A stretch of 64,000 nucleotides of DNA from Rhizobium sp. G21 (GTDB lineage Bacteria; Pseudomonadota; Alphaproteobacteria; Rhizobiales; Rhizobiaceae): contig NZ_JACFXW010000001.1 in NCBI RefSeq assembly GCF_014158035.1, positions 1,674,001 to 1,738,000 of the forward strand, given 5' to 3'. Positions 1 through 64,000 of the stretch are shown in pieces. The notes beneath the pieces were generated by a model that was given only the letters and a program-made list of their open reading frames with translations, did not search any database and was not told the DNA's origin. A program made the position numbers and the translations under genes. Numbering within the stretch: position 1 is the stretch's first letter; the number at the start of each line of letters is the position of its first letter.

Positions 1-660
1 TGCATAACCACGGCCCATGATCGACACTTTCAGCTTGCCCTGTTCGAGATAGATGCGGTTGACGTCGGTGATCTCATATTCGCCGCGCGCCGAGGGTTTG
101 AGATTGGCGGCGATGTCGATGACCGAGGAGTCGTAGAAATAGAGGCCGGTCACCGCCCAGTTGGATTTCGGCGCCGCCGGCTTTTCCTCGATCGAGACGG
201 CCTTCATCTTGTCGTCGAACTCCACCACGCCATAGCGTTCGGGATCGGCGACGTGATAGGCGAAGACATTGCCGCCGGTGAGATCGGCGCGGGCGTCGGC
301 CATCAGTTTCGGCAGGCCGTGGCCGAAGAAGATGTTGTCGCCGAGGATCAGGCAGGAGGGGGACGAGCCGACGAAATCGGCGCCGAGCACGAAGGCCTGG
401 GCGAGGCCATCGGGCTTCTCCTGGACCACATAACTCAGCGAAATACCCCATTGCGAGCCGTCGCCCAGCAATTTCTGGAAATGCGGCATGTCATGCGGGG
501 TCGAGATGATCAGGATCTCGCGGATGCCCGCCAGCATCAGCGTGGTCAGCGGATAATAGATCATCGGCTTGTCATAGACCGGGATCAGCTGCTTGCTGAG
601 CGCCAATGTCATCGGATGCAGACGCGTGCCGCTGCCGCCCGCCAGAATAATGCCCTTCAT
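1..660 (-). CDS. rfbA: Glucose-1-phosphate thymidylyltransferase (partial, C-terminus beyond window)
   Basis: First enzyme of dTDP-L-rhamnose synthesis; it joins dTTP and glucose 1-phosphate to give dTDP-glucose for cell-surface polysaccharide. The nucleotidyltransferase signature [11 protein letters not shown] is at residues 8-18 and the LGDN motif at 106-109. The 220 codons present compare with about 290 for the family, so the last quarter lies off the window. The ATG at 660 begins MKGIILAGG, the usual N-terminus. It sits 41 bp after the rfbD stop and is the last visible gene of the rfbC-rfbB-rfbD-rfbA order. Confidence 0.95.
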
Positions 661-701
661 CGTCTTCCCCTCACACGCATCGGAACACTGATGCGCCCCG
701 A

Positions 702-1589
702 TCAACCCAATAACGTCGCGACCACTTTGGCGGTCGATTGCCGCCACGGCGGCAGCACAATGCCATAGATATGCTGCAGTTTTTCGCCCGACAGCCTGGA
801 ATTGGCCGGGCGCTTCACCGGCGATGGATATTGATCCGAGGTGATCGCCGTCACCGTCACCGGCTTGCGGCCAAAACCTTCGGCGCAGGAAAAGATCTCG
901 CGCGCGAAATCGGCCCAAGTCGCCTCGCCAGACCCGGTGAGATGAAAGACGCCGCGATACGTCTCATCATTGCTTTCGACCATTTTCTGCGCCGCGAGGA
1001 TCATGGCGCGGGCAATGTCTTCAGCCGAGGTCGGGCAACCGAACTGATCGCCGACGACCGAGAGCGCATCGCGCGTTTCGCCGAGCCGCAACATGGTCTT
1101 CAAGAAATTTGCGCCAAAGGGCGAATAGACCCAAGCGGTGCGGAAGATCGCATAGACATCGGTCGCCGCCGCCACCTGGCGCTCGCCCTCGAGCTTCGAG
1201 GCGCCATAGACCGAGGTCGGGCCGGTCGGATCGGTTTCCAGATAGCGCTCGGCCTTCGAACCATCGAAGACATAGTCAGTGGAGAGATGTAGCACAGGCA
1301 CGCCCAAAGCCCTGGCCGCGTGAGCCACCGCGCCGGCGCCGGCGCCGTTGATGGCGAAGGCGGCGTCCTTCTCGGTCTCGGCCTTGTCGACCGCCGTATA
1401 GGCGGCGGCCGAGACGATCGCATCGGGCCGCGCCGCCTTGAGAGCCGGCAGAATAGACGCAGGGTTCTGCAAATCCACGTCAGGGCGGCCCACGGCGATG
1501 ATCTCGACGCCCATGTCAGGGCCGAGCGCGATCATCGAGCGGGCGACCTGCCCCTCCTTGCCGGTGACGGCGATGCGGAGCGGGCTCAC
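702..1589 (-). CDS. rfbD: dTDP-4-dehydrorhamnose reductase
   Basis: Catalyses the last step of dTDP-L-rhamnose synthesis, NAD(P)H-dependent reduction of dTDP-4-keto-rhamnose. The N-terminus ([12 protein letters not shown]) is the Rossmann dinucleotide-binding turn; STDYVFDG and YGASK carry the SDR Tyr/Lys pair. I chose the GTG at 1589, not the upstream ATG at 1658, because it puts the Rossmann motif at the N-terminus and its GTGA overlaps the rfbB stop (TGA at 1588-1586), showing translational coupling. Product 295 residues, normal for the family. Confidence 0.93.
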
Positions 1590-2641
1590 GCCTTTTTCTC
1601 CAGCGTGCCCAGGCGTTCGCCGGAATAAACGCCGTCGCGCAACGGACGCCACCACCATTCATTGTCGAGATACCAGGCGACCGTCTTCTCGATGCCGGTA
1701 TCGAAATTTTCCAGCGCCTTCCAACCGAGCTCGGTTTCCAGTCGCGTCGCATCGATCGCGTAGCGCGCATCGTGACCGGGTCGGTCGGTGACGTATTTGA
1801 TCAGCGCCTCATGCGGCTCAGCCTTGGGCCGCATTTTGTCCATCAGCGCACAGATGCGCTTTACCACGTCGATATTGCGCCGCTCGTTGCGTCCGCCGAC
1901 ATTGTATTTCTCGCCCAGCCGACCTTTCGAGGCGATCAGATGCAGGGCGCGGGCATGATCCTCGACATAGAGCCAGTCGCGGATGTTGACCCGGCCATAG
2001 ACCGGCAGCGGCTTGCCATCGAGCGCGTTGAGAATGATCAACGGGATCAGCTTTTCAGGGAAATGATAAGGGCCGTAATTGTTTGAGCAGTTCGACACCA
2101 CGACCGGCAGGCCATAGGTTCGATGCCAGGCGATGGCCAGATGGTCGCTGGCGGCCTTGGAGGCCGAATAGGGCGAAGACGGATCATAGGGCGTCGTCTC
2201 ATGGAACAGCCCTTCGTCGCCCAGAGAGCCATAGACCTCGTCGGTGGAGACATGCAGGAAGCGGAACGCGTCCTTCTCATCACCATCAAGCCCGCCCCAG
2301 TAACGGCGCGCGGCTTCCAGCAGCATGAAGGTGCCCATCACATTGGTCTGGACGAATTCAGCCGCACCGGTGATGGAGCGATCGACATGGCTTTCGGCAG
2401 CCAGATGCATGATCCGGTCGGGCTTGAAGGAGGCAAAGGCCTCATTCATCGCCTGGCCGTCGCAGATGTCCGCCTTCAGGAAGCGATAGTTGGGCGCGTT
2501 TTCGATGACTTTCAGCGAGGCCTCGTTGCCGGCATAGGTGAGCTTATCGACATTGAGAACGTCGGCGCCGACGTCGCGGACCAGATGGCGGACAAGGGCC
2601 GAACCAATGAAACCGGCGCCGCCGGTGACCAGAATACGCAT
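1586..2641 (-). CDS. rfbB: dTDP-glucose 4,6-dehydratase
   Basis: Converts dTDP-glucose to dTDP-4-keto-6-deoxyglucose, the second step of dTDP-rhamnose synthesis. The protein starts [20 protein letters not shown], an NAD-binding Rossmann fold, and carries STDEVYG (catalytic Thr-Asp-Glu) and YSASKAASD (Tyr-X3-Lys). The ATG at 2641 gives 351 residues, the family's usual size; a longer frame to 2668 only adds nine non-conserved residues. It starts one base after the rfbC stop and overlaps the start of rfbD, so it is inside a tight operon. Confidence 0.95.
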
Positions 2642-2642
2642 G

Positions 2643-3221
2643 TCAGACAGTCTCCCCGGGGGCGGCATAATGGAATGAGGGTGGAAGATCGGCCAGCTTC
2701 GGCTGGACCTTATCCTTGTCCGACAGCACGGCCGCGCTCACGTCGAACGGCCATTCGATGGCGATATCGCCATCGTTCCACAGCAGGCCGCGATCGTCCT
2801 TGGCGCTATAGGGCGCCGTCACTTTGTAGTGCAGAATCGTATCCGGAACCAAGGTCGCAAAGCCATGGGCGAAACCGACGGGAATCCAGAGCTGCGCGCC
2901 GTTCTCGGCGGAAAGCTCCGCGCCCACCCATTGCCCATAGGTCGGCGACCCCACGCGGATGTCAACGGCGACATCGAAAATCGAACCCTGAATGCAACGC
3001 ACCAGCTTTCCTTGGCCGAAGGGCTCCAGCTGGAAATGCAGGCCGCGCACAGTGCCGGGCGTTGCGGAGAGAGATTGATTGTCCTGCACGAAGCTTACAT
3101 CGGCGATGTTGTCGCGAAACCAGGCGTCCTTGAATACTTCCGAGAAGTATCCGCGATGATCGCCGAAGCGGGCAGGCGTGATCTTTACAACATCAGAAAT
3201 AGCTAGACGTTCAAACTGCAT
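2643..3221 (-). CDS. rfbC: dTDP-4-dehydrorhamnose 3,5-epimerase
   Basis: Epimerises dTDP-4-keto-6-deoxyglucose at C3 and C5. Conserved cupin-type motifs are visible: [25 protein letters not shown] (active-site His region) and the C-terminal LLWND. The ATG at 3221 is preceded by an AGGAG Shine-Dalgarno about 9 bp upstream and gives 192 residues (family about 185); the frame stays open upstream to 3452 but that part has no family similarity. First gene of the rhamnose operon, so the promoter should lie just above 3221. Confidence 0.93.
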
Positions 3222-3783
3222 CGACAATCTCCTGATCGAGCTAGCAATATTCGGACTCATCCGATCATTGCAAGTGCATAATGGCGCTTTACGATGAGGA
3301 GGCGACGGTTGGCGACTCCGGATATCACGTCCCTTGGATCGGTTGCTCCCCTGGTCTTGATTTTCGCCCCAGCGACTATCGAACATTTCCTTTGGGACGC
3401 CTGGATCGATCGTCGTCGCTCCAACGAGCGCCTCAAAACGAACCCTCCGCATATGGAGCGTCCGGATTTGAAAACGTATGATAGTTGCGCCCGACGGCCA
3501 CGCCGCTGGGATCGGCGGATCACGAGCAGAGCGCCACTATCCCACCGTTCGACCGCCTTCCGAAGCCGCCTTGGGGAAACCCGTGAGGATCGCCGGCCGC
3601 TCGGGCAGGCGCCCTCTCCCTGATCGACTTCGCAGCGATGACGAAGCGCTGTTTGCCGGATGACATGCCCGAAAGGAAGCCGCCAAATCACCATCAAAGG
3701 GACAATCTTGAAATTTGAGCAACCGATTTGACCGGAGAACTTTTCTCTTCTCCTAATCTTCGAGGTCAATCGAGGACCACGAC
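3222..3783. other. Intergenic region upstream of rfbC
   Basis: About 560 bases with no ORF resembling a known family on either strand. The promoter of the rhamnose operon (minus) should be near its left end, but I could not pick a convincing -35/-10 pair. Short ORFs here have random-looking, arginine-rich translations. Confidence 0.5.
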
Positions 3784-4032
3784 ATATCCAAAATCCTCGG
3801 CGGCGTTCTTGCGATCGGCGTGATGCTGACGGCGGTTGGCGCCGGACATACGCCGCCTCTCGTCCGTTGCGACGTAAAAGGCAATATTCCCCACGATACC
3901 GGCGAGAGAATCTTTCATTCCCTGTGACAACAAAGTTACGCCGCAACCCGCATCAACATGCTTGACGGTGAACGCTGGTTTTGTAGCAAGCAAGCGGCGC
4001 GCGACGCCGCCTGGCGGAAAGCGCTTCGATAA
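3784..4032 (+). pseudogene. Decayed secreted 'sunset'-domain small protein
   Basis: One plus-strand frame reads (ATA)-SKILGGVLAIGVMLTAVGA, a signal-peptide-like N-terminus, then RCDVKGNI, GERIFH, and after an in-frame TGA (3925-3927) YAATRIN and GERWFCS, ending at TAA 4030-4032. These blocks in this order resemble the short secreted proteins named for the 'sunset' domain, where a conserved HxPG motif stands at the TGA. The simplest reading is Gly codon GGA changed to TGA and start ATG changed to ATA. Family assignment is from memory and moderate; the shared frame on both sides of the stop is directly visible. Confidence 0.55.
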
Positions 4033-4132
4033 AAACGCTGGTCAAAAAGCCGCGAACTTGCCTTTAGACGTGATGGATGCTTTTGACGCAAGGCGTCAAG
4101 CGGTACTGCGCGAGAATTCATATTTATTGAAA

Positions 4133-4208
4133 TGGTGCCCGGGACCGGAATCGAACCAGTGACACGCGGATTTTCAATCCGCTGCTCTACCAACTGAGCT
4201 ACCCGGGC
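4133..4208 (-). tRNA. tRNA-Phe (GAA)
   Basis: Reading the minus strand, the acceptor stem GCCCGGG pairs with CCCGGGC, the D arm is AGCTCAGTTGGTAGAGC, the anticodon stem GCGGA/TCCGC encloses loop TTGAAAA with anticodon GAA, and the T arm contains GGTTCGATTCC. The 3' CCA is encoded. 76 nt. The position next to yacG is a common arrangement in this order. Confidence 0.97.
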
Positions 4209-4351
4209 AACGCGCTGTTCGGAGGCTTTCGTCTCCGCCGGAGCTTGGTTTTCTCCGGAAGCGAGCGGGGTTATAACACCTAATTTTTTGGGCGCAACCC
4301 CTATGACAGTTTTTTTCGGTTTTTCGTAAGTGCTTTTAAAAACTGGTATTT

Positions 4352-4564
4352 TCAGCCTTCGTCGCTGCGGGGAAGTCGGTAGTCGTCCTCCGCTTTGGAC
4401 TCGTCCTCCGCCACCGGGATCGCATACGAACCTGAAAGCCAACGCGACAGATCGAGATTGCGGCAACGCTCCGAGCAAAACGGGTAGCAGTCCCGCGTCG
4501 AGGGCCTGTTGCATTCCGGACAGGGGCGCGCCTTGCGCAGCGGCGCGACGTTGGAGGCGGTCAT
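4352..4564 (-). CDS. yacG: DNA gyrase inhibitor / zinc-binding protein YacG
   Basis: Small zinc-ribbon protein of 70 residues. CPECNRPS and [16 protein letters not shown] carry the four Cys ligands (C-X2-C and C-X3-C) and the typical YacG tail follows. Known members bind GyrB and inhibit gyrase. Its ATG at 4564 overlaps the TGA of maf (ATGA), showing translational coupling and fixing the start; the longer frame to 4732 is inside maf and unlike the family. Confidence 0.92.
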
Positions 4565-5184
4565 GGCGCGCCCTCGCGCCATTTCTCTAGGAATTCGTAG
4601 CCTTCGCCGATCAGCAACTGCGTGGTCTCGTAGAGCGGCAGGCCGACGACGCCGGTATAGGAGCCGGCGATCTTCTGGACGAAGCTTCCGGCGAAGCCCT
4701 GGATGGCGTAACCGCCCGCTTTGCCGCGCCATTCGCCCGAGTCGATATAAGCCATGATTTCATGCGAGGTCAGGCGCTTGAAGCGCACCTTGGTCTCGAC
4801 CACCTTGATGCGGGCCTGGCCGGCCGGGGTGATCAGGCAGAGGCCGGTATAGACCCAGTGACTGCGGCCCGACAGAAGATGCAGCGAGGCCGAGGCCTCT
4901 TCGACATAGTCGGGCTTGCCGAGAATGCGGCGCCCCACGGCCACCACGGTGTCGGCGGCGAGAATATAGCTGCCGGCCCAGGCCGGGTCGGTGCGCACCG
5001 CCTGGAATGCGGCTTCGGCCTTCTCATGGCAAAGCCGGCGCGCCAGAGAGCGTGGATGCTCGGCGCGTTTGGGGGTTTCGTCGAGATCCATGGGTAAGAG
5101 GCGATCGGGCGTTATGCCCGCCTGCGCCAGAAGATCGAGGCGACGCGGCGAGCCGGACGCCAATATCAGCCGCTGATTGAGCAT
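4561..5184 (-). CDS. maf: Maf family nucleotide pyrophosphatase
   Basis: House-cleaning nucleoside triphosphate pyrophosphatase of the Maf family. Visible motifs: [11 protein letters not shown] at residues 9-19 (P-loop-like), [15 protein letters not shown] with the catalytic acidic residue, and [10 protein letters not shown]. 207 residues, normal length. It follows infA with a 27-bp gap and overlaps yacG by 4 bp, so infA-maf-yacG is probably one transcript. Confidence 0.94.
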
Positions 5185-5211
5185 GACAGGCGTCTCCCCT
5201 GGCGGCCGGGC

Positions 5212-5430
5212 TTACTTGAAGCGATAGGTGATGCGGCCCTTGGTGAGGTCGTAAGGCGTCATTTCCACCAGGACCTTGTCGCCGGCCAGAACGCGGATGC
5301 GGTTCTTGCGCATGCGGCCCGCAGTGTGGGCGATGATTTCATGCTCGTTTTCCAACTTCACGCGGAAAGTGGCGTTGGGGAGCAATTCGGTCACGACGCC
5401 CGGAAATTCCAGTACTTCTTCTTTCGCCAT
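5212..5430 (-). CDS. infA: Translation initiation factor IF-1
   Basis: 72-residue S1/OB-fold protein that occupies the ribosomal A site during initiation. The sequence [18 protein letters not shown], the central [14 protein letters not shown] and the tail [11 protein letters not shown] are diagnostic. The ATG at 5430 gives the universal 72-residue length; the extension to 5505 is not conserved. Confidence 0.97.
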
Positions 5431-5581
5431 ATTTGGGTGTGTTCCTAGATGGTTTGGCGGGCGGCAGAGAGCTCGCCCCCTTTGAATTGCGCGGAACCTA
5501 CACAAAAGCTTGGGCTTTGTGAACAGGCCGGGCGGCGGTTTTAGGCCGAAAACGCCTGCGAAGCAAGAAGGCTCAAGGCTT

Positions 5582-6046
5582 TTACTCCGATGCCGGACTT
5601 TTGACCGCGAGCCTGTCGCGGATCAGGCGCGTCAGATGATCCCGGACCTCGCGATAGGCGGTGAGGATCTGCTCACGCGACCCCGTCGTCGCGGTCGGAT
5701 CGGGCGTGGGCCAGTAGATCACATCAGCCGCCCAAGAGCGAGTGAAGTCGAGTGCGGCGTGATGAGCTTCCGGCGCGAGCGTCACGATCAGATCGAAGTA
5801 ATCGTCTTCGAGATCGTCGAGCAGATGCGGCTGGTGCCGACCCAAGGACAGGCCGACCTCGTCGAGCACGATGTCCACGAAGGGATCGCGATCGCCGCGA
5901 CGGACGCCGGCGGAGGCGACATAGACCTGCGGCAGATAGTGGCGGGCGATCGCCTCGGCCATCGGCGAGCGGATGGAGTTCATGCCGCACATGAACAGAA
6001 CAGCGGCGCCCGGTTGTCTCGATGGCGCGGCAGTGTGGCTCTGCAT
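5582..6046 (-). CDS. Low-molecular-weight protein-tyrosine-phosphatase / arsenate-reductase-like protein
   Basis: 154 residues with the CX5R phosphatase loop [13 protein letters not shown] at about residues 20-32 and a late Asp-Pro (WPTPDPTA) in the place of the general-acid loop. The family includes ArsC-type arsenate reductases and Wzb-type tyrosine phosphatases; the sequence does not decide which. It sits between infA and the UPF0262 gene, an arrangement common in rhizobial housekeeping DNA and not next to any ars gene, which favours a phosphatase role. Confidence 0.85.
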
Positions 6047-6051
6047 CCGGT

Positions 6052-6534
6052 TCAGCCCCGCCAGTAAAGGACGCAGACCAAAGTGAACAGACGACGGGCC
6101 GTATCGAAGTCGATCGCGACCTTGCCCTTCAGCCGGTCTTCCAACGTCTGCGAGCCCTCGTTGTGGATGCCGCGCCGACCCATGTCGATGGCCTCGATCT
6201 GGCTCGGCGAAGCCGATCGGATCGCCTGGTAATAGCTTTCGCAGATCATGAAATAGTCTTTGATGATCCGCTTGAGCGGCGTCAGCGACAGGATATGCGT
6301 CGCCACCGCCTCGCCGCCCTCTGTGGCGATCGCCAACACCAGCTTGTGATCGATGAGGGAAAGCTTGAGCCTGTAGGGACCGCCGGCGTGGCCCTCGGGC
6401 CGGAAGCTGTTTTCTTCCAGCAGGTCGAAAATGGCGACGGCGCGTTCATGCTCGACATCGGGCGTCGAGCGCCCGATCGATTCATCGAGCGTGACATCCG
6501 ATAGTCGAAACGCCCCCGCTCCCGTCATGATCAC
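6052..6534 (-). CDS. UPF0262 family protein
   Basis: 160-residue protein matching the alphaproteobacterial UPF0262 family ([19 protein letters not shown] near the N-terminus, [19 protein letters not shown] in the middle, and the RRGIHNEGS motif). No activity is known. Its start codon overlaps the hisD stop by 4 bp (ATGA) and the phosphatase gene follows after 5 bp, so it is co-transcribed with hisD. Confidence 0.92.
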
Positions 6535-7829
6535 GCCTCGGGATTGAGCCGGATGGCGACGGAGCGCGCATGGGCGTCGAGCCCTTCACATTCCGCCAGC
6601 GCGATGGCGGCCGGCCCCAGCGCCCGCAACGGATCGGCCGTCAATTTGAGGATCGACGAGCGCTTCATGTAATCCAGCACCGACAGGCCGGACGAAAAGC
6701 GCGCCGAACGCGCCGTCGGCAGCACATGGTTCGAGCCGCCGACATAATCGCCGATCACTTCGGGCGTATGACGACCGAGGAAGAAGGCGCCGGCATTGCG
6801 GATGCGGTTCATCAACGCTTCGGGATCGGCGGTGGCGATTTCCAGATGCTCGGCGGCGATGCGATCGGCGATCTCCACGGAGGCGTCGAGATGCGGCACG
6901 AGGATCACGGCGCCGAAATCGCGCCAGGAGGCCTCCGCCGTCTCCGCGCGGCTCAAGCGTTTCAACTGACGCTCGACGGCCGCCGTGACGGCGCGGCCGA
7001 ACTCGGCGTCGTCGGTGACGAGAATGGACTGGGCGCCGGTGTCATGTTCCGCCTGGGCGAGAAGATCGGCGGCGATCCAGTCGGGATCATTGTCCTTGTC
7101 TGCGATGACGAGCACTTCCGAGGGACCGGCGATCATGTCGATGCCGATGGTTCCGAACACCTGCCGCTTGGCGGCGGCGACATAGGCGTTGCCGGGGCCG
7201 GTGACCTTGGCGACGGGCGCGATTGTGGCGGTGCCGTAAGCGAGCGCGGCAATGGCCTGGGCACCGCCGATCCTGTAGATCTCGTCGACGCCGGCGATCC
7301 TGGCCGCGGCAAGCACCGCCGCATTGATCTCCCCGCGCATGGCGGGCACGACCATCACCAGGCGCGGCACGCCGGCGACCTTGGCCGGAATGGCGTTCAT
7401 CAGCACCGAGCTCGGATAGCTGGCGCTGCCGCCGGGCACATAGAGGCCGACAGCCTCGATGGCGGTCCAGCGCGAACCGAGGGTGACGCCGAGCGCGTCC
7501 TCATAGACATCGTCCTTGGGCAACTGGCGGCGGTGATGCTTTTCGATGCGTTCGGCGGCGAGATGCAGGGCGTCTCGAACCTTCGGTTCGATGGCCGCAT
7601 AGGCGGCGTCGAGTTCGTGCGCCTCGACGCGCATGGAGACCTGAGTGAAATCGAGTTGGTCGAAGCGTCGAGAATAATCAGCGAGTGCATCGTCGCCACG
7701 GGCGACGACATCGGCGATGATCGCCTTGACGGTCGCATTCACATCCTCGGAGACTTCCCGTTTCGTGGTCAGGAAGGCGGCGAACCGCGTCTCGAAATCC
7801 TGATCGCTGCTGTCCAGCCAAATCGCCAA
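6531..7829 (-). CDS. hisD: Histidinol dehydrogenase
   Basis: Catalyses the last two steps of histidine synthesis, NAD-dependent oxidation of L-histidinol to histidine, with a zinc ion. Diagnostic stretches: [34 protein letters not shown] and [13 protein letters not shown], which contains zinc and catalytic ligands. 432 residues, full length. Followed by UPF0262 with a 4-bp overlap; upstream, 45 bp away, is the DUF2948 gene. Confidence 0.96.
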
Positions 7830-7874
7830 TGCAATGCCCTCTTCACCCCGCGCCCGGGCCGGTGAGCCCGCGCC

Positions 7875-8312
7875 TCACGCCGCCCCAGGATGCCGGGGCT
7901 TCATGGCGGTTTCCCATGCCCCGCCGGTATCCGCAAGCTGGGCTTCTATGCAGTCCACATGTAGCAGGATCGAACCGCCTCCGGAAAGCACCAGTTCGAC
8001 CGAACCGTCCGGCCCCTCGCCTTCCTTGTCGAAGAGAATGGCCAGAAGCGACAGCACCGTGTCGGACGCCTTGCGGTCGAAGCCGATCGATCGGACCGAT
8101 TTGACCTGCTTGAAACAGAGCGCGGCGCGTCTGCGCTCGAAGCCCTTCTCGCCGCGGTCGCCGGCCTCCCAGGCGAAGCGGTTGGCCGCCAGCATGAAAT
8201 GGCCGGCGCGCGGCTTGAAATCGATGTCGCCGACCTTGAAGACGGCGTCCTGCATCTGCGCCGAGATCACGGTCAGGTCTTCTTCGTCGAGGGCGAGCAG
8301 TTTCAATGTCAT
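7875..8312 (-). CDS. DUF2948 family protein
   Basis: 145-residue protein beginning MTLKLLALDEEDLTVISAQM, with AGHFMLAANRFAWE and a C-terminal segment GGSILLHVDCIEAQL. This matches the alphaproteobacterial DUF2948 family, typically encoded between murA and hisD as here. Function unknown. The ATG at 8312 fits the family N-terminus. Confidence 0.88.
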   Translation of the reverse strand: MTLKLLALDEEDLTVISAQMQDAVFKVGDIDFKPRAGHFMLAANRFAWEAGDRGEKGFERRRAALCFKQVKSVRSIGFDRKASDTVLSLLAILFDKEGEGPDGSVELVLSGGGSILLHVDCIEAQLADTGGAWETAMKPRHPGAA

Positions 8313-8403
8313 GATGTCTGTCCAGTATTGTGGCCCGCATCCTGCGGCGGGCCTCTCTTACTGCCTCAGATAAGAGCGACCCGCCCGCTCCGCAACCGGC
8401 GGA

Positions 8404-9696
8404 TCAATCGCTGATGCGCTCCACCAGCGCGCCGCAGCGCGTAAGCTTCTCTTCCAGCCGTTCGAAGCCGCGATCGAGGTGGTAGACGCGCGACACCATA
8501 GTCTCGCCTTCAGCCGCCAGGCCGGCGATAACCAGCGACACGGAAGCGCGAAGATCGGTCGCCATGACCGGCGCGCCCTTGAGACGCTCGACACCCTCGA
8601 TCCGGGCCGTCTGGCCGTTGAGGGTAATCTTGGCGCCGAGACGGGCCAGTTCCTGCACATGCATGAAGCGGTTTTCGAAGATCGTCTCGGTGATGTGCGC
8701 CGCGCCGTTTGCGCGGGTCATCAGGCCCATGAACTGCGCCTGAAGATCCGTCGGGAAGCCCGGATAAGGGTCGGTGACGATGTCGACCGGCTTGATGCCG
8801 CCGCCATGGCCCACGACGCGGATGCCGCGCTCGGTGGTGGTGATTTCGGCTCCGGCGCGGCGGATCGCCTCGAGCGCGGTTTCGAGATAAGCGGGATTGG
8901 TGTCGACGATCTCGACGTCGCCGCCTGTCATGGCGACGGCCATGGCGTAGGTGCCTGTTTCGATGCGATCCGGCATGACTCGGTGCCGCGCGCCCGAGAG
9001 GGCGGAGACGCCTTCGATGGTGATGGTGGAGGTGCCGGCGCCCGAAATCTTGGCGCCCATGGCGTTCAGGCAATTGGCGAGGTCGACGACTTCCGGCTCG
9101 CGGGCGGCATTGCCGATCACCGTCTCGCCGCGCGCCAGGCTTGCCGCCATCAGCATCACATGCGTCGCGCCGACGGACACTTTCGGGAATGTGTAGCGCG
9201 CGCCGATCAGGCCGCCCTTCGGCGCCGTCGCATTGACATAGCCGCTGTCGATCTCGATCTCGGCGCCGAGCGCCCGCAGGCCCTCTATGAACAGATCGAC
9301 CGGCCGCGTGCCGATGGCGCAGCCGCCGGGCAATGACACGCGCGCCTTGCCTTCACGCGCCAGAAGCGGGCCGATCACCCAGAAGCTCGCACGCATCTTG
9401 GAGACGAGCTCATAAGGCGCAATGACATCGGCCACGGTGCGGCAGGTAAAGTGTACTGTGCGGGCATAGGACCCGTCCTGATGCTCGCGACGGCCGTTGA
9501 CGGAGATGTCGACGCCGTGATTGCCGAGAATGCGGATCAATTGCTCCACATCGGCCAGATGCGGCACATTTTCCAAAGTCAGCGTGTCGCTGGTCATCAG
9601 AGACGCGATCATCAGCGGCAGGGCCGCGTTCTTCGCTCCTGAAATCGGAATGACGCCATTGAGCGGCCGGCCGCCGACGATCCTGATGCGATCCAT
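8404..9696 (-). CDS. murA: UDP-N-acetylglucosamine 1-carboxyvinyltransferase
   Basis: First committed enzyme of peptidoglycan synthesis; transfers enolpyruvate from PEP to UDP-GlcNAc in the cytoplasm. SGAKNAALP (Lys/Asn of the substrate site, residues 19-27) and the loop [12 protein letters not shown] with the active-site Cys (target of fosfomycin) are intact. 430 residues, full length. First gene of the minus-strand run murA, DUF2948, hisD, UPF0262. Confidence 0.97.
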
Positions 9697-9861
9697 GAAA
9701 TCCTATCCCCTGCGGAGCCGCCTGTTGCGCGCCCGCGAATAAACCTAGGCCCCTTTAGCGGATTGATCCCTGACATTCAAGGAACGCCGCCAAGGGCGGT
9801 TAATCGCGCAAATGGGAGAAAAGTGAGGCGAAGAGTTTGCGTCGCCGGCGCCGGCAAACGG

Positions 9862-10056
9862 TCAGCCTGTTTCGTCGTCAGCCCCTGGCATCAACGCGCC
9901 CGGGCGGACGTCTTCGGCCCCCTGGCGGCGTGCGCGCGCCTGCAGCTTGCGCTTGGCGAGGTTGGCGCGCAGTTCGGCCTTGAGCCTGTCTTCACGCTTC
10001 TGCCGCGGCGCGGCCGGCTGGCGGCGCTTTTCCATGTGATCGTCTTCATTATGCAT
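9862..10056 (-). CDS. Small conserved basic protein (hypothetical)
   Basis: A 64-residue product from the ATG at 10056 (57 from the ATG at 10035; neither has a clear Shine-Dalgarno). The core KREDRLKAELRANLAKRKLQ followed by ARARRQGAED resembles a small hypothetical protein common in Rhizobiales, charged and probably helical, without a known role. It lies between murA and tRNA-Thr. The frame runs on to 10113 but that part looks non-coding. Confidence 0.7.
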   Translation of the reverse strand: MHNEDDHMEKRRQPAAPRQKREDRLKAELRANLAKRKLQARARRQGAEDVRPGALMPGADDETG

Positions 10057-10239
10057 GGTGAACATGTAACGCGGAAAGGCCTGTTCGCCAAGCTTCCGAG
10101 AGCAGGCGGCCAAAAAACTTTCGCAAAATGGAAATCGGCGCTTGCATGCCCCCTGAGTCTATGGCAATAGCCCGCCTACCGGACGACGAACGCGCCGCTT
10201 CGGTTCAAACGCTGAAACATCAAGCGTTTTCATGGTCAT

Positions 10240-10314
10240 GCTGCCGTAGCTCAGTGGTAGAGCACACCCTTGGTAAGGGTGAGGTCGGTGGTTCAATCCC
10301 ACTCGGCAGCACCA
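10240..10314 (+). tRNA. tRNA-Thr (GGT)
   Basis: Acceptor stem GCTGCCG pairs with CGGCAGC, D arm AGCTCAGTGGTAGAGC, anticodon stem CACCC/GGGTG with loop TTGGTAA giving anticodon GGT, T arm GGTTCAATCCC, and encoded CCA at 10312-10314. 75 nt. I looked for a repeated tRNA 3' end that would mark an integrated element and did not see one. Confidence 0.96.
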
Positions 10315-10527
10315 TTTTTCCAGGCGACATATCAGGTTGATTTGATATCCGGGGCGAGGATCGCTGGTCCTCAGGCGAACAAGCGTTCCCGTTCAGCGCC
10401 TTGGATCGGTCAGACTGTCGTCGCACGCCGCGCCAACCCAATTCCGATATTTGCAGATCCGAAGAATGGCACAGTCAAGACTGCTCCGTGCTGTTCGACG
10501 ATCGACAATGCGTCGCCGCAAACGCAA

Positions 10528-10549
10528 AAAGGGGGCCGAAGCCCCCTTT
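10528..10549 (-). terminator. Rho-independent terminator of the first porin gene
   Basis: On the minus strand a 9-bp stem AAAGGGGGC/GCCCCCTTT closes a TTCG tetraloop and runs into TTTTT, 17 bp after the porin stop codon at 10567. A textbook intrinsic terminator. Confidence 0.9.
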
Positions 10550-10566
10550 CCGCAATCCGGATTGGA

Positions 10567-11616
10567 TTAGAACGTGCGCTCGAAGCGGAGCATGCCGTTC
10601 CACTGGTCGTTGTCGACCACCTTGTTGTCCCACTTCGTGTAGGTCACTTCCGGCATGATCAGGAGACCGGAAACCGGGTTCCACTTGAGGTTGGCGGCGG
10701 CAGCGAACGTGTCGTTGTCGGTTCCGGCAACCTGGAGGTTTGCAGCGAGGTTGTCGGCGGCCTTGTAGCCAACGCCAGCCCATGCAGCCCAGTCGCCCCA
10801 ACCAACATACTGGTCGCCAGGAGCGTAGGCATTGACGCCGCCCGAGTTCCAGGCGCCCATCACGAAGGCCGAAACGGCGCCGAAGTTGCCGTCCAAGCGA
10901 GCCTTGACAGCGCCTTCTTCAGCACGCTCGTCATAGCCGCCGACGACGGTCACGCCGAAGGAGCCCATGGTGTAGCCAGCGCCTGCGACGAAATTCGGGA
11001 CGTAGTCCTTACCGTTGACGACGCGGCCAGCGCCGTTCAGCGTATCGTCAGCTTCAACGGCCACGACAGCCTTGAAGCCAGCGCCGGAGTCATAGGTGTA
11101 GTTGATCTGGTTGACTTCGAAACCGCCGTAGGAGATCACGTCGTCGTTGATGATGTCGCCGGCGTAGTTGGTGAACGAGCTGTACACCGAGTCAGCGAGA
11201 CCGACCTGGAAGCCGGCGAGCGAGATGTTCGCGGCGATCAGCTTGGTGGTGGTGTGCTGGCCATCGTTGTAGGTGCCGTCGAAATCGAAGCGGCCGATGA
11301 ACTGGGTCTTCAGAGCGCCGTATTCGGTGTCCGAAGCGGAGTCCATGTAGATTTCGCCGCGGGTGCGGGTGTTGTAACCTTCCTGGCTCTTCACAGAGTA
11401 GGAGTCAGCAGCCTGAACGTCGAAGCGAACGCGACCGCCGACCTTGAGGCAGGTTTCGGTGCCCGGGATGTAGAAATAGCCGGTGCCGAACGCGTCGCAA
11501 ACCTTGACATATTCCATGGGTTCCGGCTCGGCGGCAACCACGGCGTCGGCAGCCTGAGCGCCGGAAACAACCGCCAGAGCAGCTGCGGAGCCGAGAAGAA
11601 GGCTCTTGATGTTCAT
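10567..11616 (-). CDS. Outer-membrane porin, RopA/Omp2b family
   Basis: 349-residue porin precursor. Residues 1-22 form a signal peptide ending AQA; the mature N-terminus has PMEYVKVCDAFGTGYFYIPG and a second Cys in TETCLKVGG, the pattern of rhizobial RopA and Brucella Omp2 porins, with a C-terminal Phe for outer-membrane insertion. It should form trimeric beta-barrel channels for small solutes. A paralogue lies 327 bp upstream in the same orientation. It has its own intrinsic terminator. Confidence 0.93.
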   Translation of the reverse strand: MNIKSLLLGSAAALAVVSGAQAADAVVAAEPEPMEYVKVCDAFGTGYFYIPGTETCLKVGGRVRFDVQAADSYSVKSQEGYNTRTRGEIYMDSASDTEYGALKTQFIGRFDFDGTYNDGQHTTTKLIAANISLAGFQVGLADSVYSSFTNYAGDIINDDVISYGGFEVNQINYTYDSGAGFKAVVAVEADDTLNGAGRVVNGKDYVPNFVAGAGYTMGSFGVTVVGGYDERAEEGAVKARLDGNFGAVSAFVMGAWNSGGVNAYAPGDQYVGWGDWAAWAGVGYKAADNLAANLQVAGTDNDTFAAAANLKWNPVSGLLIMPEVTYTKWDNKVVDNDQWNGMLRFERTF

Positions 11617-11884
11617 GAGTGTGAACTCCAGTTCGTTGTTATCTTTAGGTCAGGGCCACTATCGCGGAAAACCACGCCCAACCGCCCCTTTTTCGAAGAA
11701 GCGAGGTGTCTTGCCCCTTCGAGAAAAACCTTACCCGGCGATCGCGAATGACAAAATATGAAAGTGAGAAATTGCTGGGCCTGCTAAGCTTCGCTCCGCA
11801 AAGCCGTGGCGAATGCGCCACTTCTTTAATCGGATCAGATCAAACCGGTTGATCGAGTCTGATCGAAAGATGCAAGAAACCAAA

Positions 11885-11926
11885 AAATCACTTCAAATGC
11901 AGTGAAGGGGCCTCGCGGCCCCCTTC
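11885..11926 (-). terminator. Terminator of the second porin gene
   Basis: Downstream of the porin stop (11944) the minus strand has a GC-rich stem GAAGGGG(G)CC/GGCCCCTTC with one bulged base, then a short stem CACT/AGTG followed by ATTTTTT. It insulates the two porin genes from each other. The remaining gap (11617-11884) should hold the promoter of the first porin; I see no other feature in it. Confidence 0.75.
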
Positions 11927-11943
11927 GAATCTCATCGATGAGA

Positions 11944-13005
11944 TCAGAACGTGCGCTGGAAGCGGATCATGCCGTTCCACTGATCGCCGTCGGCCTTTTC
12001 GTTGTCGAACGACGTGTAGGTGACTTCCGGCTGGATCAGGAGACCAGCAACCGGGTTCCACTTGACGTTGGCGGCGATCGCCAGCGTGTCCTTGTCGGTG
12101 CCGGCGACCTGAGCGTTGAGCTTGACGTCGTCGGAGACCTTGTAGCCGACGCCGGCCCAAGCAGCCCAGTCACCCCAGGCGGCGCCCGAACCATCGCCCG
12201 GAGCGAAGTTGTTGACGTTCTTGCCCGAAGAAGACCAGGCGCCCATCACGAAGGCGGAGAAAGCGCCGAATTCGCCGTCGACGCGACCCTTGACCGCGCC
12301 TTCGTCACGACGCTCGTCGTAGCCGCCGACCACGGACACGCCAAAGGCGTCGGTGCTGTAGGCGAGGCCTGCGACCAGGTTCGGGATGTAGTCTTCGCCG
12401 TTGACAACCTTGGTTTCGGCGTCGTTGAGCGTATCGTCGGCTTCCACGGCGATCGCGGCCTTGAAGCCGGCGCCCGAGTCGTAGGTGTAGTTGATCTGGT
12501 TGACTTCGAACTGGCCGTAGGAGACCACGTCGTCGTTGATGATGTCGCCGGCATAGCCCGTGAAGGAGCTGAACAGCGTGTCGGCGAGACCGATCTGGAA
12601 GCCGGCGAGCGAGATGTTCGCCTGAATCAGCTTGGTGGTCGTGTGCGCGCCGTCATTATAGGTGTTGTCGAAGTCGAAGCGGCCGACGAACTTGGTCTTC
12701 AGAGCGCCGTATTCGGTGTCGGAAGCCGAGTCCATGTAGATTTCGCCGCGCGAACGCGAGTTCCAGCCCTTGTCGCTGTCGAGCTTGTAGGAATTGGCGG
12801 CCTTGAGGTCGAAGCGGACGCGGCCGCCGATCTTGAGGCAGGTCTCGGTGCCGGGGATATAGAAGTAGCCGGTGCCGTAGGCGTCGCAGACCTTGACATA
12901 TTCCATGGGTTCCGGCTCGGCGGCGACGACAGCGTCGGCGGCCTGAGCGCCAGAAACGACCGAGAGAGCGGCGGCGGAGCCGAGGAGAAGGCTCTTGATA
13001 GACAT
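11944..13005 (-). CDS. Outer-membrane porin, RopA/Omp2b family (paralogue)
   Basis: 353-residue porin very similar to its downstream neighbour: nearly identical signal peptide MSIKSLLLGSAAALSVVSGA, the same Cys-containing N-terminal motif, MDSASDTEYGALKT and a terminal Phe. Differences cluster in surface-loop-like stretches (for example VNNFAPGDGSGAAWGD). The pair looks like a tandem duplication with separate terminators, allowing different expression or pore properties. The gene upstream, treZ, is divergent. Confidence 0.93.
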   Translation of the reverse strand: MSIKSLLLGSAAALSVVSGAQAADAVVAAEPEPMEYVKVCDAYGTGYFYIPGTETCLKIGGRVRFDLKAANSYKLDSDKGWNSRSRGEIYMDSASDTEYGALKTKFVGRFDFDNTYNDGAHTTTKLIQANISLAGFQIGLADTLFSSFTGYAGDIINDDVVSYGQFEVNQINYTYDSGAGFKAAIAVEADDTLNDAETKVVNGEDYIPNLVAGLAYSTDAFGVSVVGGYDERRDEGAVKGRVDGEFGAFSAFVMGAWSSSGKNVNNFAPGDGSGAAWGDWAAWAGVGYKVSDDVKLNAQVAGTDKDTLAIAANVKWNPVAGLLIQPEVTYTSFDNEKADGDQWNGMIRFQRTF

Positions 13006-13496
13006 GTTGACCTCCAGTCAAACTTTTCAATTTCGGCCAGGCCGCCTAAAGGCATTCCCCTGAGACCTGGCCACCCCGATGTAAAGAGAACGGCTTCCCG
13101 TCCTCTCGGGGCATGTCTTACCCAGCTTTTCAGAAGGCAAAATATCACAAATCTCAACTTGGACTTTTATGACAGGAGTTGCCGAGACCGCTGTGGCGCG
13201 GATGCAACAATCCTTGAAGCCGATCGGGATTTTCTCTAACAATATGAAAGATATATGACAGTTCCGTGACGAGAATGAGCAGCCTTACCGCTTCCCCGGC
13301 CGCCCGAACCAGTCTTCGAATCTTATTTTCGATATGTTCAATTATTGCTTATATATGCCCGTCTATCTCATTGTCGCGGCCTGGTCGCCCCCACATCCCT
13401 CTTTCATTCATCACTCGTTCTTCCTTGGGTGATGTCGAAGCCGGCGTCGAAAAATATCGACCGCTAAGCTTCTAGATCGGAGGAGCGATATGCCTA
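13006..13496. other. Divergent intergenic region between porin and treZ
   Basis: About 490 bases, AT-richer than its surroundings from about 13140 to 13390. It must hold the porin promoter (minus). Short frames such as 13266-13475 have no family resemblance. The treZ promoter starts at 13497. Confidence 0.5.
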
Positions 13497-13521
13497 GGAA
13501 CAGGCGCGCCGGCCGAACGTT
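13497..13521 (+). promoter_or_regulatory. EcfG-type (general stress) promoter of treZ
   Basis: GGAAC at 13497-13501, a 16-bp spacer, then CGTT at 13518-13521: an exact match to the alphaproteobacterial sigma-EcfG consensus GGAAC-N16-CGTT. It ends 36 bp before the proposed treZ start. Confidence 0.85.
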
Positions 13522-13557
13522 TCACCCTCGATTGCTCACCCAAGGAGGCATGAACCA

Positions 13558-15338
13558 TTGTCCCACTTCGCCTTTGGTCCCATCATTCACGAACAGGGCG
13601 TCCTTTTCAGGCTCTGGGCGCCGCTTCAGGAAAAGATCGGGCTCCGGATCGACGAGGGGCCTCTTGTGCCGATGACCGCGGCGGATGGCGGATGGCGCAT
13701 TCTGGATGTGAAGGATGCGGGGGCCGGAACACGGTATCGATTTGTGCTCGAGGACGGCCTGGAGATACCGGACCCTGCATCGCGTCACCAGCCCGACGGG
13801 CTGAAGGGCCCGAGCGAAGTCGTCGACCCTCGCACTACCTTTGGCGTACGCCGGATTGGCGCGGTCGGCCATGGGAGGACAGTGTCGTCTACGAGTTGCA
13901 TGTCGGCGCGTTCACGCCGGAGGGCACGTTCAAGTCGGCGGCGGCGAAATTGCCTTATCTCGCCGATCTCGGCGTCACCGTCATTCAGCTGATGCCGCTC
14001 GCCGAATTCCCAGGTCGCTGGGGATGGGGTTATGACGGCGTGCTGCATTACGCGCCCTATTCCGGATACGGCGCGCCGGACGATCTCAAGGCCTTCGTCG
14101 ACGAAGCCCACCGCCACGGGCTCTCCGTCATGCTCGATGTCGTCTACAACCACTTCGGACCGGACGGCAATTATATGGGTCTCTACGCGCCGCTGTTCAC
14201 CGAGCGACATCACACTCCATGGGGAGCCGGCATCAATTTCGACGACACCGATTCCAAACTGGTGCGCGATTATGTGATCCAGAACGCGATATATTGGATC
14301 GATAAATTCCGCATGGACGGGCTGAGGCTGGACGCGGTCCACGCAATCGACGACACCAGCGACGAGCATCTTCTTGCCGAACTGGCGCGTCGCGTGCGCG
14401 CAGCCGCGGGCGACAGGATCGTCCACCTCGTCGTCGAAAACGAGCATAACGATCCCACCCTTCTCGAACGGGACGGCTCCGGGATGCCGCTCGCCTACAC
14501 CGCGCAATGGAACGACGACATCCATCACGCCCTGCATGTGGCGGCGACGGGCGAGACGGTCGGCTATTACGCCGATTATCAGGCGCTGCCCCAGGATCTC
14601 GGTCGGGCGCTTACCGAGGGCTTCATCTATCAGGGGCAGGAGATGCCCTACCGAGGTTCGACGAGAGGCGGCGCGAGTGCGCATCTGCCCGCGCAGGCTT
14701 TCATCGCCTTCATTCAGAACCACGACCAGATCGGCAATCGCGCCTTCGGCGACCGTTTGGTCGATTTCGCGGAAGACAATGCCCTCAGCGCCATTGCCGC
14801 AATCTATCTTCTGTCGCCCCAGATCCCGATGTTGTTCATGGGCGAAGAATGGGCGTCCGCCCGCCCGTTTCCCTATTTCTGCGATTTCGATGACGATCTG
14901 AACCAGAAGGTGCGCGAAGGTCGCGGCAAGGAGATGTCGCGGCTGCCGGGCTTCGAGCCTGAACATGCCGAAAAGATCCCCGACCCCCACATCCCGGAAG
15001 AGACGTTTCTGTCGGCAAAGGTGGATTGGGAGGAATGCGCGGACGACCTCGCCGGAAACTCCCTGGACTTCTACAAAACTCTGTTGGCGATCCGGCGAGA
15101 AAAAGTGATCCCTCTTCTCAAGCAGACTCTCCGGACGGCGAACTATCAGACCGAGGCGACACGGCTCGACGTCTCGTGGCGTTACGACAACGCCGTTCTA
15201 AGCTTGAGCGTCAATCTCGGCGCCGACGCCGTGCCGGCGCGCGAAGAAACAAAGGGCGACATCCTCTGGCGAAGCCATCGAGACACCGACGGCTTGCGGG
15301 CGCCTTGGTCGGTCATCTGGACGATCGAGGCCGCTTGA
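13558..15338 (+). pseudogene. treZ: Malto-oligosyltrehalose trehalohydrolase, frameshifted
   Basis: TreZ releases trehalose from maltooligosyl-trehalose. Correcting one frameshift gives 593 residues, family length. The N-terminal domain reads SHFAFGPIIHEQGVLFRLWAP to VVDP; the frame is then lost at 13828-13830 (one C missing after gaccc) and resumes as HYLWRTPDWRGRPWE. In the catalytic barrel the nucleophile Asp is about residue 259 (GLRLDAVHAI), the acid Glu about 294 (VVENEHND), and FIQNHDQIGN follows. The start is a TTG at 13558, 9 bp after AAGGAGG; an ATG at 13550 is in another frame. No treY is in the window. The break may be a sequencing error. Confidence 0.88.
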
Positions 15339-15341
15339 ATC

Positions 15342-15479
15342 TTACTCGGTGCTGGCGGTCGGCTCCGGATCGATGGCGGGGTCGCCGCCGATGAGGCTGG
15401 AAAGGCCGTAGATGACGCCCGCCCAGACGAGCAGCGACAGGTTAACCACCAGGATCAGATAGCCCATCCGTCGCGTCAT
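15342..15479 (-). CDS. Small single-pass membrane protein (hypothetical)
   Basis: A 45-residue frame beginning MTRRMGYLILVVNLSLLVWA, with one hydrophobic segment at about residues 6-30 and a short acidic/proline tail (DPAIDPEPTASTE). The composition is what a real short membrane protein looks like, and the frame ends just after treZ on the opposite strand. The ribosome-binding site is weak. No family recognised. Confidence 0.45.
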   Translation of the reverse strand: MTRRMGYLILVVNLSLLVWAGVIYGLSSLIGGDPAIDPEPTASTE

Positions 15480-15534
15480 GCGTTCTGCACCTGTCTCTGT
15501 CCTCATCGTCCCAGCCACCGAGCGGCTCTTCTGC

Positions 15535-15559
15535 GGAACATTCCGGGCGGCGAAAGGTT
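15535..15559 (+). promoter_or_regulatory. Near-match EcfG promoter of the SDR gene
   Basis: GGAAC at 15535-15539, 16-bp spacer, then GGTT instead of CGTT at 15556-15559; it ends 31 bp before the SDR start, the same spacing as the perfect sites. One mismatch, so inferred. Confidence 0.5.
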
Positions 15560-15590
15560 CAAGGTAGGCAGGAATTACAGGAGCGAAAAG

Positions 15591-16454
15591 ATGTCCGACA
15601 CCCGCCGCCCCGAGCCTCCCTATCCCAAGCAGGAACAGGCCCCGCCCGGCGTGACGCCGAAGATGGATCCGCCGCCGGATCATGGTGAACACAGTTATCG
15701 CGGAAATGGGCGACTTGAAGGCAAGATCGCGCTGATCACCGGCGGAGATTCCGGGATCGGCCGCGCGATCGCCATCGCCTTCGCTCGCGAGGGCGCCGAC
15801 GTGGCGATTTCCTATCTTCAGGAGCATCGAGATGCGGAAGACACTGCGCGCCTGATCGAGGAAGCGGGACGCAAGGCGCTGACCATCCCCGGCGATGTGT
15901 CGAAGGAAGATCATTGCGCCGGCGTGGTCGCAAAGGTGGTCGAGGAACTGGGCGGGATCGACATTCTGGTCAACAACGCCGCCTTCCAACGCACCTATGC
16001 CGATATCGCCGACATAACGGCGGAGGAATGGGACACGACATTCCGCACCAACATCTACGCGCCATTCTTTCTTTCAAAAGCCGCGATCCCGCACATGAAG
16101 CCGGGTTCGTCGATCATCAACACGACGTCGATCCAGTCCAAACAGCCATCGCCACAGCTGCTGGCCTATGCGTCCACGAAGGGCGCCATCCTCAATTTCA
16201 CCGCCGGCCTGTCCGCCATGGTGGCCGACAAGGGCATTCGTGTGAATGCGGTGGCGCCGGGCCCCATCTGGACGCCTCTCATTCCCTCGACCATGCCGCA
16301 GGAAAAGGTCGAGAATTTCGGCAAGCAGACGGCGCTGGGTCGGGCAGGCCAGCCGGCGGAACTCGCCGGCGCCTATGTGCTGCTCGCCTCCGATCTGGGC
16401 AGCTACATGACCGGCGCCGTCATTCCCGTCACCGGCGGCGAAATGATGATCTGA
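15591..16454 (+). CDS. SDR family oxidoreductase (YghA/YdaD type)
   Basis: 287-residue short-chain dehydrogenase. A 45-residue proline-rich N-terminal extension (PPYPKQEQAPPGVTPKMDPP) precedes the Rossmann motif ITGGDSGIGRAIAIAFAREG; NNAAFQ, the Ser of TTSIQ and YASTK complete the active site. The extension is typical of the YghA-like group, often tied to general stress. Substrate unknown. It sits between treZ and glgE on the same strand, 27 bp before glgE, and has its own EcfG-like promoter. Confidence 0.9.
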   Translation: MSDTRRPEPPYPKQEQAPPGVTPKMDPPPDHGEHSYRGNGRLEGKIALITGGDSGIGRAIAIAFAREGADVAISYLQEHRDAEDTARLIEEAGRKALTIPGDVSKEDHCAGVVAKVVEELGGIDILVNNAAFQRTYADIADITAEEWDTTFRTNIYAPFFLSKAAIPHMKPGSSIINTTSIQSKQPSPQLLAYASTKGAILNFTAGLSAMVADKGIRVNAVAPGPIWTPLIPSTMPQEKVENFGKQTALGRAGQPAELAGAYVLLASDLGSYMTGAVIPVTGGEMMI

Positions 16455-16481
16455 CGTCCACCCCGACAGTTTGGACTTGCC

Positions 16482-19400
16482 ATGACACATTCGACTTCCA
16501 TATCCGCTTCCCGTGAAGCGGCGGCTCCACCGCGAATCTATTTCGTCCATCCTCTGGCGTTGAACGGACTTGACGAGTGGCGGGGCGTATTCGCCCATGC
16601 CCGGGCGCTCGGCTTCGATACGGTGCTGACTGCGCCGATCTTTACGCGCCCCGATGGCGGCAGCGTGTTCGTGTCTGCCGATTTCGGCCGTGTGGATCCT
16701 GCGCTCAGGCTCGGCGACGACGCCGATGCGGCGCTGAAGCATCTTTCGGAGGCGGCGGCGGAAGAAGGCGTGCGGCTGATGATCGACATTGTAGTCGACG
16801 TGGAGCCGGACCCGCGCGGACCAAGACCCTTCGACCCCCGGCTCGGTCCAATGCGACGCGGCGGACACGAGGCGGCGCTCGACGAAAGTGAAGCGGCGGC
16901 GCAGTGGAGCAAACGATTGGCTCGCTTCGTCGAGGCCGGACTTTCCGGTTTTCGCTGCATGGGTCTAGGCCGGTCGAGCGCGCTGTTCTGGCGAGAGGTC
17001 ATCGATCGTGTCCGCGCCAGTCGCGACGACGCCCTGTTCCTAGCCTGGACGCCCGGAACGGATTTCGAGATCCGCCGCAATCTTCGGCAGACCGGTTTCG
17101 ACGGGTGTTTTTCGTCTTTCGCCTGGTGGGATCTCGAGTCGCCCTGGTTCGCCGAGGAGTACGAACTTCAACGCGCCCTGGGCTGGCAGATCGCATTTCC
17201 GGAAGCGCCTTACGGCAAACGCCTGGCGCATGGCGCGGAAAGCCGTGAAATCCTGGAGCGATCGGCGCTGCGCGCGCTGCGGCTCGCAGACCAGGTCGGC
17301 GATGGGCTGATGATCCCTATGGGATTCGAATATGGCGCGACACGACCGCTCGACCCCTTGAGCGGCGTCGGCGCCGACCCAACAAGCGCAGAACGCTCCG
17401 CCTCCTTCAATCTGACCGCGGATCTGCGCGGCTTGAATCAGACGGCAAAACAGTCCCTCGGCAGATCAAAAGGTCCGTTGCAGTTTCTCGCCGCGTCGGG
17501 AACCCCGTGCCTGACGTTGCTCAGAACCGACGGCCCGAGCTTTTCCGCCTCGGATATGTTGACGGCGATCGTGGTCAATCGCGATCTCCGGCGCGGCGTT
17601 TCCGCGCCGTTCCATGCGCTGCGCGAAGCTTCGTCCGGATTTCTTCCGCTGAAGTCCGGCGGCGGTGACGGCCCGGCGCTGAATGCGCTTGCGCGGCTTC
17701 GTCCCGGTGACCTCCGCATCTATGTCGGACAGCGCGGTCAGCCGATCCGTGACGCGGTTGCCGCGAAGGGCGCGCTCGCGGCGGGCGACGATCCGCGACT
17801 GGCGATCGAGGCGGTGACGCCGAGCGTCGATGGCGGTCGTTTTCCGGTAAAGCGCATCGTCGGTTCACTCGTCCATGTCGAGGCAGACATTTTCGGCGAT
17901 GGTCACGATCCGTTGTCCGCCGCGCTGCTTTGGCGCGCCGCGGATGATACGGAGTGGCGGGAGACGCCGATGACGCTCGTGGTCAATGATCGCTGGACCG
18001 CTGAATTCACCCCGCAACGCCTGGGCCGGCACGAATTCATGATAGAGGCCTGGCGCAATCCCTTCGCGATCTATCGTTACGAACTTCAGAAGAAGCACGA
18101 GGCGCGACTGGATCTCACTCTCGAGCTGCAGGAAGGCGCCACATTGATCCGCAAGGCGGAGGAACAGGCGGAGGATCCACTGAAATCTCGCCTGCGCGCC
18201 TTCATAGAGCGCCTCGCTCAGGCCGAGAGCGGCGAACGTGTATCGCTCCTGCTGTCGGACAATGCGTTCAAGCTGATGGCGGAGGCGGATGCCCGACCCT
18301 TCCGGACTCGCTCGGCCGTTATTCCGCTCGACGCCGAGCGTCGCGAGGCGGCTTTTGCAAGCTGGTACCAGATCTTTCCGCGATCGCAGAGCGGCGATCC
18401 GCATCGGCACGGCACATTCGACGATGTGATCAAACGCCTGCCCGCCATCCGCGACATGGGTTTCGATGTCCTCTATTTCCCGCCAATTCATCCTCGATCG
18501 GCGCAACCAACCGCAAGGGACGCAACAATTCGCTGTCCGCGGGCCCAGACGATCCCGGCAGCCCCTACGCCATCGGATCGCCGGATGGAGGTCATGACGC
18601 CATCCATCCCGAACTCGGCACGTTCGATGATTTTCGTCGTCTTGTTTCAGCGGCGCGGGATCATGGACTGGAAATCGCGCTCGATCTCGCCATCCAGGCC
18701 TCGCCCGACCATCCATGGCTCAAAGAGCATCGCGGCTGGTTCGACTGGCGGCCCGACGGAACCGTGCGTTACGCCGAAAACCCGCCGAAGAAGTATGAAG
18801 ACATCGTCAATGTCGATTTCTATGGCCCAGACGCCGTGCCCTCGCTGTGGACAACGTTGCGCGACATCGTCCAGAAATGGATCGACAACGGCGTTACGCT
18901 GTTCCGCGTCGACAATCCACACACCAAGCCCTTTCCCTTTTGGGAATGGCTGATCGCCGACATCCGCAATCGCCATCCCGAGGCGGTGTTTCTCTCCGAG
19001 GCCTTCACGAAGCCGAAGGTCATGTATCGGCTGGCGAAAATCGGCTTTTCGCAATCCTACACCTATTTCACCTGGCGAAACCTGAAATGGGAGCTGGAAG
19101 ACTATATGCGCGAATTGACGGAGAAACCGCCGCGCGACTTCTTCCGCCCGCACTTCTTCGTCAACACCCATGACATCAATCCGGATTTTCTCCAGAACGC
19201 GCCGCGGCCGGCCTATCTGATCCGCGCCGCGCTCGCATCCACGCTCTCCGGGCTCTGGGGCGTCTATAACGGCTTCGAACTCTGCGAGGGCCGCCCCGAC
19301 GCCAAGCGCAAGGAATATGCCGACAGCGAGAAATACGAGATCCGCGCTTGGGATTATGACCGGCCCGGCAACATCAAACGTGAAATCGCCATGCTTAATC

Positions 19401-19717
19401 GCATCCGGCGGGAGAACCCGGCGCTGCATTCGCATCTCGGCCTGACCCTGCTGGCTTCCTCCAACGACAATGTGATGTTTTTCGAAAAAGCCAGCGAAGG
19501 CCGCGAAAACGTCTTGCTGATCGCCGTGAGCCTCGATCCGCATGCGGTCCAGGAAGCGGATGTCGAAATACCCCTCTGGAAGTGGAACCTCCCGGACGAT
19601 GGCGCGCTTTCGATGGAGGACCTGATCGGCGGCCATCGCTTCGCATGGCGCGGAAAATGGCAACGGCTGCGGCTCGACCCGCAAGCTTTGCCCTTCTCGA
19701 TCTGGCGCGTACGGTGA
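16482..19717 (+). pseudogene. glgE: Alpha-1,4-glucan:maltose-1-phosphate maltosyltransferase, frameshifted
   Basis: GlgE extends alpha-1,4-glucan with maltose from maltose 1-phosphate. The corrected product is about 1,078 residues, longer than the roughly 660-700 of classical GlgE because residues about 1-430 form an extra amylase-like barrel (FVHPLALNGLDEWRGVFAHA). The GlgE part starts near residue 440 (VEAVTPSVDGGRFPVKRIVG); the nucleophile Asp is about 811 ([12 protein letters not shown]), the acid Glu about 840 ([11 protein letters not shown]). The frame breaks at 18492-18496: IHP runs into nonsense while [11 protein letters not shown] continues in the next frame. Removing two bases (CT) restores family spacing better than adding one. 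May be assembly error. Confidence 0.87.
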
Positions 19718-19727
19718 GGAGACGCCT

Positions 19728-22700
19728 ATGGACGAACATCTCGATCCGCTCTGGTATAAAGACGCAATCATCTACCAGCTGCACATCAAATCCTTCTGCG
19801 ACGGAAATGGCGACGGCATCGGCGATTTCGCCGGCCTGAACCAGAAACTCGACCATATCGCATCGCTCGGCGCGACCGCCATCTGGCTCCTGCCATTCTT
19901 CCCCTCGCCTCGCCGCGACGATGGCTACGACATCGCCGATTACGGAAATGTCAGCCCCGACTACGGAACGATGGAGGATTTCCGCGCCTTCGTAGACGCT
20001 GCGCATGAGCGAGATTTGAAGGTGATCATAGAGTTGGTCATCAACCACACATCCGATCAGCATCCCTGGTTCCAGCGGGCGCGACAATCGCCGCCGGGCT
20101 CTCCCGAACGCGATTTCTATGTCTGGTCCGACACCGACCAGAAGTTCCCGGAAACGCGGATCATTTTTCTCGACACCGAAAAGTCCAACTGGACATGGGA
20201 CACGCAGGCCGGCGCCTATTACTGGCACCGCTTTTACTCGCATCAGCCGGATCTGAATTTCGACAATCCCCTGGTAATGGAAGAGCTTCTCAGCGTCATG
20301 CGCTTCTGGCTGGAGACCGGTATCGATGGTTTCCGCCTCGACGCCATTCCCTATCTCGTCGAGCGAGAAGGAACCAACAACGAGAACCTGCCGGAAACCC
20401 ACGACATCCTGCGCCGCATTCGCGCTGCGCTCGATTCCACCCATCCCGGCGTGATGCTGCTGGCCGAGGCCAATCAGTGGCCGGAGGACACGCGCGACTA
20501 TTTCGGCGAAGGCGACGAGTGCCACATGGCGTTCCACTTCCCGCTGATGCCGCGCATGTATATGGCGATCGCCAAGGAGGACCGCTTCCCGATCACCGAC
20601 ATCATGCGCCAGACGCCGGAAATTCCGGACAATTGCCAATGGGCGATCTTTCTGCGCAATCACGACGAACTGACGCTCGAAATGGTGACCGACGCCGAGC
20701 GCGACTATCTGTGGAACATCTACGCCGCCGATCGCCGCGCCCGCATCAATCTCGGCATTCGCCGACGGCTTGCGCCGCTGATGGAACGCGATCGCCGCCG
20801 CATCGAGCTGATGAACGCGCTGCTGCTGTCGATGCCGGGAACACCGGTCATCTATTACGGCGACGAGATCGGCATGGGCGACAATATCTATCTCGGCGAC
20901 CGGGACGGCGTGCGAACGCCGATGCAATGGTCGCCGGACCGCAACGGGGGCTTCTCGCGGGCCGACCCGGCGCGTCTGGTGTTGCCCGTGATCATGGACC
21001 CGCTCTACGGCTACGAGTCGCTGAATGTCGAGGCCCAAAGCGTCGATGCGCATTCGCTGCTCAACTGGTCGCGGCGGATGCTGGCGCTCAGGCGCAAGCA
21101 CAATGCCTTCGGGCGCGGCAAGCTGACCTTTTTGACGCCGCAGAATCGCCGCGTGCTGGCTTATCTGCGCGAACATGAAGGCGAGACCATTCTGTGCGTC
21201 AACAATCTGTCGCGGCTGCCGCAAGCGGTGGAGCTCGACCTCTCCGCCTTCCAGGGGCGCGTTCCAGTGGAGCTGACGGGGATGTCGCCCTTCCCACCGA
21301 TCGGCCAACTGACCTATCTGTTGACGCTGCCGCCCTATGGTTTCTATTGGTTCCAACTCGCGGCAGAAGCCGAAGGACCGGTGTGGCGGACCGAGCCGCC
21401 GGAGCAATTGCCCGATTTCACGACATTGGTGATGCGCCGCAACTTGGTCGACCTGCTCGATGATCAAAAGAGCATGACGGCGCTGAGCCGCGACATCCTG
21501 CCCGCCTATCTCGGCAAAAGGCGCTGGTTCGGCTCCAAGGGCGAACGGATGGTGAGCGCCGAAATCGTCGCCGCCAGCGAAATGCCGTTCTCCAACGACC
21601 TCGTGCTGGCGGAACTGCGCGTACAGCTGGAAGGTCATGCGGAGACCTATCTTCTGCCGCTGGCGTTGGCCTGGGACGATACGCAGCCGCAGGCGCTGGC
21701 CCAGCAATTGGCGCTGGCCCGCGTGCGACATGTCCGAAGGGTCGGCTTCCTCACCGATGGTTTCGCCGCCGAGGCCCTGGCGCGCGGCGTGGTTCGTGGC
21801 TTGTGCGAGCGCTCCGTGCTGTCGAGCAAGACGGGCTCTCTGGAATTTCTCGGCACCGAAGCGCTCGACTGCATGAGCCTTGTCGACGACATGCCGATCC
21901 GCTGGCTGTCGGCGGAACAATCCAACAGTTCTCTGATCCTCGGCGACATGGCGATGATCAAGCTCATCCGGCATATTTTTCCGGGCATCCACCCCGAAGT
22001 CGAGATGACCAGGCATCTGACCAAGATCGGCTACGCCAACACGCCGCCGCTTCTCGGCGAGGTCGCGCGCATCGACGCCGAGGGCGAGCGCTACACGTTG
22101 ATGATCGTCCAAGGCGCCATTCGAAATCAGGGCGACGCCTGGACCTGGATGCTGAACGAACTCCGGCATCGCCTGGAGGACGTGATCGTCAACACTTCCG
22201 GCGAAGAGGAGACCAGTGAGGAGGAGCGAGATCCGTTCAGCGGCTTGATCGCCGTGGCCGGCGTCGTCGGCAAGCGGCTGGGCGAGCTGCATGCGGCGCT
22301 GGCGCTGCCGAGCGACGACCCGGATTTTGCGCCTTCGACGGCAGGCGAAGCCGAGGCGGAAACCTGGCGGAAAACGCTGCAGAAGGAACTCGGCGATTGC
22401 CTCGATTTGTTGTCGGATGTCAGGCCGCATCTCGATCCGGCTTGCGCCCAATATATCGATCCGCTGCTGGAACAACGAAATAGGCTGATGGAGGCGGCGT
22501 CCGCTCTGTCACGCTCCCTCGTCGGGGCGCTCGAGACGAGAGTGCATGGCGATTTCCATCTCGGCCAGGTGCTCGTCGCCGAAGACGATGTCTACATCAT
22601 CGACTTCGAAGGCGAACCGGCGCGGGCGCTTTCGGAACGGCGCGCGAAAACCAATCCGCTCCGCGATGTCGCGGGACTTCTGCGCTCGATCAGCTATCTC

Positions 22701-23006
22701 GCCGCCTCGGCCGGATCGGACCGCGACACGGCGGCGGAAACCAGCGAGGATCATCGGACCAAGCTGACCGAACAGTTTGAACGTGAGGCGGAAACCGCAT
22801 TCCTCGACCATTACGCCGCTGCGCTCGAAGGCAACGAGGCGCTCGCGCTGTCGCCCGAACGGCGAGCCCGCCTGATCGACCTGTTCCTGCTCGAAAAGGC
22901 GGCCTACGAAATCGGCTATGAGGCCCGCAACCGGCCCCAATGGCTTCCCATTCCGCTCAAGGGCTTCTCGGCCATTGCCAACAGACTGATGGAGGCGCAT
23001 CGATGA
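19728..23006 (+). CDS. treS: Trehalose synthase / maltokinase fusion
   Basis: 1,092-residue two-domain enzyme. Residues about 1-550 are TreS, which interconverts trehalose and maltose: [20 protein letters not shown] at the start, nucleophile Asp near 205 ([13 protein letters not shown]), Glu near 247 ([11 protein letters not shown]) and [12 protein letters not shown]. Residues about 580-1092 are a maltokinase with the [12 protein letters not shown] catalytic loop and IDFEGEP metal site, making maltose 1-phosphate for GlgE. Fusing the two channels trehalose into the GlgE pathway. This is the only intact glucan gene here. It follows glgE by 10 bp and its TGA overlaps the glgB ATG. Confidence 0.95.
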
Positions 23007-25209
23007 CAGCGCAGAACTTTCTCGGCGCGATCGATCCGCATGCGATCGCAGCGCTGGTCGACGGCCGTCATGGCGACCCGTTTTCCATTCTCGGCAAACA
23101 CAAGGTCGGCGAGCAAACCGTGCTGCGGGCTTTGCTGCCCGGGGCGATGCGTGTCGATATCCTCGACGCCGACACCGGCGCGGAAGTAGGTCAGGCGGAA
23201 ATCGTTCACCCCGGCGGCCTTTTCGCCGGACCGATGCAGCCGGTCAATCGCTATGTCATGCGCATCCACTGGCCGGACGCGACGCAGGAAACCGAAGACC
23301 CTTACTCCTTCGGCCTGCTGCTCGGCGAGCTCGACCTGCATCTCCTCAGCCAGGGCACGCATTACGATCTTGGGCGGACGCTCGGCGCGACGGTCACCGA
23401 TGTCGGCGGCGTGCCCGGCGTGCGCTTCGCCGTTTGGGCTCCCAATGCGCAACGCGTTTCCGTGGTCGGCGATTTCAACAGCTGGGACGGACGGCGTCAT
23501 CCGATGCGGCTGCGGCGCGACGCCGGGATCTGGGAATTGTTCGTGCCGCGCCTCGGTCCGGGCGACCGCTACAAATACGAGATCATCGCCCCCTCGGGCG
23601 AAATCCTGCCGCAAAAGGCCGATCCGGTCGCCCGCTCCAGCGAAGCCGCGCCCGCCACGGCCTCGATCGTCGTCTCCAGCACCCCTTTTCCTGGACCGAC
23701 GAGGCATGGATGCGCAACAAGCGCGAACATCGCGACCTCAACGCGCCGATGTCGATCTACGAAGTCCATCTCGCATCCTGGCTCAGGGTTGCCGAGGAGG
23801 GCAATCGCTCGCTCAACTGGATCGAGCTGGCGCAACGGCTGATCCCCTATGTTCAGGATCTCGGCTTCACGCATATCGAAATGCTGCCGATCATGGAGCA
23901 TCCCTTCGGCGGCTCCTGGGGTTATCAGCCGCTCGGGCTCTTTTCGCCGACCGGCCGACACGGAACGCCGGAAGATTTCGCCTTTTTCGTCGACCGCTGC
24001 CACGAGGCGGGCATCGGCGTTCTGCTCGATTGGGTGCCGGCACATTTCCCGACCGACGTCTGGGGCTTGGCGCGCTTCGACGGCACCGCGCTCTATGAGC
24101 ATGAAGATCCGCGCGAAGGCTTTCATCGCGACTGGAACACGCTGATCTACAATCTCGGCCGCAACGAAGTGAAAGGTTTCCTGATCGCCTCAGCGCTGGA
24201 ATGGCTGGATCGCTTCCATATCGACGGACTGCGCGTCGATGCGGTCGCTTCGATGCTCTACCGCGACTATTCGCGCGACGCCGGCGAATGGATTCCCAAC
24301 CAATATGGCGGGCGCGAAAATCTCGAAGCCGTCGAATTCTTCAAGTATCTCAACAGCATCATTCGCCAGCGCGCGCCGCACGCCATCACGATCGCCGAGG
24401 AATCGACCGCCTGGCCGGGGGTGACGGCGCCGGTCGACCAAGGGGGCCTCGGCTTCGATTTCAAGTGGAACATGGGCTGGATGCACGACACGCTCGAATA
24501 TATGCAGAAGGACCCGATCTATCGCGCCTATCATCAGGGGCAGATGACCTTCGGCATGGTCTATCAGTATACCGAGCATTTCGTGTTGCCGCTGTCGCAT
24601 GACGAGGTGGTGCATGGCAAAGGCTCGCTCTATGGAAAGATGCCCGGCGACGACTGGCAGAAGCTGGCCAATCTTCGCGCCTATTACGGGTTCATGTGGG
24701 CGCATCCCGGCAAGAAACTGATGTTCATGGGCGGCGAACTCGGTCAACGCACCGAGTGGAGCCATGATGGCTCGGTGCATTGGGATCTCCTCGACGAGCG
24801 CGGTCACGGCGGCCTTCAGCGCGCCGTTGCCGATCTCAACCGCATTTATGCGCAGGAGCCGGCGCTGCAGTTCGGCGACCTCGACAGTCGCGGCTTCGAA
24901 TGGGCGGCCACCGACGATGCGCAGAATTCCGTCATCGCCATGCTGCGTTACTCGGAAGATAGAAACGAGGCGGTGCTCGCGGTCTCGAACTTCACGCCAA
25001 CGCCAAAGTCCGGCTACCGCATCGGCGTTCCCTTCCCCGGCCGTTGGACTGTGGTCTTCAACAGCGACGCGGAAATTTATGGCGGATCGAACCAGGGCGT
25101 CGTCGAAGCCTGGGCGGATCAGGAAGCGAGCCATGGGCGCGACTTCTCGATCGTGCTGACGCTTCCGCCGCTGGCGACCGTATATCTGAAGGGATCGCCC
25201 GAAAGCTGA
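23003..25209 (+). pseudogene. glgB: 1,4-alpha-glucan branching enzyme, frameshifted
   Basis: GlgB moves alpha-1,4 segments to alpha-1,6 branches. Corrected length 735 residues, normal. An N-terminal domain, then a CBM48-like module ([20 protein letters not shown]), then the catalytic barrel with Asp near 413 ([11 protein letters not shown]), Glu near 466 (ITIAEEST) and [12 protein letters not shown]. The frame is lost at 23682-23689 (acccctttt): adding one T restores [10 protein letters not shown]. The start overlaps the treS stop (ATGA). As sequenced, translation would end at 23842, inside the catalytic domain. May be sequencing error. Confidence 0.88.
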
Positions 25210-25219
25210 CGGCGAAGCC

Positions 25220-25244
25220 GGAACAAAACCGAACGGATTCCGTT
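25220..25244 (+). promoter_or_regulatory. EcfG-type promoter of the TIGR02587 gene
   Basis: GGAAC at 25220-25224, 16-bp spacer, CGTT at 25241-25244: exact consensus, 43 bp before the ATG at 25288. It lies just after the glgB stop, so the downstream pair can be transcribed on its own under stress. Confidence 0.85.
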
Positions 25245-25287
25245 GTTTTTCCGCGAGCGCGGAAATGCGAGGGGAGACGCGGTTTTC

Positions 25288-26121
25288 ATGGGCATCAGGA
25301 CGGCTTCGGAGCCCAGTCTCCGGCACTTCCTAACCGGCCTCGGCCGTGCGGCAGGCGGCGCGATCATTTTTGCGCTGCCGATGCTGATGACCATGGAAAT
25401 GTGGGCGCTGGGCTTTACGCTCGACGTCTGGAAGCTTTGCCTGCTGCTGGTCGCCACGATCCCGGTTCTGCTCGGCCTGTCCTACTATGGCGGCTTCCGG
25501 TGTACTTTTTCGTTGAAGGACGATCTCGCGGACGTCTTTGTCGGCATGTTGATCGCCGGACTGATGTCGACCTTCGTGTTGTGGTTGTTCGGCGTCCTGA
25601 CTCTGGAAACTTCGCTCCGGGAGGCTATCGGCAAGATCGCCGTTCAAGTCGTGCCCGGCGGCATCGGCGCCATGCTGGCGCGCAGCCAGTTCGGCGGGGA
25701 CTCCGCGACCGACGATCTCCGGCGCGAAAGATCGTCCTATTGGGGCGAGCTCTTCATGTTGGCGACGGGCGCGCTCTTCCTCTCGTTCAACGTCGCGCCT
25801 ACCGAAGAGATTATCCTCATCGCCTTTCAGATGGACGCCTGGCGGGAGGCGGCGCTCGCGCTGGCGTCGCTGCTCCTCATGCACGTCTTCGTCTACGTCT
25901 CCAACTTCAAAGGCGGCGATGAGCGCGGCGCCGCCTCGCATCTCTCGATGTTCCTGCGCTTCAGCCTAACGGGCTACGTGCTGTCGCTTCTGATCAGCAT
26001 GGCGATGTTGTGGATCTTCGGACGCAGCGACGGCTTGAGCTTCTATTCTTTCCTGAGCGCCGCGCTGGTGCTCGGATTTCCCGCCTCCATCGGCGCGGCG
26101 GCGGCGCGCCTCGTGCTCTAG
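25288..26121 (+). CDS. TIGR02587 family integral membrane protein
   Basis: 277 residues from the ATG at 25288 (AGGGGAG upstream). About seven or eight hydrophobic segments; the conserved stretch NVAPTEEIILIAFQM in the middle is typical of the TIGR02587 family of predicted membrane proteins. These are regularly encoded next to TIGR02588 proteins, as here (24-bp gap). Function unknown; the EcfG promoter suggests a stress role. The frame also extends to a TTG at 25243, inside the promoter, which I reject. Confidence 0.88.
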   Translation: MGIRTASEPSLRHFLTGLGRAAGGAIIFALPMLMTMEMWALGFTLDVWKLCLLLVATIPVLLGLSYYGGFRCTFSLKDDLADVFVGMLIAGLMSTFVLWLFGVLTLETSLREAIGKIAVQVVPGGIGAMLARSQFGGDSATDDLRRERSSYWGELFMLATGALFLSFNVAPTEEIILIAFQMDAWREAALALASLLLMHVFVYVSNFKGGDERGAASHLSMFLRFSLTGYVLSLLISMAMLWIFGRSDGLSFYSFLSAALVLGFPASIGAAAARLVL

Positions 26122-26145
26122 ACGAGTTCAAAGGAGATCGACATC

Positions 26146-26552
26146 ATGACGGATAAGTCCGAAGATCAGGAAGACCTGCCCGACGACACGCCTTTCGCGG
26201 AGTGGTTGCTCGCCGCAATTTCGGCCTTATTGTTCATCGGCGGCTTCGCCTATCTCGTCGCCCATGGGGTTGCCGGCGGCGATGGCCCGGCTGATCTCCG
26301 GATCGTGCATATGTTGGCCCAGCAGGATCCGCGTCGGGTGGATTTCACCCTCGTCAACATGGGCCAGAAGACCGCGGCGCAGGTTCAGGTCAAGGGTCAG
26401 GTGCTGGAGAAGAACGGCGCGGTGGCGGAGGAGAGCCATGCCGTGATCGATTATGCGCCCGAGGGCTCTAGCGTTCAGGGGAGCCTGGCATTCTATCGCG
26501 ACATCAGGGGCTCGAATTTCGCATCACGACCGAAGGCTTCAACGAACCGTAG
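26146..26552 (+). pseudogene. TIGR02588 family protein, frameshifted near its end
   Basis: One membrane segment (residues about 18-40, EWLLAAISALLFIGGFAYLV) followed by a periplasmic domain with VDFTLVNMGQKTAAQVQVKG. The frame shifts at the G run 26507-26510: as read, it wanders on to 26715, but one added G gives GLEFRITTEGFNEP and a stop at 26550-26552, total 135 residues. Start fixed by AAGGAG 10 bp before the ATG. Partner of the TIGR02587 membrane protein; function unknown. May be sequencing error. Confidence 0.8.
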
Positions 26553-26962
26553 AGTGAAACATGCCGCAGCGGGCGCAGCCTATTGCCTCGATACCGAAGC
26601 CCGCTTCACGTCTGATGGAAACCTGAGAGACGATTGGCTCCGGAGCACCTGTCGGATTGGAAAGGCGCGGCGAATAGGCATCACTTCGCTACCTCGCCTC
26701 CCAGAGCTATACTGAACGCGTCGGGTTCCAGCTGCAACGCCATCGGAGGTGAAGAAAAGGAAGGATCGTTCTCCCTCGCGCCGGGCCAGGGGGAGTCCAA
26801 ACCCGGCCAAGATCCGCAATCTACGCGCGGGAGAACGATCAGCAAGCAGGAAGCTCGGGGGAACAAGGGGGCAGTCCGCTTCCTGCGGGGCTCAACGAGA
26901 TCGAACAGGAAAGGTTCCCCGGCGCCGCGAGAATATAGCGATTTATCCAGTTTATTTTTTGA
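26553..26962. other. Intergenic region with a nested inverted repeat
   Basis: 410 bases without a convincing gene. The long frames crossing it (for example 26634-27134) have random arginine/proline-rich translations. It contains the nested inverted repeat at 26764-26840. Confidence 0.5.
26764..26840. repeat. Nested inverted repeat (possible structured RNA or miniature element)
   Basis: GATCGTTCTCCC at 26764-26775 and its exact complement GGGAGAACGATC at 26829-26840 enclose an inner pair GCCGGG (26780-26785) / CCCGGC (26802-26807). Together they can fold into a stem-loop of about 77 nt. No T run follows on either strand. Confidence 0.55.
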
Positions 26963-27343
26963 TCATTGTCCCGCCGCGCGCCTCGGGGCATCCTGCTCGA
27001 CCTGGCTAGGAATATCGTCGACCGGACCGGACAGGTATTCATCGTCGTCTTGGACTCTCGATTCGTCTTCAGCCTCCGACTGTGTCACGGGTTCGACCCG
27101 GCTCGGATCATCCGCCTGCACCGCAATCGCCTGATCGACGTCTTCATCGATCTCTGGGCCGTCGGCGGGGTCAGGATCTACGGCGTTTTGCATCTTCAGC
27201 TGCGCCACCACGCCGTCTATCGCGCCGAGGGCCTCGTCCGTGCTCCATCCGGCGGCGTTGGCATTGGCGATCATTGTCTGGATCGCGCGATCGAACGCCC
27301 CGGTCAGCGCCTTCATGCGCCTTTCATTCAAGCCTTTGGTCAT
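26963..27343 (-). CDS. Acidic hypothetical protein
   Basis: 126 residues from the ATG at 27343, which has AAAGGAGAGG just upstream. The N-terminal half (LNERRMKALTGAFDRAIQTM, GWSTDEALGAIDGVVAQ) looks like a folded helical domain; the C-terminal half is very acidic (Asp/Glu-rich) and probably disordered. Family not recognised. Divergent from the BON-domain gene, with an EcfG-like site on its own strand. Confidence 0.7.
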   Translation of the reverse strand: MTKGLNERRMKALTGAFDRAIQTMIANANAAGWSTDEALGAIDGVVAQLKMQNAVDPDPADGPEIDEDVDQAIAVQADDPSRVEPVTQSEAEDESRVQDDDEYLSGPVDDIPSQVEQDAPRRAAGQ

Positions 27344-27364
27344 TTGCCTCTCCTTTTGCCACAT

Positions 27365-27389
27365 CAACTCCGCAGGATTTTCGAAGTTC
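27365..27389 (-). promoter_or_regulatory. Near-match EcfG promoter of the acidic protein gene
   Basis: On the minus strand GGAAC (27389-27385), 16-bp spacer, AGTT (27368-27365); one mismatch in the -10. It ends 21 bp before the ATG at 27343. Confidence 0.45.
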
Positions 27390-27407
27390 CGGAGGAGGCG
27401 ATCTGGC

Positions 27408-27433
27408 GGGAACCGAAGAGGAGGCAAAGCGGT
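27408..27433 (+). promoter_or_regulatory. Near-match EcfG promoter of the BON-domain gene
   Basis: GGAAC at 27408-27412 followed, 17 bp later, by GGTT (27430-27433); one mismatch. It lies 55 bp before the BON gene start and back-to-back with the minus-strand site at 27365-27389. Confidence 0.4.
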
Positions 27434-27488
27434 TCTACCTATGGAAAGACCGCGCCGACGACGGTCTCGATGAGTAAGAGGAAATCCT

Positions 27489-28127
27489 ATGGCGAGCAAA
27501 GACGATTTTCGAAACGACCGAAATCGCGAACGGACCTATCGAGACCGTGAGCGCTTCGACGTCGACCCGTTCTATGGGGCCCGTGGCTATCCCGATTGGG
27601 ATCGCACCGGCTCCTTCCGTGAACGCGAGCGCGAGGATGTGAATTTCGCTGGCGATTGGCGCCAGAAATCTCCCGGCTTCGGCCGCAATGACGCTGGCTA
27701 TGCGCAACCCGAATATCGCTATCGGGAACGGGATAGAGACGATAACGGCCGCCGCTATGGCGATCGCGAGGAAAAGCGCGATTTCATCGATCGCGCTTCG
27801 GACGAGGTCGCCTCATGGTTTGGCGATGAAAACGCCGAACGTCGTCGCGAACAGGACAAGCATCGCGGCAAGGGCCCCAAAGGCTATATACGCCGCGACG
27901 AGCGCATCCTGGAAGACGTCAACGACCGTCTGATGCAGGATCCCTACCTCGATGCGTCCGAGATCGAAGTGATGGTCGCTCAGGCTGAGGTGACGCTGAC
28001 CGGCACTGTGGAAAGCCGCCAGGACAAGCGCCGGGCCGAGGATCTCGCCGATTCCGTCTCCGGCGTCGCGCATGTCCAGAACAACATCCGTGTCAAAACG
28101 GGAACAATCGCCAATATCGTGAGTTGA
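27489..28127 (+). CDS. BON domain-containing protein
   Basis: 212 residues. The first 130 are extremely charged and Arg/Asp/Tyr-rich (for example DRNRERTYRDRERFDVDPF), likely disordered. Residues about 140-212 are a BON domain: DERILEDVNDRLMQDPYLDA, IEVMVAQAEVTLTGTVESR, VSGVAHVQNNIRV. BON domains bind phospholipid or act in osmotic-stress envelope proteins; there is no signal peptide, so the location is unclear. The EcfG-like promoter and neighbours suggest a stress role. Confidence 0.88.
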   Translation: MASKDDFRNDRNRERTYRDRERFDVDPFYGARGYPDWDRTGSFREREREDVNFAGDWRQKSPGFGRNDAGYAQPEYRYRERDRDDNGRRYGDREEKRDFIDRASDEVASWFGDENAERRREQDKHRGKGPKGYIRRDERILEDVNDRLMQDPYLDASEIEVMVAQAEVTLTGTVESRQDKRRAEDLADSVSGVAHVQNNIRVKTGTIANIVS

Positions 28128-28138
28128 GGCGTTTGTTC

Positions 28139-28159
28139 GGCGGGCTCATCGAGCCCGCC
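28139..28159 (+). terminator. Hairpin between BON gene and DUF3008 gene
   Basis: GGCGGGCTC / GAGCCCGCC, a perfect 9-bp stem with a 3-nt loop, 11 bp after the BON stop. No T run follows, and the DUF3008 ribosome-binding site begins right after it, so it may be a 3'-end stabiliser or partial terminator inside an operon. Confidence 0.5.
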
Positions 28160-28174
28160 TCCCAGGAGCGAGAC

Positions 28175-28363
28175 ATGCCCGCAAGATCGAAAGCCCAGCA
28201 GAAGGCGGCCGGCGCCGCCCTCGCCGCCAAAACGGGCGACGCGCGTGAAAGCCAACTGCGCGGGGCCTCGAAGAGTATGGCGGCCTCCATGTCCGTGAAA
28301 GAGCTTGAAGATCTGGCGTCCACCCCACGAAAGGGGAAGCCGGAACATGTGTCCAAAGATTGA
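28175..28363 (+). CDS. DUF3008 family small protein
   Basis: 62-residue protein MPARSKAQQKAAGAALAAKT ... ELEDLASTPRKGKPEHVSKD, matching the DUF3008 family (small, basic, stress-associated by context in many proteobacteria; function unknown). The ATG at 28175 has CAGGAG 8 bp upstream, so I reject the longer frame from 28124. Follows the BON gene. Confidence 0.85.
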   Translation: MPARSKAQQKAAGAALAAKTGDARESQLRGASKSMAASMSVKELEDLASTPRKGKPEHVSKD

Positions 28364-28402
28364 CCCGCGACAAGTTGTGCGTAACGTCGGGAAGGAAACA
28401 TT

Positions 28403-28588
28403 ATGACTGGCCTGTATCCCCAAATCATCTGGGACGTCATCGATCGCAGCATCACCATCATCGATGGCGATCGCGTCGTCGACCTGCGCGAGCGTTTTAG
28501 GAACCGAGAAGACGGCATTCGCGCGGCAGAGGCCTATTGCCGCCGTCACATGCGGCGTGAGGCCGACGCAATCCGTGTCGCCGGCTGA
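28403..28588 (+). CDS. Small hypothetical protein
   Basis: 61 residues from an ATG with GGAAGG just upstream: MTGLYPQIIWDVIDRSITII followed by a charged helical-looking half (RERFRNREDGIRAAEAYCRR). Composition and ribosome-binding site support a real gene downstream of the DUF3008 gene. No family recognised. Its last 43 bp overlap, tail to tail, the minus-strand gene at 28546-28836. Confidence 0.6.
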   Translation: MTGLYPQIIWDVIDRSITIIDGDRVVDLRERFRNREDGIRAAEAYCRRHMRREADAIRVAG

Positions 28589-28836
28589 ACCGACAGCATT
28601 TCCCGATTTTCGGGAAAGTAGAATCGCGCCGCGACCCAAGCGAAAGTTTTGAGCCGGGCGCGGCAGACGATCCCGCGATCATAGGCGCGGATCAGCAGCG
28701 ACACGAATTTTTCCTGCCGCTCCCTGCATGCCGGATACCATTGCTCCGTCTCCAACTCTCGGATGACGCTGCGCAAGAAGGAGACTTCCGAGCCCGCAAA
28801 AACGCCTGGACTATGGATCTGGGTGTGTAGCGACAT
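28546..28836 (-). CDS. Hypothetical protein
   Basis: 96 residues; the ATG at 28836 is preceded by GGAGGACG. The middle reads SFLRSVIRELETEQWYPACR, EKFVSLLIRAYDRGIV and FAWVAARFYF, an amphipathic-helix pattern expected of a real soluble protein. No family recognised with confidence. Converges on, and overlaps, the small gene ending at 28588. Confidence 0.6.
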   Translation of the reverse strand: MSLHTQIHSPGVFAGSEVSFLRSVIRELETEQWYPACRERQEKFVSLLIRAYDRGIVCRARLKTFAWVAARFYFPENREMLSVQPATRIASASRRM

Positions 28837-28998
28837 TCATCGTCCTCCACCGCCTCAGGCGAAACATGCTACGGCAGCGCTTCGTATTTGTGGCTCATTT
28901 ATGTCGCAAGTGAAATAGCAAATATTAGCCCCCTGCATTTTGAGGGGTTTTCCCCATTCGCACTTCTTCGCGCGCGAGGAAGAACACTGGACGCAGGA

Positions 28999-29796
28999 CT
29001 ATGACTTCCTGGACGATCCGGGCTCTGCCATATTGCGATGGGCGCTCGCCAGCACGCCCGACGGCGTGACGTTGGCGATCGCCGCCTGCAACTTGTTCTT
29101 GACGCCGCTGACAATATCGCCCTCGCCATTCATCATGGCGCGGAAACCGGTCTCCGCCACGTCGGCGGGGTCGTCTTTCTCGGATTGGCCGATATTCGTA
29201 TCCAGCAGTCCCGCACGCTCGAAGAACCGCGTTTCGGTGGCTCCCGGCATCAGGCAGGTGACGGTGACGCTGGTGTCCTTCAGCTCTTCGCGCAGCGCGA
29301 AGGAGAAGCTGTTCAGGAACGCCTTCGACGCATTGTAGACCGCCTGGAAGGATCCGGGCATGAAGCCGGCAATCGACCCGGTTATCAGGATGCGGCCGTG
29401 TCGCTGCGCCCGCATCATGCCGCCGACGGCGTGGAGGAGTTCGAGCGTGCCGGTGACGTTGGTGTCGATCACATGCCTGACATCGACGATGTCCTGATCC
29501 AGAAAGGCATGGCCCAGGCCGCAGCCGGCATTGGCCATCAGGAGTTCCGGCTCAGCGCGGTTGGCGGCGATCTGGTCCACCAGTTGCGCCACGCCGGCCG
29601 AGGTCAAGAGATCCGCCATGATGGAGGTGACGGTCGCGCCACTGGCGCGGAGATCTTCGGCTGCGGTGTGAATCGCCTCCTCATCGGCGGCGATCAGCAA
29701 GTCATAGCCTTCGCGGCCGGCGACCCGGGCCAGTTCCAGGCCAATGCCGGACGATGCGCCGGTGACGATAGCGAGTTTTCCCATGCCGATCGGCAT
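28999..29796 (-). CDS. SDR family oxidoreductase
   Basis: 265-residue short-chain dehydrogenase: LAIVTGASSGIGLELARVAG at residues 8-27, NAGCG, catalytic Ser in ITGSIAGF and YNASKAF. The ATG at 29796 has AAGGAG 4 bp upstream and gives a normal N-terminus; the longer frame to 30087 lies within the preceding gene. It is 11 bp downstream of the alcohol dehydrogenase gene, so the two are co-transcribed. Substrate unknown. Confidence 0.9.
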   Translation of the reverse strand: MPIGMGKLAIVTGASSGIGLELARVAGREGYDLLIAADEEAIHTAAEDLRASGATVTSIMADLLTSAGVAQLVDQIAANRAEPELLMANAGCGLGHAFLDQDIVDVRHVIDTNVTGTLELLHAVGGMMRAQRHGRILITGSIAGFMPGSFQAVYNASKAFLNSFSFALREELKDTSVTVTCLMPGATETRFFERAGLLDTNIGQSEKDDPADVAETGFRAMMNGEGDIVSGVKNKLQAAIANVTPSGVLASAHRNMAEPGSSRKS

Positions 29797-29807
29797 GTTC
29801 GTTCTCC

Positions 29808-30977
29808 TTATGGCTTGAGGACGACTTTGATGCAGCCATCCTTCTTGTCGCGGAACGTCTTGTAGAGTTCGGGGCCGTCTTCGAGAGAACCGCGATGGGT
29901 GATCACGAAGGACGGATCGATCTCGCCCTCGGCGATACGGCGCATCAATTCCGGCAGATAGCGTTGCACCGGCGTCTGGGCCATGCGGAAGGTCAGGCCG
30001 CGATTGATCGCCGAGCCGAACGGGATCTTGTCGAGGAAGCCGCCATAAACGCCGACGATCGACACGGTTCCAAAATTGCGGCAGCAATGAATGGCCTGGC
30101 GCAGCACATGCGGCCGGTCGGTGCCCATGAAGGTGGCGACCTTGATGCGGTCGACGACCGAGTCGAAGCTCGCCACCGGCGAGGCTTCCGTGCCGACGGC
30201 GTCGATGCAGGCGTCGGCGCCGCGACCGCGGGTCAGTTCCATGATCCGGTCATAGATGTCTTCATCCATGAAATTGAGCGTGACGGCGCCGGCGGCGCGG
30301 GCAAGCTCAAGGCGCTCGGCGACGGTGTCGATGGCGATGACGCGCTCCGCGCCGAGCAGGGAGGCCGAGCGGATCGCCATCTGGCCGACAGGACCGCAGC
30401 CCCAGATCGCGATCGTGTCGGCCGGCTGGATGTCGCAGAAATCGGCGGCCATATAGCCCGTGGGGAAGATGTCGGAAAGGAACAGGACTTGCTCGTCCGT
30501 CAGCCCGTCCGGCACCTTGATCGGTCCGACATCGGCATAGGGCACACGCAGATATTCGGCCTGCCCGCCCGAATAGCCGCCCAGCAGATGAGAATAGCCG
30601 AACAGGCCGGCGGGCGAATTGCCCCACATGGTCCGCGCCTTCTCGTGATCGGGATTGGAGCGTTCGCAGGCGGAGAAATAACCGCGCTTGCAGAAGAAAC
30701 ACTCGCCGCAGGAAATGGTGAAGGGAACCACGACGCGATCGCCGACCTTGAGCGTGGTGTTGTCTTTGCCGACCTCGACCACTTCGCCCATGGTCTCGTG
30801 GCCGACGATGTCGCCGCTATGCATATCGGGGATCATCCCGTCGAAGATATGCAGGTCGGAGCCGCAGATGGCGCAGGCCGTGACCTTGATGATGGCGTCG
30901 CGGCCATGCTGGATTTTGGGGTCGGGCACGCTTTCGCAGCGGATGTCGGATTTCCCATGCCAGGTCAGGGCTTTCAT
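29808..30977 (-). CDS. Zinc-dependent alcohol dehydrogenase (glutathione-dependent formaldehyde dehydrogenase-like)
   Basis: 389 residues, medium-chain dehydrogenase. Catalytic zinc ligands in [11 protein letters not shown] and GHETMGEV, structural-zinc cysteines in [16 protein letters not shown], Rossmann motif [12 protein letters not shown]. Such proteins oxidise alcohols or formaldehyde; the exact substrate is not readable. Of two adjacent ATGs I prefer 30977, at better spacing from GAGGAG than 30980. First gene of a two-gene operon with the SDR, with an EcfG-like promoter upstream. Confidence 0.9.
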
Positions 30978-31021
30978 CATCTTCTCCTCGGTTGATGAAC
31001 GGCGAAGGCTCGAGACGGTCC

Positions 31022-31046
31022 AACCGGGCAATCGTGAAAGCGTTCC
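31022..31046 (-). promoter_or_regulatory. Near-match EcfG promoter of the alcohol dehydrogenase operon
   Basis: Minus strand GGAAC (31046-31042), 16-bp spacer, GGTT (31025-31022), 44 bp before the ATG at 30977. The -10 variant GGTT is the same as at the SDR gene 15591. Confidence 0.5.
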
Positions 31047-31073
31047 CATCGAGATCAGCATCATGCCGATACG

Positions 31074-31103
31074 AAAAAGCGCGCCGGGGAACGGCGCGCT
31101 TTT
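31074..31103 (-). terminator. Rho-independent terminator of the DUF2171 gene
   Basis: Minus strand: 12-bp perfect stem AAAAGCGCGCCG/CGGCGCGCTTTT with a 5-nt loop, running into TTTTT, about 20 bp after the DUF2171 stop. Clear intrinsic terminator. Confidence 0.9.
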
Positions 31104-31124
31104 GCAGGCTGAGCTGGAAACGGA

Positions 31125-31382
31125 TCAGTGGACGCGGGAGCCCGACTGTTCTTCTTCCTGCATCATCGCCTTGTCGGCGGAGACAGACAGATGAACACGG
31201 TTTTCCTGGACTGTCTCGACCAGCGACATTTCGATGAAATGGTGGTGGCCTTCATGTCCGGCGCCGTGGCTGTCAGCCTTGGTGAGCTTGATCCGATCGC
31301 CTTCGACGCGGTCGACCGTGCCGACATGCCGGCCGTCTTTGCCGATCACTTCCGCATGTTCTCTGATGTCGTGAATTGTCAT
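31125..31382 (-). CDS. DUF2171 domain-containing protein
   Basis: 85 residues: IREHAEVIGKDGRHVGTVDR, VEGDRIKLTKADSHGAGHEG, HHFIEMSLVETV. This is the DUF2171 (PRC-barrel-like) family, common among stress-induced small proteins of Rhizobiales; activity unknown. Start preceded by AAGGAG. Own terminator and an EcfG-like site upstream, so it is a single-gene unit. Confidence 0.88.
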   Translation of the reverse strand: MTIHDIREHAEVIGKDGRHVGTVDRVEGDRIKLTKADSHGAGHEGHHHFIEMSLVETVQENRVHLSVSADKAMMQEEEQSGSRVH

Positions 31383-31413
31383 GATCGTTCTCCTTGATGG
31401 TTCGCATCAGGAA

Positions 31414-31438
31414 AACGCGGAACGGCTCGTTTAGATCC
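31414..31438 (-). promoter_or_regulatory. Near-match EcfG promoter of the DUF2171 gene
   Basis: Minus strand GGATC (31438-31434; one mismatch to GGAAC), 16-bp spacer, exact CGTT (31417-31414), 31 bp before the start codon. Confidence 0.45.
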
Positions 31439-31445
31439 AATCCGG

Positions 31446-31703
31446 TCAAATGATGGTGGGACGGCCGCCATTCTTGGGGATGAATTCGAGCGTCAGCCGG
31501 ATCTCGACGATCGGGCGGCGGATCTCGTCGAACACTTCGACCGCGATCATGTTGAGCGGCTCACCCGGCAATCCATCCAGAGCCATCTCGGCGAGCGCCT
31601 TGCGGCCTTCTTCGACGGCTTGGGAGTCGTTGTCGAACTCGTAGGCCTTTTCGGCCGGCGACGCGCCGTCGCGGTCCAACACGGAAAAGAAATATTTGGG
31701 CAT
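31446..31703 (-). CDS. DUF6894 family protein
   Basis: 85 residues beginning MPKYFFSVLDRDGA, with the acidic YEFDNDSQAVEEGRKALAEM stretch and a C-terminal VEIRLTLEFIPKN; matches the small DUF6894 family abundant in Rhizobiales, function unknown. The ATG at 31703 gives the family length; the extension to 31856 runs into cutC on the other frame. An EcfG-like site lies 26 bp upstream. Confidence 0.85.
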   Translation of the reverse strand: MPKYFFSVLDRDGASPAEKAYEFDNDSQAVEEGRKALAEMALDGLPGEPLNMIAVEVFDEIRRPIVEIRLTLEFIPKNGGRPTII

Positions 31704-31729
31704 GGGCGACACTCCTGGTATCGCCCGTA

Positions 31730-31754
31730 AACACATGACCTTGAAGGCGGTTCC
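31730..31754 (-). promoter_or_regulatory. Near-match EcfG promoter of the DUF6894 gene
   Basis: Minus strand GGAAC (31754-31750), 16-bp spacer, TGTT (31733-31730); one mismatch. It begins just past the cutC stop. Confidence 0.45.
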
Positions 31755-31755
31755 G

Positions 31756-32483
31756 TTATTTCCGCACCGCGAGCGCCGCTTTGAGCGCCCGCACGGTTGC
31801 TTCGTCCGTACGACGGGTCTGGCGGGGGCTGAAGCCCAGCGACACGACGCGGTCATCCGCCTCTTCGACCGTGGTCGAAAGAGAGCCGTGAACCTCGCGG
31901 ACCGGCAGCCGGTCGAGGATTTCGCCTATGCTGGCGGGCGTCACGCCGGAGCCCGGCATGATGGAAATGCGGCCATCGGCGAGCCGGACGGCTTCCGCGA
32001 GATCATCGAGTCCTTCAGGCGCGGTTTTCGCACGTCCGGAAGTGAGGATGCGCTCGAAGCCGTAATCCACCGCGAGTTCGATCGCGGCGGCCATATCCGG
32101 CACGAAGTCGAAGGCGCGATGAAGCGTGCGCGGCATGCGGCCGACCGCGTTGGAGAGTTGGCGCAGAGCCTTGGCGTCGAGCGCGCCGGTCGCGAGATTT
32201 GCCCCGATCACCACGCCTGCAATCCCGGCGGAGGCGGCGAACTGGATGTCCTCGCACATCAGGTCGAGTTCGCGCTGGGTATAGACGAACGCGCCGATGC
32301 GCGGGCGGATCATGGCGTAGACGGGAATGGGCGATTTCGCCGCCGCGCTCATCAGGCCGGCTGAAGGCGTCAAACCTCCGGTTGAAAGCGCGCTACAGAG
32401 TTCGATGCGGTCGGCTCCCCGGAAATGGCGGATTCCAGTCCCGCCAGATCATCCACGCACACTTCCAGCAGAATTTCGCTCAT
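31756..32483 (-). pseudogene. cutC: CutC family protein, frameshifted
   Basis: CutC-type TIM-barrel protein, named for copper homeostasis although the role is disputed. Start ATG 32483: MSEILLEVCVDDLAGLESAI, then the frame is lost at the C run 32417-32420 and resumes as GADRIELCSALSTGGLTPSA, with ILTSGRAKTAPEGL and IMPGSGVTP further on. One added base gives 242 residues, family length. It is the last gene of the amino-sugar transport operon and overlaps the ROK gene's 3' end by 35 bp. May be sequencing error. Confidence 0.83.
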
Positions 32484-33389
32484 ACGCGCCTTCACTCCAT
32501 CCCAACGCCGCCGCGCCGATCAAGCCCGCATCGGGTCCGCATTGGGCCCTGACAACCAGCGGTCGGTGGGAAACGCCGAGAACCCCGGGTTTCGTTTTCC
32601 GATCGATGTTAGATAGGAGCTTTTCGGAATTTGCAAGGCCTCCGCCCACGGGCGCGATTTCGGCCCCGGTGATATTGATGGCGAGCGCGAGAAGACGGGC
32701 GACGAGATCGCTATAGATGTCCACCGTCCGCCCGGCGGCGACGTCGGCGGCCTCCCAGGCAGACAGGATCGCATGGCTGTCGGCTTCCTTGTCATGAAGA
32801 TGGCGGTGCAGCGCTTCCAGCCCCTCGCGCCGCCAACCGTGTTCAGGCAGCCCTTGCGACCGCAGCCACACTGGAAGGCGGGAATGAGCACCGACGGATC
32901 GCCCGCGACGGCCGGCAGAAAGGCGCCGTGGCCCCATTCGCCGGCAAAACCGCCGGCGCTGTTGACCAAGCGTCCGCCGCTGACCAGGCCGCCGCCGACG
33001 CCGGAGCCCAGAATCACGCCGAACACGACATGACGGCCGCGACCCGCGCCCTCGGCCGCTTCGGCGAGCGCAAAACAATCGGCGTCATTGGCGATCAGCG
33101 CGGGCAGTCCGAGCGCCGCTTCCAGCGCAGGAGCGAGGATGGTCTGGTGCAGCGCCGGGATATTCGCGCAGGTCAAGCGCCCGCTGTCGCGATCGACGAC
33201 GCCGGTGAGCGAGATCGCCAGAGCCTTTGGTCGCGCCGGCGCGGCGGCCGCCAGTTCCGCCAGTGCGGCGATGAAAGCGTCCAGCGATCTCGACGGCGTT
33301 GCGACCCGACCGAGAGGCGCGAGGCTACCCGGGGCCGAAGACCACGCCGCCTTGATGAAGCTGCCGCCGATATCGAGGGCGAGGATCAT
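32449..33389 (-). pseudogene. ROK family sugar kinase (N-acetylglucosamine kinase-like), frameshifted
   Basis: ROK kinase: MILALDIGGSFIKAAW (phosphate 1 motif), GVILGSGVGGG, EWGHG and the zinc-site cysteines CGCGRKGCLNTVGG. The frame breaks after GGARG at the C run 32821-32824 and resumes as LEALHRHLHDKEADS through IAPVGGGLANSE to the stop at 32449. Corrected length 313 residues. The ABC-transporter context points to an amino-sugar substrate. It starts 8 bp after the ATPase stop. May be sequencing error. Confidence 0.83.
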
Positions 33390-33397
33390 GCCCCCGC

Positions 33398-34399
<1,002 letters not shown>

Positions 34400-34412
34400 T
34401 GGAAGTCTCCGT

Positions 34413-35465
34413 TCAAAGCGCGATCTGCTGGCCGGTGCGCACGCTCTCGTCGGCGGCGAGGCAGATGCGCAGCGATTGCACCGCGTCCTGCATATGCCGG
34501 TCGAGATCGAAATCCTCGCGGATCGCCTTGAGCACGAAAGCCTGTTCGAGATCGCAAAGGTCCTGATGGCCGGGTTCGCCCGCCATCTGCAGGAGTTCGT
34601 CGCCGCTGACGAAGCGGCCATCCGGACCGGTCTTGGCCGGGTGGCGGCGGATCACCGAGGTCTTGGTGTGGGTGTCGATATCGTCGGACTTGGCGTTGGG
34701 ATCCATGACGATGGAGACGCAGCCCTTGGGGGTGATGATGTCTTTGACGAAAAAGGCCGTCTCCGACATCATTGGGCCCCAGCCCGCTTCATACCAGCCG
34801 ACCGAGCCGTCCTCGAAGGTCACCTGGAGATGGCCGTAATTATACATGTCCGGCGCGATCTCGTCCGAGAGCCGCACGCCCATGCCGCGCACCGAAACAG
34901 GCTTGGCGTCGGTGATCTGGCACATCACATCGACATAATGCACGCCGCAATCGACGATCGGCGACGTCGTCTGCATCAGCGCCTTGTGCGTTTCCCAAGC
35001 CTTGCCGGAGGACTGCTGGTTGAGGTTCATGCGGAAGACGTAAGGCGGGCCCATCTCGCGGGCGAGCTCGATCAGCTTCATCCAGGACGGGTGATGGCGG
35101 AGGATATAACCGATCACGAGCTTTCGGCCGGTGGCGCGGGCGCAGGCGACAACGCGCTCCGCGTCGGCGACCGTGGTGGCGAGCGGCTTTTCCAGGAAGA
35201 CGTGGCAGCCCGCTTCCATCGCCTTGATCGCATAGGCGGCATGGCTGTCGGAATAGGTGTTGATCGAGCAGAGGTCGGGCTTCAGCTCGGCGAGCGCGTC
35301 GTCAAAGCTCGGCAGGATCTCGCGCCCCGCCAGAATGTCGGGCAGCACCACCGGCGAGCGGTTGACGAGGCCGACGATCTCGAAGCCGTCATTCTTGGCG
35401 TAGGATTGCGCGTGGCTGAGCCCCATATTGCCGAGGCCGGCGACGAGAACCTTGATCTTGTTCAT
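34413..35465 (-). CDS. Gfo/Idh/MocA family oxidoreductase
   Basis: 350 residues. N-terminal Rossmann motif [19 protein letters not shown] and the EKPLATT dinucleotide-site motif at about residue 93, then the C-terminal Gfo/Idh/MocA substrate domain ([13 protein letters not shown]). These enzymes oxidise or epimerise sugars with NAD(P). It lies between the permease and ATPase genes (ATG overlaps the permease stop), so it probably processes the imported sugar; the exact substrate is not known. Confidence 0.9.
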
Positions 35466-36301
35466 TTGACTGCTCCTGCCGTGATGCCGCGAATGAGCTG
35501 GCGCGAGAAGATGACATAAAGGACGAGAACCGGGGCGATGGCGAGCGACAGCGCCGCGAGCACCGCATTCCAGTTGGTGACGAATTGTCCGATGAAGATC
35601 TGCGCGCCGAGCGTGATCGTCTTGGTCGCTTCAGACGGCGCGAGGATCAGCGGGAACCAGAGATCGTTCCAGATCGGGATCATGGTGAAAACGGCGACGG
35701 TGGCCATGGCGGGGCGGACCAGCGGCAGCACCAGCCGGAAGAAGATCTTGTATTCGCTGAGCCCGTCGATGCGGCCGGCGTTCTTGAGATCGTCGGACAC
35801 GGTGCGCATGAATTCCGACAGGATGAAGATGGCGAGCGGCAGTCCCTGAGCGGTGTAGACCAGGATCAGCGCCGTCCGCGTGTTGACGAGGTCGAAAGCC
35901 ACCATACCCTGCAGAATGCCGATCGTGCCCAGCCGGATCGGGATCATGATGCCGAGCGCCATATAGAGGCCGAGCAGCGTGTTGCCGCGGAATCGGTATT
36001 CCGACAGCGCGAAGGCGGCCATGGCGCCGAACAGCAGCACCAGCGCGATCGACACGACGGTGACGATCAGCGAATTCATCAGATAGATCTGGAAACTGCC
36101 GCCACTCAAGACAGTGGTGTAGCCGATGAGATCAAAGGTGCCCGGCAGCGGCGGCTGCATGGGATTGCGGAAGATGGCGTTGCGCGACTTGAAGGAGTTG
36201 ATGATGGTCAGCACCACGGGGAAGAGCGCGATCGCGGTATAGGCGATCAGCACGGCGTGGGCGGCGGCGGCGCGACCGGAGGAGGAGCGGGTTTTCGACA
36301 T
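35462..36301 (-). CDS. Carbohydrate ABC transporter permease (NgcG-like)
   Basis: 279-residue inner-membrane permease with six predicted hydrophobic segments and the MalG-type cytoplasmic EAA loop near residue 190 (DGLSEYKIFFRLVLPLVRP). Pairs with the permease encoded 10 bp upstream. Together with the binding protein the set resembles the NgcE-F-G N-acetylglucosamine importers of rhizobia and actinomycetes. Overlaps the oxidoreductase start by 4 bp. Confidence 0.9.
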   Translation of the reverse strand: MSKTRSSSGRAAAAHAVLIAYTAIALFPVVLTIINSFKSRNAIFRNPMQPPLPGTFDLIGYTTVLSGGSFQIYLMNSLIVTVVSIALVLLFGAMAAFALSEYRFRGNTLLGLYMALGIMIPIRLGTIGILQGMVAFDLVNTRTALILVYTAQGLPLAIFILSEFMRTVSDDLKNAGRIDGLSEYKIFFRLVLPLVRPAMATVAVFTMIPIWNDLWFPLILAPSEATKTITLGAQIFIGQFVTNWNAVLAALSLAIAPVLVLYVIFSRQLIRGITAGAVK

Positions 36302-36311
36302 CGTGATCTCC

Positions 36312-37253
36312 TCAGAACTGGTAGCGGCGCATGCGGCGCTGGATGGCGAAGAGATAGAAGGCGACGCCGGCGAGAATGATCAGGAACATCACGGTGGCGA
36401 TGGTCGCGCCCATCGACCGGTCGCCGAGCTGAAGCTGGAAGCCGAAGAAGGTGCGGTAGAGCAGCGTGCCGAGAATGTCCGTCGATCCATCCGGCCCGGC
36501 AAGCGCGCCCTGCACCGTGTAGATCAGGTCGAAGGCGTTGAAATTGCCAACAAAGGTGAGGATCGAGATGATGCCGATCGACGGTAGGATCAAAGGCAGC
36601 TTAATCTTCCAGAACTGGCTGAATCCGGTGATCCCGTCGAGTTCGGCGGCCTCGATCACTTCGTCCGGAATATTGAGCAGGGCGGCATAGATCAGCATCA
36701 TCGGGATGCCGACATATTGCCAGACCGAGATCAGAGATACGGCAATGAGCGCGGAGTTGGGCTTTCCGAGCCAAGGACCGAACATGAATTTCAGGCCGAC
36801 CGTGTCGAGCAGGAAGGGCGTGACGCCCCAGATGGGCGACAGGATCAGCTTCCAGATGAAGCCGACGATCACGAAGGACAGAAGCGTCGGCATGAAGATG
36901 GCGGTTCGGTAGAAGCTCGCGAATCTGAGCCTGGGGATCGACAGAAGCGCCGCCAGCGCCACGCCGATCGGGTTCTGCACCAGCATATGGATGATGAAGA
37001 AAATGACGTTGTTCTTCAGCGCGTTCCAGAAGCCATCGGCCCATTTAGGCTCGCCGAACAGCGTCGCGAAATTGCCGAGACCGACGAAGGCCTTCTGCCC
37101 GTCGACTTCGTTGAAGAAGGACAGCCAGAGCGTGCTCCCCAGCGGAATGATCATCACCGCCGTGTAGATCAACACCGCCGGCATGAGAAAGACGGCGATA
37201 TGCCAACGGACAGGCCGCCGCGGCGGGGCTTCGGGAAGTGTGTCGACGTCCAT
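36312..37253 (-). CDS. Carbohydrate ABC transporter permease (NgcF-like)
   Basis: 313-residue MalF-type inner-membrane permease; first membrane segment at about residues 20-42, EAA loop in DGITGFSQFWKIKLPLILPS. Forms the channel with the neighbouring permease. Separated from the binding-protein gene by a 221-bp gap that holds a RIME-like repeat. Confidence 0.9.
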   Translation of the reverse strand: MDVDTLPEAPPRRPVRWHIAVFLMPAVLIYTAVMIIPLGSTLWLSFFNEVDGQKAFVGLGNFATLFGEPKWADGFWNALKNNVIFFIIHMLVQNPIGVALAALLSIPRLRFASFYRTAIFMPTLLSFVIVGFIWKLILSPIWGVTPFLLDTVGLKFMFGPWLGKPNSALIAVSLISVWQYVGIPMMLIYAALLNIPDEVIEAAELDGITGFSQFWKIKLPLILPSIGIISILTFVGNFNAFDLIYTVQGALAGPDGSTDILGTLLYRTFFGFQLQLGDRSMGATIATVMFLIILAGVAFYLFAIQRRMRRYQF

Positions 37254-37301
37254 TTGGCTCGTCCAGGTCTAGGTGTAGAGGGGATATGGTTGCCCGTGCT
37301 T

Positions 37302-37428
37302 CGCCCCTCATCCCCCTGCCGGGACCTTCTCCCCGCATGCGGGGAGAAAGAGGGTGTGGCAAGGCCGGCGCTCCATCAGCCTTCTCCCCGCGAGCGGGAA
37401 GAAGGTGGCGGCAGCCGGATGAGGGGCG
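37302..37428. repeat. RIME-like palindromic intergenic repeat
   Basis: A 127-bp element ending in perfect 12-bp inverted repeats, CGCCCCTCATCC (37302-37313) and GGATGAGGGGCG (37417-37428), with two internal hairpins of the CTTCTCCCCGC/GCGGGGAGAA type (37327-37349 and 37381-37404). This matches what I know of Rhizobium-specific intergenic mosaic elements. It sits inside the transport operon between the binding-protein and permease genes, where it may trim the mRNA so that binding protein exceeds permease. Confidence 0.85.
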
Positions 37429-37474
37429 GAGCTCAGACGTCAAAGATGGCGGCGCGAAGCCGCCAGTCTCAAGC

Positions 37475-38734
37475 TTACTTCGCGGGCTTGTACCAGCTGT
37501 CGAGGCCCTTCTGGAGCTTCTCGGCGGCGACTTCAGGCGTGTCGGTGCCGTTGATCACATTGGCCGATTCCACCCAGGTCTCGTTTTCGAGGTTCGGGGT
37601 GCCGCGCGACAGGATCTGGTAGGTCGAGCGGATGGTCGACTGGCACTTTTCGCGCCAGGAGACGAATTCCTGGGCGAGCGGATCCTGCATCTTCACGGCC
37701 GTCTTGTTGAGGCTGAAGAAGCCCGGCAGCGAGTTGGCGTAGAGGTCGGCGAATTCAGGCGAGGCGACCCAGGTCAGGAAGGTCTTGGCCTGTTCCGCAT
37801 GCGGGCCCTTGGCGTTCATGCCGATGGCGATGTCGGTGTGGTCGGAGATGTAGCACTTGTCGCCGTCCTTCTGCACCGGCGGCGGGAAGGCGCCCATCTT
37901 GAACTGAGCCTGCGTGTTGAAGCCGCCGATTTCCCAGGAGCCGGCCGGATAGATGGCGGCGCGGCCGAGCGTGAACAGGTTCTGGCTGTCCGGATAGGTC
38001 TGGGCTTCGAAGCCGTCGCCGAGATAGGGCTTCCACTTGGCGAGCGTCTTATAGGGCTCGACCCACTGGGCGTCGGTGAGCTTCTGCTCGCCCTTGATCA
38101 GCGCCAGACGACCTTCTTCGCCCTTCCAGTAGTTCGGGCCGATGTTCTGGTAGCCCATGGTCGCGGCTTCCCAGAGATCCTTGGTGCCCATGGCCATCGG
38201 GATGAAGTTGCCGTCGGCCTTGATCTTTTCGAGGGCGGCGAAGAACTCCTCTTCGGTCTTCGGCGGGGTGATGCCGAGCTGGTCGAAGGCGTCCTTGTTG
38301 TAGATGAAGCCGTGGATGACCGAGGCCATCGGCACGCAGAAGGTGGCCGCGCCGTCATCGGTGGTCCAGGCGGACTTGGCGACGTCGGAGAAATTCTCCA
38401 TGCCGGCATTCTTGGTGATGTCGGCCAGATAGCCCTTCTTGTAGAGATCGAGCGATGCGTCGAAGGGGCGGCAGGTGATCAGGTCGCCGGCGGAACCGGA
38501 TTCCAGCTTGGCGTTGATGGCCGAGTTGTATTCGGTCGGCGCCATCGGCGAGAAGACGACCTTGATGCCGGGATGCTTGGCTTCGAAGGCCGGGATCAGC
38601 TTGTCCTTCCAGATCGACAGGTCGTCATTGCGCCAGCTCTCGATGGTGAGCGTGACATCCTCGGCGCTCGCAGCCCCGGCATAGCCGAGAATGCTGGCGC
38701 TCAGGAGCAGAGCCTTGATTGCAGTGCGGGTCAT
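37475..38734 (-). CDS. Sugar ABC transporter substrate-binding protein (NgcE-like)
   Basis: 419-residue periplasmic binding protein of family 1. Signal peptide MTRTAIKALLLSASILGYAG cut near AASA-ED. Mature part begins VTLTIESWRNDDLSIWKDKL. The ATG at 38734 follows AGGGAG; an in-frame ATG at 38755 is less well placed. It is 48 bp downstream of murQ and probably co-transcribed with it. N-acetylglucosamine or a chito-oligomer is the likely ligand from the gene context. Confidence 0.9.
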   Translation of the reverse strand: MTRTAIKALLLSASILGYAGAASAEDVTLTIESWRNDDLSIWKDKLIPAFEAKHPGIKVVFSPMAPTEYNSAINAKLESGSAGDLITCRPFDASLDLYKKGYLADITKNAGMENFSDVAKSAWTTDDGAATFCVPMASVIHGFIYNKDAFDQLGITPPKTEEEFFAALEKIKADGNFIPMAMGTKDLWEAATMGYQNIGPNYWKGEEGRLALIKGEQKLTDAQWVEPYKTLAKWKPYLGDGFEAQTYPDSQNLFTLGRAAIYPAGSWEIGGFNTQAQFKMGAFPPPVQKDGDKCYISDHTDIAIGMNAKGPHAEQAKTFLTWVASPEFADLYANSLPGFFSLNKTAVKMQDPLAQEFVSWREKCQSTIRSTYQILSRGTPNLENETWVESANVINGTDTPEVAAEKLQKGLDSWYKPAK

Positions 38735-38782
38735 ATTGTTCTCCCTCTTCTTCACGCCACCATGGCGTTCTTGAACCCAGTT

Positions 38783-39679
38783 TTAAGCATGACCGAGGAG
38801 TTTGAGCGCGGCGCGCACATTTGCGCTTGTCCGGCTCAGAATTTCCTCGGCTTTAGATTTGTTTTTCGCGCCGGCTGCGAGCACGATCGCGGTCTTGACC
38901 GCGCCGCCGGCGGCCTCGATCGCCTCCGTGGCCTCGACGACGCCGACATCGGCGACGGCCGACACGATGCCGGCGGCGCGCTGTCGCAATTTTTCGTTGT
39001 CGGCAAATAGATTGACCATGCGTCCATCATGCACATGGCCGAGCTGAATGGCCATCAGCGTCGAGATCATGTTGAGCGCGATCTTCTGCGCCGTGCCGGC
39101 GCCCATACGGGTCGAACCCGACACCATTTCCGGCGGCGTCTCCAGAAGGATGCCGGCGTCGGCGAGCGCAAGAAGCGGCGTGTCGGCATTGTTGGCGATG
39201 GAGACGATGCGCGCGCCCAGGGATCTCGCTTCTTCCGCTAGCGCCAAAGTATAAGGCGTCGAGCCGCTCGCAGATACGCAGATGACGCAATCGCCTGCCG
39301 AAATCGCCCGCCGCGCATCGGCGCGGGCGGCGTCGAGATCATCTTCGGGCGCTCCGGCCAGATTGAGCAGGCTATCGGCTCCGCCTGCCAGCAGCACCTC
39401 TATCCGATCACGCGGAATGCCGAAGGTTCCCGGCAATTCGAGCGCATCGGCCATCGCCATCAAACCCGAGCTGCCGGCGCCGGCATAGACGAGACGACGC
39501 CCGTCCCGCAGGGCTTCGGCGGCCAGACGGGCCGCCTCGGCGATCGCCGCCAGCGCTCCTGCAGGAGACTTGGCTGCCTCTGCCTGCGCGGCGGCGAGAA
39601 GCGACAGCGCATCGAACGGGGAAAGGGTGTCTATCCCCTTCGCCTTTTCATGCAGCGCCTCTGTCGTCCGCTCAGCCAT
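38783..39679 (-). CDS. murQ: N-acetylmuramic acid 6-phosphate etherase
   Basis: 298 residues with a SIS fold. AGAGSSGLMAMADALELPGT and VSASGSTPYTLALAEEA bind the sugar phosphate; SGSTRMGAGTAQK is the family signature. MurQ splits MurNAc 6-phosphate into GlcNAc 6-phosphate and lactate, which feeds the NagA and SIS steps encoded on the other side of the divergent promoter region. First gene of the minus-strand operon. Confidence 0.94.
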   Translation of the reverse strand: MAERTTEALHEKAKGIDTLSPFDALSLLAAAQAEAAKSPAGALAAIAEAARLAAEALRDGRRLVYAGAGSSGLMAMADALELPGTFGIPRDRIEVLLAGGADSLLNLAGAPEDDLDAARADARRAISAGDCVICVSASGSTPYTLALAEEARSLGARIVSIANNADTPLLALADAGILLETPPEMVSGSTRMGAGTAQKIALNMISTLMAIQLGHVHDGRMVNLFADNEKLRQRAAGIVSAVADVGVVEATEAIEAAGGAVKTAIVLAAGAKNKSKAEEILSRTSANVRAALKLLGHA

Positions 39680-39717
39680 GCAATTGTCTCCTCAGTGCCG
39701 GCAATTAATGCCAACAA

Positions 39718-39726
39718 AATACCAAT
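39718..39726 (-). promoter_or_regulatory. Candidate operator half-site ATTGGTATT (murQ side)
   Basis: ATTGGTATT on the minus strand, 39 bp above the murQ start. The same 9-mer lies on the plus strand at 39850-39858. Likely site for the GntR regulator encoded in this locus; inferred from repetition only. Confidence 0.45.
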
Positions 39727-39849
39727 TGTCCAGCAGGAATTTACGAAAGGTAAAATTTCACGTTCTCCTGTCAGCTGTCCACATGATTTCACCTTTGAAT
39801 CATTTGGTTAATTTTTAACGGCCGATTTTTTTGCCAAGGCCGCTTGGAT

Positions 39850-39868
39850 ATTGGTATTTTTTGGTATT
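39850..39868 (+). promoter_or_regulatory. Candidate operator, direct repeat TTGGTATT
   Basis: ATTGGTATT at 39850-39858 and TTGGTATT at 39861-39868, spaced 10 bp (one helical turn), 20 bp before the BadF kinase start. With the inverted copy at 39718 this makes three copies in the 209-bp divergent region between murQ and the kinase. Confidence 0.5.
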
Positions 39869-39888
39869 GTCTCTTCAGGAGGCGTTCA

Positions 39889-40773
39889 ATGGCCAGATAT
39901 TTCGTTGGAATTGACGGAGGCGGGACGAGTTGCCGCGCGGCGGTCGCAGATGCGACAGGCCGCATTCTCGGCATGGGCAAGAGCGGCTCGGCAAACATCA
40001 TGACCTCCGCCGACATCGCCTTGGCCAGCATTTCCAACGCAAGCCGCGAAGCTTTCGCCAGCGCCGGACTGAAGGAAGCCGCCATGTCGGACGCTTCCGC
40101 CTTTCTGGGCCTCGCCGGCAACAATGTCGAGGACGCCGTCGTCGCAGTATCCTCCCGCCTGCCTTTCGCGCGCTCGGTGATCGATTCCGACGGGCTGATT
40201 GCGCTCGAGGGCGCGCTCGGTGAAGGGGATGGTTCGGTCGCCATTCTCGGCACCGGCAGCATTTTCATCACCCGGCTCGGGACGGAGATCCGCTATCTCG
40301 GCGGCTGGGGCTTCGTGATCGGCGATTTCGGCTCCGGCGCGCGACTCGGGCATGCAGCCTTGCAGGAAGCGTTGCTCGCTTATGACGGCATAGCGCCGGT
40401 TTCGCCGCTGACCACCTCCATTCTGGTTGAGTTCGACCACAATCCGCCGCGAATGGTGGCCTTCGCCAAGACGGCGAGTCCCGGCGAGTTCGGCCGATTC
40501 GCGCCGCGCATCTTCGAATTCGCGAGACTGGGCGACGAGACGGCGTCCCGCCTCTTGGCCAACGCCGCCGCCCAGATCGACGCCGGTCTCGACCGGCAGG
40601 CCGAGATCAGTCGGGGTGGTCGGCTGGCGCTGCTCGGCGGACTGGCCGCGCTTTATGCGGATCATCTGGCGCCCCGCCATCGTGATCGCCTCATCCAACC
40701 CAAAGCGGACGCTTTGACCGGCGCCGTGGCGCTGGCCGTCAGGCGCTTCCAGGCGGAGGCGGCGCATGGGTGA
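39889..40773 (+). CDS. BadF/BadG/BcrA/BcrD-type N-acetylglucosamine kinase
   Basis: 294 residues with ASKHA-fold motifs FVGIDGGGTSCRAAVAD (phosphate 1), LGLAGNN, AILGTGSIF and GGWGFVIGDFGSG. This group phosphorylates N-acetylglucosamine to GlcNAc 6-phosphate. The ATG at 39889 has AGGAGG 7 bp upstream. It overlaps the GntR gene by 8 bp. The locus also encodes a ROK kinase, so two unrelated sugar kinases are present. Confidence 0.9.
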   Translation: MARYFVGIDGGGTSCRAAVADATGRILGMGKSGSANIMTSADIALASISNASREAFASAGLKEAAMSDASAFLGLAGNNVEDAVVAVSSRLPFARSVIDSDGLIALEGALGEGDGSVAILGTGSIFITRLGTEIRYLGGWGFVIGDFGSGARLGHAALQEALLAYDGIAPVSPLTTSILVEFDHNPPRMVAFAKTASPGEFGRFAPRIFEFARLGDETASRLLANAAAQIDAGLDRQAEISRGGRLALLGGLAALYADHLAPRHRDRLIQPKADALTGAVALAVRRFQAEAAHG

Positions 40774-41530
40774 GCAACTGGCGGATCTGCTGCCGCTCGG
40801 CGCGCTGCAGAACGAGGGTTCCGGCCCACTCTACGTCAAGCTGCGGCAATGGCTCGAGGAAGCGATCCATGAGGGCCGCCTCGCCCACGGCCAGGCCCTG
40901 CCGCCCGAACGCGATCTCGCCGACTATGCGCAAGTGAGCCGCGTCACGGTGCGCAAGGCGGTGGACGAACTGGTGCGCGACGGCCTCCTGAGCCGCAAGC
41001 ATGGCTCCGGCACATTCGTGATGAAGCCGGTGGCGCGCATGCAGCAGCCGCTGTCGCGACTGACCTCTTTCTCGGAAGATATGGCGCGGCGCGGCTATTC
41101 GACCCGCTCGGAATGGCTGGAGCGCGGCCTCTTCCACCCCTCGCCCGACGAGATGATGAAACTCGGGCTCAAGGTGGACATGATGGTGGCGCGGCTCGCG
41201 CGGCTTCGCATCGCCAACGAATTGCCGCTCGCCATCGAGCGCGCCTGCCTGTCCTCGGACATTCTACCCGATCCGATGCAGGTGACCACCTCGCTCTACG
41301 CCGAACTGCAGCGGCTCAACGCCAGCCCGGCGCGCGCCGTGCAGCGCATCTGGGCCGTCAATGTCGGACGCGAAGAAGCCGGCCTGCTCGGCGTGCCGGA
41401 AGGCTCCGCCGGGCTCGCGATTGAGCGTCTCTCATATCTCGCTTCGGGACGGGTGGTGGAATTCACCCGCTCCCTCTATCGCGGCGACGCCTATGACTTC
41501 GTCGCCGAAATGACGCTCACCGACGCGTGA
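40766..41530 (+). CDS. GntR family transcriptional regulator (NagR/HutC subgroup)
   Basis: 254 residues. Winged helix at about residues 20-85 (LPPERDLADYAQVSRVTVRK, then ELVRDGLLSRKHGSGTFV) and a C-terminal UTRA ligand domain (ARLRIANELPLAIERACLSS). In the HutC subgroup this domain senses sugar phosphates such as GlcN6P or GlcNAc6P. It probably controls both arms of the amino-sugar locus through the TTGGTATT repeats. Confidence 0.92.
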   Translation: MGEQLADLLPLGALQNEGSGPLYVKLRQWLEEAIHEGRLAHGQALPPERDLADYAQVSRVTVRKAVDELVRDGLLSRKHGSGTFVMKPVARMQQPLSRLTSFSEDMARRGYSTRSEWLERGLFHPSPDEMMKLGLKVDMMVARLARLRIANELPLAIERACLSSDILPDPMQVTTSLYAELQRLNASPARAVQRIWAVNVGREEAGLLGVPEGSAGLAIERLSYLASGRVVEFTRSLYRGDAYDFVAEMTLTDA

Positions 41531-41542
41531 GCCCCAAACAGG

Positions 41543-42574
41543 ATGACCACGATGACGACCCATATGCGCCAGGAAATCAACGAGATCCCGACTGCGGTTT
41601 CCCGGCTTCTCGACCGGCAGGGCCCGAGCCTGCGCGACGCCGGACTGGCGCTGAAGGCAGCCGACCCCGCCTTCCTGGTGACCATCGCCCGCGGCTCCTC
41701 CGACCATGCCTGCCATTTCCTCAAATATGCCGTGGAGCAATATGCCGGTCGCGCCGTAGCGTCGATCGGCCCGTCCCTCGCTTCCATCTACGGCAAGTCG
41801 TTGCGCCTGAACGGCGCCGCCGCCATCGCCGTATCGCAATCCGGCAAGAGCCCCGACATCGTCGCCATGACCAAGTCGGCGCGCGACGCCGGCGCGGTGA
41901 CGATCGCGCTTACCAACACCCTGCCCTCGCCGCTGTCGGAAGCCTCGGATCACGCCATCGACATCCAGGCCGGCCCCGAACTCGCGGTCGCCGCCACCAA
42001 GTCCTATGTCAGCTCCATCGTAGCCGGACTGGCCATGCTCGGTGAATGGACCGACGACGTCGATCTCGCCCGCGCCGTCCGCGACCTGCCGGAAACGCTG
42101 AACCGGGCGCTGGCGCTGGATTGGAGCCCGCTGCAGGCGGCGCTCGACGGGGCTGATTCGCTCTATATGCTCGGCCGAGGACCGGCGCTCGCCATCGCCT
42201 CGGAGGCGGCGCTGAAATTCAAGGAAACATCCGAGATTCACGCCGAAGCCTATTCCAGCGCCGAAGTGCTGCATGGACCGGTGGCGCTGGTCGGCAAGAA
42301 ATTCCCGGTCGTCGGCTTCGCCTCCCGCGACGCCGCCACCGCCTCCACCGTCGCGACCCTCGACGATCTCGCGCGCAAGGGCGCGGCGGCCTTCGTGACC
42401 GGCGACGGCGCCGACGCGGCCGCTGAATTGCCGGCGGCGCGAACCGGCCATCCGCTCACCGACGCCCTGGCGCTGATCATTCCCTTCTACGGTTTCGTGG
42501 AGGCGTTTTCACGCTCGCGCGGCTTCAATCCCGATGCGCCGGCGGCGCTGAAAAAAGTGACGGAGACCCATTGA
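41543..42574 (+). CDS. SIS-domain glucosamine-6-phosphate deaminase (NagB-II type)
   Basis: 343 residues with two SIS domains and no glutaminase domain: TIARGSSDHACHFLKY, AVSQSGKSPDIVAMTKSARD, AATKSYVSSI, and the second domain LGRGPALAIASEAALKFKET. Such GlmS-like proteins without the amidotransferase part act as NagB-II deaminases, turning GlcN6P into fructose 6-phosphate and ammonia. No classical nagB is present here. The stop overlaps the nagA start (TGATG). A start at the ATG at 41552 or 41564 is also possible. Confidence 0.88.
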   Translation: MTTMTTHMRQEINEIPTAVSRLLDRQGPSLRDAGLALKAADPAFLVTIARGSSDHACHFLKYAVEQYAGRAVASIGPSLASIYGKSLRLNGAAAIAVSQSGKSPDIVAMTKSARDAGAVTIALTNTLPSPLSEASDHAIDIQAGPELAVAATKSYVSSIVAGLAMLGEWTDDVDLARAVRDLPETLNRALALDWSPLQAALDGADSLYMLGRGPALAIASEAALKFKETSEIHAEAYSSAEVLHGPVALVGKKFPVVGFASRDAATASTVATLDDLARKGAAAFVTGDGADAAAELPAARTGHPLTDALALIIPFYGFVEAFSRSRGFNPDAPAALKKVTETH

Positions 42575-43734
42575 TGGCCCTGACCGCGATCGAAAACGCC
42601 CGGATCTTCGACGGCGAAACCTGGCATGACGGCGAGACGCTCCTCATCCGCGACGGCCGCTTCGCAGGCTTTTGCGGGGACGGCCAAGCGACGTCGGACG
42701 CGGAGCGCATGGACGCAGCGGGCGGCGTGATCGTTCCCGGCTTCATCGACCTGCAGGTCAATGGCGGCGGCGGGGCGATGTTCAATGACGACCAGAGCGT
42801 CGAGGGCATCCGCCGGATCTGCGCCGCCCATGCCCGCTTCGGCGCCACCTCGCTGCTGCCGACGCTGATCACCGATACGCCCGACATTACCGCTGCCGCC
42901 ATCGAGGCGGGTCTTCAAGCGAAGGCGGAGCATGTGCCCGGCTTTCTCGGCCTGCATCTCGAGGGGCCCCATCTGTCGGTCGCACGCAAGGGCGCCCATG
43001 ACCCAAACCTCATCCGCCCGATGACGGAGGAGGATCTGACACGGCTCGAAGCGGTCGGCCGCCGTTTCGACGCGATCATGATCACGATTGCGCCTGAGAA
43101 TGTCACGGAAGATCAGGTCGCGCGATTGACGGCCGCCGGCTACACCGTCAGCCTCGGCCACACCAACGCCAGCTACGAGACGGCGGAACGGTATGCGAGG
43201 GCGGGCGCGCGCTGCGCGACGCATCTCTTCAACGCCATGAGCCAGATGGAGAATCGCAGCCCCGGCCTGGTCGGCGCGGCGCTCGATCTCGGCGCGCTCA
43301 ATGCCGGAATCATCGCCGATGGCCATCACGTCCACAAGGGCGCGATGTCGGCGGCGCTCCGGGCCAAGCGCGGCCCCGGCCGCATCTTCGTGGTTACCGA
43401 TGCAATGTCGACGATCGGCACCGACCTGACCGGCTTCACCCTGAACGGCCGCCAGATCTACCGGACCGACGGCAAGTTGACGCTGGCCGACGGCACGCTC
43501 GCAGGCGCCGACATCGACATGTTCTCTTCGGTCCGCTTTCTGATCGACAGTGTCGGACTATCGCTGGAGGAAGCCGTCAGGATGGCGAGCGTCTATCCAG
43601 CGGAGGTCATGGGGGTAAGTGAAAACAAGGGACGTATTGCTGTCGGATGCGACGCCGACTTCGTGATCTTGAACGCCGCCGCCACGCAACTGAGCTCGAC
43701 ATGGATAGCCGGGACATGCGTCCATGTGACCTGA
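42574..43734 (+). CDS. nagA: N-acetylglucosamine-6-phosphate deacetylase
   Basis: 386 residues. Metal-dependent amidohydrolase that removes acetate from GlcNAc 6-phosphate. Motifs: PGFIDLQVNGGGG, LHLEGPHLS (metal Glu), LGHTNASYE (metal His), HLFNAMSQM and VTDAMS with the catalytic Asp. The ATG at 42574 is fixed by overlap with the previous stop. Last gene of the plus-strand arm. Confidence 0.95.
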   Translation: MALTAIENARIFDGETWHDGETLLIRDGRFAGFCGDGQATSDAERMDAAGGVIVPGFIDLQVNGGGGAMFNDDQSVEGIRRICAAHARFGATSLLPTLITDTPDITAAAIEAGLQAKAEHVPGFLGLHLEGPHLSVARKGAHDPNLIRPMTEEDLTRLEAVGRRFDAIMITIAPENVTEDQVARLTAAGYTVSLGHTNASYETAERYARAGARCATHLFNAMSQMENRSPGLVGAALDLGALNAGIIADGHHVHKGAMSAALRAKRGPGRIFVVTDAMSTIGTDLTGFTLNGRQIYRTDGKLTLADGTLAGADIDMFSSVRFLIDSVGLSLEEAVRMASVYPAEVMGVSENKGRIAVGCDADFVILNAAATQLSSTWIAGTCVHVT

Positions 43735-43813
43735 AGCGACCGGCCGACCATGGTTGCAAATAAAAATATTGTGCGATAGTCAGTACGAATTCGTTACAGC
43801 ACGGGTTGATTTC

Positions 43814-44194
43814 ATGAAGTCGGGATCGGGGAGAAAGCTTCTGCGCCTTTTGTGCGCGCTGCTGCTCGTCATGCTCGGCTTTGCGCATAAGCCTCCGCCG
43901 TCCATCGCCGGCGAGACGCCCACCGGTGCGATTTATGCGCTGCCTGACGGCTCCATCGCCGATATCTGCTACGGCGATGACGAGGATGGCGCCAAGAAAC
44001 ACGCTCTCGGCCAGGGATGCGACGCCTGTCGTCTCGCCGCGAGCACTATCCTTCCCGTCGTCGATGTCGACATGCATGTTCCGAAGCCGGATCTGCAGGC
44101 CGCCGTCTTCGCCTGGGACGAGGCGTTTCAACGCCTGCTCCTGCCTCCCTCCGCATCCCCGCGCGGACCGCCTTCCCGATCCGATCTCGTTTGA
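43814..44194 (+). CDS. Secreted DUF2946-like protein
   Basis: 126 residues. A signal peptide or membrane anchor spans residues about 8-27 (LLRLLCALLLVMLGFAHKPP), and QGCDACRLAAS (C-X2-C) is typical of the small exported DUF2946 proteins, which tend to be encoded near metal-transport genes. The ATG at 43814 is preferred over 43754 because it places the hydrophobic segment at the N-terminus. It precedes a Crp/Fnr regulator and a PepSY membrane protein on the same strand. Metal handling is an inference from that context. Confidence 0.65.
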   Translation: MKSGSGRKLLRLLCALLLVMLGFAHKPPPSIAGETPTGAIYALPDGSIADICYGDDEDGAKKHALGQGCDACRLAASTILPVVDVDMHVPKPDLQAAVFAWDEAFQRLLLPPSASPRGPPSRSDLV

Positions 44195-44283
44195 GCCCGG
44201 CGCGTTTCTGCGCCGATTTCTGAGATTCGGATCCGGAAGCGTGGCCTAGGCCCACAATCCGGCATCCAAAGCCGGATGAAGCC

Positions 44284-44913
44284 ATGCATATGCTCGCTAT
44301 CGCCACGCCGGGCGCAAGCCCAGCAACCCGACGCCCTCGCGCGGCGTCGAAACACAATCATTTTCTAGAGCCGCGTCAGACGCTGCCCATCGATGCGACG
44401 ACGGAGTTGCTGACCCTCGAAAGCGGCTGCCTCGCCCTTTCGCACTATCTCCCGGACGGCCGGCGGCAGATATCCGATATCGTCGGACCCGGACGCGTGT
44501 TCTCGATCGGGGCGGATTGCCGCGCCGAGTCGCTCACCTACAGTTCGGTCATGCCGGCCGACATGGCGAGCGACGCTTACGCCTCTCAAGGCCGCCTGAT
44601 GCTGGCGCGCATGCAGGCGCATGCGCTTCTGCTGGGTCGGAAGACTGCGGCAGAGCGGGTGGCCACCGCCGTGCTCGATCTCGCGCGACAATTCGCGCCG
44701 CGCGACCGATCCTCACGGCCGTCGCGCGCCACCTTCATTCTCTATCCGACCCGCGCCGACCTGGCCGACTGGCTGGGTCTGACGATCGAAACGATCAGCC
44801 GGACGCTGAACAGCTTCAAACGGACGGGATTGATCGGCTTCGATCGACCCGAACGGATCACCATTCTCAACCAAACCGCTCTCGAACGGACGGCCGGGGG
44901 CCATGCCGCGTGA
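44284..44913 (+). CDS. Crp/Fnr family transcriptional regulator
   Basis: 209 residues: a cyclic-nucleotide-binding-like beta-roll (TLPIDATTELLTLESGCLAL, then GRVFSIGAD), a dimer helix, and a winged helix-turn-helix near residues 155-200 (TRADLADWLGLTIETISRTL, then FKRTGLI). I see no FNR-type Cys cluster. FixK-like regulators look like this; ligand unknown. Possible control of the flanking DUF2946 and PepSY genes. Confidence 0.88.
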   Translation: MHMLAIATPGASPATRRPRAASKHNHFLEPRQTLPIDATTELLTLESGCLALSHYLPDGRRQISDIVGPGRVFSIGADCRAESLTYSSVMPADMASDAYASQGRLMLARMQAHALLLGRKTAAERVATAVLDLARQFAPRDRSSRPSRATFILYPTRADLADWLGLTIETISRTLNSFKRTGLIGFDRPERITILNQTALERTAGGHAA

Positions 44914-44950
44914 GGGGAACCAACTTTCCATCGGAGACAGAGGGGACACC

Positions 44951-46369
44951 ATGACCATTGGAACGCTCGACGGCGCGCCGCCCAAGGACCGGGCCATCGC
45001 GCAAAAATTCTATTTCGCCGCCTGGAGATGGCATTTCTACGCCGGCCTCTATGTAATTCCTTTCCTGATCATGCTCGCGATCACCGGCATGGTCATGCTG
45101 TGGTTCACCACCATCGCGCCCGAATATGGCGAACGCATCGCCATTCCTGTCGGTCAGCGCGCGCTCAGCGTCACCGATCAGGCCGCGGCGGCGTTGCAGG
45201 GCCATCCCGACGGCTGGATCGCCAAATATGTCGCTCCTTACAGCCCCACGAATCCGGCGCTGTTTCAGGTCGATCTCGAAACCGGAAACCGGATGATCGC
45301 GCTCGATCCCTATACCGGAAAAGTGGTGCAGGATCGCGCTCAGGACGGCACATGGAATGAACTCGCCAACGACATCCATGGCACGCTCTTGATCGGCGCG
45401 GACGGCGGCGTCGGCGATTTTATGATCGAGATCGCCGCCTCGCTCGGCATCATTCTCCTGGCGACCGGGCTCTATCTGTGGTGGCCTCGAAATCGGCAGA
45501 GCTGGCGCGATGTGCTGGTTCTGAATCTGACGGCGCGCGGCCGCGCTTTCTGGAAGTCGCTGCATGTGACGACCGGTTTCTGGATGTCGATCATCCTGTT
45601 GTTCTTCCTGATCTCGGGCCTCTCCTGGGCCGGCGTCTGGGGCGGGAAATATGTGCAGGCCTGGAGCACGTTTCCGGCCGAGAAATGGGATAACGTTCCC
45701 CTCTCGGACAAGACCCATGCCGAGATGAATCATGGAGCGGAAAAGGATGTTCCCTGGGCGCTCGAACAGACGCCTATGCCGCTGTCGGATGGACAGTCAG
45801 GCGTTGCGGGCCTGCCGGAAGGAGTGCCAGTGGTGCTGCAGAACATCGTCGCCTATGCCCGGACGATCGGCTTCGACGGACGCTTCCAGGTCAACGCGCC
45901 CGCAGATGAGAGCGGCGTCTGGACCCTGAGCCGGGACTCGATGAGCTATGACAGCATGGATCCGACTTCGGACAGGACCATCCATATCGACCAATATTCG
46001 GGACGCGTGCTGGCGACGGTGGGCTATGCTGACTATTCGGTTCCGGGAAAAGCGATGGCGGTCGGCATCGCCCTTCACGAAGGGCAACTGGGCGTATGGA
46101 ACTTGGCTCTCAACGCCCTTTTCTGTCTCGCCATCATCGCCATCTGCGTTTCGGGCATCGTCATGTGGTGGAAGCGTCGTCCGCAGGGCAGCCTCCGTCT
46201 CGGCGCGCCGCCGATGCCGGAAGGAATGCCGATGTGGAAAGGCGCCGTGTTCGTGATGCTGGCTCTGAGCTTCATCTTCCCCGTCGCGGGCCTGACCATG
46301 CTTGCAGTGCTGGCGCTCGACGTGATCGTGCTCAGCAATATCCCGCGTCTCAAGGCCGCCTTGAACTGA
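44951..46369 (+). CDS. PepSY-associated transmembrane protein
   Basis: 472 residues. First membrane segment in YAGLYVIPFLIMLAITGMVM, a PepSY-like periplasmic part, LLATGLYLWWPRNRQSWRDV, a further segment around WMSIILLFFLISGLSWAGVW, and two near the end. This is the PiuB/PepSY-TM family of inner-membrane reductase-like proteins linked to iron-siderophore uptake. The ATG at 44951 is preferred over the start at 44903, which overlaps the preceding gene. A strong hairpin follows the stop. Confidence 0.87.
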   Translation: MTIGTLDGAPPKDRAIAQKFYFAAWRWHFYAGLYVIPFLIMLAITGMVMLWFTTIAPEYGERIAIPVGQRALSVTDQAAAALQGHPDGWIAKYVAPYSPTNPALFQVDLETGNRMIALDPYTGKVVQDRAQDGTWNELANDIHGTLLIGADGGVGDFMIEIAASLGIILLATGLYLWWPRNRQSWRDVLVLNLTARGRAFWKSLHVTTGFWMSIILLFFLISGLSWAGVWGGKYVQAWSTFPAEKWDNVPLSDKTHAEMNHGAEKDVPWALEQTPMPLSDGQSGVAGLPEGVPVVLQNIVAYARTIGFDGRFQVNAPADESGVWTLSRDSMSYDSMDPTSDRTIHIDQYSGRVLATVGYADYSVPGKAMAVGIALHEGQLGVWNLALNALFCLAIIAICVSGIVMWWKRRPQGSLRLGAPPMPEGMPMWKGAVFVMLALSFIFPVAGLTMLAVLALDVIVLSNIPRLKAALN

Positions 46370-46375
46370 CCGTTG

Positions 46376-46408
46376 CCGTCACGGGCCGTCCTTGTCGGCC
46401 CGTGACGG
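46376..46408 (+). terminator. Strong hairpin after the PepSY gene
   Basis: Perfect 13-bp stem CCGTCACGGGCCG / CGGCCCGTGACGG with a 7-nt loop, 6 bp after the stop codon. No T run follows, so termination may be partial. Confidence 0.75.
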
Positions 46409-46505
46409 ATGCATGCTCGCGCCCAGCCGCGCCCCCACCTGCAACCGGGCTGTGTTCTCGCTATTTCCGCAGCCTGGGTCGATCCCGCGAGGTTGCCTGT
46501 AGAGG

Positions 46506-46530
46506 GGAACCTTCATCGAACGCCATCGTT
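46506..46530 (+). promoter_or_regulatory. EcfG-type promoter of the small gene at 46561
   Basis: GGAAC at 46506-46510, 16-bp spacer, CGTT at 46527-46530: exact consensus, 30 bp before the start codon. Confidence 0.85.
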
Positions 46531-46560
46531 GGACTCGGGCATGACCGAAAGGAGACCATT

Positions 46561-46809
46561 ATGGCCCATGCGAGCAAGAAGCACTTCGGGGAAGGCAGCA
46601 GCGGCAAAGGCGACAGTTCCGGCGCAATGACGCATATGAACATGAAGCTGATCGGCGAGAACGACATCTTGTCCACTCGCGACAAGTCTCGCCATTCCGA
46701 GGGAAGAGGGCTCGACAGCAAGGCGATCGCATCAGATCAGTATCAGGACCACGCCGCCAATCGGCAGGTGCCGGTCGACGAGATCGACGACGTGTTCGAT
46801 CGCAAATAA
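46561..46809 (+). CDS. Small hydrophilic stress-type protein (hypothetical)
   Basis: 82 residues from an ATG with AAAGGAGA 7 bp upstream: MAHASKKHFGEGSSGKGDSS, MKLIGENDILSTRDKSRHSE, then an acidic end DEIDDVFDRK. Gly/Ser/Asp/Lys-rich, no hydrophobic core, likely disordered. The exact EcfG promoter makes it a member of the general-stress regulon by inference. No family recognised with confidence. A GC hairpin (GGCGCCG/CGGCGCC, 46818-46834) follows the stop. Confidence 0.8.
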   Translation: MAHASKKHFGEGSSGKGDSSGAMTHMNMKLIGENDILSTRDKSRHSEGRGLDSKAIASDQYQDHAANRQVPVDEIDDVFDRK

Positions 46810-46867
46810 CCGAAGTCGGCGCCGCGCCGGCGCCGTTACATCGCCACCGACACTGAAGATGGAGTTT

Positions 46868-46898
46868 CGACGGGACTGTATGTCCCGTCGGACATACA
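46868..46898. repeat. Two overlapping, mutually exclusive stem-loops
   Basis: CGACGGGAC (46868-46876) pairs with GTCCCGTCG (46882-46890); TGTATGTCC (46877-46885) pairs with GGACATACA (46890-46898). Both stems are perfect 9-bp pairs and share 46882-46885 and 46890, so only one can form at a time. Confidence 0.6.
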
Positions 46899-47369
46899 CA
46901 CGCGCGCTCCTCGGACGCCGCGGGAATGAAGGGCGAAAGCGCAATGGCCGAGATTGCCGAGGGATAACAACCAAGCTGTTCGACGACCGGCATCCGCGCG
47001 CGCCGCCCGAAGGCGATATGTGGCGGAGACGCCGATCGCGACAAAACGCCGCATCAATCGCCCTGCGGCGGGCGCGATGCTCCGCCGCCTTGCCCGGAAG
47101 CGGAATATTATTCCAGGCGCGATCACAATTCTAAGCTTACCGCGCAGTCGAGCCGAAGCAGCGACGGGCCGCGTCCAGCGAATGAGCCTGCAAACGACTG
47201 CATCATGGAAATGTTCTCTCCACCTATAAAGAGCATATTTTGCTCTCACCCGCTATCCACAGCCGAAAAAACTCAATCAATCGGCCTGTTTCCCGCATTG
47301 CAATAGCGAGCGCCCTTCTCTAACCAAAAGTCAGTTTCCTTTCCGGGTATTCCGTGCAAAGCTGGGCGC
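46899..47369. other. Intergenic region upstream of the TetR gene
   Basis: About 470 bases with no gene I can support. From about 47200 to 47340 it becomes AT-richer (for example TATAAAGAGCATATTTTGC), the likely place for the tetR promoter. Short frames on both strands are arginine-rich and unlike any family. Confidence 0.5.
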
Positions 47370-48038
47370 ATGACGAAATTAGTGACGAAGAAGCCAAACC
47401 CATCCGGTCACCGGCGAAATCTTCCGGCGCATGAGCGTCGGCAGGAACTGCTGGACGCTGCGATCGATATTTATGCGCAGAAGGGCATGGCGATCACGGT
47501 GCAGGAACTGGCGGACCGTGTTCACGTCACCCAGCCGCTCGTGCACCGCTACTTTCCGACCAAAGTGGACCTGCTGACGGCGATTTCAGACGTGGTGCAG
47601 AACGGTCATTGGGATCCGCGCTGGCGTGAGATTCTCGTCGATCCCGGCATGCCGTTTCCCGAACGGCTTGAAGCCTTCTACGCATATTATCTGCCGAACA
47701 TTCACAAGCCCCGCTGGTTTCGGGCGTTCATGTTCCTGTCGCTTTCGGAGCCCGCTTTCGCGCAGGCCTACCTCAACAAATTCAAGGTTCAGCTGTTCAG
47801 CGAAATCGTCGAGGGCGCGAGACGTCAGTTTGGTTTTCCCTCGACTGCGGATCACGCCGCGACCGAACGGGAATATGAACTCGTCTGGAGCATGCATTCG
47901 TCGCTGATCTATGCGGGGATCCGGTTTTCGATCTACGAGATGCCGCCGCTGGCCGACATGGAGATCGTGATGAAGGATCAGGTCCGGGCGTATCTCTCCG
48001 TGGCCAGGGATGTCATCGAGCACGAATTGGCCGCCTGA
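47370..48038 (+). CDS. TetR/AcrR family transcriptional regulator
   Basis: 222 residues. N-terminal helix-turn-helix at about residues 20-65: RRQELLDAAIDIYAQKGMAI, then TVQELADRVHVTQPLVHRYF. The C-terminal ligand domain is not diagnostic. It faces, tail to tail, a DMT exporter gene 3 bp away, so regulation of that gene is possible but not shown. Confidence 0.9.
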   Translation: MTKLVTKKPNPSGHRRNLPAHERRQELLDAAIDIYAQKGMAITVQELADRVHVTQPLVHRYFPTKVDLLTAISDVVQNGHWDPRWREILVDPGMPFPERLEAFYAYYLPNIHKPRWFRAFMFLSLSEPAFAQAYLNKFKVQLFSEIVEGARRQFGFPSTADHAATEREYELVWSMHSSLIYAGIRFSIYEMPPLADMEIVMKDQVRAYLSVARDVIEHELAA

Positions 48039-48041
48039 TCG

Positions 48042-48926
48042 TCAAGCCTGGCTCGTCGCGGCCGCCCCCTTCTTACGCTCCGACAACAAAGCCAGAGCGC
48101 CGGCAACCGCAATCAGCGCCGCGCCGCCGAAGACGTGCCATTGCGGCTGATCGCCCCAGATCGCGTAGCCGAGGATGAACGCCCAAACCAGAGACGTGTA
48201 TTCGAACGGCGCGAGCAGGGAGACGGGCGCGCGGCGGATACTTTCGAAATAGGCGAACTGCGCGACGCCGGCAAATATGCCGACGCCGGCCAGCAAGGCC
48301 AGGAGCCCCAGGCTGACGGGCGTCCACAGAAAAATACAGGCGGCGCCGGTCATCAGGATGAAGAAGCCGCTGGAGATCGCCATCTGCACCAGCGTTCTCT
48401 CCGCCATCGCCGTCTTGCGAAGCAGAATGGCCGAAAGCGCCCAGAACACCGCCGCCGACAAAGCCAGCGCCACCGGCCGCGATAGTCCCAATCCATCCGC
48501 AAACGGGTCGCTCGCGAACAAGACGCCGCAGAAACCAACCGCCACTGCGAGCCAGCGCAGAGGCGGCACATATTCCTTCAACATCGGCGCGGCCAGCAGC
48601 GTCACGATGACGGGCGAGGCGTAATAGATCGTGGTGAGTTGCGCGAGACCGAGATCACGCGAGGCGGTGTAGAAGGTCAGCCAAGCGAGCAGCAGCAGCA
48701 CGTTTCGCGACAACATCGGCACGAGCACCGGCGACCGGGCCATGGCGACCGGCAAGTTCTTGCCGCCCACAGCAAGACACAGCGCCAGGATCACCACGCT
48801 GCGCACGAACAGGATCTGGGCGATGGGCAGGCCGACGGCCAGGAATTTGACCGAAGCGTCCTGCAGCGAGAACAAGAAATACGCGAAGACGGTCAGCGCC
48901 ACGCCGGACAACACGGACTTGTTCAC
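48042..48926 (-). CDS. DMT family (EamA) transporter
   Basis: 294 residues with ten hydrophobic segments and two EamA repeats (FSLQDASVKFLAVGLPIAQI near the start, FAYFESIRRAPVSLLAPFEY near residue 225). Inner-membrane metabolite or drug exporter; substrate not readable. Convergent with the tetR gene. Confidence 0.9.
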   Translation of the reverse strand: MNKSVLSGVALTVFAYFLFSLQDASVKFLAVGLPIAQILFVRSVVILALCLAVGGKNLPVAMARSPVLVPMLSRNVLLLLAWLTFYTASRDLGLAQLTTIYYASPVIVTLLAAPMLKEYVPPLRWLAVAVGFCGVLFASDPFADGLGLSRPVALALSAAVFWALSAILLRKTAMAERTLVQMAISSGFFILMTGAACIFLWTPVSLGLLALLAGVGIFAGVAQFAYFESIRRAPVSLLAPFEYTSLVWAFILGYAIWGDQPQWHVFGGAALIAVAGALALLSERKKGAAATSQA

Positions 48927-49031
48927 GACGGCCTCGCAATAACCCGTTTCATATGCAGGGCGTCATTAACGCCCGGCGGCACAGACTGTGCAAGCGAAAA
49001 TTTCCAGGCCTCACGCCCCGGTGGGAAAGCA

Positions 49032-50010
49032 TCAGCGGAAGCGCGTTTCGCCCAGCGGCGCGCCGCGCGCGAGGGCCGCCGCGAGGGCTGCGCGCTGAGC
49101 CGGGACGATTTCCACCAGCGGGGCCAGCAGCGGCGATATCTCGGGATAAGCCCAGTCGCGATCCGGTCCGATCAGCCGCACCGCGCCGCCCGCGCCGCGA
49201 ATATCCTCGGCAAGGGCGAGATTGGCGGTCAGATCGATATCCTTCGGGGCAAAGCCGATGACCTGGAATGCGCGGCCGACCGCCTCGATCGGACCATGGC
49301 GGAAAATGCCGCCCGTCATCGGCGTGGCGGACATATGCGCGATTTCATGAAACCAGAGCGCCGCAGCGCGGGCGGAGCCGACCGAGGGGCCGCGTCCGAG
49401 CACATAGAGCGGACCATCGTCCTTGGGGAAATCGCCTTCCATCGGCACGGACACCAGCGCCTGCACCGCCTGCAACGCCGGCTCGAAATCGCCGCTCCAG
49501 CAGGCCGGGACGCCCCGACAGCGACAGCAGCACCGCCATCGCTCCCATATAGGTCTGCACGGCGAATACGGTGTCGCGCGGACTGCCGACGATCAGCGGC
49601 AGATGCGCGCGGCGGGCGAGCGCGCCCGGCTCCTCGTTGGTGACGCCGATGGTGATGGCGTTGAGCTCGGTCATCGCATCCAGCAGTTCGACCGTCTCGT
49701 TCGTCTGCCCGGACTGGGAGATGACGACGACAACGGCATTGCGGCAAAGCAGGAGACGATGCCGGACGAGTTCACCCGTCTCGATCAGATTGGCGTTCAC
49801 GCCCATCGCCGAGAGGTGATAGACGAGCGGCACGGCGACATGAAAAGACGCGCCCATGCCGGTCACGATCACCGGACGGCCGCTGAGCACGGTCGCCCGC
49901 GCGCCGTCGAGCGCCATTCGCCCTTCGCCGAACATTCGGTCCAGAACGATCGAGAGCGCCTGAGGTTGATCCTGGACATCGCGTTCGACGGTTCTGGGCG
50001 TTCTGGACAT
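49032..50010 (-). pseudogene. SIS domain sugar isomerase-like protein, frameshifted
   Basis: Two-SIS-domain protein: VIVTGMGASFHVAVPLVYHL, VVVISQSGQTNETVELLDAM, then after the break LYVLGRGPSVGSARAAALWF and MTGGIFRHGPIEAVG. The frame changes at the G run 49507-49509 (an extra base); removing it gives RPACWSGDFEPALQAVQ and 325 residues in all. Related to GlmS isomerase or fructosyl-amino-acid deglycase (FrlB-like) proteins; the substrate is open. Start ATG 50010, MSRTPRTVERDVQDQPQAL. May be sequencing error. Confidence 0.8.
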
Positions 50011-50182
50011 GAAGACGGGGCCTTTGCATATCGAGCATGAGCGGCGACAAGACGCGGGGGCCGCCAGCTTCCGCCAGAAATAGCGGAAAGCCGAGACGAA
50101 CACAAAGCGCGTCGACGCATGTGACATATGCAGGAAATGCAGCCGTTCGGGCTGCGGTTCCACGAGGGGTTTACCGGACTTG

Positions 50183-51592
50183 CTAGGTTCCCAGCGCCTG
50201 GACCGCGCCGCCGATCGCCAGCACCCGCTCGTCCTGGAAACGATGACCGACAATCTGGAGGCCGACCGGCAGGCCATCGGGCGTGAAGCCCGCGGGGACC
50301 GACAGAGCCGGGCTCTGCGGCAAGAGATTGAAGGGGCACGTCATATCGAGGCCGGTAAAACGGTGGTGTTCGTCGTCGCCGACAAAGTCGTCGTCGATAC
50401 GCTCAACGCTCGGCGCGGGAATGGCGCAGGTCGGACAGAGCAAGGCTTCGCGCCCTGTCAATATCGTCGCGAGTCCCCGCCACATCTCTGTGCGCAGAAG
50501 TTCTATGCGCTTGATGTCGACGGCGCCGAGCCTCAGGCCGCACTCGATCAGCTTGACGATTTCCGGATCCATCCGATCGCGCCAGGCTTCCAGCCGTTCG
50601 CCGAAATAGGCGGCCATGAACACGCACCAGAGATCGTACCAGCGATCATTGACGGCGCGGGTCCAGCCGAGATCCACTTCTTCGATCATTGCGCCGGCGC
50701 GGCGCATGCGCTCCACCGTCTCGGCGATCGCCTGGCGGACGCCGGCGTCGATCCGGTAATAGCCTAGGTCGTAAGAAAGCGCGAAGCGCCGACCGCGCAG
50801 GTCGAGCGTCTGACATTGTGCGGCGTCGAAGCCGATGGGCGCCGAGGACATGTCCTCATCGCTCGGGCCGGACGCGGCGGCCATGAAAGCTACGGCGTCC
50901 TCTGTGCGACGGGCCAGCGGGCCGAAATGCGAGATATCGTCCAACTGGCTCGGCAGGATGGTCATGGGAATGCGCCCGAAACTGGGCTTCAGCCCGACCA
51001 CGCCGCAGAAGGCGGCGGGGATGCGGACCGAGCCGCCCATGTCCGTGCCCTCGGCAAAGGGTACGACGCCCGTGGCCACCGCCACCGCCGAGCCGCCGGA
51101 CGAGCCGCCCGATGTCCGCGAAAGATCCCAGGGATTGCGGGTGACGCCGAAGCGCGGGCTCACGGTGAAACTCGAAAAGGCGAATTCCGGCGTCGTGGTC
51201 TTGCCCATCAGAATCGCGCCGGCGGCTTCGAGGCGCCGCACCACCAAAGCGCTTTCATCGGGTGTCCAGTCGCCCGAAGACCAGGAGCCGAGCGTGGTTA
51301 TATCGCCCTTGGTCGGCGTGAGATCCTTGGCGGCGAAGGGCACGCCGATCAGCGCGCCCATGACGTCGCCGCGCGCGACCGCGGCATCCGCGACCACAGC
51401 CGCCGCCATGGCCTGGTCTTCGCGGATTAAAGCGAAGCAGTTGGCAGCTTTTTGAGCGATGCGCGCCCGGCGCAGGCTCTCGACCATGATGTCGACGGCC
51501 TTGAAGCGGCCGGAGCGCACGCCCTCGGCGATCTCCAGAGCCGGCAGGTCCAGCGCATGGCGATCGAAGCTGATTTCCATTGCCTTTTTCAT
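50183..51592 (-). CDS. Amidase signature family protein
   Basis: 469 residues. The Ser-cis-Ser-Lys triad is visible: Lys in GVPFAAKDLTPTKG, Ser in SGGSSGGSAVAVATGVVP and the second Ser in GTDMGGSVRIPAAFCG. Hydrolyses an amide; substrate unknown. Start ATG 51592 or 51580 (neither has a strong ribosome-binding site); the frame further up to 51880 is opposite the luxR gene and rejected. Divergent from luxR, which may control it. Confidence 0.9.
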   Translation of the reverse strand: MKKAMEISFDRHALDLPALEIAEGVRSGRFKAVDIMVESLRRARIAQKAANCFALIREDQAMAAAVVADAAVARGDVMGALIGVPFAAKDLTPTKGDITTLGSWSSGDWTPDESALVVRRLEAAGAILMGKTTTPEFAFSSFTVSPRFGVTRNPWDLSRTSGGSSGGSAVAVATGVVPFAEGTDMGGSVRIPAAFCGVVGLKPSFGRIPMTILPSQLDDISHFGPLARRTEDAVAFMAAASGPSDEDMSSAPIGFDAAQCQTLDLRGRRFALSYDLGYYRIDAGVRQAIAETVERMRRAGAMIEEVDLGWTRAVNDRWYDLWCVFMAAYFGERLEAWRDRMDPEIVKLIECGLRLGAVDIKRIELLRTEMWRGLATILTGREALLCPTCAIPAPSVERIDDDFVGDDEHHRFTGLDMTCPFNLLPQSPALSVPAGFTPDGLPVGLQIVGHRFQDERVLAIGGAVQALGT

Positions 51593-51649
51593 GAGCGTTT
51601 CAAAGCATCGTGAACGCGATAGCGCGTTCTGAGGTCGGGGGAGAAGCGG

Positions 51650-52410
51650 ATGGATCAATCCGCGACGATGAATGAGGCGAAGCTCGCCGCCTTCGCTGCG
51701 ACTTTCGCCGAGGCGGTGACCGCGATCGGCGAAACTTCGTTTCCAGAACGTCTGGCGAAGGCTTTGCAGGCGCTTTCGCCTTTCGGAATGATGAACGGCT
51801 TCTATTACACCACGGACGGCGGAGCCGGCGATCTCCACAATATGCATGATCGCGAGCGGCACGGCGTGATCGTCGATCACTACCTCGACGGCGCCTATGT
51901 GCTCGACCCCTTTACGACGCGGTCAGAAGCGATGGCGGCGAGCGGCTTCTGGCCATGCGCGCGCTCGCGCCGGACGATTTTTTCGACAGCGAATATTTCC
52001 GCCGCCATTACCGGACGACGGGCATCATCGACGAAGTGGGTTTCGTGCTCTATCTCGGTCCCAACTCGACCGGCGTGCTCTCGGCGTCGCGCATGGAGGG
52101 CGAATCGCTGTTCAACGCCGACGACATCCGGCTTCTCAGCCTGTTCGCGCCGCTGATCTGCGCGGTCGCGCGACGACACTGGCAAGGTTCGGGAGACCGT
52201 GCGGCGGCCGGCGCGGCGCGCATCGAACATCCGCTTCTGACCAAGCGGGAGACGGAGATCGTCACCCTGATCCTTAAAGGCCATTCCAACCTCTCGATTG
52301 CAGCCGTTCTCGATCTGTCGCCGAATACGGTCAAGGTGCACCGGCGGCAGATCTATGCGAAGCTCAAGATCTCCAGTCAGGCCGAGCTTTTCCATCTGTT
52401 TCTCGCCTGA
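51650..52410 (+). pseudogene. LuxR family transcriptional regulator, frameshifted
   Basis: Corrected length 253 residues. The N-terminal half (FAATFAEAVTAIGETSFPER, HGVIVDHYLDGAYVLDPF) resembles an autoinducer-binding-like fold, without assurance that it binds homoserine lactone. The frame is lost at the T run 51911-51913; one added T gives PFYDAVRSDGGERLLAMRAL. The C-terminal LuxR helix-turn-helix is intact: LTKRETEIVTLILKGHSNLS, LSPNTVKVHRRQIYAKL. No luxI-type gene is in the window. May be sequencing error. Confidence 0.83.
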
Positions 52411-52428
52411 CGGGAGCCTTATCCCGGA

Positions 52429-53760
52429 TTATTCGGCGAAATCCATCTCCGGCGGGGCGCGGCGCAGACCACCCGTCAGATAGACGAGATAGACGGCGCC
52501 GACGGCTAGCCATACGAGACCGAGGATCTTGGCGTTGCCGTCGAGATTGCCGAGCAGATAGAGATCGCACACGGCCGCGACGGCGGGAACAACCAAGCCG
52601 ACGAGAACGCCCGAAGCGCGCACCTGCGCTTCGCCGCGCAGATAGAGGGCGATCACCGAGAGATTGACGGCGGTAAAGGCGAGGAAAGCGCCGAAATTGA
52701 TGAAGGAGGTCGAGGTGGTGATGTCCATGAACAGCGCCAGCAGACCGACAACGCCGACCATGACCAGATTGATCACCGGGGTGCGCCAGCGCGGATGAAG
52801 CCGCGCGAAGATCGCTTTCGGCAGGACATCGTCGCGGCCCATGGCGAAGAGCAGCCGTCCGACGCTCGCCTGTGCGGCGAGACCCGAGGTGAACTGTGCG
52901 ACGATGAGGGTGGCGAGGAAGATCGCCACGAAGGCGTCGCCGCCGATCTTGGCCGCGATTTCGGTGGCGGCGGAATCGACCGACTGGAACACTGCGCCGG
53001 GATGGGCGAGCTGCGTGACATAGGAGGAGAGCACGAAGATCGCGCCGCCCGCAACGGCCGTGATCAGAATGGCTTTCGGCATGGTGCGCGAGGGATCGCG
53101 CGTCTCCTCGGTCAGCGTCGAGACCGCGTCGAAACCCAGGAAGGAATAGGCCGCGATCGCCGCGCCGGCGATGGAGGCCGAGAAAGGCACGTCGGCCTTG
53201 AAGAAGGGTTCGACGGAGAGAAGACCGCCGGGGCCTTGCGCCGCGATGACATAGCGCGCCGCCAGCGCCACGAAGGCGACGAGCACGAGAAGCTGAACGG
53301 CCATCAGGATGAGATTGACGCGGCTCGCGAAGACGACGCCGACGACATTCACCAAAGTGGTCAGGAGAATGAAGGCGAGGATCCAGACGAAGGCCGGGAC
53401 ATCGGGAAAGGCGGAGGTGAGATAGGCGCCGCCGATCAGCCAGATGACCATGGGCAGGAAGAAATAGTCAAGCAGGACAGCCCAGCCGACCAGAAAGCCG
53501 ACATGGCCGTTCAGCGAGCGGCGCGCATAAGTATAGGCGGAGCCCGCCACAGGATAGACGCGCGCCATGACGCCGTAGCTGATGGCGGTCAGCAGGATGG
53601 CGCCGGCGGCGATCAGATAGGCCATCGGCGTGGTGCCGCCGCTGGTGGTTGCGAGCGCGCCGAACGTGCCGAACACGATCATCGGCGTCATGTAAGCAAG
53701 GCCGAACAGAACGACCGACCAGAGGCCGAGCGCGCGTTCGAGTTTGATAGGCTGGTTCAT
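52429..53760 (-). CDS. APC family amino-acid permease
   Basis: 443 residues with about 12 membrane segments; LYGLAYM-like start (LGLWSVVLFGLAYMTPMIVF), ARVYPVAGSAYTYARRSLN and FLGFDAVSTLTEETRDPSRT are typical APC (YhdG/PuuP-like) motifs. ATG 53760 with CGGAGG upstream; the longer frame to 53820 is not family-like. Convergent with luxR, 18 bp away. Confidence 0.92.
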   Translation of the reverse strand: MNQPIKLERALGLWSVVLFGLAYMTPMIVFGTFGALATTSGGTTPMAYLIAAGAILLTAISYGVMARVYPVAGSAYTYARRSLNGHVGFLVGWAVLLDYFFLPMVIWLIGGAYLTSAFPDVPAFVWILAFILLTTLVNVVGVVFASRVNLILMAVQLLVLVAFVALAARYVIAAQGPGGLLSVEPFFKADVPFSASIAGAAIAAYSFLGFDAVSTLTEETRDPSRTMPKAILITAVAGGAIFVLSSYVTQLAHPGAVFQSVDSAATEIAAKIGGDAFVAIFLATLIVAQFTSGLAAQASVGRLLFAMGRDDVLPKAIFARLHPRWRTPVINLVMVGVVGLLALFMDITTSTSFINFGAFLAFTAVNLSVIALYLRGEAQVRASGVLVGLVVPAVAAVCDLYLLGNLDGNAKILGLVWLAVGAVYLVYLTGGLRRAPPEMDFAE

Positions 53761-53811
53761 CTTCGCCTCCGGAGTTTTTCTTGGCGCCGTCAGACGCTTT
53801 CCTTTGAGAGG

Positions 53812-53833
53812 CCTCGCCACTTTTTAGGCGAGG
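53812..53833. repeat. Short inverted repeat upstream of the APC permease gene
   Basis: CCTCGCC (53812-53818) / GGCGAGG (53827-53833) around an 8-nt loop ACTTTTTA, between the permease start and the larger hairpin at 53862-53897. Confidence 0.5.
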
Positions 53834-53861
53834 CAGGCGACGATGATGTCGAATATGCGGC

Positions 53862-53897
53862 GACGGCGACATAACACCAAGGGGTTATGTCGCCGTC
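53862..53897. repeat. 14-bp perfect stem-loop between CoA-transferase and permease genes
   Basis: GACGGCGACATAAC (53862-53875) pairs exactly with GTTATGTCGCCGTC (53884-53897) around an 8-nt loop. It lies 65 bp after the CoA-transferase stop and 102 bp before the permease start; no T run on either side. Confidence 0.7.
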
Positions 53898-53961
53898 TGA
53901 AAATGCCGACACGAGACACGATCTGTCTTCGCTGCACGCGCCAGAAAAGGAGCGCCCGCGA

Positions 53962-55155
53962 TCAGACCTTGCTCGCGGCGATCACGCCCTGCGCCAGCAA
54001 CTGGTCGATGCGCGTCTCGTCATAACCGGCTTCCTTGAGGATCTCGCGGCTGTGCTCGCCGGCGAGCGGCGCGCCGCGTTCGACGGTGGACGGCGTCTTG
54101 GAGAAACGGATCGGAAAGCCCGGCGTCTTCACGCGTCCCTCGGTCGGATGGTCATATTCGACGAAGGAGCCGTTATGCTTGATCTGCGGGTCGTCGACGA
54201 GATCGCCGTAACCATAGACGGGACCGCACCAGATGTCGGCGGCGCGCAACAGTTCCAGCCATTCCGCCGATGACTTCGTCTTCAGCTTCTCGCGCGTCTT
54301 GGCGAAGATTTCATCGCGGCGGCTCCAGGTGTCGACCTCGTCGTTCATGGTCAGGAAGCTGTCTTCGCCGATCACCTCGCCCAAGGTTTTGAGCTTGGGG
54401 AAAGCGACGATGATGAAGCCGTCGGACGTCGCGAAAGCGCCGTAGGGCGCGCGAATATAGACATGCGCATGCGGCTCGGCGGAGCGTTTCTGCTCCTTCT
54501 TGCCGACCGTGAAGACGGAAAGCTCCTGCATCTGGATGGTGGTGATGGCGTCGAGCATGTTGACCTGCACCAACTGCCCCTCGCCGGTGCGCTCACGATG
54601 CAGCAATGCCGCGAGCACGCCCTCGAAGGCTGTATAGGCGGTGATCGCGTCGACCAGATATTGGCCGGCGGCCGTGGGCGGCTCGCCTTCGCGGCCCGCC
54701 GATAGCATGGCGCCGGACATGCCCTGCAGCACGAGATCCTGGCCCGGACGATCGACATATGGCCCGGTCTCGCCGTAGCCCGACATCGATACATAGATAA
54801 TCGACGGATTGATCGCAGACAAGCTTTCGTAATCGACGCCGAGACGCTTCGCGACCCCGGGCCTATAGTTCTGCAGGAAGACGTCGCAATCGCGCACGAG
54901 GTCCATCAGGACAGCCTTGCCTTCGGGCGCTTTCAGGTCCACCGCAAGCGACCGCTTGTTGCGATTGAGCGACAGGAACGACACGTTGACCCGGTTGCCG
55001 CCCGCCCCACCCGCCGAGACATGCCGCTGCCATTCGCCCGTTACGGGTTCGACCTTGACGACGTCGGCGCCGAGATCGCCCAGGCGCTGCGCCGCGAACG
55101 GCCCCGCCATGGCGATCGAGCAATCGAGAACGCGATAACCGCTGAGTACGCCCAC
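53962..55155 (-). CDS. CaiB/BaiF family CoA-transferase
   Basis: 397 residues, type III CoA-transferase. N-terminus GVLSGYRVLDCSIAMAGPFA, LNRNKRSLAVDLKAPEGK, and the catalytic Asp in YVDRPGQDLVLQGMSGAM. Moves CoA between carboxylic acids; formyl-/succinyl-CoA donors are typical but the substrate here is unknown. A LacI-type operator lies 65 bp upstream, and the LacI regulator gene is next on the same strand. Confidence 0.92.
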   Translation of the reverse strand: MGVLSGYRVLDCSIAMAGPFAAQRLGDLGADVVKVEPVTGEWQRHVSAGGAGGNRVNVSFLSLNRNKRSLAVDLKAPEGKAVLMDLVRDCDVFLQNYRPGVAKRLGVDYESLSAINPSIIYVSMSGYGETGPYVDRPGQDLVLQGMSGAMLSAGREGEPPTAAGQYLVDAITAYTAFEGVLAALLHRERTGEGQLVQVNMLDAITTIQMQELSVFTVGKKEQKRSAEPHAHVYIRAPYGAFATSDGFIIVAFPKLKTLGEVIGEDSFLTMNDEVDTWSRRDEIFAKTREKLKTKSSAEWLELLRAADIWCGPVYGYGDLVDDPQIKHNGSFVEYDHPTEGRVKTPGFPIRFSKTPSTVERGAPLAGEHSREILKEAGYDETRIDQLLAQGVIAASKV

Positions 55156-55219
55156 ATCTTCCTCCTACAGGTGCATTTGTGCTTGGCCTTACCCTACCCG
55201 CATTCCCGATCAGGTCAAG

Positions 55220-55233
55220 AGTGAGCGCTAACA
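55220..55233 (-). promoter_or_regulatory. LacI-type operator upstream of the CoA-transferase gene
   Basis: On the minus strand TGTTAGCGCTCACT, close to the LacI-family palindrome TGTTAGCGCTAACA (central AGCGCT intact). It lies between the lacI-type gene and the CoA-transferase gene. Confidence 0.65.
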
Positions 55234-55265
55234 TTTTGGATCGGATTTTTCTTTCGTGTTCGGCA

Positions 55266-56309
55266 TCAGGCGCTCTGCCGGATGACGAGTTCGTAGCCGA
55301 CATCGATACGCTTTTCGGCGGCGAGCTGTCCGCTCATCGCGGAAAGCAACATTTCGCCGGCTCTGCGGCCGATCTCGCCGGCAGGGATGCGGATGGTGGT
55401 CAGGGCCGGATTGAGGTGACGCGCCAATTCGAAATCGCCGAAGCCCGTAATCGCCAGCCTTTCGGGAACGGCGATCCCCTTCCGCTGGCTGACCAGCAAC
55501 GCGCCGGAAGCGAGAATATCGCTGGAAAAGACCAGGGCGTCGGCGTCGGGAATTTCCTTGAGCGCCCGTTCGAGCAGACGCGCGCCGGCATACATATCCG
55601 CGCCGCGGTCATGCTCTACGACCAACATCGGCTGTGGGTGCGCCGAGAGCGCCTGCATCGCTTCTACGAAGCCGGCGCGCCGTTCTTCGGCGCGCGTATC
55701 TCCGCGGGTCATGACGCCGCAGAACACTATCCGCCGCCGTCCCCGACGCGTCAGATGCTCGACGAGCAACCGCATCGGCTCTCGGTTCGAAAATCCGACG
55801 ACGCCATCCAGTGGATCTTGGATGAGATCCCATCCCTCGACCACGGGAATAGCCGCCCGTTTCAACAAAGCGGTGGTTTGACGACTGTGGCGCGCGCCGA
55901 CGATGAAGATGCCATCGGGCCGCCGGCCGAGAAGCCCGCGAATGACTTTCTCTTCCATGTCCAGATCGTAATTGGTGGCGCCGAGAAAAATCTGGTAACC
56001 GCCGGCGTCGAGAACCTCGGAAAATCCCTGGATCGTGTCGGCGAATACCGAGGCGGCGATGGTGGGAATGATGGCGGCCACCGTATGGCTGCGCTGAGAG
56101 GCGAGATGACTGGCGGTGAGATTGTGCACGTAATGGGTGCCGGCGATGGCCGCCCGGATCGCCTCGGCCGTCTTTTCGGTCACCGTGTCGGGAGCGCGCA
56201 GAAACCGCGACACGGTCTGCATCGACACGTTGGCGGCGCGGGCGACATCGGCCATGGTCGCGCCCTCGCTCTTGCGGCGCGGCCGGCGTTGCGGCGTCTC
56301 CTTCTCCAT
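55266..56309 (-). CDS. LacI family transcriptional regulator
   Basis: 347 residues. Helix-turn-helix at about residues 19-40 (ATMADVARAANVSMQTVSRF) and a periplasmic-binding-like effector domain (VAAIIPTIAASVFADTIQGF). The HTH resembles the GntR/gluconate-type LacI repressors. The ATG at 56309 has GGGAGAA upstream; upstream in-frame codons to 56372 are not conserved. Probably represses the CoA-transferase gene and itself. Confidence 0.92.
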   Translation of the reverse strand: MEKETPQRRPRRKSEGATMADVARAANVSMQTVSRFLRAPDTVTEKTAEAIRAAIAGTHYVHNLTASHLASQRSHTVAAIIPTIAASVFADTIQGFSEVLDAGGYQIFLGATNYDLDMEEKVIRGLLGRRPDGIFIVGARHSRQTTALLKRAAIPVVEGWDLIQDPLDGVVGFSNREPMRLLVEHLTRRGRRRIVFCGVMTRGDTRAEERRAGFVEAMQALSAHPQPMLVVEHDRGADMYAGARLLERALKEIPDADALVFSSDILASGALLVSQRKGIAVPERLAITGFGDFELARHLNPALTTIRIPAGEIGRRAGEMLLSAMSGQLAAEKRIDVGYELVIRQSA

Positions 56310-56412
56310 TCCGTTCTCCCGCCTCGTCCTGTTTCCCAAACCAATCCGAGCCATGCAGCATTGATACGCCAATGCTCACCTCACGCGCGTCCGCCAAGAT
56401 TTCATAGAAGAT

Positions 56413-59015
56413 GTGAACGGATTGTTTAGGCCGCACAGCGATGATCCATGTTTCAGAGCGCGGAATGGACTCGATGCCAAGCAGAACAATACAAACCAGC
56501 GAGTTGACGGCGTGAAACCACTGCCTGCGCCACGCACATTGCCCGATTGGATCGTGACAGAGATACTCTCTGCGCTCGACTTGTTGCCGGCGCCTGCGGT
56601 TTTGGTCGACGAGCGGTTGCGAATATCCGGCGCCAATGAAGCGGCGCGTCTGCTTCTGCCGTCGATATCAGCATCGTCTTCACTTCTGGACCAGGCGGCC
56701 GTCGAAGACGGTGACAAGCTGCGCAACCTGGTCATCCTGTGCCTCGATAGTCCCCGCAGCGCCGCGGGCCTCGATCTAAAACTCGGATCGGCGGCCGCGG
56801 AGCGCAAGTGGCGCAATCTTCAGGCCAAACCAGTCCCCGGATTTCAAGGTTTTTTTGTCGTCACCATCCTCGATATCCACGCCGCAAAGACGACGCAGAT
56901 CGAAACGCGCCACTGGGAAGAACGCTGGAACGCGGCTCTGGTCGGCTCCGATCTCGGCGTCTGGGATCACGATATTAGGCGCGGCATCTATTTCTATTCC
57001 GGCAAATGGAAAGAAATTCGCGGGCTACAACGCGATAGCGACGTCGAAGCGGACTACGAAACCTGGATAGGCGCCGTCCATCCAGACGACCGCGACCGTG
57101 TCCGCAGCTATATCGAAAAACAGGCGGCGGGCGATCTGTCGGTCACGTCTTGCGAATATCGGGAGCGGCGCGCCGACGGCGAATATGTGTGGATCGAATG
57201 CCGTGGCGCCTGCTTCGAGACTTTCTCCGACGGGACCGCCGCCCGCATCATCGGCACCGACCTCGACATAACCGCGCGAAAGGAAGCCGAGGGACAGATC
57301 GAGAGGCTGAAACAGCGTTTCGAACTGGCGTTGGAGGCCACGCGAATCGGGGTCTTCGAAGCCGACATCGCCGACCAGACCGTGCAATTCGACGACACGC
57401 TTCTTGAGATTTTGGGCTTCCTCCCGGCTCGAACATCATGGGAGGAGACGACTGGCTGCACATCATCCATCCCGACGATCATGTCGCAGCGACGCGGCGC
57501 ATCGACGATGGAACGGCATCCGGAACCGACTTCTCGAATGAATTCCGGATCATTCGCCCCAGCGACGGAGCCCTGCGGCATATTCGAGCGCGGGCGGCTC
57601 GCTTCGTGGACGGCAATGGCCGGCAGAAGATCATCGGCGCCAATTGGGATGTGACCGACGACATTTCGGTTCGCGACGAGCTGGAGCGCGCCAAGGTTCT
57701 CGCGGAGACCCGCAACACCGAGCTCGAAACCATTCGCACCCGCCTGGAATTCAATGCGCTTCACGACGATCTGACAGGGCTTCCGAACCGGCGCTACCTC
57801 GACGAGACGCTGGCGCGTCGCTCGGGAACCGCAGGCCTGGCCATCCTTCATATCGATCTCGACCGTTTCAAGCAGATCAACGACACGCTCGGGCATCGCG
57901 CCGGCGACTTCATGCTGGGCCATACCAGCGCCGTTCTCAGATCCACGGCCGGGCCGGCCGATTTCGTCGCCCGGATCGGCGGCGACGAATTCGTCATCGT
58001 CTCCCCGTTCGAAGGCAATCTCTGCCGGCTGCAGGCCATGGCGACGCGGATCATCGACCAGTTGCGCGCGCCGGTTCATGTGGACAAGACGCCCTGCCGC
58101 GTCGGGGCCAGCGTCGGGATCGCCTTCGACGCGCGGTCGGATTGCGACGCGACGCAATTGCTGCAGAACGCCGACATGGCGCTCTATCGCGCCAAAAGCA
58201 ACGGCAAGAACCGCTACGAATTCTTCACCATCGAACTGCAGGACCAGATCGTGGTCAAGAAGCGGGTGTCGGACGAGATCCTCGCTTCGCTGGAACGTGG
58301 TGAGTTCATCCCCTACTTCCAGCCGCAATTCGATGCGCAGAGCCTCGATCTCGCCGGTCTCGAAACGCTGGCGCGCTGGGCCCATCCGCTCGAGGGCATC
58401 TTGCCGCCGGCAGCCTTCCTGGCCATTGCCGAGGAGCTCGACGTTGTTTCGGCGATCGATGCGATGGTGATGGAAAAAGCGCTCGACCACATGAAGGCGC
58501 TCGGCGCATCGGCGCCGAAGATCTCTTTCAACATCTCCGTCCGGCGGCTGAGCGATCCCGAACTGATGACCAAGCTGGACAGGTTGCCGATACCGCCGGA
58601 GAAAATCTCGTTCGAATTGCTGGAAACGATCTTCCTCGACGAAAGCGAAGGCGATCTCGCCGCCAATATCGAGGCGCTGCGCAGTCGCGGCTTCGGCCTT
58701 GAAATCGACGACTTCGGCTCCGGCCACGCCTCGGTCATCGGTCTTCTCAAGGTCAAGCCGCATACTCTGAAGGTCGACCGCGCCTTGATCAAGCCGATCG
58801 TCGAAAACCGGGAACAACGCCAACTGGTGGAGGCGATCATCGGCATCGGCCATTCGCTGGGCATGAAGGTGACGGCGGAAGGGGTGGAAACGTCCGCTCA
58901 TATCGATCTGCTGCGCGATATGAATTGCGACCTGCTCCAGGGCTTCGCCCTCGCCAAGCCGATGAGTTATACGGACCTGCGCGGCTTCATCGCGCGGGAA
59001 GACTGGCGGCGCTGA
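56413..59015 (+). pseudogene. PAS-GGDEF-EAL cyclic-di-GMP protein, frameshifted
   Basis: Corrected length about 867 residues from a GTG at 56413 (start uncertain; a GTG at 56512 is an alternative). Two or three PAS modules (GVWDHDIRRGIYFYSGKWKE; then, after the break at the C run 57423-57425, MGGDDWLHIIHPDDH), a GGDEF domain with intact GGDEF in ARIGGDEFVIVSP, and an EAL domain whose signature reads ETL (GLETLARW) but with DDFGSGHAS and AEGVET intact. Makes and/or degrades cyclic di-GMP. No membrane segment. May be sequencing error. Confidence 0.85.
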
Positions 59016-59025
59016 GCGCCGCCAG
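59003..59025. terminator. Bidirectional hairpin between convergent genes
   Basis: CTGGCGGCGC (59003-59012) pairs with GCGCCGCCAG (59016-59025); the 3-nt loop is the TGA stop codon of the GGDEF-EAL gene. It separates that gene from the convergent aldehyde dehydrogenase gene. No T run. Confidence 0.65.
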
Positions 59026-59036
59026 CAAGACAATCA

Positions 59037-60464
59037 TCAATCGCCGTAGCCGATGATCGATTTGATTTCAAGGAAATCGTGAATGCCGAAATCGGCATAT
59101 TCGCGACCATTGCCCGATTGCTTGTAGCCGCCGAAGGACGAGAAGACGTCCCAATCCGGATAATTGAGGTAGACCGAACCCGCGCGCATTTCGGCGGCGA
59201 CGGCGCGGGCATGGGTGATGTCGCCGGACTGGACATAGGCCGCGAGGCCATAGACCGTGTCATTGGCGATATCGATGGCTTCGGCTTCGTCCTTGTAGGG
59301 CAGGATCGACAGCACCGGCCCGAAGATTTCCTCGCGCGCGATGGTCATGTCGCGGGTGACGCCGCCGAAGATGGTCGGACGGATGTAGTAGCCGCGGTTG
59401 AGATGTTCGGGACGACCGGTTCCGCCTGTGACCAGCGTCGCGCCTTCGTCGATGCCCGCCTGGATGAGGCGCTGGATCTTGTCATACTGCAGTTGGCTGA
59501 CCACGGGGCCGAGATCGGTGTCGGCGGCCTTGGGATCGCCGGTCTTGAAAGCTTCGGCGGCGAGCTTGGCGAAACCAAGCGCTTCATCATGGCGATCGGC
59601 TGGCACGAGCATGCGGGTCGGCGCATCGCAGGACTGGCCGGTGTTGCCGAAGCAGCCTTGGACGCCCTTGGTGACGGCCTCTTCGAGATCGGCGTCGGGC
59701 AGGATGATGTTGGCGGATTTGCCGCCGAGTTCCTGGGCGACGCGCTTGACCGTGTCGGCCGCGGTCTTCGCGACGATGATGCCGGCGCGGGTCGAGCCGG
59801 TGAAGGAGACCATGTCGACATCGGGGTGGCCGGCCATGACCTGGCCGACATTCGGACCATCGCCATTGACGAGGTTGAACACGCCCTTGGGCACGCCGGC
59901 CGCATGCATGACTTCGGCGAAGACGATTCCGCTGATCGGGGCGATTTCAGACGGCTTGAGCACGACGGTGCAGCCGGCGGCGATGGCGGGGGCGACCTTG
60001 CAGACGATCTGGTTCAGCGGCCAGTTCCACGGCGTGATCAGCGCGCAGACGCCGATCGGCTCCTTCACGACCGTGGTCGTGCCGCGCTTTTCGCTGAAGG
60101 AGTAGTCCTCTAGCGCCTTGATGGTGGCTTCCATATGCGCGCGGCCGGCCCAGGCCTGGGCGTCGAGCGCGAAGGACATCGGCGCGCCCATTTCATCCGA
60201 CACGGCCTTGCCGATGTCTTCGAAGCGCTCATTGTAGACTTCGAGGATCTTCTTCAGAAGCGCCACACGATCAGCGTGGCTTGTCTTGGAAAAGGTCTTG
60301 AAGGCGGCCTTTGCGGCAGCGACGGCTTTGTCGACATCGGCCTTCGAGCCGACGGAAATCTTGGTGTAGGCCTCTTCCGTGGCGGGATTGATCACATCCA
60401 GCGTGGCGGGGACGACAGGGGCAACCCATTCGCCGTTGATGTAGAAGAGTTCGTGATTGCTCAT
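59037..60464 (-). CDS. NAD(P)-dependent aldehyde dehydrogenase
   Basis: 475 residues. Catalytic Cys in GNTGQSCDAPTRML, the general-base Glu in QELGGKSANI, the NAD-site TPWNWPLNQIVCK and GYKQSGNGREYADFGIHDFL near the end. Oxidises aldehydes to acids. It follows the polyamine-type ABC ATPase by 25 bp, so aldehydes from polyamine or amino-acid breakdown are plausible substrates. Confidence 0.94.
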   Translation of the reverse strand: MSNHELFYINGEWVAPVVPATLDVINPATEEAYTKISVGSKADVDKAVAAAKAAFKTFSKTSHADRVALLKKILEVYNERFEDIGKAVSDEMGAPMSFALDAQAWAGRAHMEATIKALEDYSFSEKRGTTTVVKEPIGVCALITPWNWPLNQIVCKVAPAIAAGCTVVLKPSEIAPISGIVFAEVMHAAGVPKGVFNLVNGDGPNVGQVMAGHPDVDMVSFTGSTRAGIIVAKTAADTVKRVAQELGGKSANIILPDADLEEAVTKGVQGCFGNTGQSCDAPTRMLVPADRHDEALGFAKLAAEAFKTGDPKAADTDLGPVVSQLQYDKIQRLIQAGIDEGATLVTGGTGRPEHLNRGYYIRPTIFGGVTRDMTIAREEIFGPVLSILPYKDEAEAIDIANDTVYGLAAYVQSGDITHARAVAAEMRAGSVYLNYPDWDVFSSFGGYKQSGNGREYADFGIHDFLEIKSIIGYGD

Positions 60465-60489
60465 GATTGATTTCCTCTTGCTTCAGCTT

Positions 60490-61572
60490 TCAACCCGCCA
60501 TCAGCGGGCAGGCCGCCCCGGGACGCAGCGACAGAGCCACGGTCGCGCCCGGTTCGACGATGTTTTGTTCCCCTTGCCGCGGCACATCCACGGACAGCGT
60601 CTTGCCCCGGCTCGTTTCGACGCGCAGTCGAAGCGACTTGCCGTGGAACACGACGCTGACCGCCGTTCCTAGCAAATCTCCGGCGCCCGCGTCACGCGAA
60701 ACGAACAGGTCCTCAGGCCTGACGCCGATTGTGACGTCGTCTCCAGGCCGGGGCGCCGGCGCCCCATCGGAGGGTATGGTCAAGGACCAGCCGTCGACAT
60801 CGATGCGGATGTCGGAATCCGCGACGCCGACCACACGGGCCGGCAGAAGGTTCATGGTGCCGATGAAGCCGGCGACGAAGCGGGTGGCGGGCCGGTCATA
60901 AAGTTCGGCCGGGGAGGCCGCCTGTTCGATGCGGCCCTTGTTCATCACCACGATGCGATCGGAGATCGACAGCGCCTCGGTCTGGTCATGGGTGACCATC
61001 ACGAAAGTCGCGCCGATCTCGTGCTGCAGCCGCTTCAGCTCCACCTGCATCTGCTCGCGCAGATGCGCATCCAGCGCCGACAGCGGCTCGTCGAGCAAGA
61101 GAAGTTTGGGCTCGCAGACGATGGCGCGGGCGAGCGCGACGCGCTGGCGCTGGCCGCCGGAGAGCGCGCCAACCCGGGCTTCGGCTTTGTCCGGTAGGCC
61201 GACCATCTCCAGCGCCGCCTGAACCTTTTTGCGGCGTTCGGCGGACGGGATCTTTCGCAGCGACAGACCGAAGGCGATATTCTCCGTCACATCCATATGC
61301 GGAAACAAAGCGTAGTCCTGAAAAACGGTGTTCACCGGACGGTCATAGGGCCGGAGCGGCGTGATATCGCGCCCTTCCAGCCGGACCGAGCCTGACGTCG
61401 GGCTTTCAAAGCCGGCGATCACACGCAACGTGGTCGTCTTGCCGCAGCCGGACGGCCCGAGCAGGCTCAGAAATTCGCCGGGCGCGATGTCGAGATCGAT
61501 ATTGTCGAGGCCGACCAAGCCGCCGGGAAACACTTTTCGAATCTTGGAGAGCGACAGCAGAGGATCAGCCAT
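60490..61572 (-). CDS. Spermidine/putrescine-type ABC transporter ATPase
   Basis: 360 residues. Walker A LLGPSGCGKTTTLR, Q-loop VFQDYALFPHM, signature [16 protein letters not shown], Walker B LLLLDEPLSALD, then a TOBE domain. PotA/FbpC-like energiser of a type I importer. ATG 61572, overlapping the regulator gene by 8 bp, so translation is coupled. The longer frame to 61632 is inside the regulator gene. Confidence 0.92.
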   Translation of the reverse strand: MADPLLSLSKIRKVFPGGLVGLDNIDLDIAPGEFLSLLGPSGCGKTTTLRVIAGFESPTSGSVRLEGRDITPLRPYDRPVNTVFQDYALFPHMDVTENIAFGLSLRKIPSAERRKKVQAALEMVGLPDKAEARVGALSGGQRQRVALARAIVCEPKLLLLDEPLSALDAHLREQMQVELKRLQHEIGATFVMVTHDQTEALSISDRIVVMNKGRIEQAASPAELYDRPATRFVAGFIGTMNLLPARVVGVADSDIRIDVDGWSLTIPSDGAPAPRPGDDVTIGVRPEDLFVSRDAGAGDLLGTAVSVVFHGKSLRLRVETSRGKTLSVDVPRQGEQNIVEPGATVALSLRPGAACPLMAG

Positions 61573-62170
61573 TGTCGGCCTCCGGCGGCTTGTTGGTGTT
61601 GACCCAGAGGATCTCGGCGCTGACAGCGCCATGATTGGTGAAGGCGTGCATCAATGTGCTCTTGAAGGCGAAGCTGTCGCCCTGCTTCAATTGATAGGTT
61701 CCGCCGTCGATCTCCAGTTCCACATCGCCCGTCAGCACATAACCGAATTCATGACCGCTATGGGCATAGGCCTCGGCGGTGCCGCCGCCCGGCTCCACCG
61801 TCACCAGCATGCCGGTCAGTTGCGATCCCGGCGGCGACAGCAGCCATTTGGCGATGCCTTCCGAATGGACCGGCAACGGCCGGCGCGACTGGGATCGGAC
61901 GCAATAGAGATCGTTGGCATTGTCGGTCCCCTCGCCGATCAGCGCGCCCGGCTCCACCGACAACGCCGCCGCCAAAGGCCAGATGACCTTGACGCGCAGG
62001 GAGCTCAGACCGCGCTCGATCTGGCTGAGCGCGCCGATCGAAATGCCGGTGCGGGCGGCGAGTTCCGTCAGGGACATGTTGCGCTCGAGCCTAAGCGCGC
62101 GCACACGCCTGCCGACGATGACATCGGCTTCCGCCGCATCGCGCATCTGTCTTGCCGTCATCTCTTCCAA
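61565..62170 (-). CDS. XRE-cupin transcriptional regulator (PuuR-like)
   Basis: 201 residues: helix-turn-helix at about residues 19-75 (RALRLERNMSLTELAARTGI, IGALSQIERGLSSLRV) and a C-terminal cupin (HSGHEFGYVLTGDVELEIDG) that would sense a small ligand. This architecture is typical of regulators of polyamine or amino-acid catabolism. It sits inside the transporter operon between binding-protein and ATPase genes and probably controls it. Confidence 0.92.
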   Translation of the reverse strand: MEEMTARQMRDAAEADVIVGRRVRALRLERNMSLTELAARTGISIGALSQIERGLSSLRVKVIWPLAAALSVEPGALIGEGTDNANDLYCVRSQSRRPLPVHSEGIAKWLLSPPGSQLTGMLVTVEPGGGTAEAYAHSGHEFGYVLTGDVELEIDGGTYQLKQGDSFAFKSTLMHAFTNHGAVSAEILWVNTNKPPEADNG

Positions 62171-62229
62171 GGGCAGGTCCTTTCTGTATGGGCGCCGCCG
62201 CCCTGGAGGACGGCGGCGACGCGCTGGGC

Positions 62230-63288
62230 TCAGCCGCCCGCCTTGACCTTCTCGAACATCTTGGCGAGGTCGTCGTTCTGCTTCATCGGCCCGGTGAACA
62301 CCGTGGTCTTTAGCATGTCGTCCGGATTGGACGGCAGTTCAAGCGTCTTGAGCGTCTCGGCCGGAACCGCGGCGAAAGCGGTCTCGGTGGAGGCGCCATA
62401 GCCGTAATCCTCGATCAACTTCTTGCCGGATTCGGCTTCGAGGCGGCTGTTGATGAAATCATAGGCCAGATCGACATTTTTGGCGTCCTTCAGCAGCACA
62501 TAGCCGCAGGTCCAGGTCAGCATGCCCTCTTTCGGCTTCATGAACTCCACCGGCACGCCCTGTTTCTTGAGCGCCACGGCGGAGGCGTTCCAGGTCATGG
62601 CGGCGACCAGTTCGCCGCTCGCCAGCGACTGCTCCACCGAGGTCATGTCGGTGGTGTAGGTGGAGATCAGCGGCCGCTGCTCGCGTAGTTTCTCGGCGAC
62701 CTTGTCGAGGTCGGCCGCGCTCATGTCGAAGGGGTTGACGCCGGCGAGAATGGCGGCGACCAGCGGCGTGTCATGCACGGCGTCGATCGTGGCCATGCGG
62801 CCGGCATATTGCTTATCCCAAAGGAGCGACCAGCTCTTCTTGGGATTTTCGACCAGATCGGTACGGTAGAGAATGGAGGTGTTGCCCCAATCCCAGGGCA
62901 CCATCCACACCTTGCCGTCTCCCGCCTGAAGATCCGGAAGATTGCGGAAGGTCGGGAAGATCTTGTCCCAATTCTTGATGCGCTTGGTGTCGATCGGCTG
63001 CAGCAGGCCTTCCTTGTTCCAACGGGCGATCTTGTCATAGCAGGGATGGGCGACATCGGGGCGGAAGCCGGCCTTGACCTTGGTGAAGGCGTCGTCGTCA
63101 TCGCCGAACATCGAATATTCGATCGCATCGGGATGGGCGGCGAGATAGGACTTGCTGAATTCCGGCAATTCATAGCCGGACCAGGTGAAATAGGACAGCT
63201 TGTCGGCCGCCTGCGCCAACCCGCTCGTGGAAATCAGAGCCGCCGCGAGCGCGCCGCTCAGGATCCTGGTCAGTCTTGCAGTTTTCAT
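62230..63288 (-). CDS. Extracellular substrate-binding protein (PotD-like)
   Basis: 352 residues. Signal peptide KTARLTRILSGALAAALIST cut near AQA-AD; mature start KLSYFTWSGYELPEFSKSYL, the usual beginning of PotD/opine-type binding proteins, with VWMVPWDWGNTSILYRTD. Delivers a polyamine-like or small organic ligand to the permease. ATG 63288 with GAGGAG upstream is preferred over the frame start at 63327, which overlaps the permease gene. Confidence 0.9.
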   Translation of the reverse strand: MKTARLTRILSGALAAALISTSGLAQAADKLSYFTWSGYELPEFSKSYLAAHPDAIEYSMFGDDDDAFTKVKAGFRPDVAHPCYDKIARWNKEGLLQPIDTKRIKNWDKIFPTFRNLPDLQAGDGKVWMVPWDWGNTSILYRTDLVENPKKSWSLLWDKQYAGRMATIDAVHDTPLVAAILAGVNPFDMSAADLDKVAEKLREQRPLISTYTTDMTSVEQSLASGELVAAMTWNASAVALKKQGVPVEFMKPKEGMLTWTCGYVLLKDAKNVDLAYDFINSRLEAESGKKLIEDYGYGASTETAFAAVPAETLKTLELPSNPDDMLKTTVFTGPMKQNDDLAKMFEKVKAGG

Positions 63289-63323
63289 GCGCGTTCTCCT
63301 CTTCGTTATTATGATTGGATCAT

Positions 63324-64000
63324 TCACGTCTGGCCGCGCCGGCGGAGCAGTTCCGCAGCGGCGGCAATAGCGATGCTGACCGCCAGGATGACGCTGCCCA
63401 GCGCCATCACCATCGGCAGCGATTTCGGAAAACGCAGCTGGCTCCAGATGAACAGCGGCAGCGTCTGATCGGAGCCGGCCAGGAAAAAGGCGATGATGAA
63501 TTCGTCGAAACTGGTCAGGAAGGCCAGCATGAAGGCCGAGCCGATGGCCGAGGCCGAGAGCGGCAGCATGACTTTCCAGAGCACCAGGAATTCCCGCGCG
63601 CCGAGATCTTCGGCGGCCTCGGGAATGCTGCGGGGAATATTCTGGAAGCGCGACCGCATCACCATGACGGTCGTGGGCAGGCCGGCCAGCACATGCCCCG
63701 CCACCATAGCCGTCAGCGACGGGCCGAGACCGGCGAGATTGACGAGGATCAGCAGCGAAATGCCGAGAATGACGCCGGGAATAAGAATGGGCAGGCGGGC
63801 GATGGCCGAGACGAGATTGGCGAAGACCGATTGCCCGAAGACATCCATATAGGCGATCGCGCCGCCGCAGAGCGTCGCGAGAAAAGCCGAGGTCAGGCCG
63901 ACGATCAGGCTATTGGCGACAGCGGCAGCCAACGCTTCGTTGCCGATGAGCGCCTTGTACCAACCGAGCGTGAAGCCCTTGAGCGGGAAAGACGCCTGCA
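63324..64000 (-). CDS. ABC transporter permease (PotC-like, partial)
   Basis: The 3' part of a type I importer permease; the frame is open through the window's right edge (upstream residues read QASFPLKGFTLGWYKALIG). About five membrane segments and the EAA loop EDLGAREFLVLWKVMLPLSA are visible. It precedes the binding-protein gene by 35 bp; another permease and perhaps further operon genes lie beyond the edge. Confidence 0.9.
   Translation of the reverse strand, partial: QASFPLKGFTLGWYKALIGNEALAAAVANSLIVGLTSAFLATLCGGAIAYMDVFGQSVFANLVSAIARLPILIPGVILGISLLILVNLAGLGPSLTAMVAGHVLAGLPTTVMVMRSRFQNIPRSIPEAAEDLGAREFLVLWKVMLPLSASAIGSAFMLAFLTSFDEFIIAFFLAGSDQTLPLFIWSQLRFPKSLPMVMALGSVILAVSIAIAAAAELLRRRGQT

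Follow-up and report, generated by a model that had tools for sequence, protein, structure and literature searches.

An 18-kb block of the window (the whole stretch of 64,000 nucleotides of Rhizobium sp. G21 DNA that was analysed) is probably a segment of the sigma-EcfG regulon, with nine conserved promoter-like sites, of which eight stand ahead of protein genes and one ahead of a predicted small RNA (Table 1), an RNA that would share its messages with a predicted GsrN-like RNA of the core regulator locus. The likeness to the sigma-EcfG (RpoE2/SigT) regulon of Alphaproteobacteria lies in the PhyR-NepR-EcfG genes, in the GGAAC-N16-CGTT motif, which is reported for R. etli in the available part of that work (PMC3892343), and in the trehalose genes, which fall within the EcfG regulon in B. 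diazoefficiens according to the portion accessible of another (PMC8092242). EcfG control of trehalose is already known; what differs here is that a single block brings a predicted RNA together with treZ, the GlgE-pathway genes, the gene pair of TIGR02587 and its partner, and small DUF genes.

All the regulators on which an earlier sequence-only reading had made its assignment of the island to this regulon depend, namely EcfG, PhyR and NepR, were found in the genome. The phyR, nepR and ecfG-type genes lie at C1:1648.8-1652.9 kb, about 35 kb upstream of treZ; a HisKA_2/HWE-type kinase also counts among the core genes. PhyR reached 359 bits with NF006623 (cut-off 240), and the ECF sigma factor adjoining nepR reached 335 bits with NF009169 (cut-off 321), a model that names only an 'RNA polymerase sigma factor', the EcfG label coming from its place beside nepR and phyR. 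Moreover, nepR has an exact site 48 bp ahead of it, and phyR a one-mismatch site at 42 bp.

Table 1. Predicted genes, promoter-like sites and small RNA in the window, in order of position.
Feature	Position	Strand	Basis and remarks
Exact EcfG-type promoter-like site, treZ	13497..13521	+	motif scan; 36 bp ahead of TTG 13558; kept in G002 (N17) and G004 (N16)
treZ (malto-oligosyltrehalose trehalohydrolase)	13558..15338	+	TIGR02402; split over two frames in assembly
GGAAC-N16-GGTT site ahead of SDR-glgE-treS-glgB	15535..15559	+	motif scan; relatives
SDR oxidoreductase	15591..16454	+	profile search
glgE (maltose-1-phosphate maltosyltransferase)	16482..19717	+	PF11896, PF21702; two frames in assembly
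treS fused to putative maltokinase	19728..23006	+	TIGR02456, TIGR02457
glgB (branching enzyme)	22940..25209	+	profile search; two frames in assembly
Exact EcfG-type site ahead of TIGR02587	25220..25244	+	motif scan; relatives; 43 bp ahead of ATG 25288
TIGR02587 / DUF2391 membrane protein	25288..26121	+	293.9 bits, cut-off 183.7
TIGR02588-like protein	26146..26715	+	58.7 bits, under cut-off 95
Predicted small RNA	26753..26890	-	fold and conservation; about 138 nt, ends approximate
Fourth exact EcfG-type site, promoter-like site of the RNA	26894..26918	-	relatives: GGAAC-N16-[AG]GTT
126-aa acidic protein	26963..27343	-	open frame
GGAAC-N16-AGTT site, acidic protein	27366..27390	-	GGTT in G002 and G004
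GGAAC-N17-GGTT site, BON gene	27409..27434	+	motif scan; relatives; best reading of spacer
SWFGD/BON-domain protein	27489..28127	+	profile search
Zinc-type alcohol dehydrogenase-like protein	29808..30977	-	profile search, longer open frame
GGAAC-N16-GGTT site, alcohol dehydrogenase	31022..31046	-	motif scan; relatives
DUF2171 protein	31125..31382	-	profile search
GGATC-N16-CGTT site, DUF2171	31414..31438	-	GGATC in 3/3 genomes
DUF6894 protein	31446..31703	-	profile search, longer open frame
GGAAC-N16-TGTT site, DUF6894	31730..31754	-	motif scan; relatives
Exact site outside the island	46506..46530	+	30 bp before ATG 46561 of 82-aa protein

The three exact sites previously noticed (before treZ, before the TIGR02587 gene and at 46506) are present, as are the six one-mismatch sites, two of which needed a shift of one nucleotide to 27366 and 27409. 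The window holds four exact sites and not three, the minus-strand one at 26894 having been overlooked; a start codon at 30-45 bp, claimed for all exact sites, is found for those three, whereas the fourth has no nearby gene start and precedes the predicted RNA, 3 bp from the modelled stretch. Chance would give 0.52 exact matches, close to the 0.5 estimated before, and four or more were reached in 2 of 100 shuffles of the window. The eight island sites of protein genes lie 22-54 bp ahead of likely start codons, a range that also holds for all nine protein-gene sites (three exact and six one-mismatch) once 46506 is included; the 82-aa protein behind the latter gave no family match in the profile search. 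By itself the motif is weak evidence, because the whole genome contains 64 exact matches against 46 for the reversed pattern, a mild enrichment.

What sets the island sites apart from chance is their conservation. The eight sites keep both promoter elements in two genomes of the same genus (G002 and G004), where spacers and flanks have drifted. Counted over nine island sites in these two relatives, which were chosen after being seen conserved and were aligned by their own ends, the -35 pentamer is identical at 90 of 90 positions (GGATC at DUF2171, GGAAC elsewhere) and the final GTT at 54 of 54, versus 184 of 258 for the spacer in pairs of equal length. The site at 26894-26918 is also kept in both relatives, with 7-8 of its 16 spacer positions identical. 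It had at first seemed a chance match, with no gene after it and a negative exact-match scan of the relatives; the position-by-position comparison, which reveals conservation with one mismatch, rules this out. A reading of all the island matches as chance, with the genes as mere housekeeping functions, could draw on the modest genome-wide excess over the reversed pattern, but it is extremely improbable in view of nine sites left intact where spacers drift and of the fate of six further one-mismatch matches within the island: G002 has lost four (18881, 19965, 23182 and 30724), and the two kept ones (19584 and 28101) lie within coding sequence and are conserved together with their surroundings. 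With the core genes present and eight sites kept in two genomes, the sequence comparisons support the earlier assignment: the island very likely belongs to the sigma-EcfG general stress regulon.

The enzymes of the GlgE pathway (TreS-maltokinase, GlgE and GlgB) are all encoded side by side as in the known pathway, although here they stand behind an EcfG-type site and adjoin treZ, whose two pieces form a single frame in G002 and G004. The glgE, treS and glgB genes have no site of their own and follow closely behind the SDR gene, from whose promoter they would be transcribed. For the acidic protein, neither NCBIfam nor Pfam gave a match when the longer open frame (26963-27499) was scanned, and a search of the literature on the small DUF families found nothing on the topic.

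The two genes after glgB resemble the TIGR02587 (DUF2391)/TIGR02588 two-gene unit, with a TIGR02587 protein over the curated cut-off and a TIGR02588-like partner downstream, which aligns over about 125 residues and loses its likeness to the relatives at around 26550. A total of 53 TIGR02587 loci were grouped into 40 clusters, counting the first locus of each and leaving out L046, L047 and L074 (from G005, where TIGR02587 comes in two pieces); the protein alignment comprised 18 of 21 planned sequences, and 18 of the 120 plasmid records with a TIGR02587 match, picked for spread, were examined. S. meliloti carries a TIGR02587 gene on pSymA, at 160.5-161.3 kb of NC_003037. An exact EcfG-type site occurs within 400 bp upstream in 8 of the 40 clusters, from four alphaproteobacterial orders, and is absent from that interval in the other 32, versus 0/40 for each of three controls (Fisher 8.6e-6, a value that serves as a guide only, the clusters not being independent by descent and three of the eight being Brevundimonas). 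In addition, TIGR02587 lies near phyR-nepR in 5 of 23 loci examined, all five rhizobial, which contain 6-8 exact sites per 9-10 kb versus 0-1 for the reversed pattern. The stress role proposed earlier for the unknown genes thus gains backing for TIGR02587 from EcfG-type sites and general-stress core neighbours in other lineages, while the RNA had been missed. A literature search by family name returned nothing on TIGR02587 or DUF2391, and as far as was searched the link of this family to EcfG-type sites is new.

In the predicted island RNA, a first hairpin, whose loop carries a double C-tract, is followed by a long second hairpin and a U-rich tail. Its sequence is conserved in three genomes, one copy in each, with folding z values of -4.5, -5.4 and -6.0 and none of 200 shuffles as good in any of them. 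Conservation is strongest in hairpin 2 and in the upstream hairpin, whose C-rich loop is exposed toward the 5' end in the predicted fold; in G002 the fold places one C-tract in a 5-nt loop and the other in a bulge. Among 43 pairs, 3 are kept by two-sided changes and 5 are broken in one sequence, a count based on three sequences only. The RNA was found in 3 of 9 genomes of the genus and 3 of 247 of the family. The 4227 Rfam models yielded just two tRNAs in the window at the gathering cut-off and no match at E up to 5 in 26600-27000.

The 5.4-Mb genome has exactly two matches to the C-rich loop pattern, both behind exact EcfG sites, and the reversed pattern is absent from all 61 genomes. The second match belongs to a predicted GsrN-like RNA; its stem differs from that of the island RNA, and each of the three genomes carries this RNA between phyR and nepR-ecfG. 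A model built from this core RNA (R2) recovered a similar RNA in another genus, behind an exact site and 2.8 kb from phyR, and had matches in 4 of 247 genomes of the family; on five rhizobial phyR-nepR loci it gave weak matches only (11.6-12.5 bits). The model of the island RNA gives the core RNA a weak score of 21-27 bits, versus 15.1 for the next unrelated match, and the island RNA is absent from the matches listed for the core-RNA model. A search for C-tracts behind EcfG-like sites gave 11 matches (seven places of already-known RNAs, some loci overlapping, the G090 RNA and three that look coding) and none with the reversed site pattern. Two mutually related loop-pattern matches of eight, L138 and L143, were set aside, with no EcfG-like site in the preceding 160 nt and no two-hairpin fold.

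An EcfG-type promoter and an exposed C-rich loop toward the 5' end are described for GsrN of Caulobacter and the GsrN-like RNAs of Rhizobiaceae in the available parts of the literature (PMC5869019; for ReC64, PMC3892343 and PMC2881028), and both predicted RNAs share these two traits, GsrN and ReC64 having been compared by description only. Outside Caulobacteraceae, closeness to the phyR-ecfG locus served as a criterion for GsrN-like RNAs, according to the portion available of PMC5869019. Like GsrN-type RNAs, the core RNA adjoins phyR-nepR-ecfG, whereas the island RNA lies about 50 kb from that locus, for which reason we do not class it as GsrN but only as working in a similar way. Compared with the GsrN-like RNAs it would be a second RNA that bears this loop pattern on another stem. 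The accessible parts of PMC5869019, PMC3892343 and PMC2881028 make no mention of two such RNAs in one genome, and no report of a sibling RNA was found in the literature searched. When the loops were paired with 18 leaders of the window, the result was no better than chance (best case, 38 of 200 shuffles as good). The katG leaders of three genomes likewise gave pairing no better than that of shuffled loops, 69-92 of 300 shuffles being as good for the core loop and 215-271 for the island loop; the 150 nt ahead of the katG match contain no run of four G.

The element at 26753-26890 could merely terminate transcription of the acidic or the TIGR02588-like gene, the EcfG-like site beside it being there by chance and the island genes still under EcfG control. 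This would fit its position, flanked by the ends of two convergent genes, and the terminator-like hairpin 2 with its U-rich tail, but we judge it improbable: the site persists in three genomes in spite of its poorly conserved spacer, a terminator has no need of the conserved upstream hairpin with its C-rich loop, and the genome has that loop pattern at one further place, likewise behind an exact EcfG site. The same stretch contains one frame free of stops in the three genomes, as a short protein would require. However, this frame has neither ATG nor GTG in the own genome and a stop just upstream, the sole start common to all three (TTG, ATG and ATG) falls inside hairpin 2 with none near the 5' end, the peptides are divergent and G002 has a 1-nt deletion that shifts the frame. 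A coding role is unlikely, and a short protein in place of an RNA has very little probability. In an explanation of a different kind, an ECF sigma factor other than that of the core locus, for instance a paralogue of EcfG, would read the sites. Multiple EcfG copies are common, R. etli having EcfG1 and EcfG2 with partly shared regulons in the available part of PMC3892343, and a Rhizobium plasmid carries an RNA polymerase sigma gene two genes upstream of TIGR02587. The core sigma factor, on the other hand, has such a site ahead of its own operon, and we regard control by another sigma as a minor possibility.

Altogether, the reading of the island as a segment of the regulon governed from the core locus is the preferred one. 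The PhyR-NepR-EcfG switch is established, and we infer it for the present genome. Upon stress, phosphorylated PhyR would draw NepR off EcfG, and the freed sigma factor would transcribe treZ, SDR-glgE-treS-glgB and TIGR02587 with its TIGR02588-like partner, as well as the acidic, BON, alcohol dehydrogenase, DUF2171 and DUF6894 genes and both RNAs. Through the enzymes, glucose units would pass between trehalose, maltose-1-phosphate and glucan; protection of the envelope would be the task of the membrane and small proteins; and both RNAs would pair through their C-tracts with G-rich mRNA leaders, presumably acting on the same messages since the C-rich loop pattern is common to both. In a broader reading, towards which we lean slightly, one set of G-rich messages would be tuned from two stress loci, the regulator locus and the trehalose/GlgE island, by twin small RNAs, both driven by EcfG and with a common C-rich seed loop on unrelated stems, and TIGR02587 with TIGR02588 would form a general-stress membrane unit in several alphaproteobacterial orders. 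If this is true, the targets of GsrN-like RNAs in Rhizobiaceae could be searched with two baits whose loops agree and whose stems differ, and TIGR02587/DUF2391, a family without an assigned function, would gain with its partner a testable setting in the general stress response.

The scan of the window, which spans C1:1674001-1738000, found four exact matches to the EcfG-type promoter motif GGAAC-N16-CGTT; the sequence-only reading had counted three, all of which are present, and had missed the one on the minus strand. Shuffled windows contain 0.52 exact sites on average, and at least four were reached in 2 of 100 shuffles. Moreover, the six one-mismatch sites proposed before other island genes were all recovered. 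In the whole genome (5.45 Mb in 5 contigs, completeness 86%) the exact motif occurs 64 times versus 46 for the pattern read backwards, a mild enrichment, and isolated matches are therefore little proof. One of the window sites lies 30 bp before the gene of an 82-aa protein that matched neither Pfam nor NCBIfam.

The assignment of the island to the sigma-EcfG regulon depended on the genome encoding EcfG, PhyR and NepR, and a first test is passed since all three kinds of gene were found. Around nepR (locus L032), profile searches revealed PhyR, which scored 359 bits against a cut-off of 240, a receiver-HisKA_2 kinase, and an ECF sigma factor, which we call EcfG from its place at that locus (NF009169, 335 bits against a cut-off of 321). 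An exact site precedes nepR by 48 bp and a one-mismatch site precedes phyR by 42 bp, with ecfG some 35 kb upstream of treZ. That EcfG controls trehalose genes is already known: in B. diazoefficiens its regulon includes treS and the otsA/otsB pathway (PMC8092242).

Coordinates of the features discussed (window positions unless a contig, C1, or an extracted locus, L, is named)
Feature	Position	Strand	Basis
Exact site	13497	+	motif scan
Exact site	25220	+	motif scan
Exact site, absent from the sequence-only reading	26894-26918	-	motif scan
Exact site	46506	+	motif scan
Exact site and 82-aa protein	46506-46809		
Predicted island RNA	26753-26890	-	
treZ, split	13558-15338		
glgE, split	16482-19717		
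glgB, split	22940-25209		
Apparently split gene	32449-33389		
Apparently split gene	33489-34621		
Tandem porin-like genes	10567-13005		
nepR	C1:1652190		
Exact site before core RNA	L032 4675-4699	-	
glgE-treS region with missing parts in G004	L073 3396-6920		
Shortened alcohol dehydrogenase match in G004	L073 12758-12946		
Brevundimonas guildfordensis site, PQ-loop gene and TIGR02587	L059 9616-10777		
Rhizobium sp. Q54 plasmid gene row	L106 4117-5816		

No EcfG-type site of their own was found for glgE, treS and glgB. As glgE starts 27 bp past the SDR stop, treS 10 bp past glgE, and the glgB frame begins within treS, the simplest reading is that SDR-glgE-treS-glgB would form one transcript from the SDR site. 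In our assembly treZ, glgE and glgB are each split across two frames, and their pieces lie in a single frame in the relative G002; because further genes nearby look split as well, all within ~20 kb, these are probably assembly errors. Directly before treZ there is a tandem pair of similar porin-like genes, a repeat that is perhaps the cause of the G002 and G004 contigs beginning near treZ.

Island gene order is the same in G002 and G004, two genomes of the same genus, and each of the eight island sites is kept in their upstream alignments while spacers and flanks drift. When the fourth exact site is included, the −35 pentamer of the nine sites is identical at 90/90 positions in the two relatives and the terminal GTT at 54/54, versus 184/258 for the spacers, although these figures are descriptive and no blind test, since the sites were picked after conservation had been seen and their own ends served to align them. 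The base preceding GTT can be C, G, A or T, and the DUF2171 site reads GGATC in all three genomes. Six further one-mismatch matches within the island serve as a contrast: G002 has lost four of them, and the two that it keeps both lie in coding sequence. The G004 island lacks the C-terminal part of glgE and the N-terminal part of treS; its alcohol dehydrogenase match covers only 64 residues and the second SDR gene is missing, yet the promoter-like site is retained.

The membrane-protein family TIGR02587 (DUF2391) offered a wider view, with a patchy occurrence in 13 of 61 genomes, our own counted. The 53 loci gathered were grouped into 40 clusters. In eight of these, from Hyphomicrobiales, Caulobacterales, Hyphomonadales and Rhodobacterales, the 400 bp upstream contain an exact site (spacer N16 or N17) in the sense direction; the opposite strand and the reversed pattern on each strand gave 0/40 every time. 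Extending the range to 1500 bp raised the count to 13/40, versus 3, 1 and 1 in the controls (Fisher tests with pooled controls, 8.6e-6 and 9.1e-6 respectively, on clusters that are non-independent by descent). Counting against the link, 32 of the 40 clusters, including the one on S. meliloti pSymA, lack an exact site in that 400-bp range. Among 23 loci, five have nepR and phyR no farther than ~10 kb from TIGR02587 (L052, L053, L054, L055 and L069), and the stretch beyond it towards phyR carries 6-8 exact sites per 9-10 kb versus 0-1 for the reversed pattern; several precede very small open frames, in dense islands resembling those of the general stress response. In Brevundimonas guildfordensis, an EcfG-type site, a PQ-loop (SemiSWEET-like) gene and TIGR02587 follow in one direction, with the likely PQ-loop start only 5-8 bp behind the site. 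A Sinorhizobium plasmid shows the order treS-glgB-regulator-small gene-TIGR02587, and on a plasmid of Rhizobium sp. Q54 the genes for an RNA polymerase sigma factor, a 70-aa protein, TIGR02587 and TIGR02588 lie in succession, the sigma gene thus two genes upstream of TIGR02587; this group is possibly a mobile EcfG-type module. The predicted TIGR02587 structure (pLDDT 82) had no convincing match among solved structures, and our literature search on TIGR02587 and DUF2391 found neither a paper naming them nor a described EcfG link.

The minus-strand exact site is retained as GGAAC-N16-AGTT in G002 and GGAAC-N16-GGTT in G004, with 7/16 and 8/16 spacer positions alike, and the stretch directly behind it is strongly conserved in the three genomes. 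Its predicted layout comprises, in order, a stem of 9 bp whose loop region carries two C-tracts, a long hairpin and a U-rich tail, and its folding energy is far below that of shuffles (z −4.5, −5.4 and −6.0; 0/200 as good in each genome). Two-sided changes preserve 3 of the 43 consensus pairs, and 5 pairs are disrupted in one of the sequences. A small protein might instead be considered, as one frame is stop-free throughout in all three genomes; in ours it is closed by a stop just upstream and holds no ATG or GTG, the only start common to the three (TTG, ATG, ATG) falls within hairpin 2, and G002 has a 1-nt deletion that shifts the frame. We read the stretch as a predicted non-coding element, for which Rfam gave no match. 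It occurs in 3 of 9 genus genomes by BLAST, always as a single copy, and was detected in 3 of 247 family genomes by a covariance model under strict filters.

A second predicted structured RNA (folding z −4.1) follows an exact site at the regulator locus, between the DUF883-phyR side and the glucose/sorbosone dehydrogenase-nepR-ecfG side, and G002 and G004 carry it almost unchanged, with the same flanking genes. The island-RNA model matched this core RNA weakly (27.1 bits in G002, 22.9 in our genome, 21.3 in G004; next unrelated match 15.1), with most of the match in the C-rich loop and paired 3′ hairpin, and the island RNA was not among the matches listed for the core-RNA model. The loop pattern GCCCC-N-T-NN-T-N-CCCCCGA has two matches in our genome and two in G004, each time the island and core RNAs, three in G002 and one in G005, where the additional matches lack an EcfG-like site; 57 of the 61 genomes do not have it, and in none of the 61 does the reversed pattern occur. 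The core-RNA model also picked up one further RNA, at 32.8 bits, in another genus; it too has a C-rich loop and follows an exact site, and its distance is 2.8 kb to phyR and 3.9 kb to ecfG, in a stretch where nepR was unmatched.

Neither loop paired better than shuffled loops with 18 window leaders (at best, 38 of 200 shuffles were as good) or, in three genomes, with the leader of katG, and thus architecture alone argues for the RNA part of the mechanism. By the criteria for GsrN in PMC5869019, the core RNA is GsrN-like. The nearest tested case, as judged from its description, is ReC64 of R. etli, an EcfG1-dependent RNA near phyR (PMC3892343), and the literature search found no description of a second EcfG-driven RNA with the core-RNA loop. 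The island RNA lies 50 kb from the phyR-ecfG locus, outside the genomic setting that PMC5869019 gives for GsrN, for which reason we call it not GsrN itself but a putative sibling of the core RNA, which would work like GsrN.
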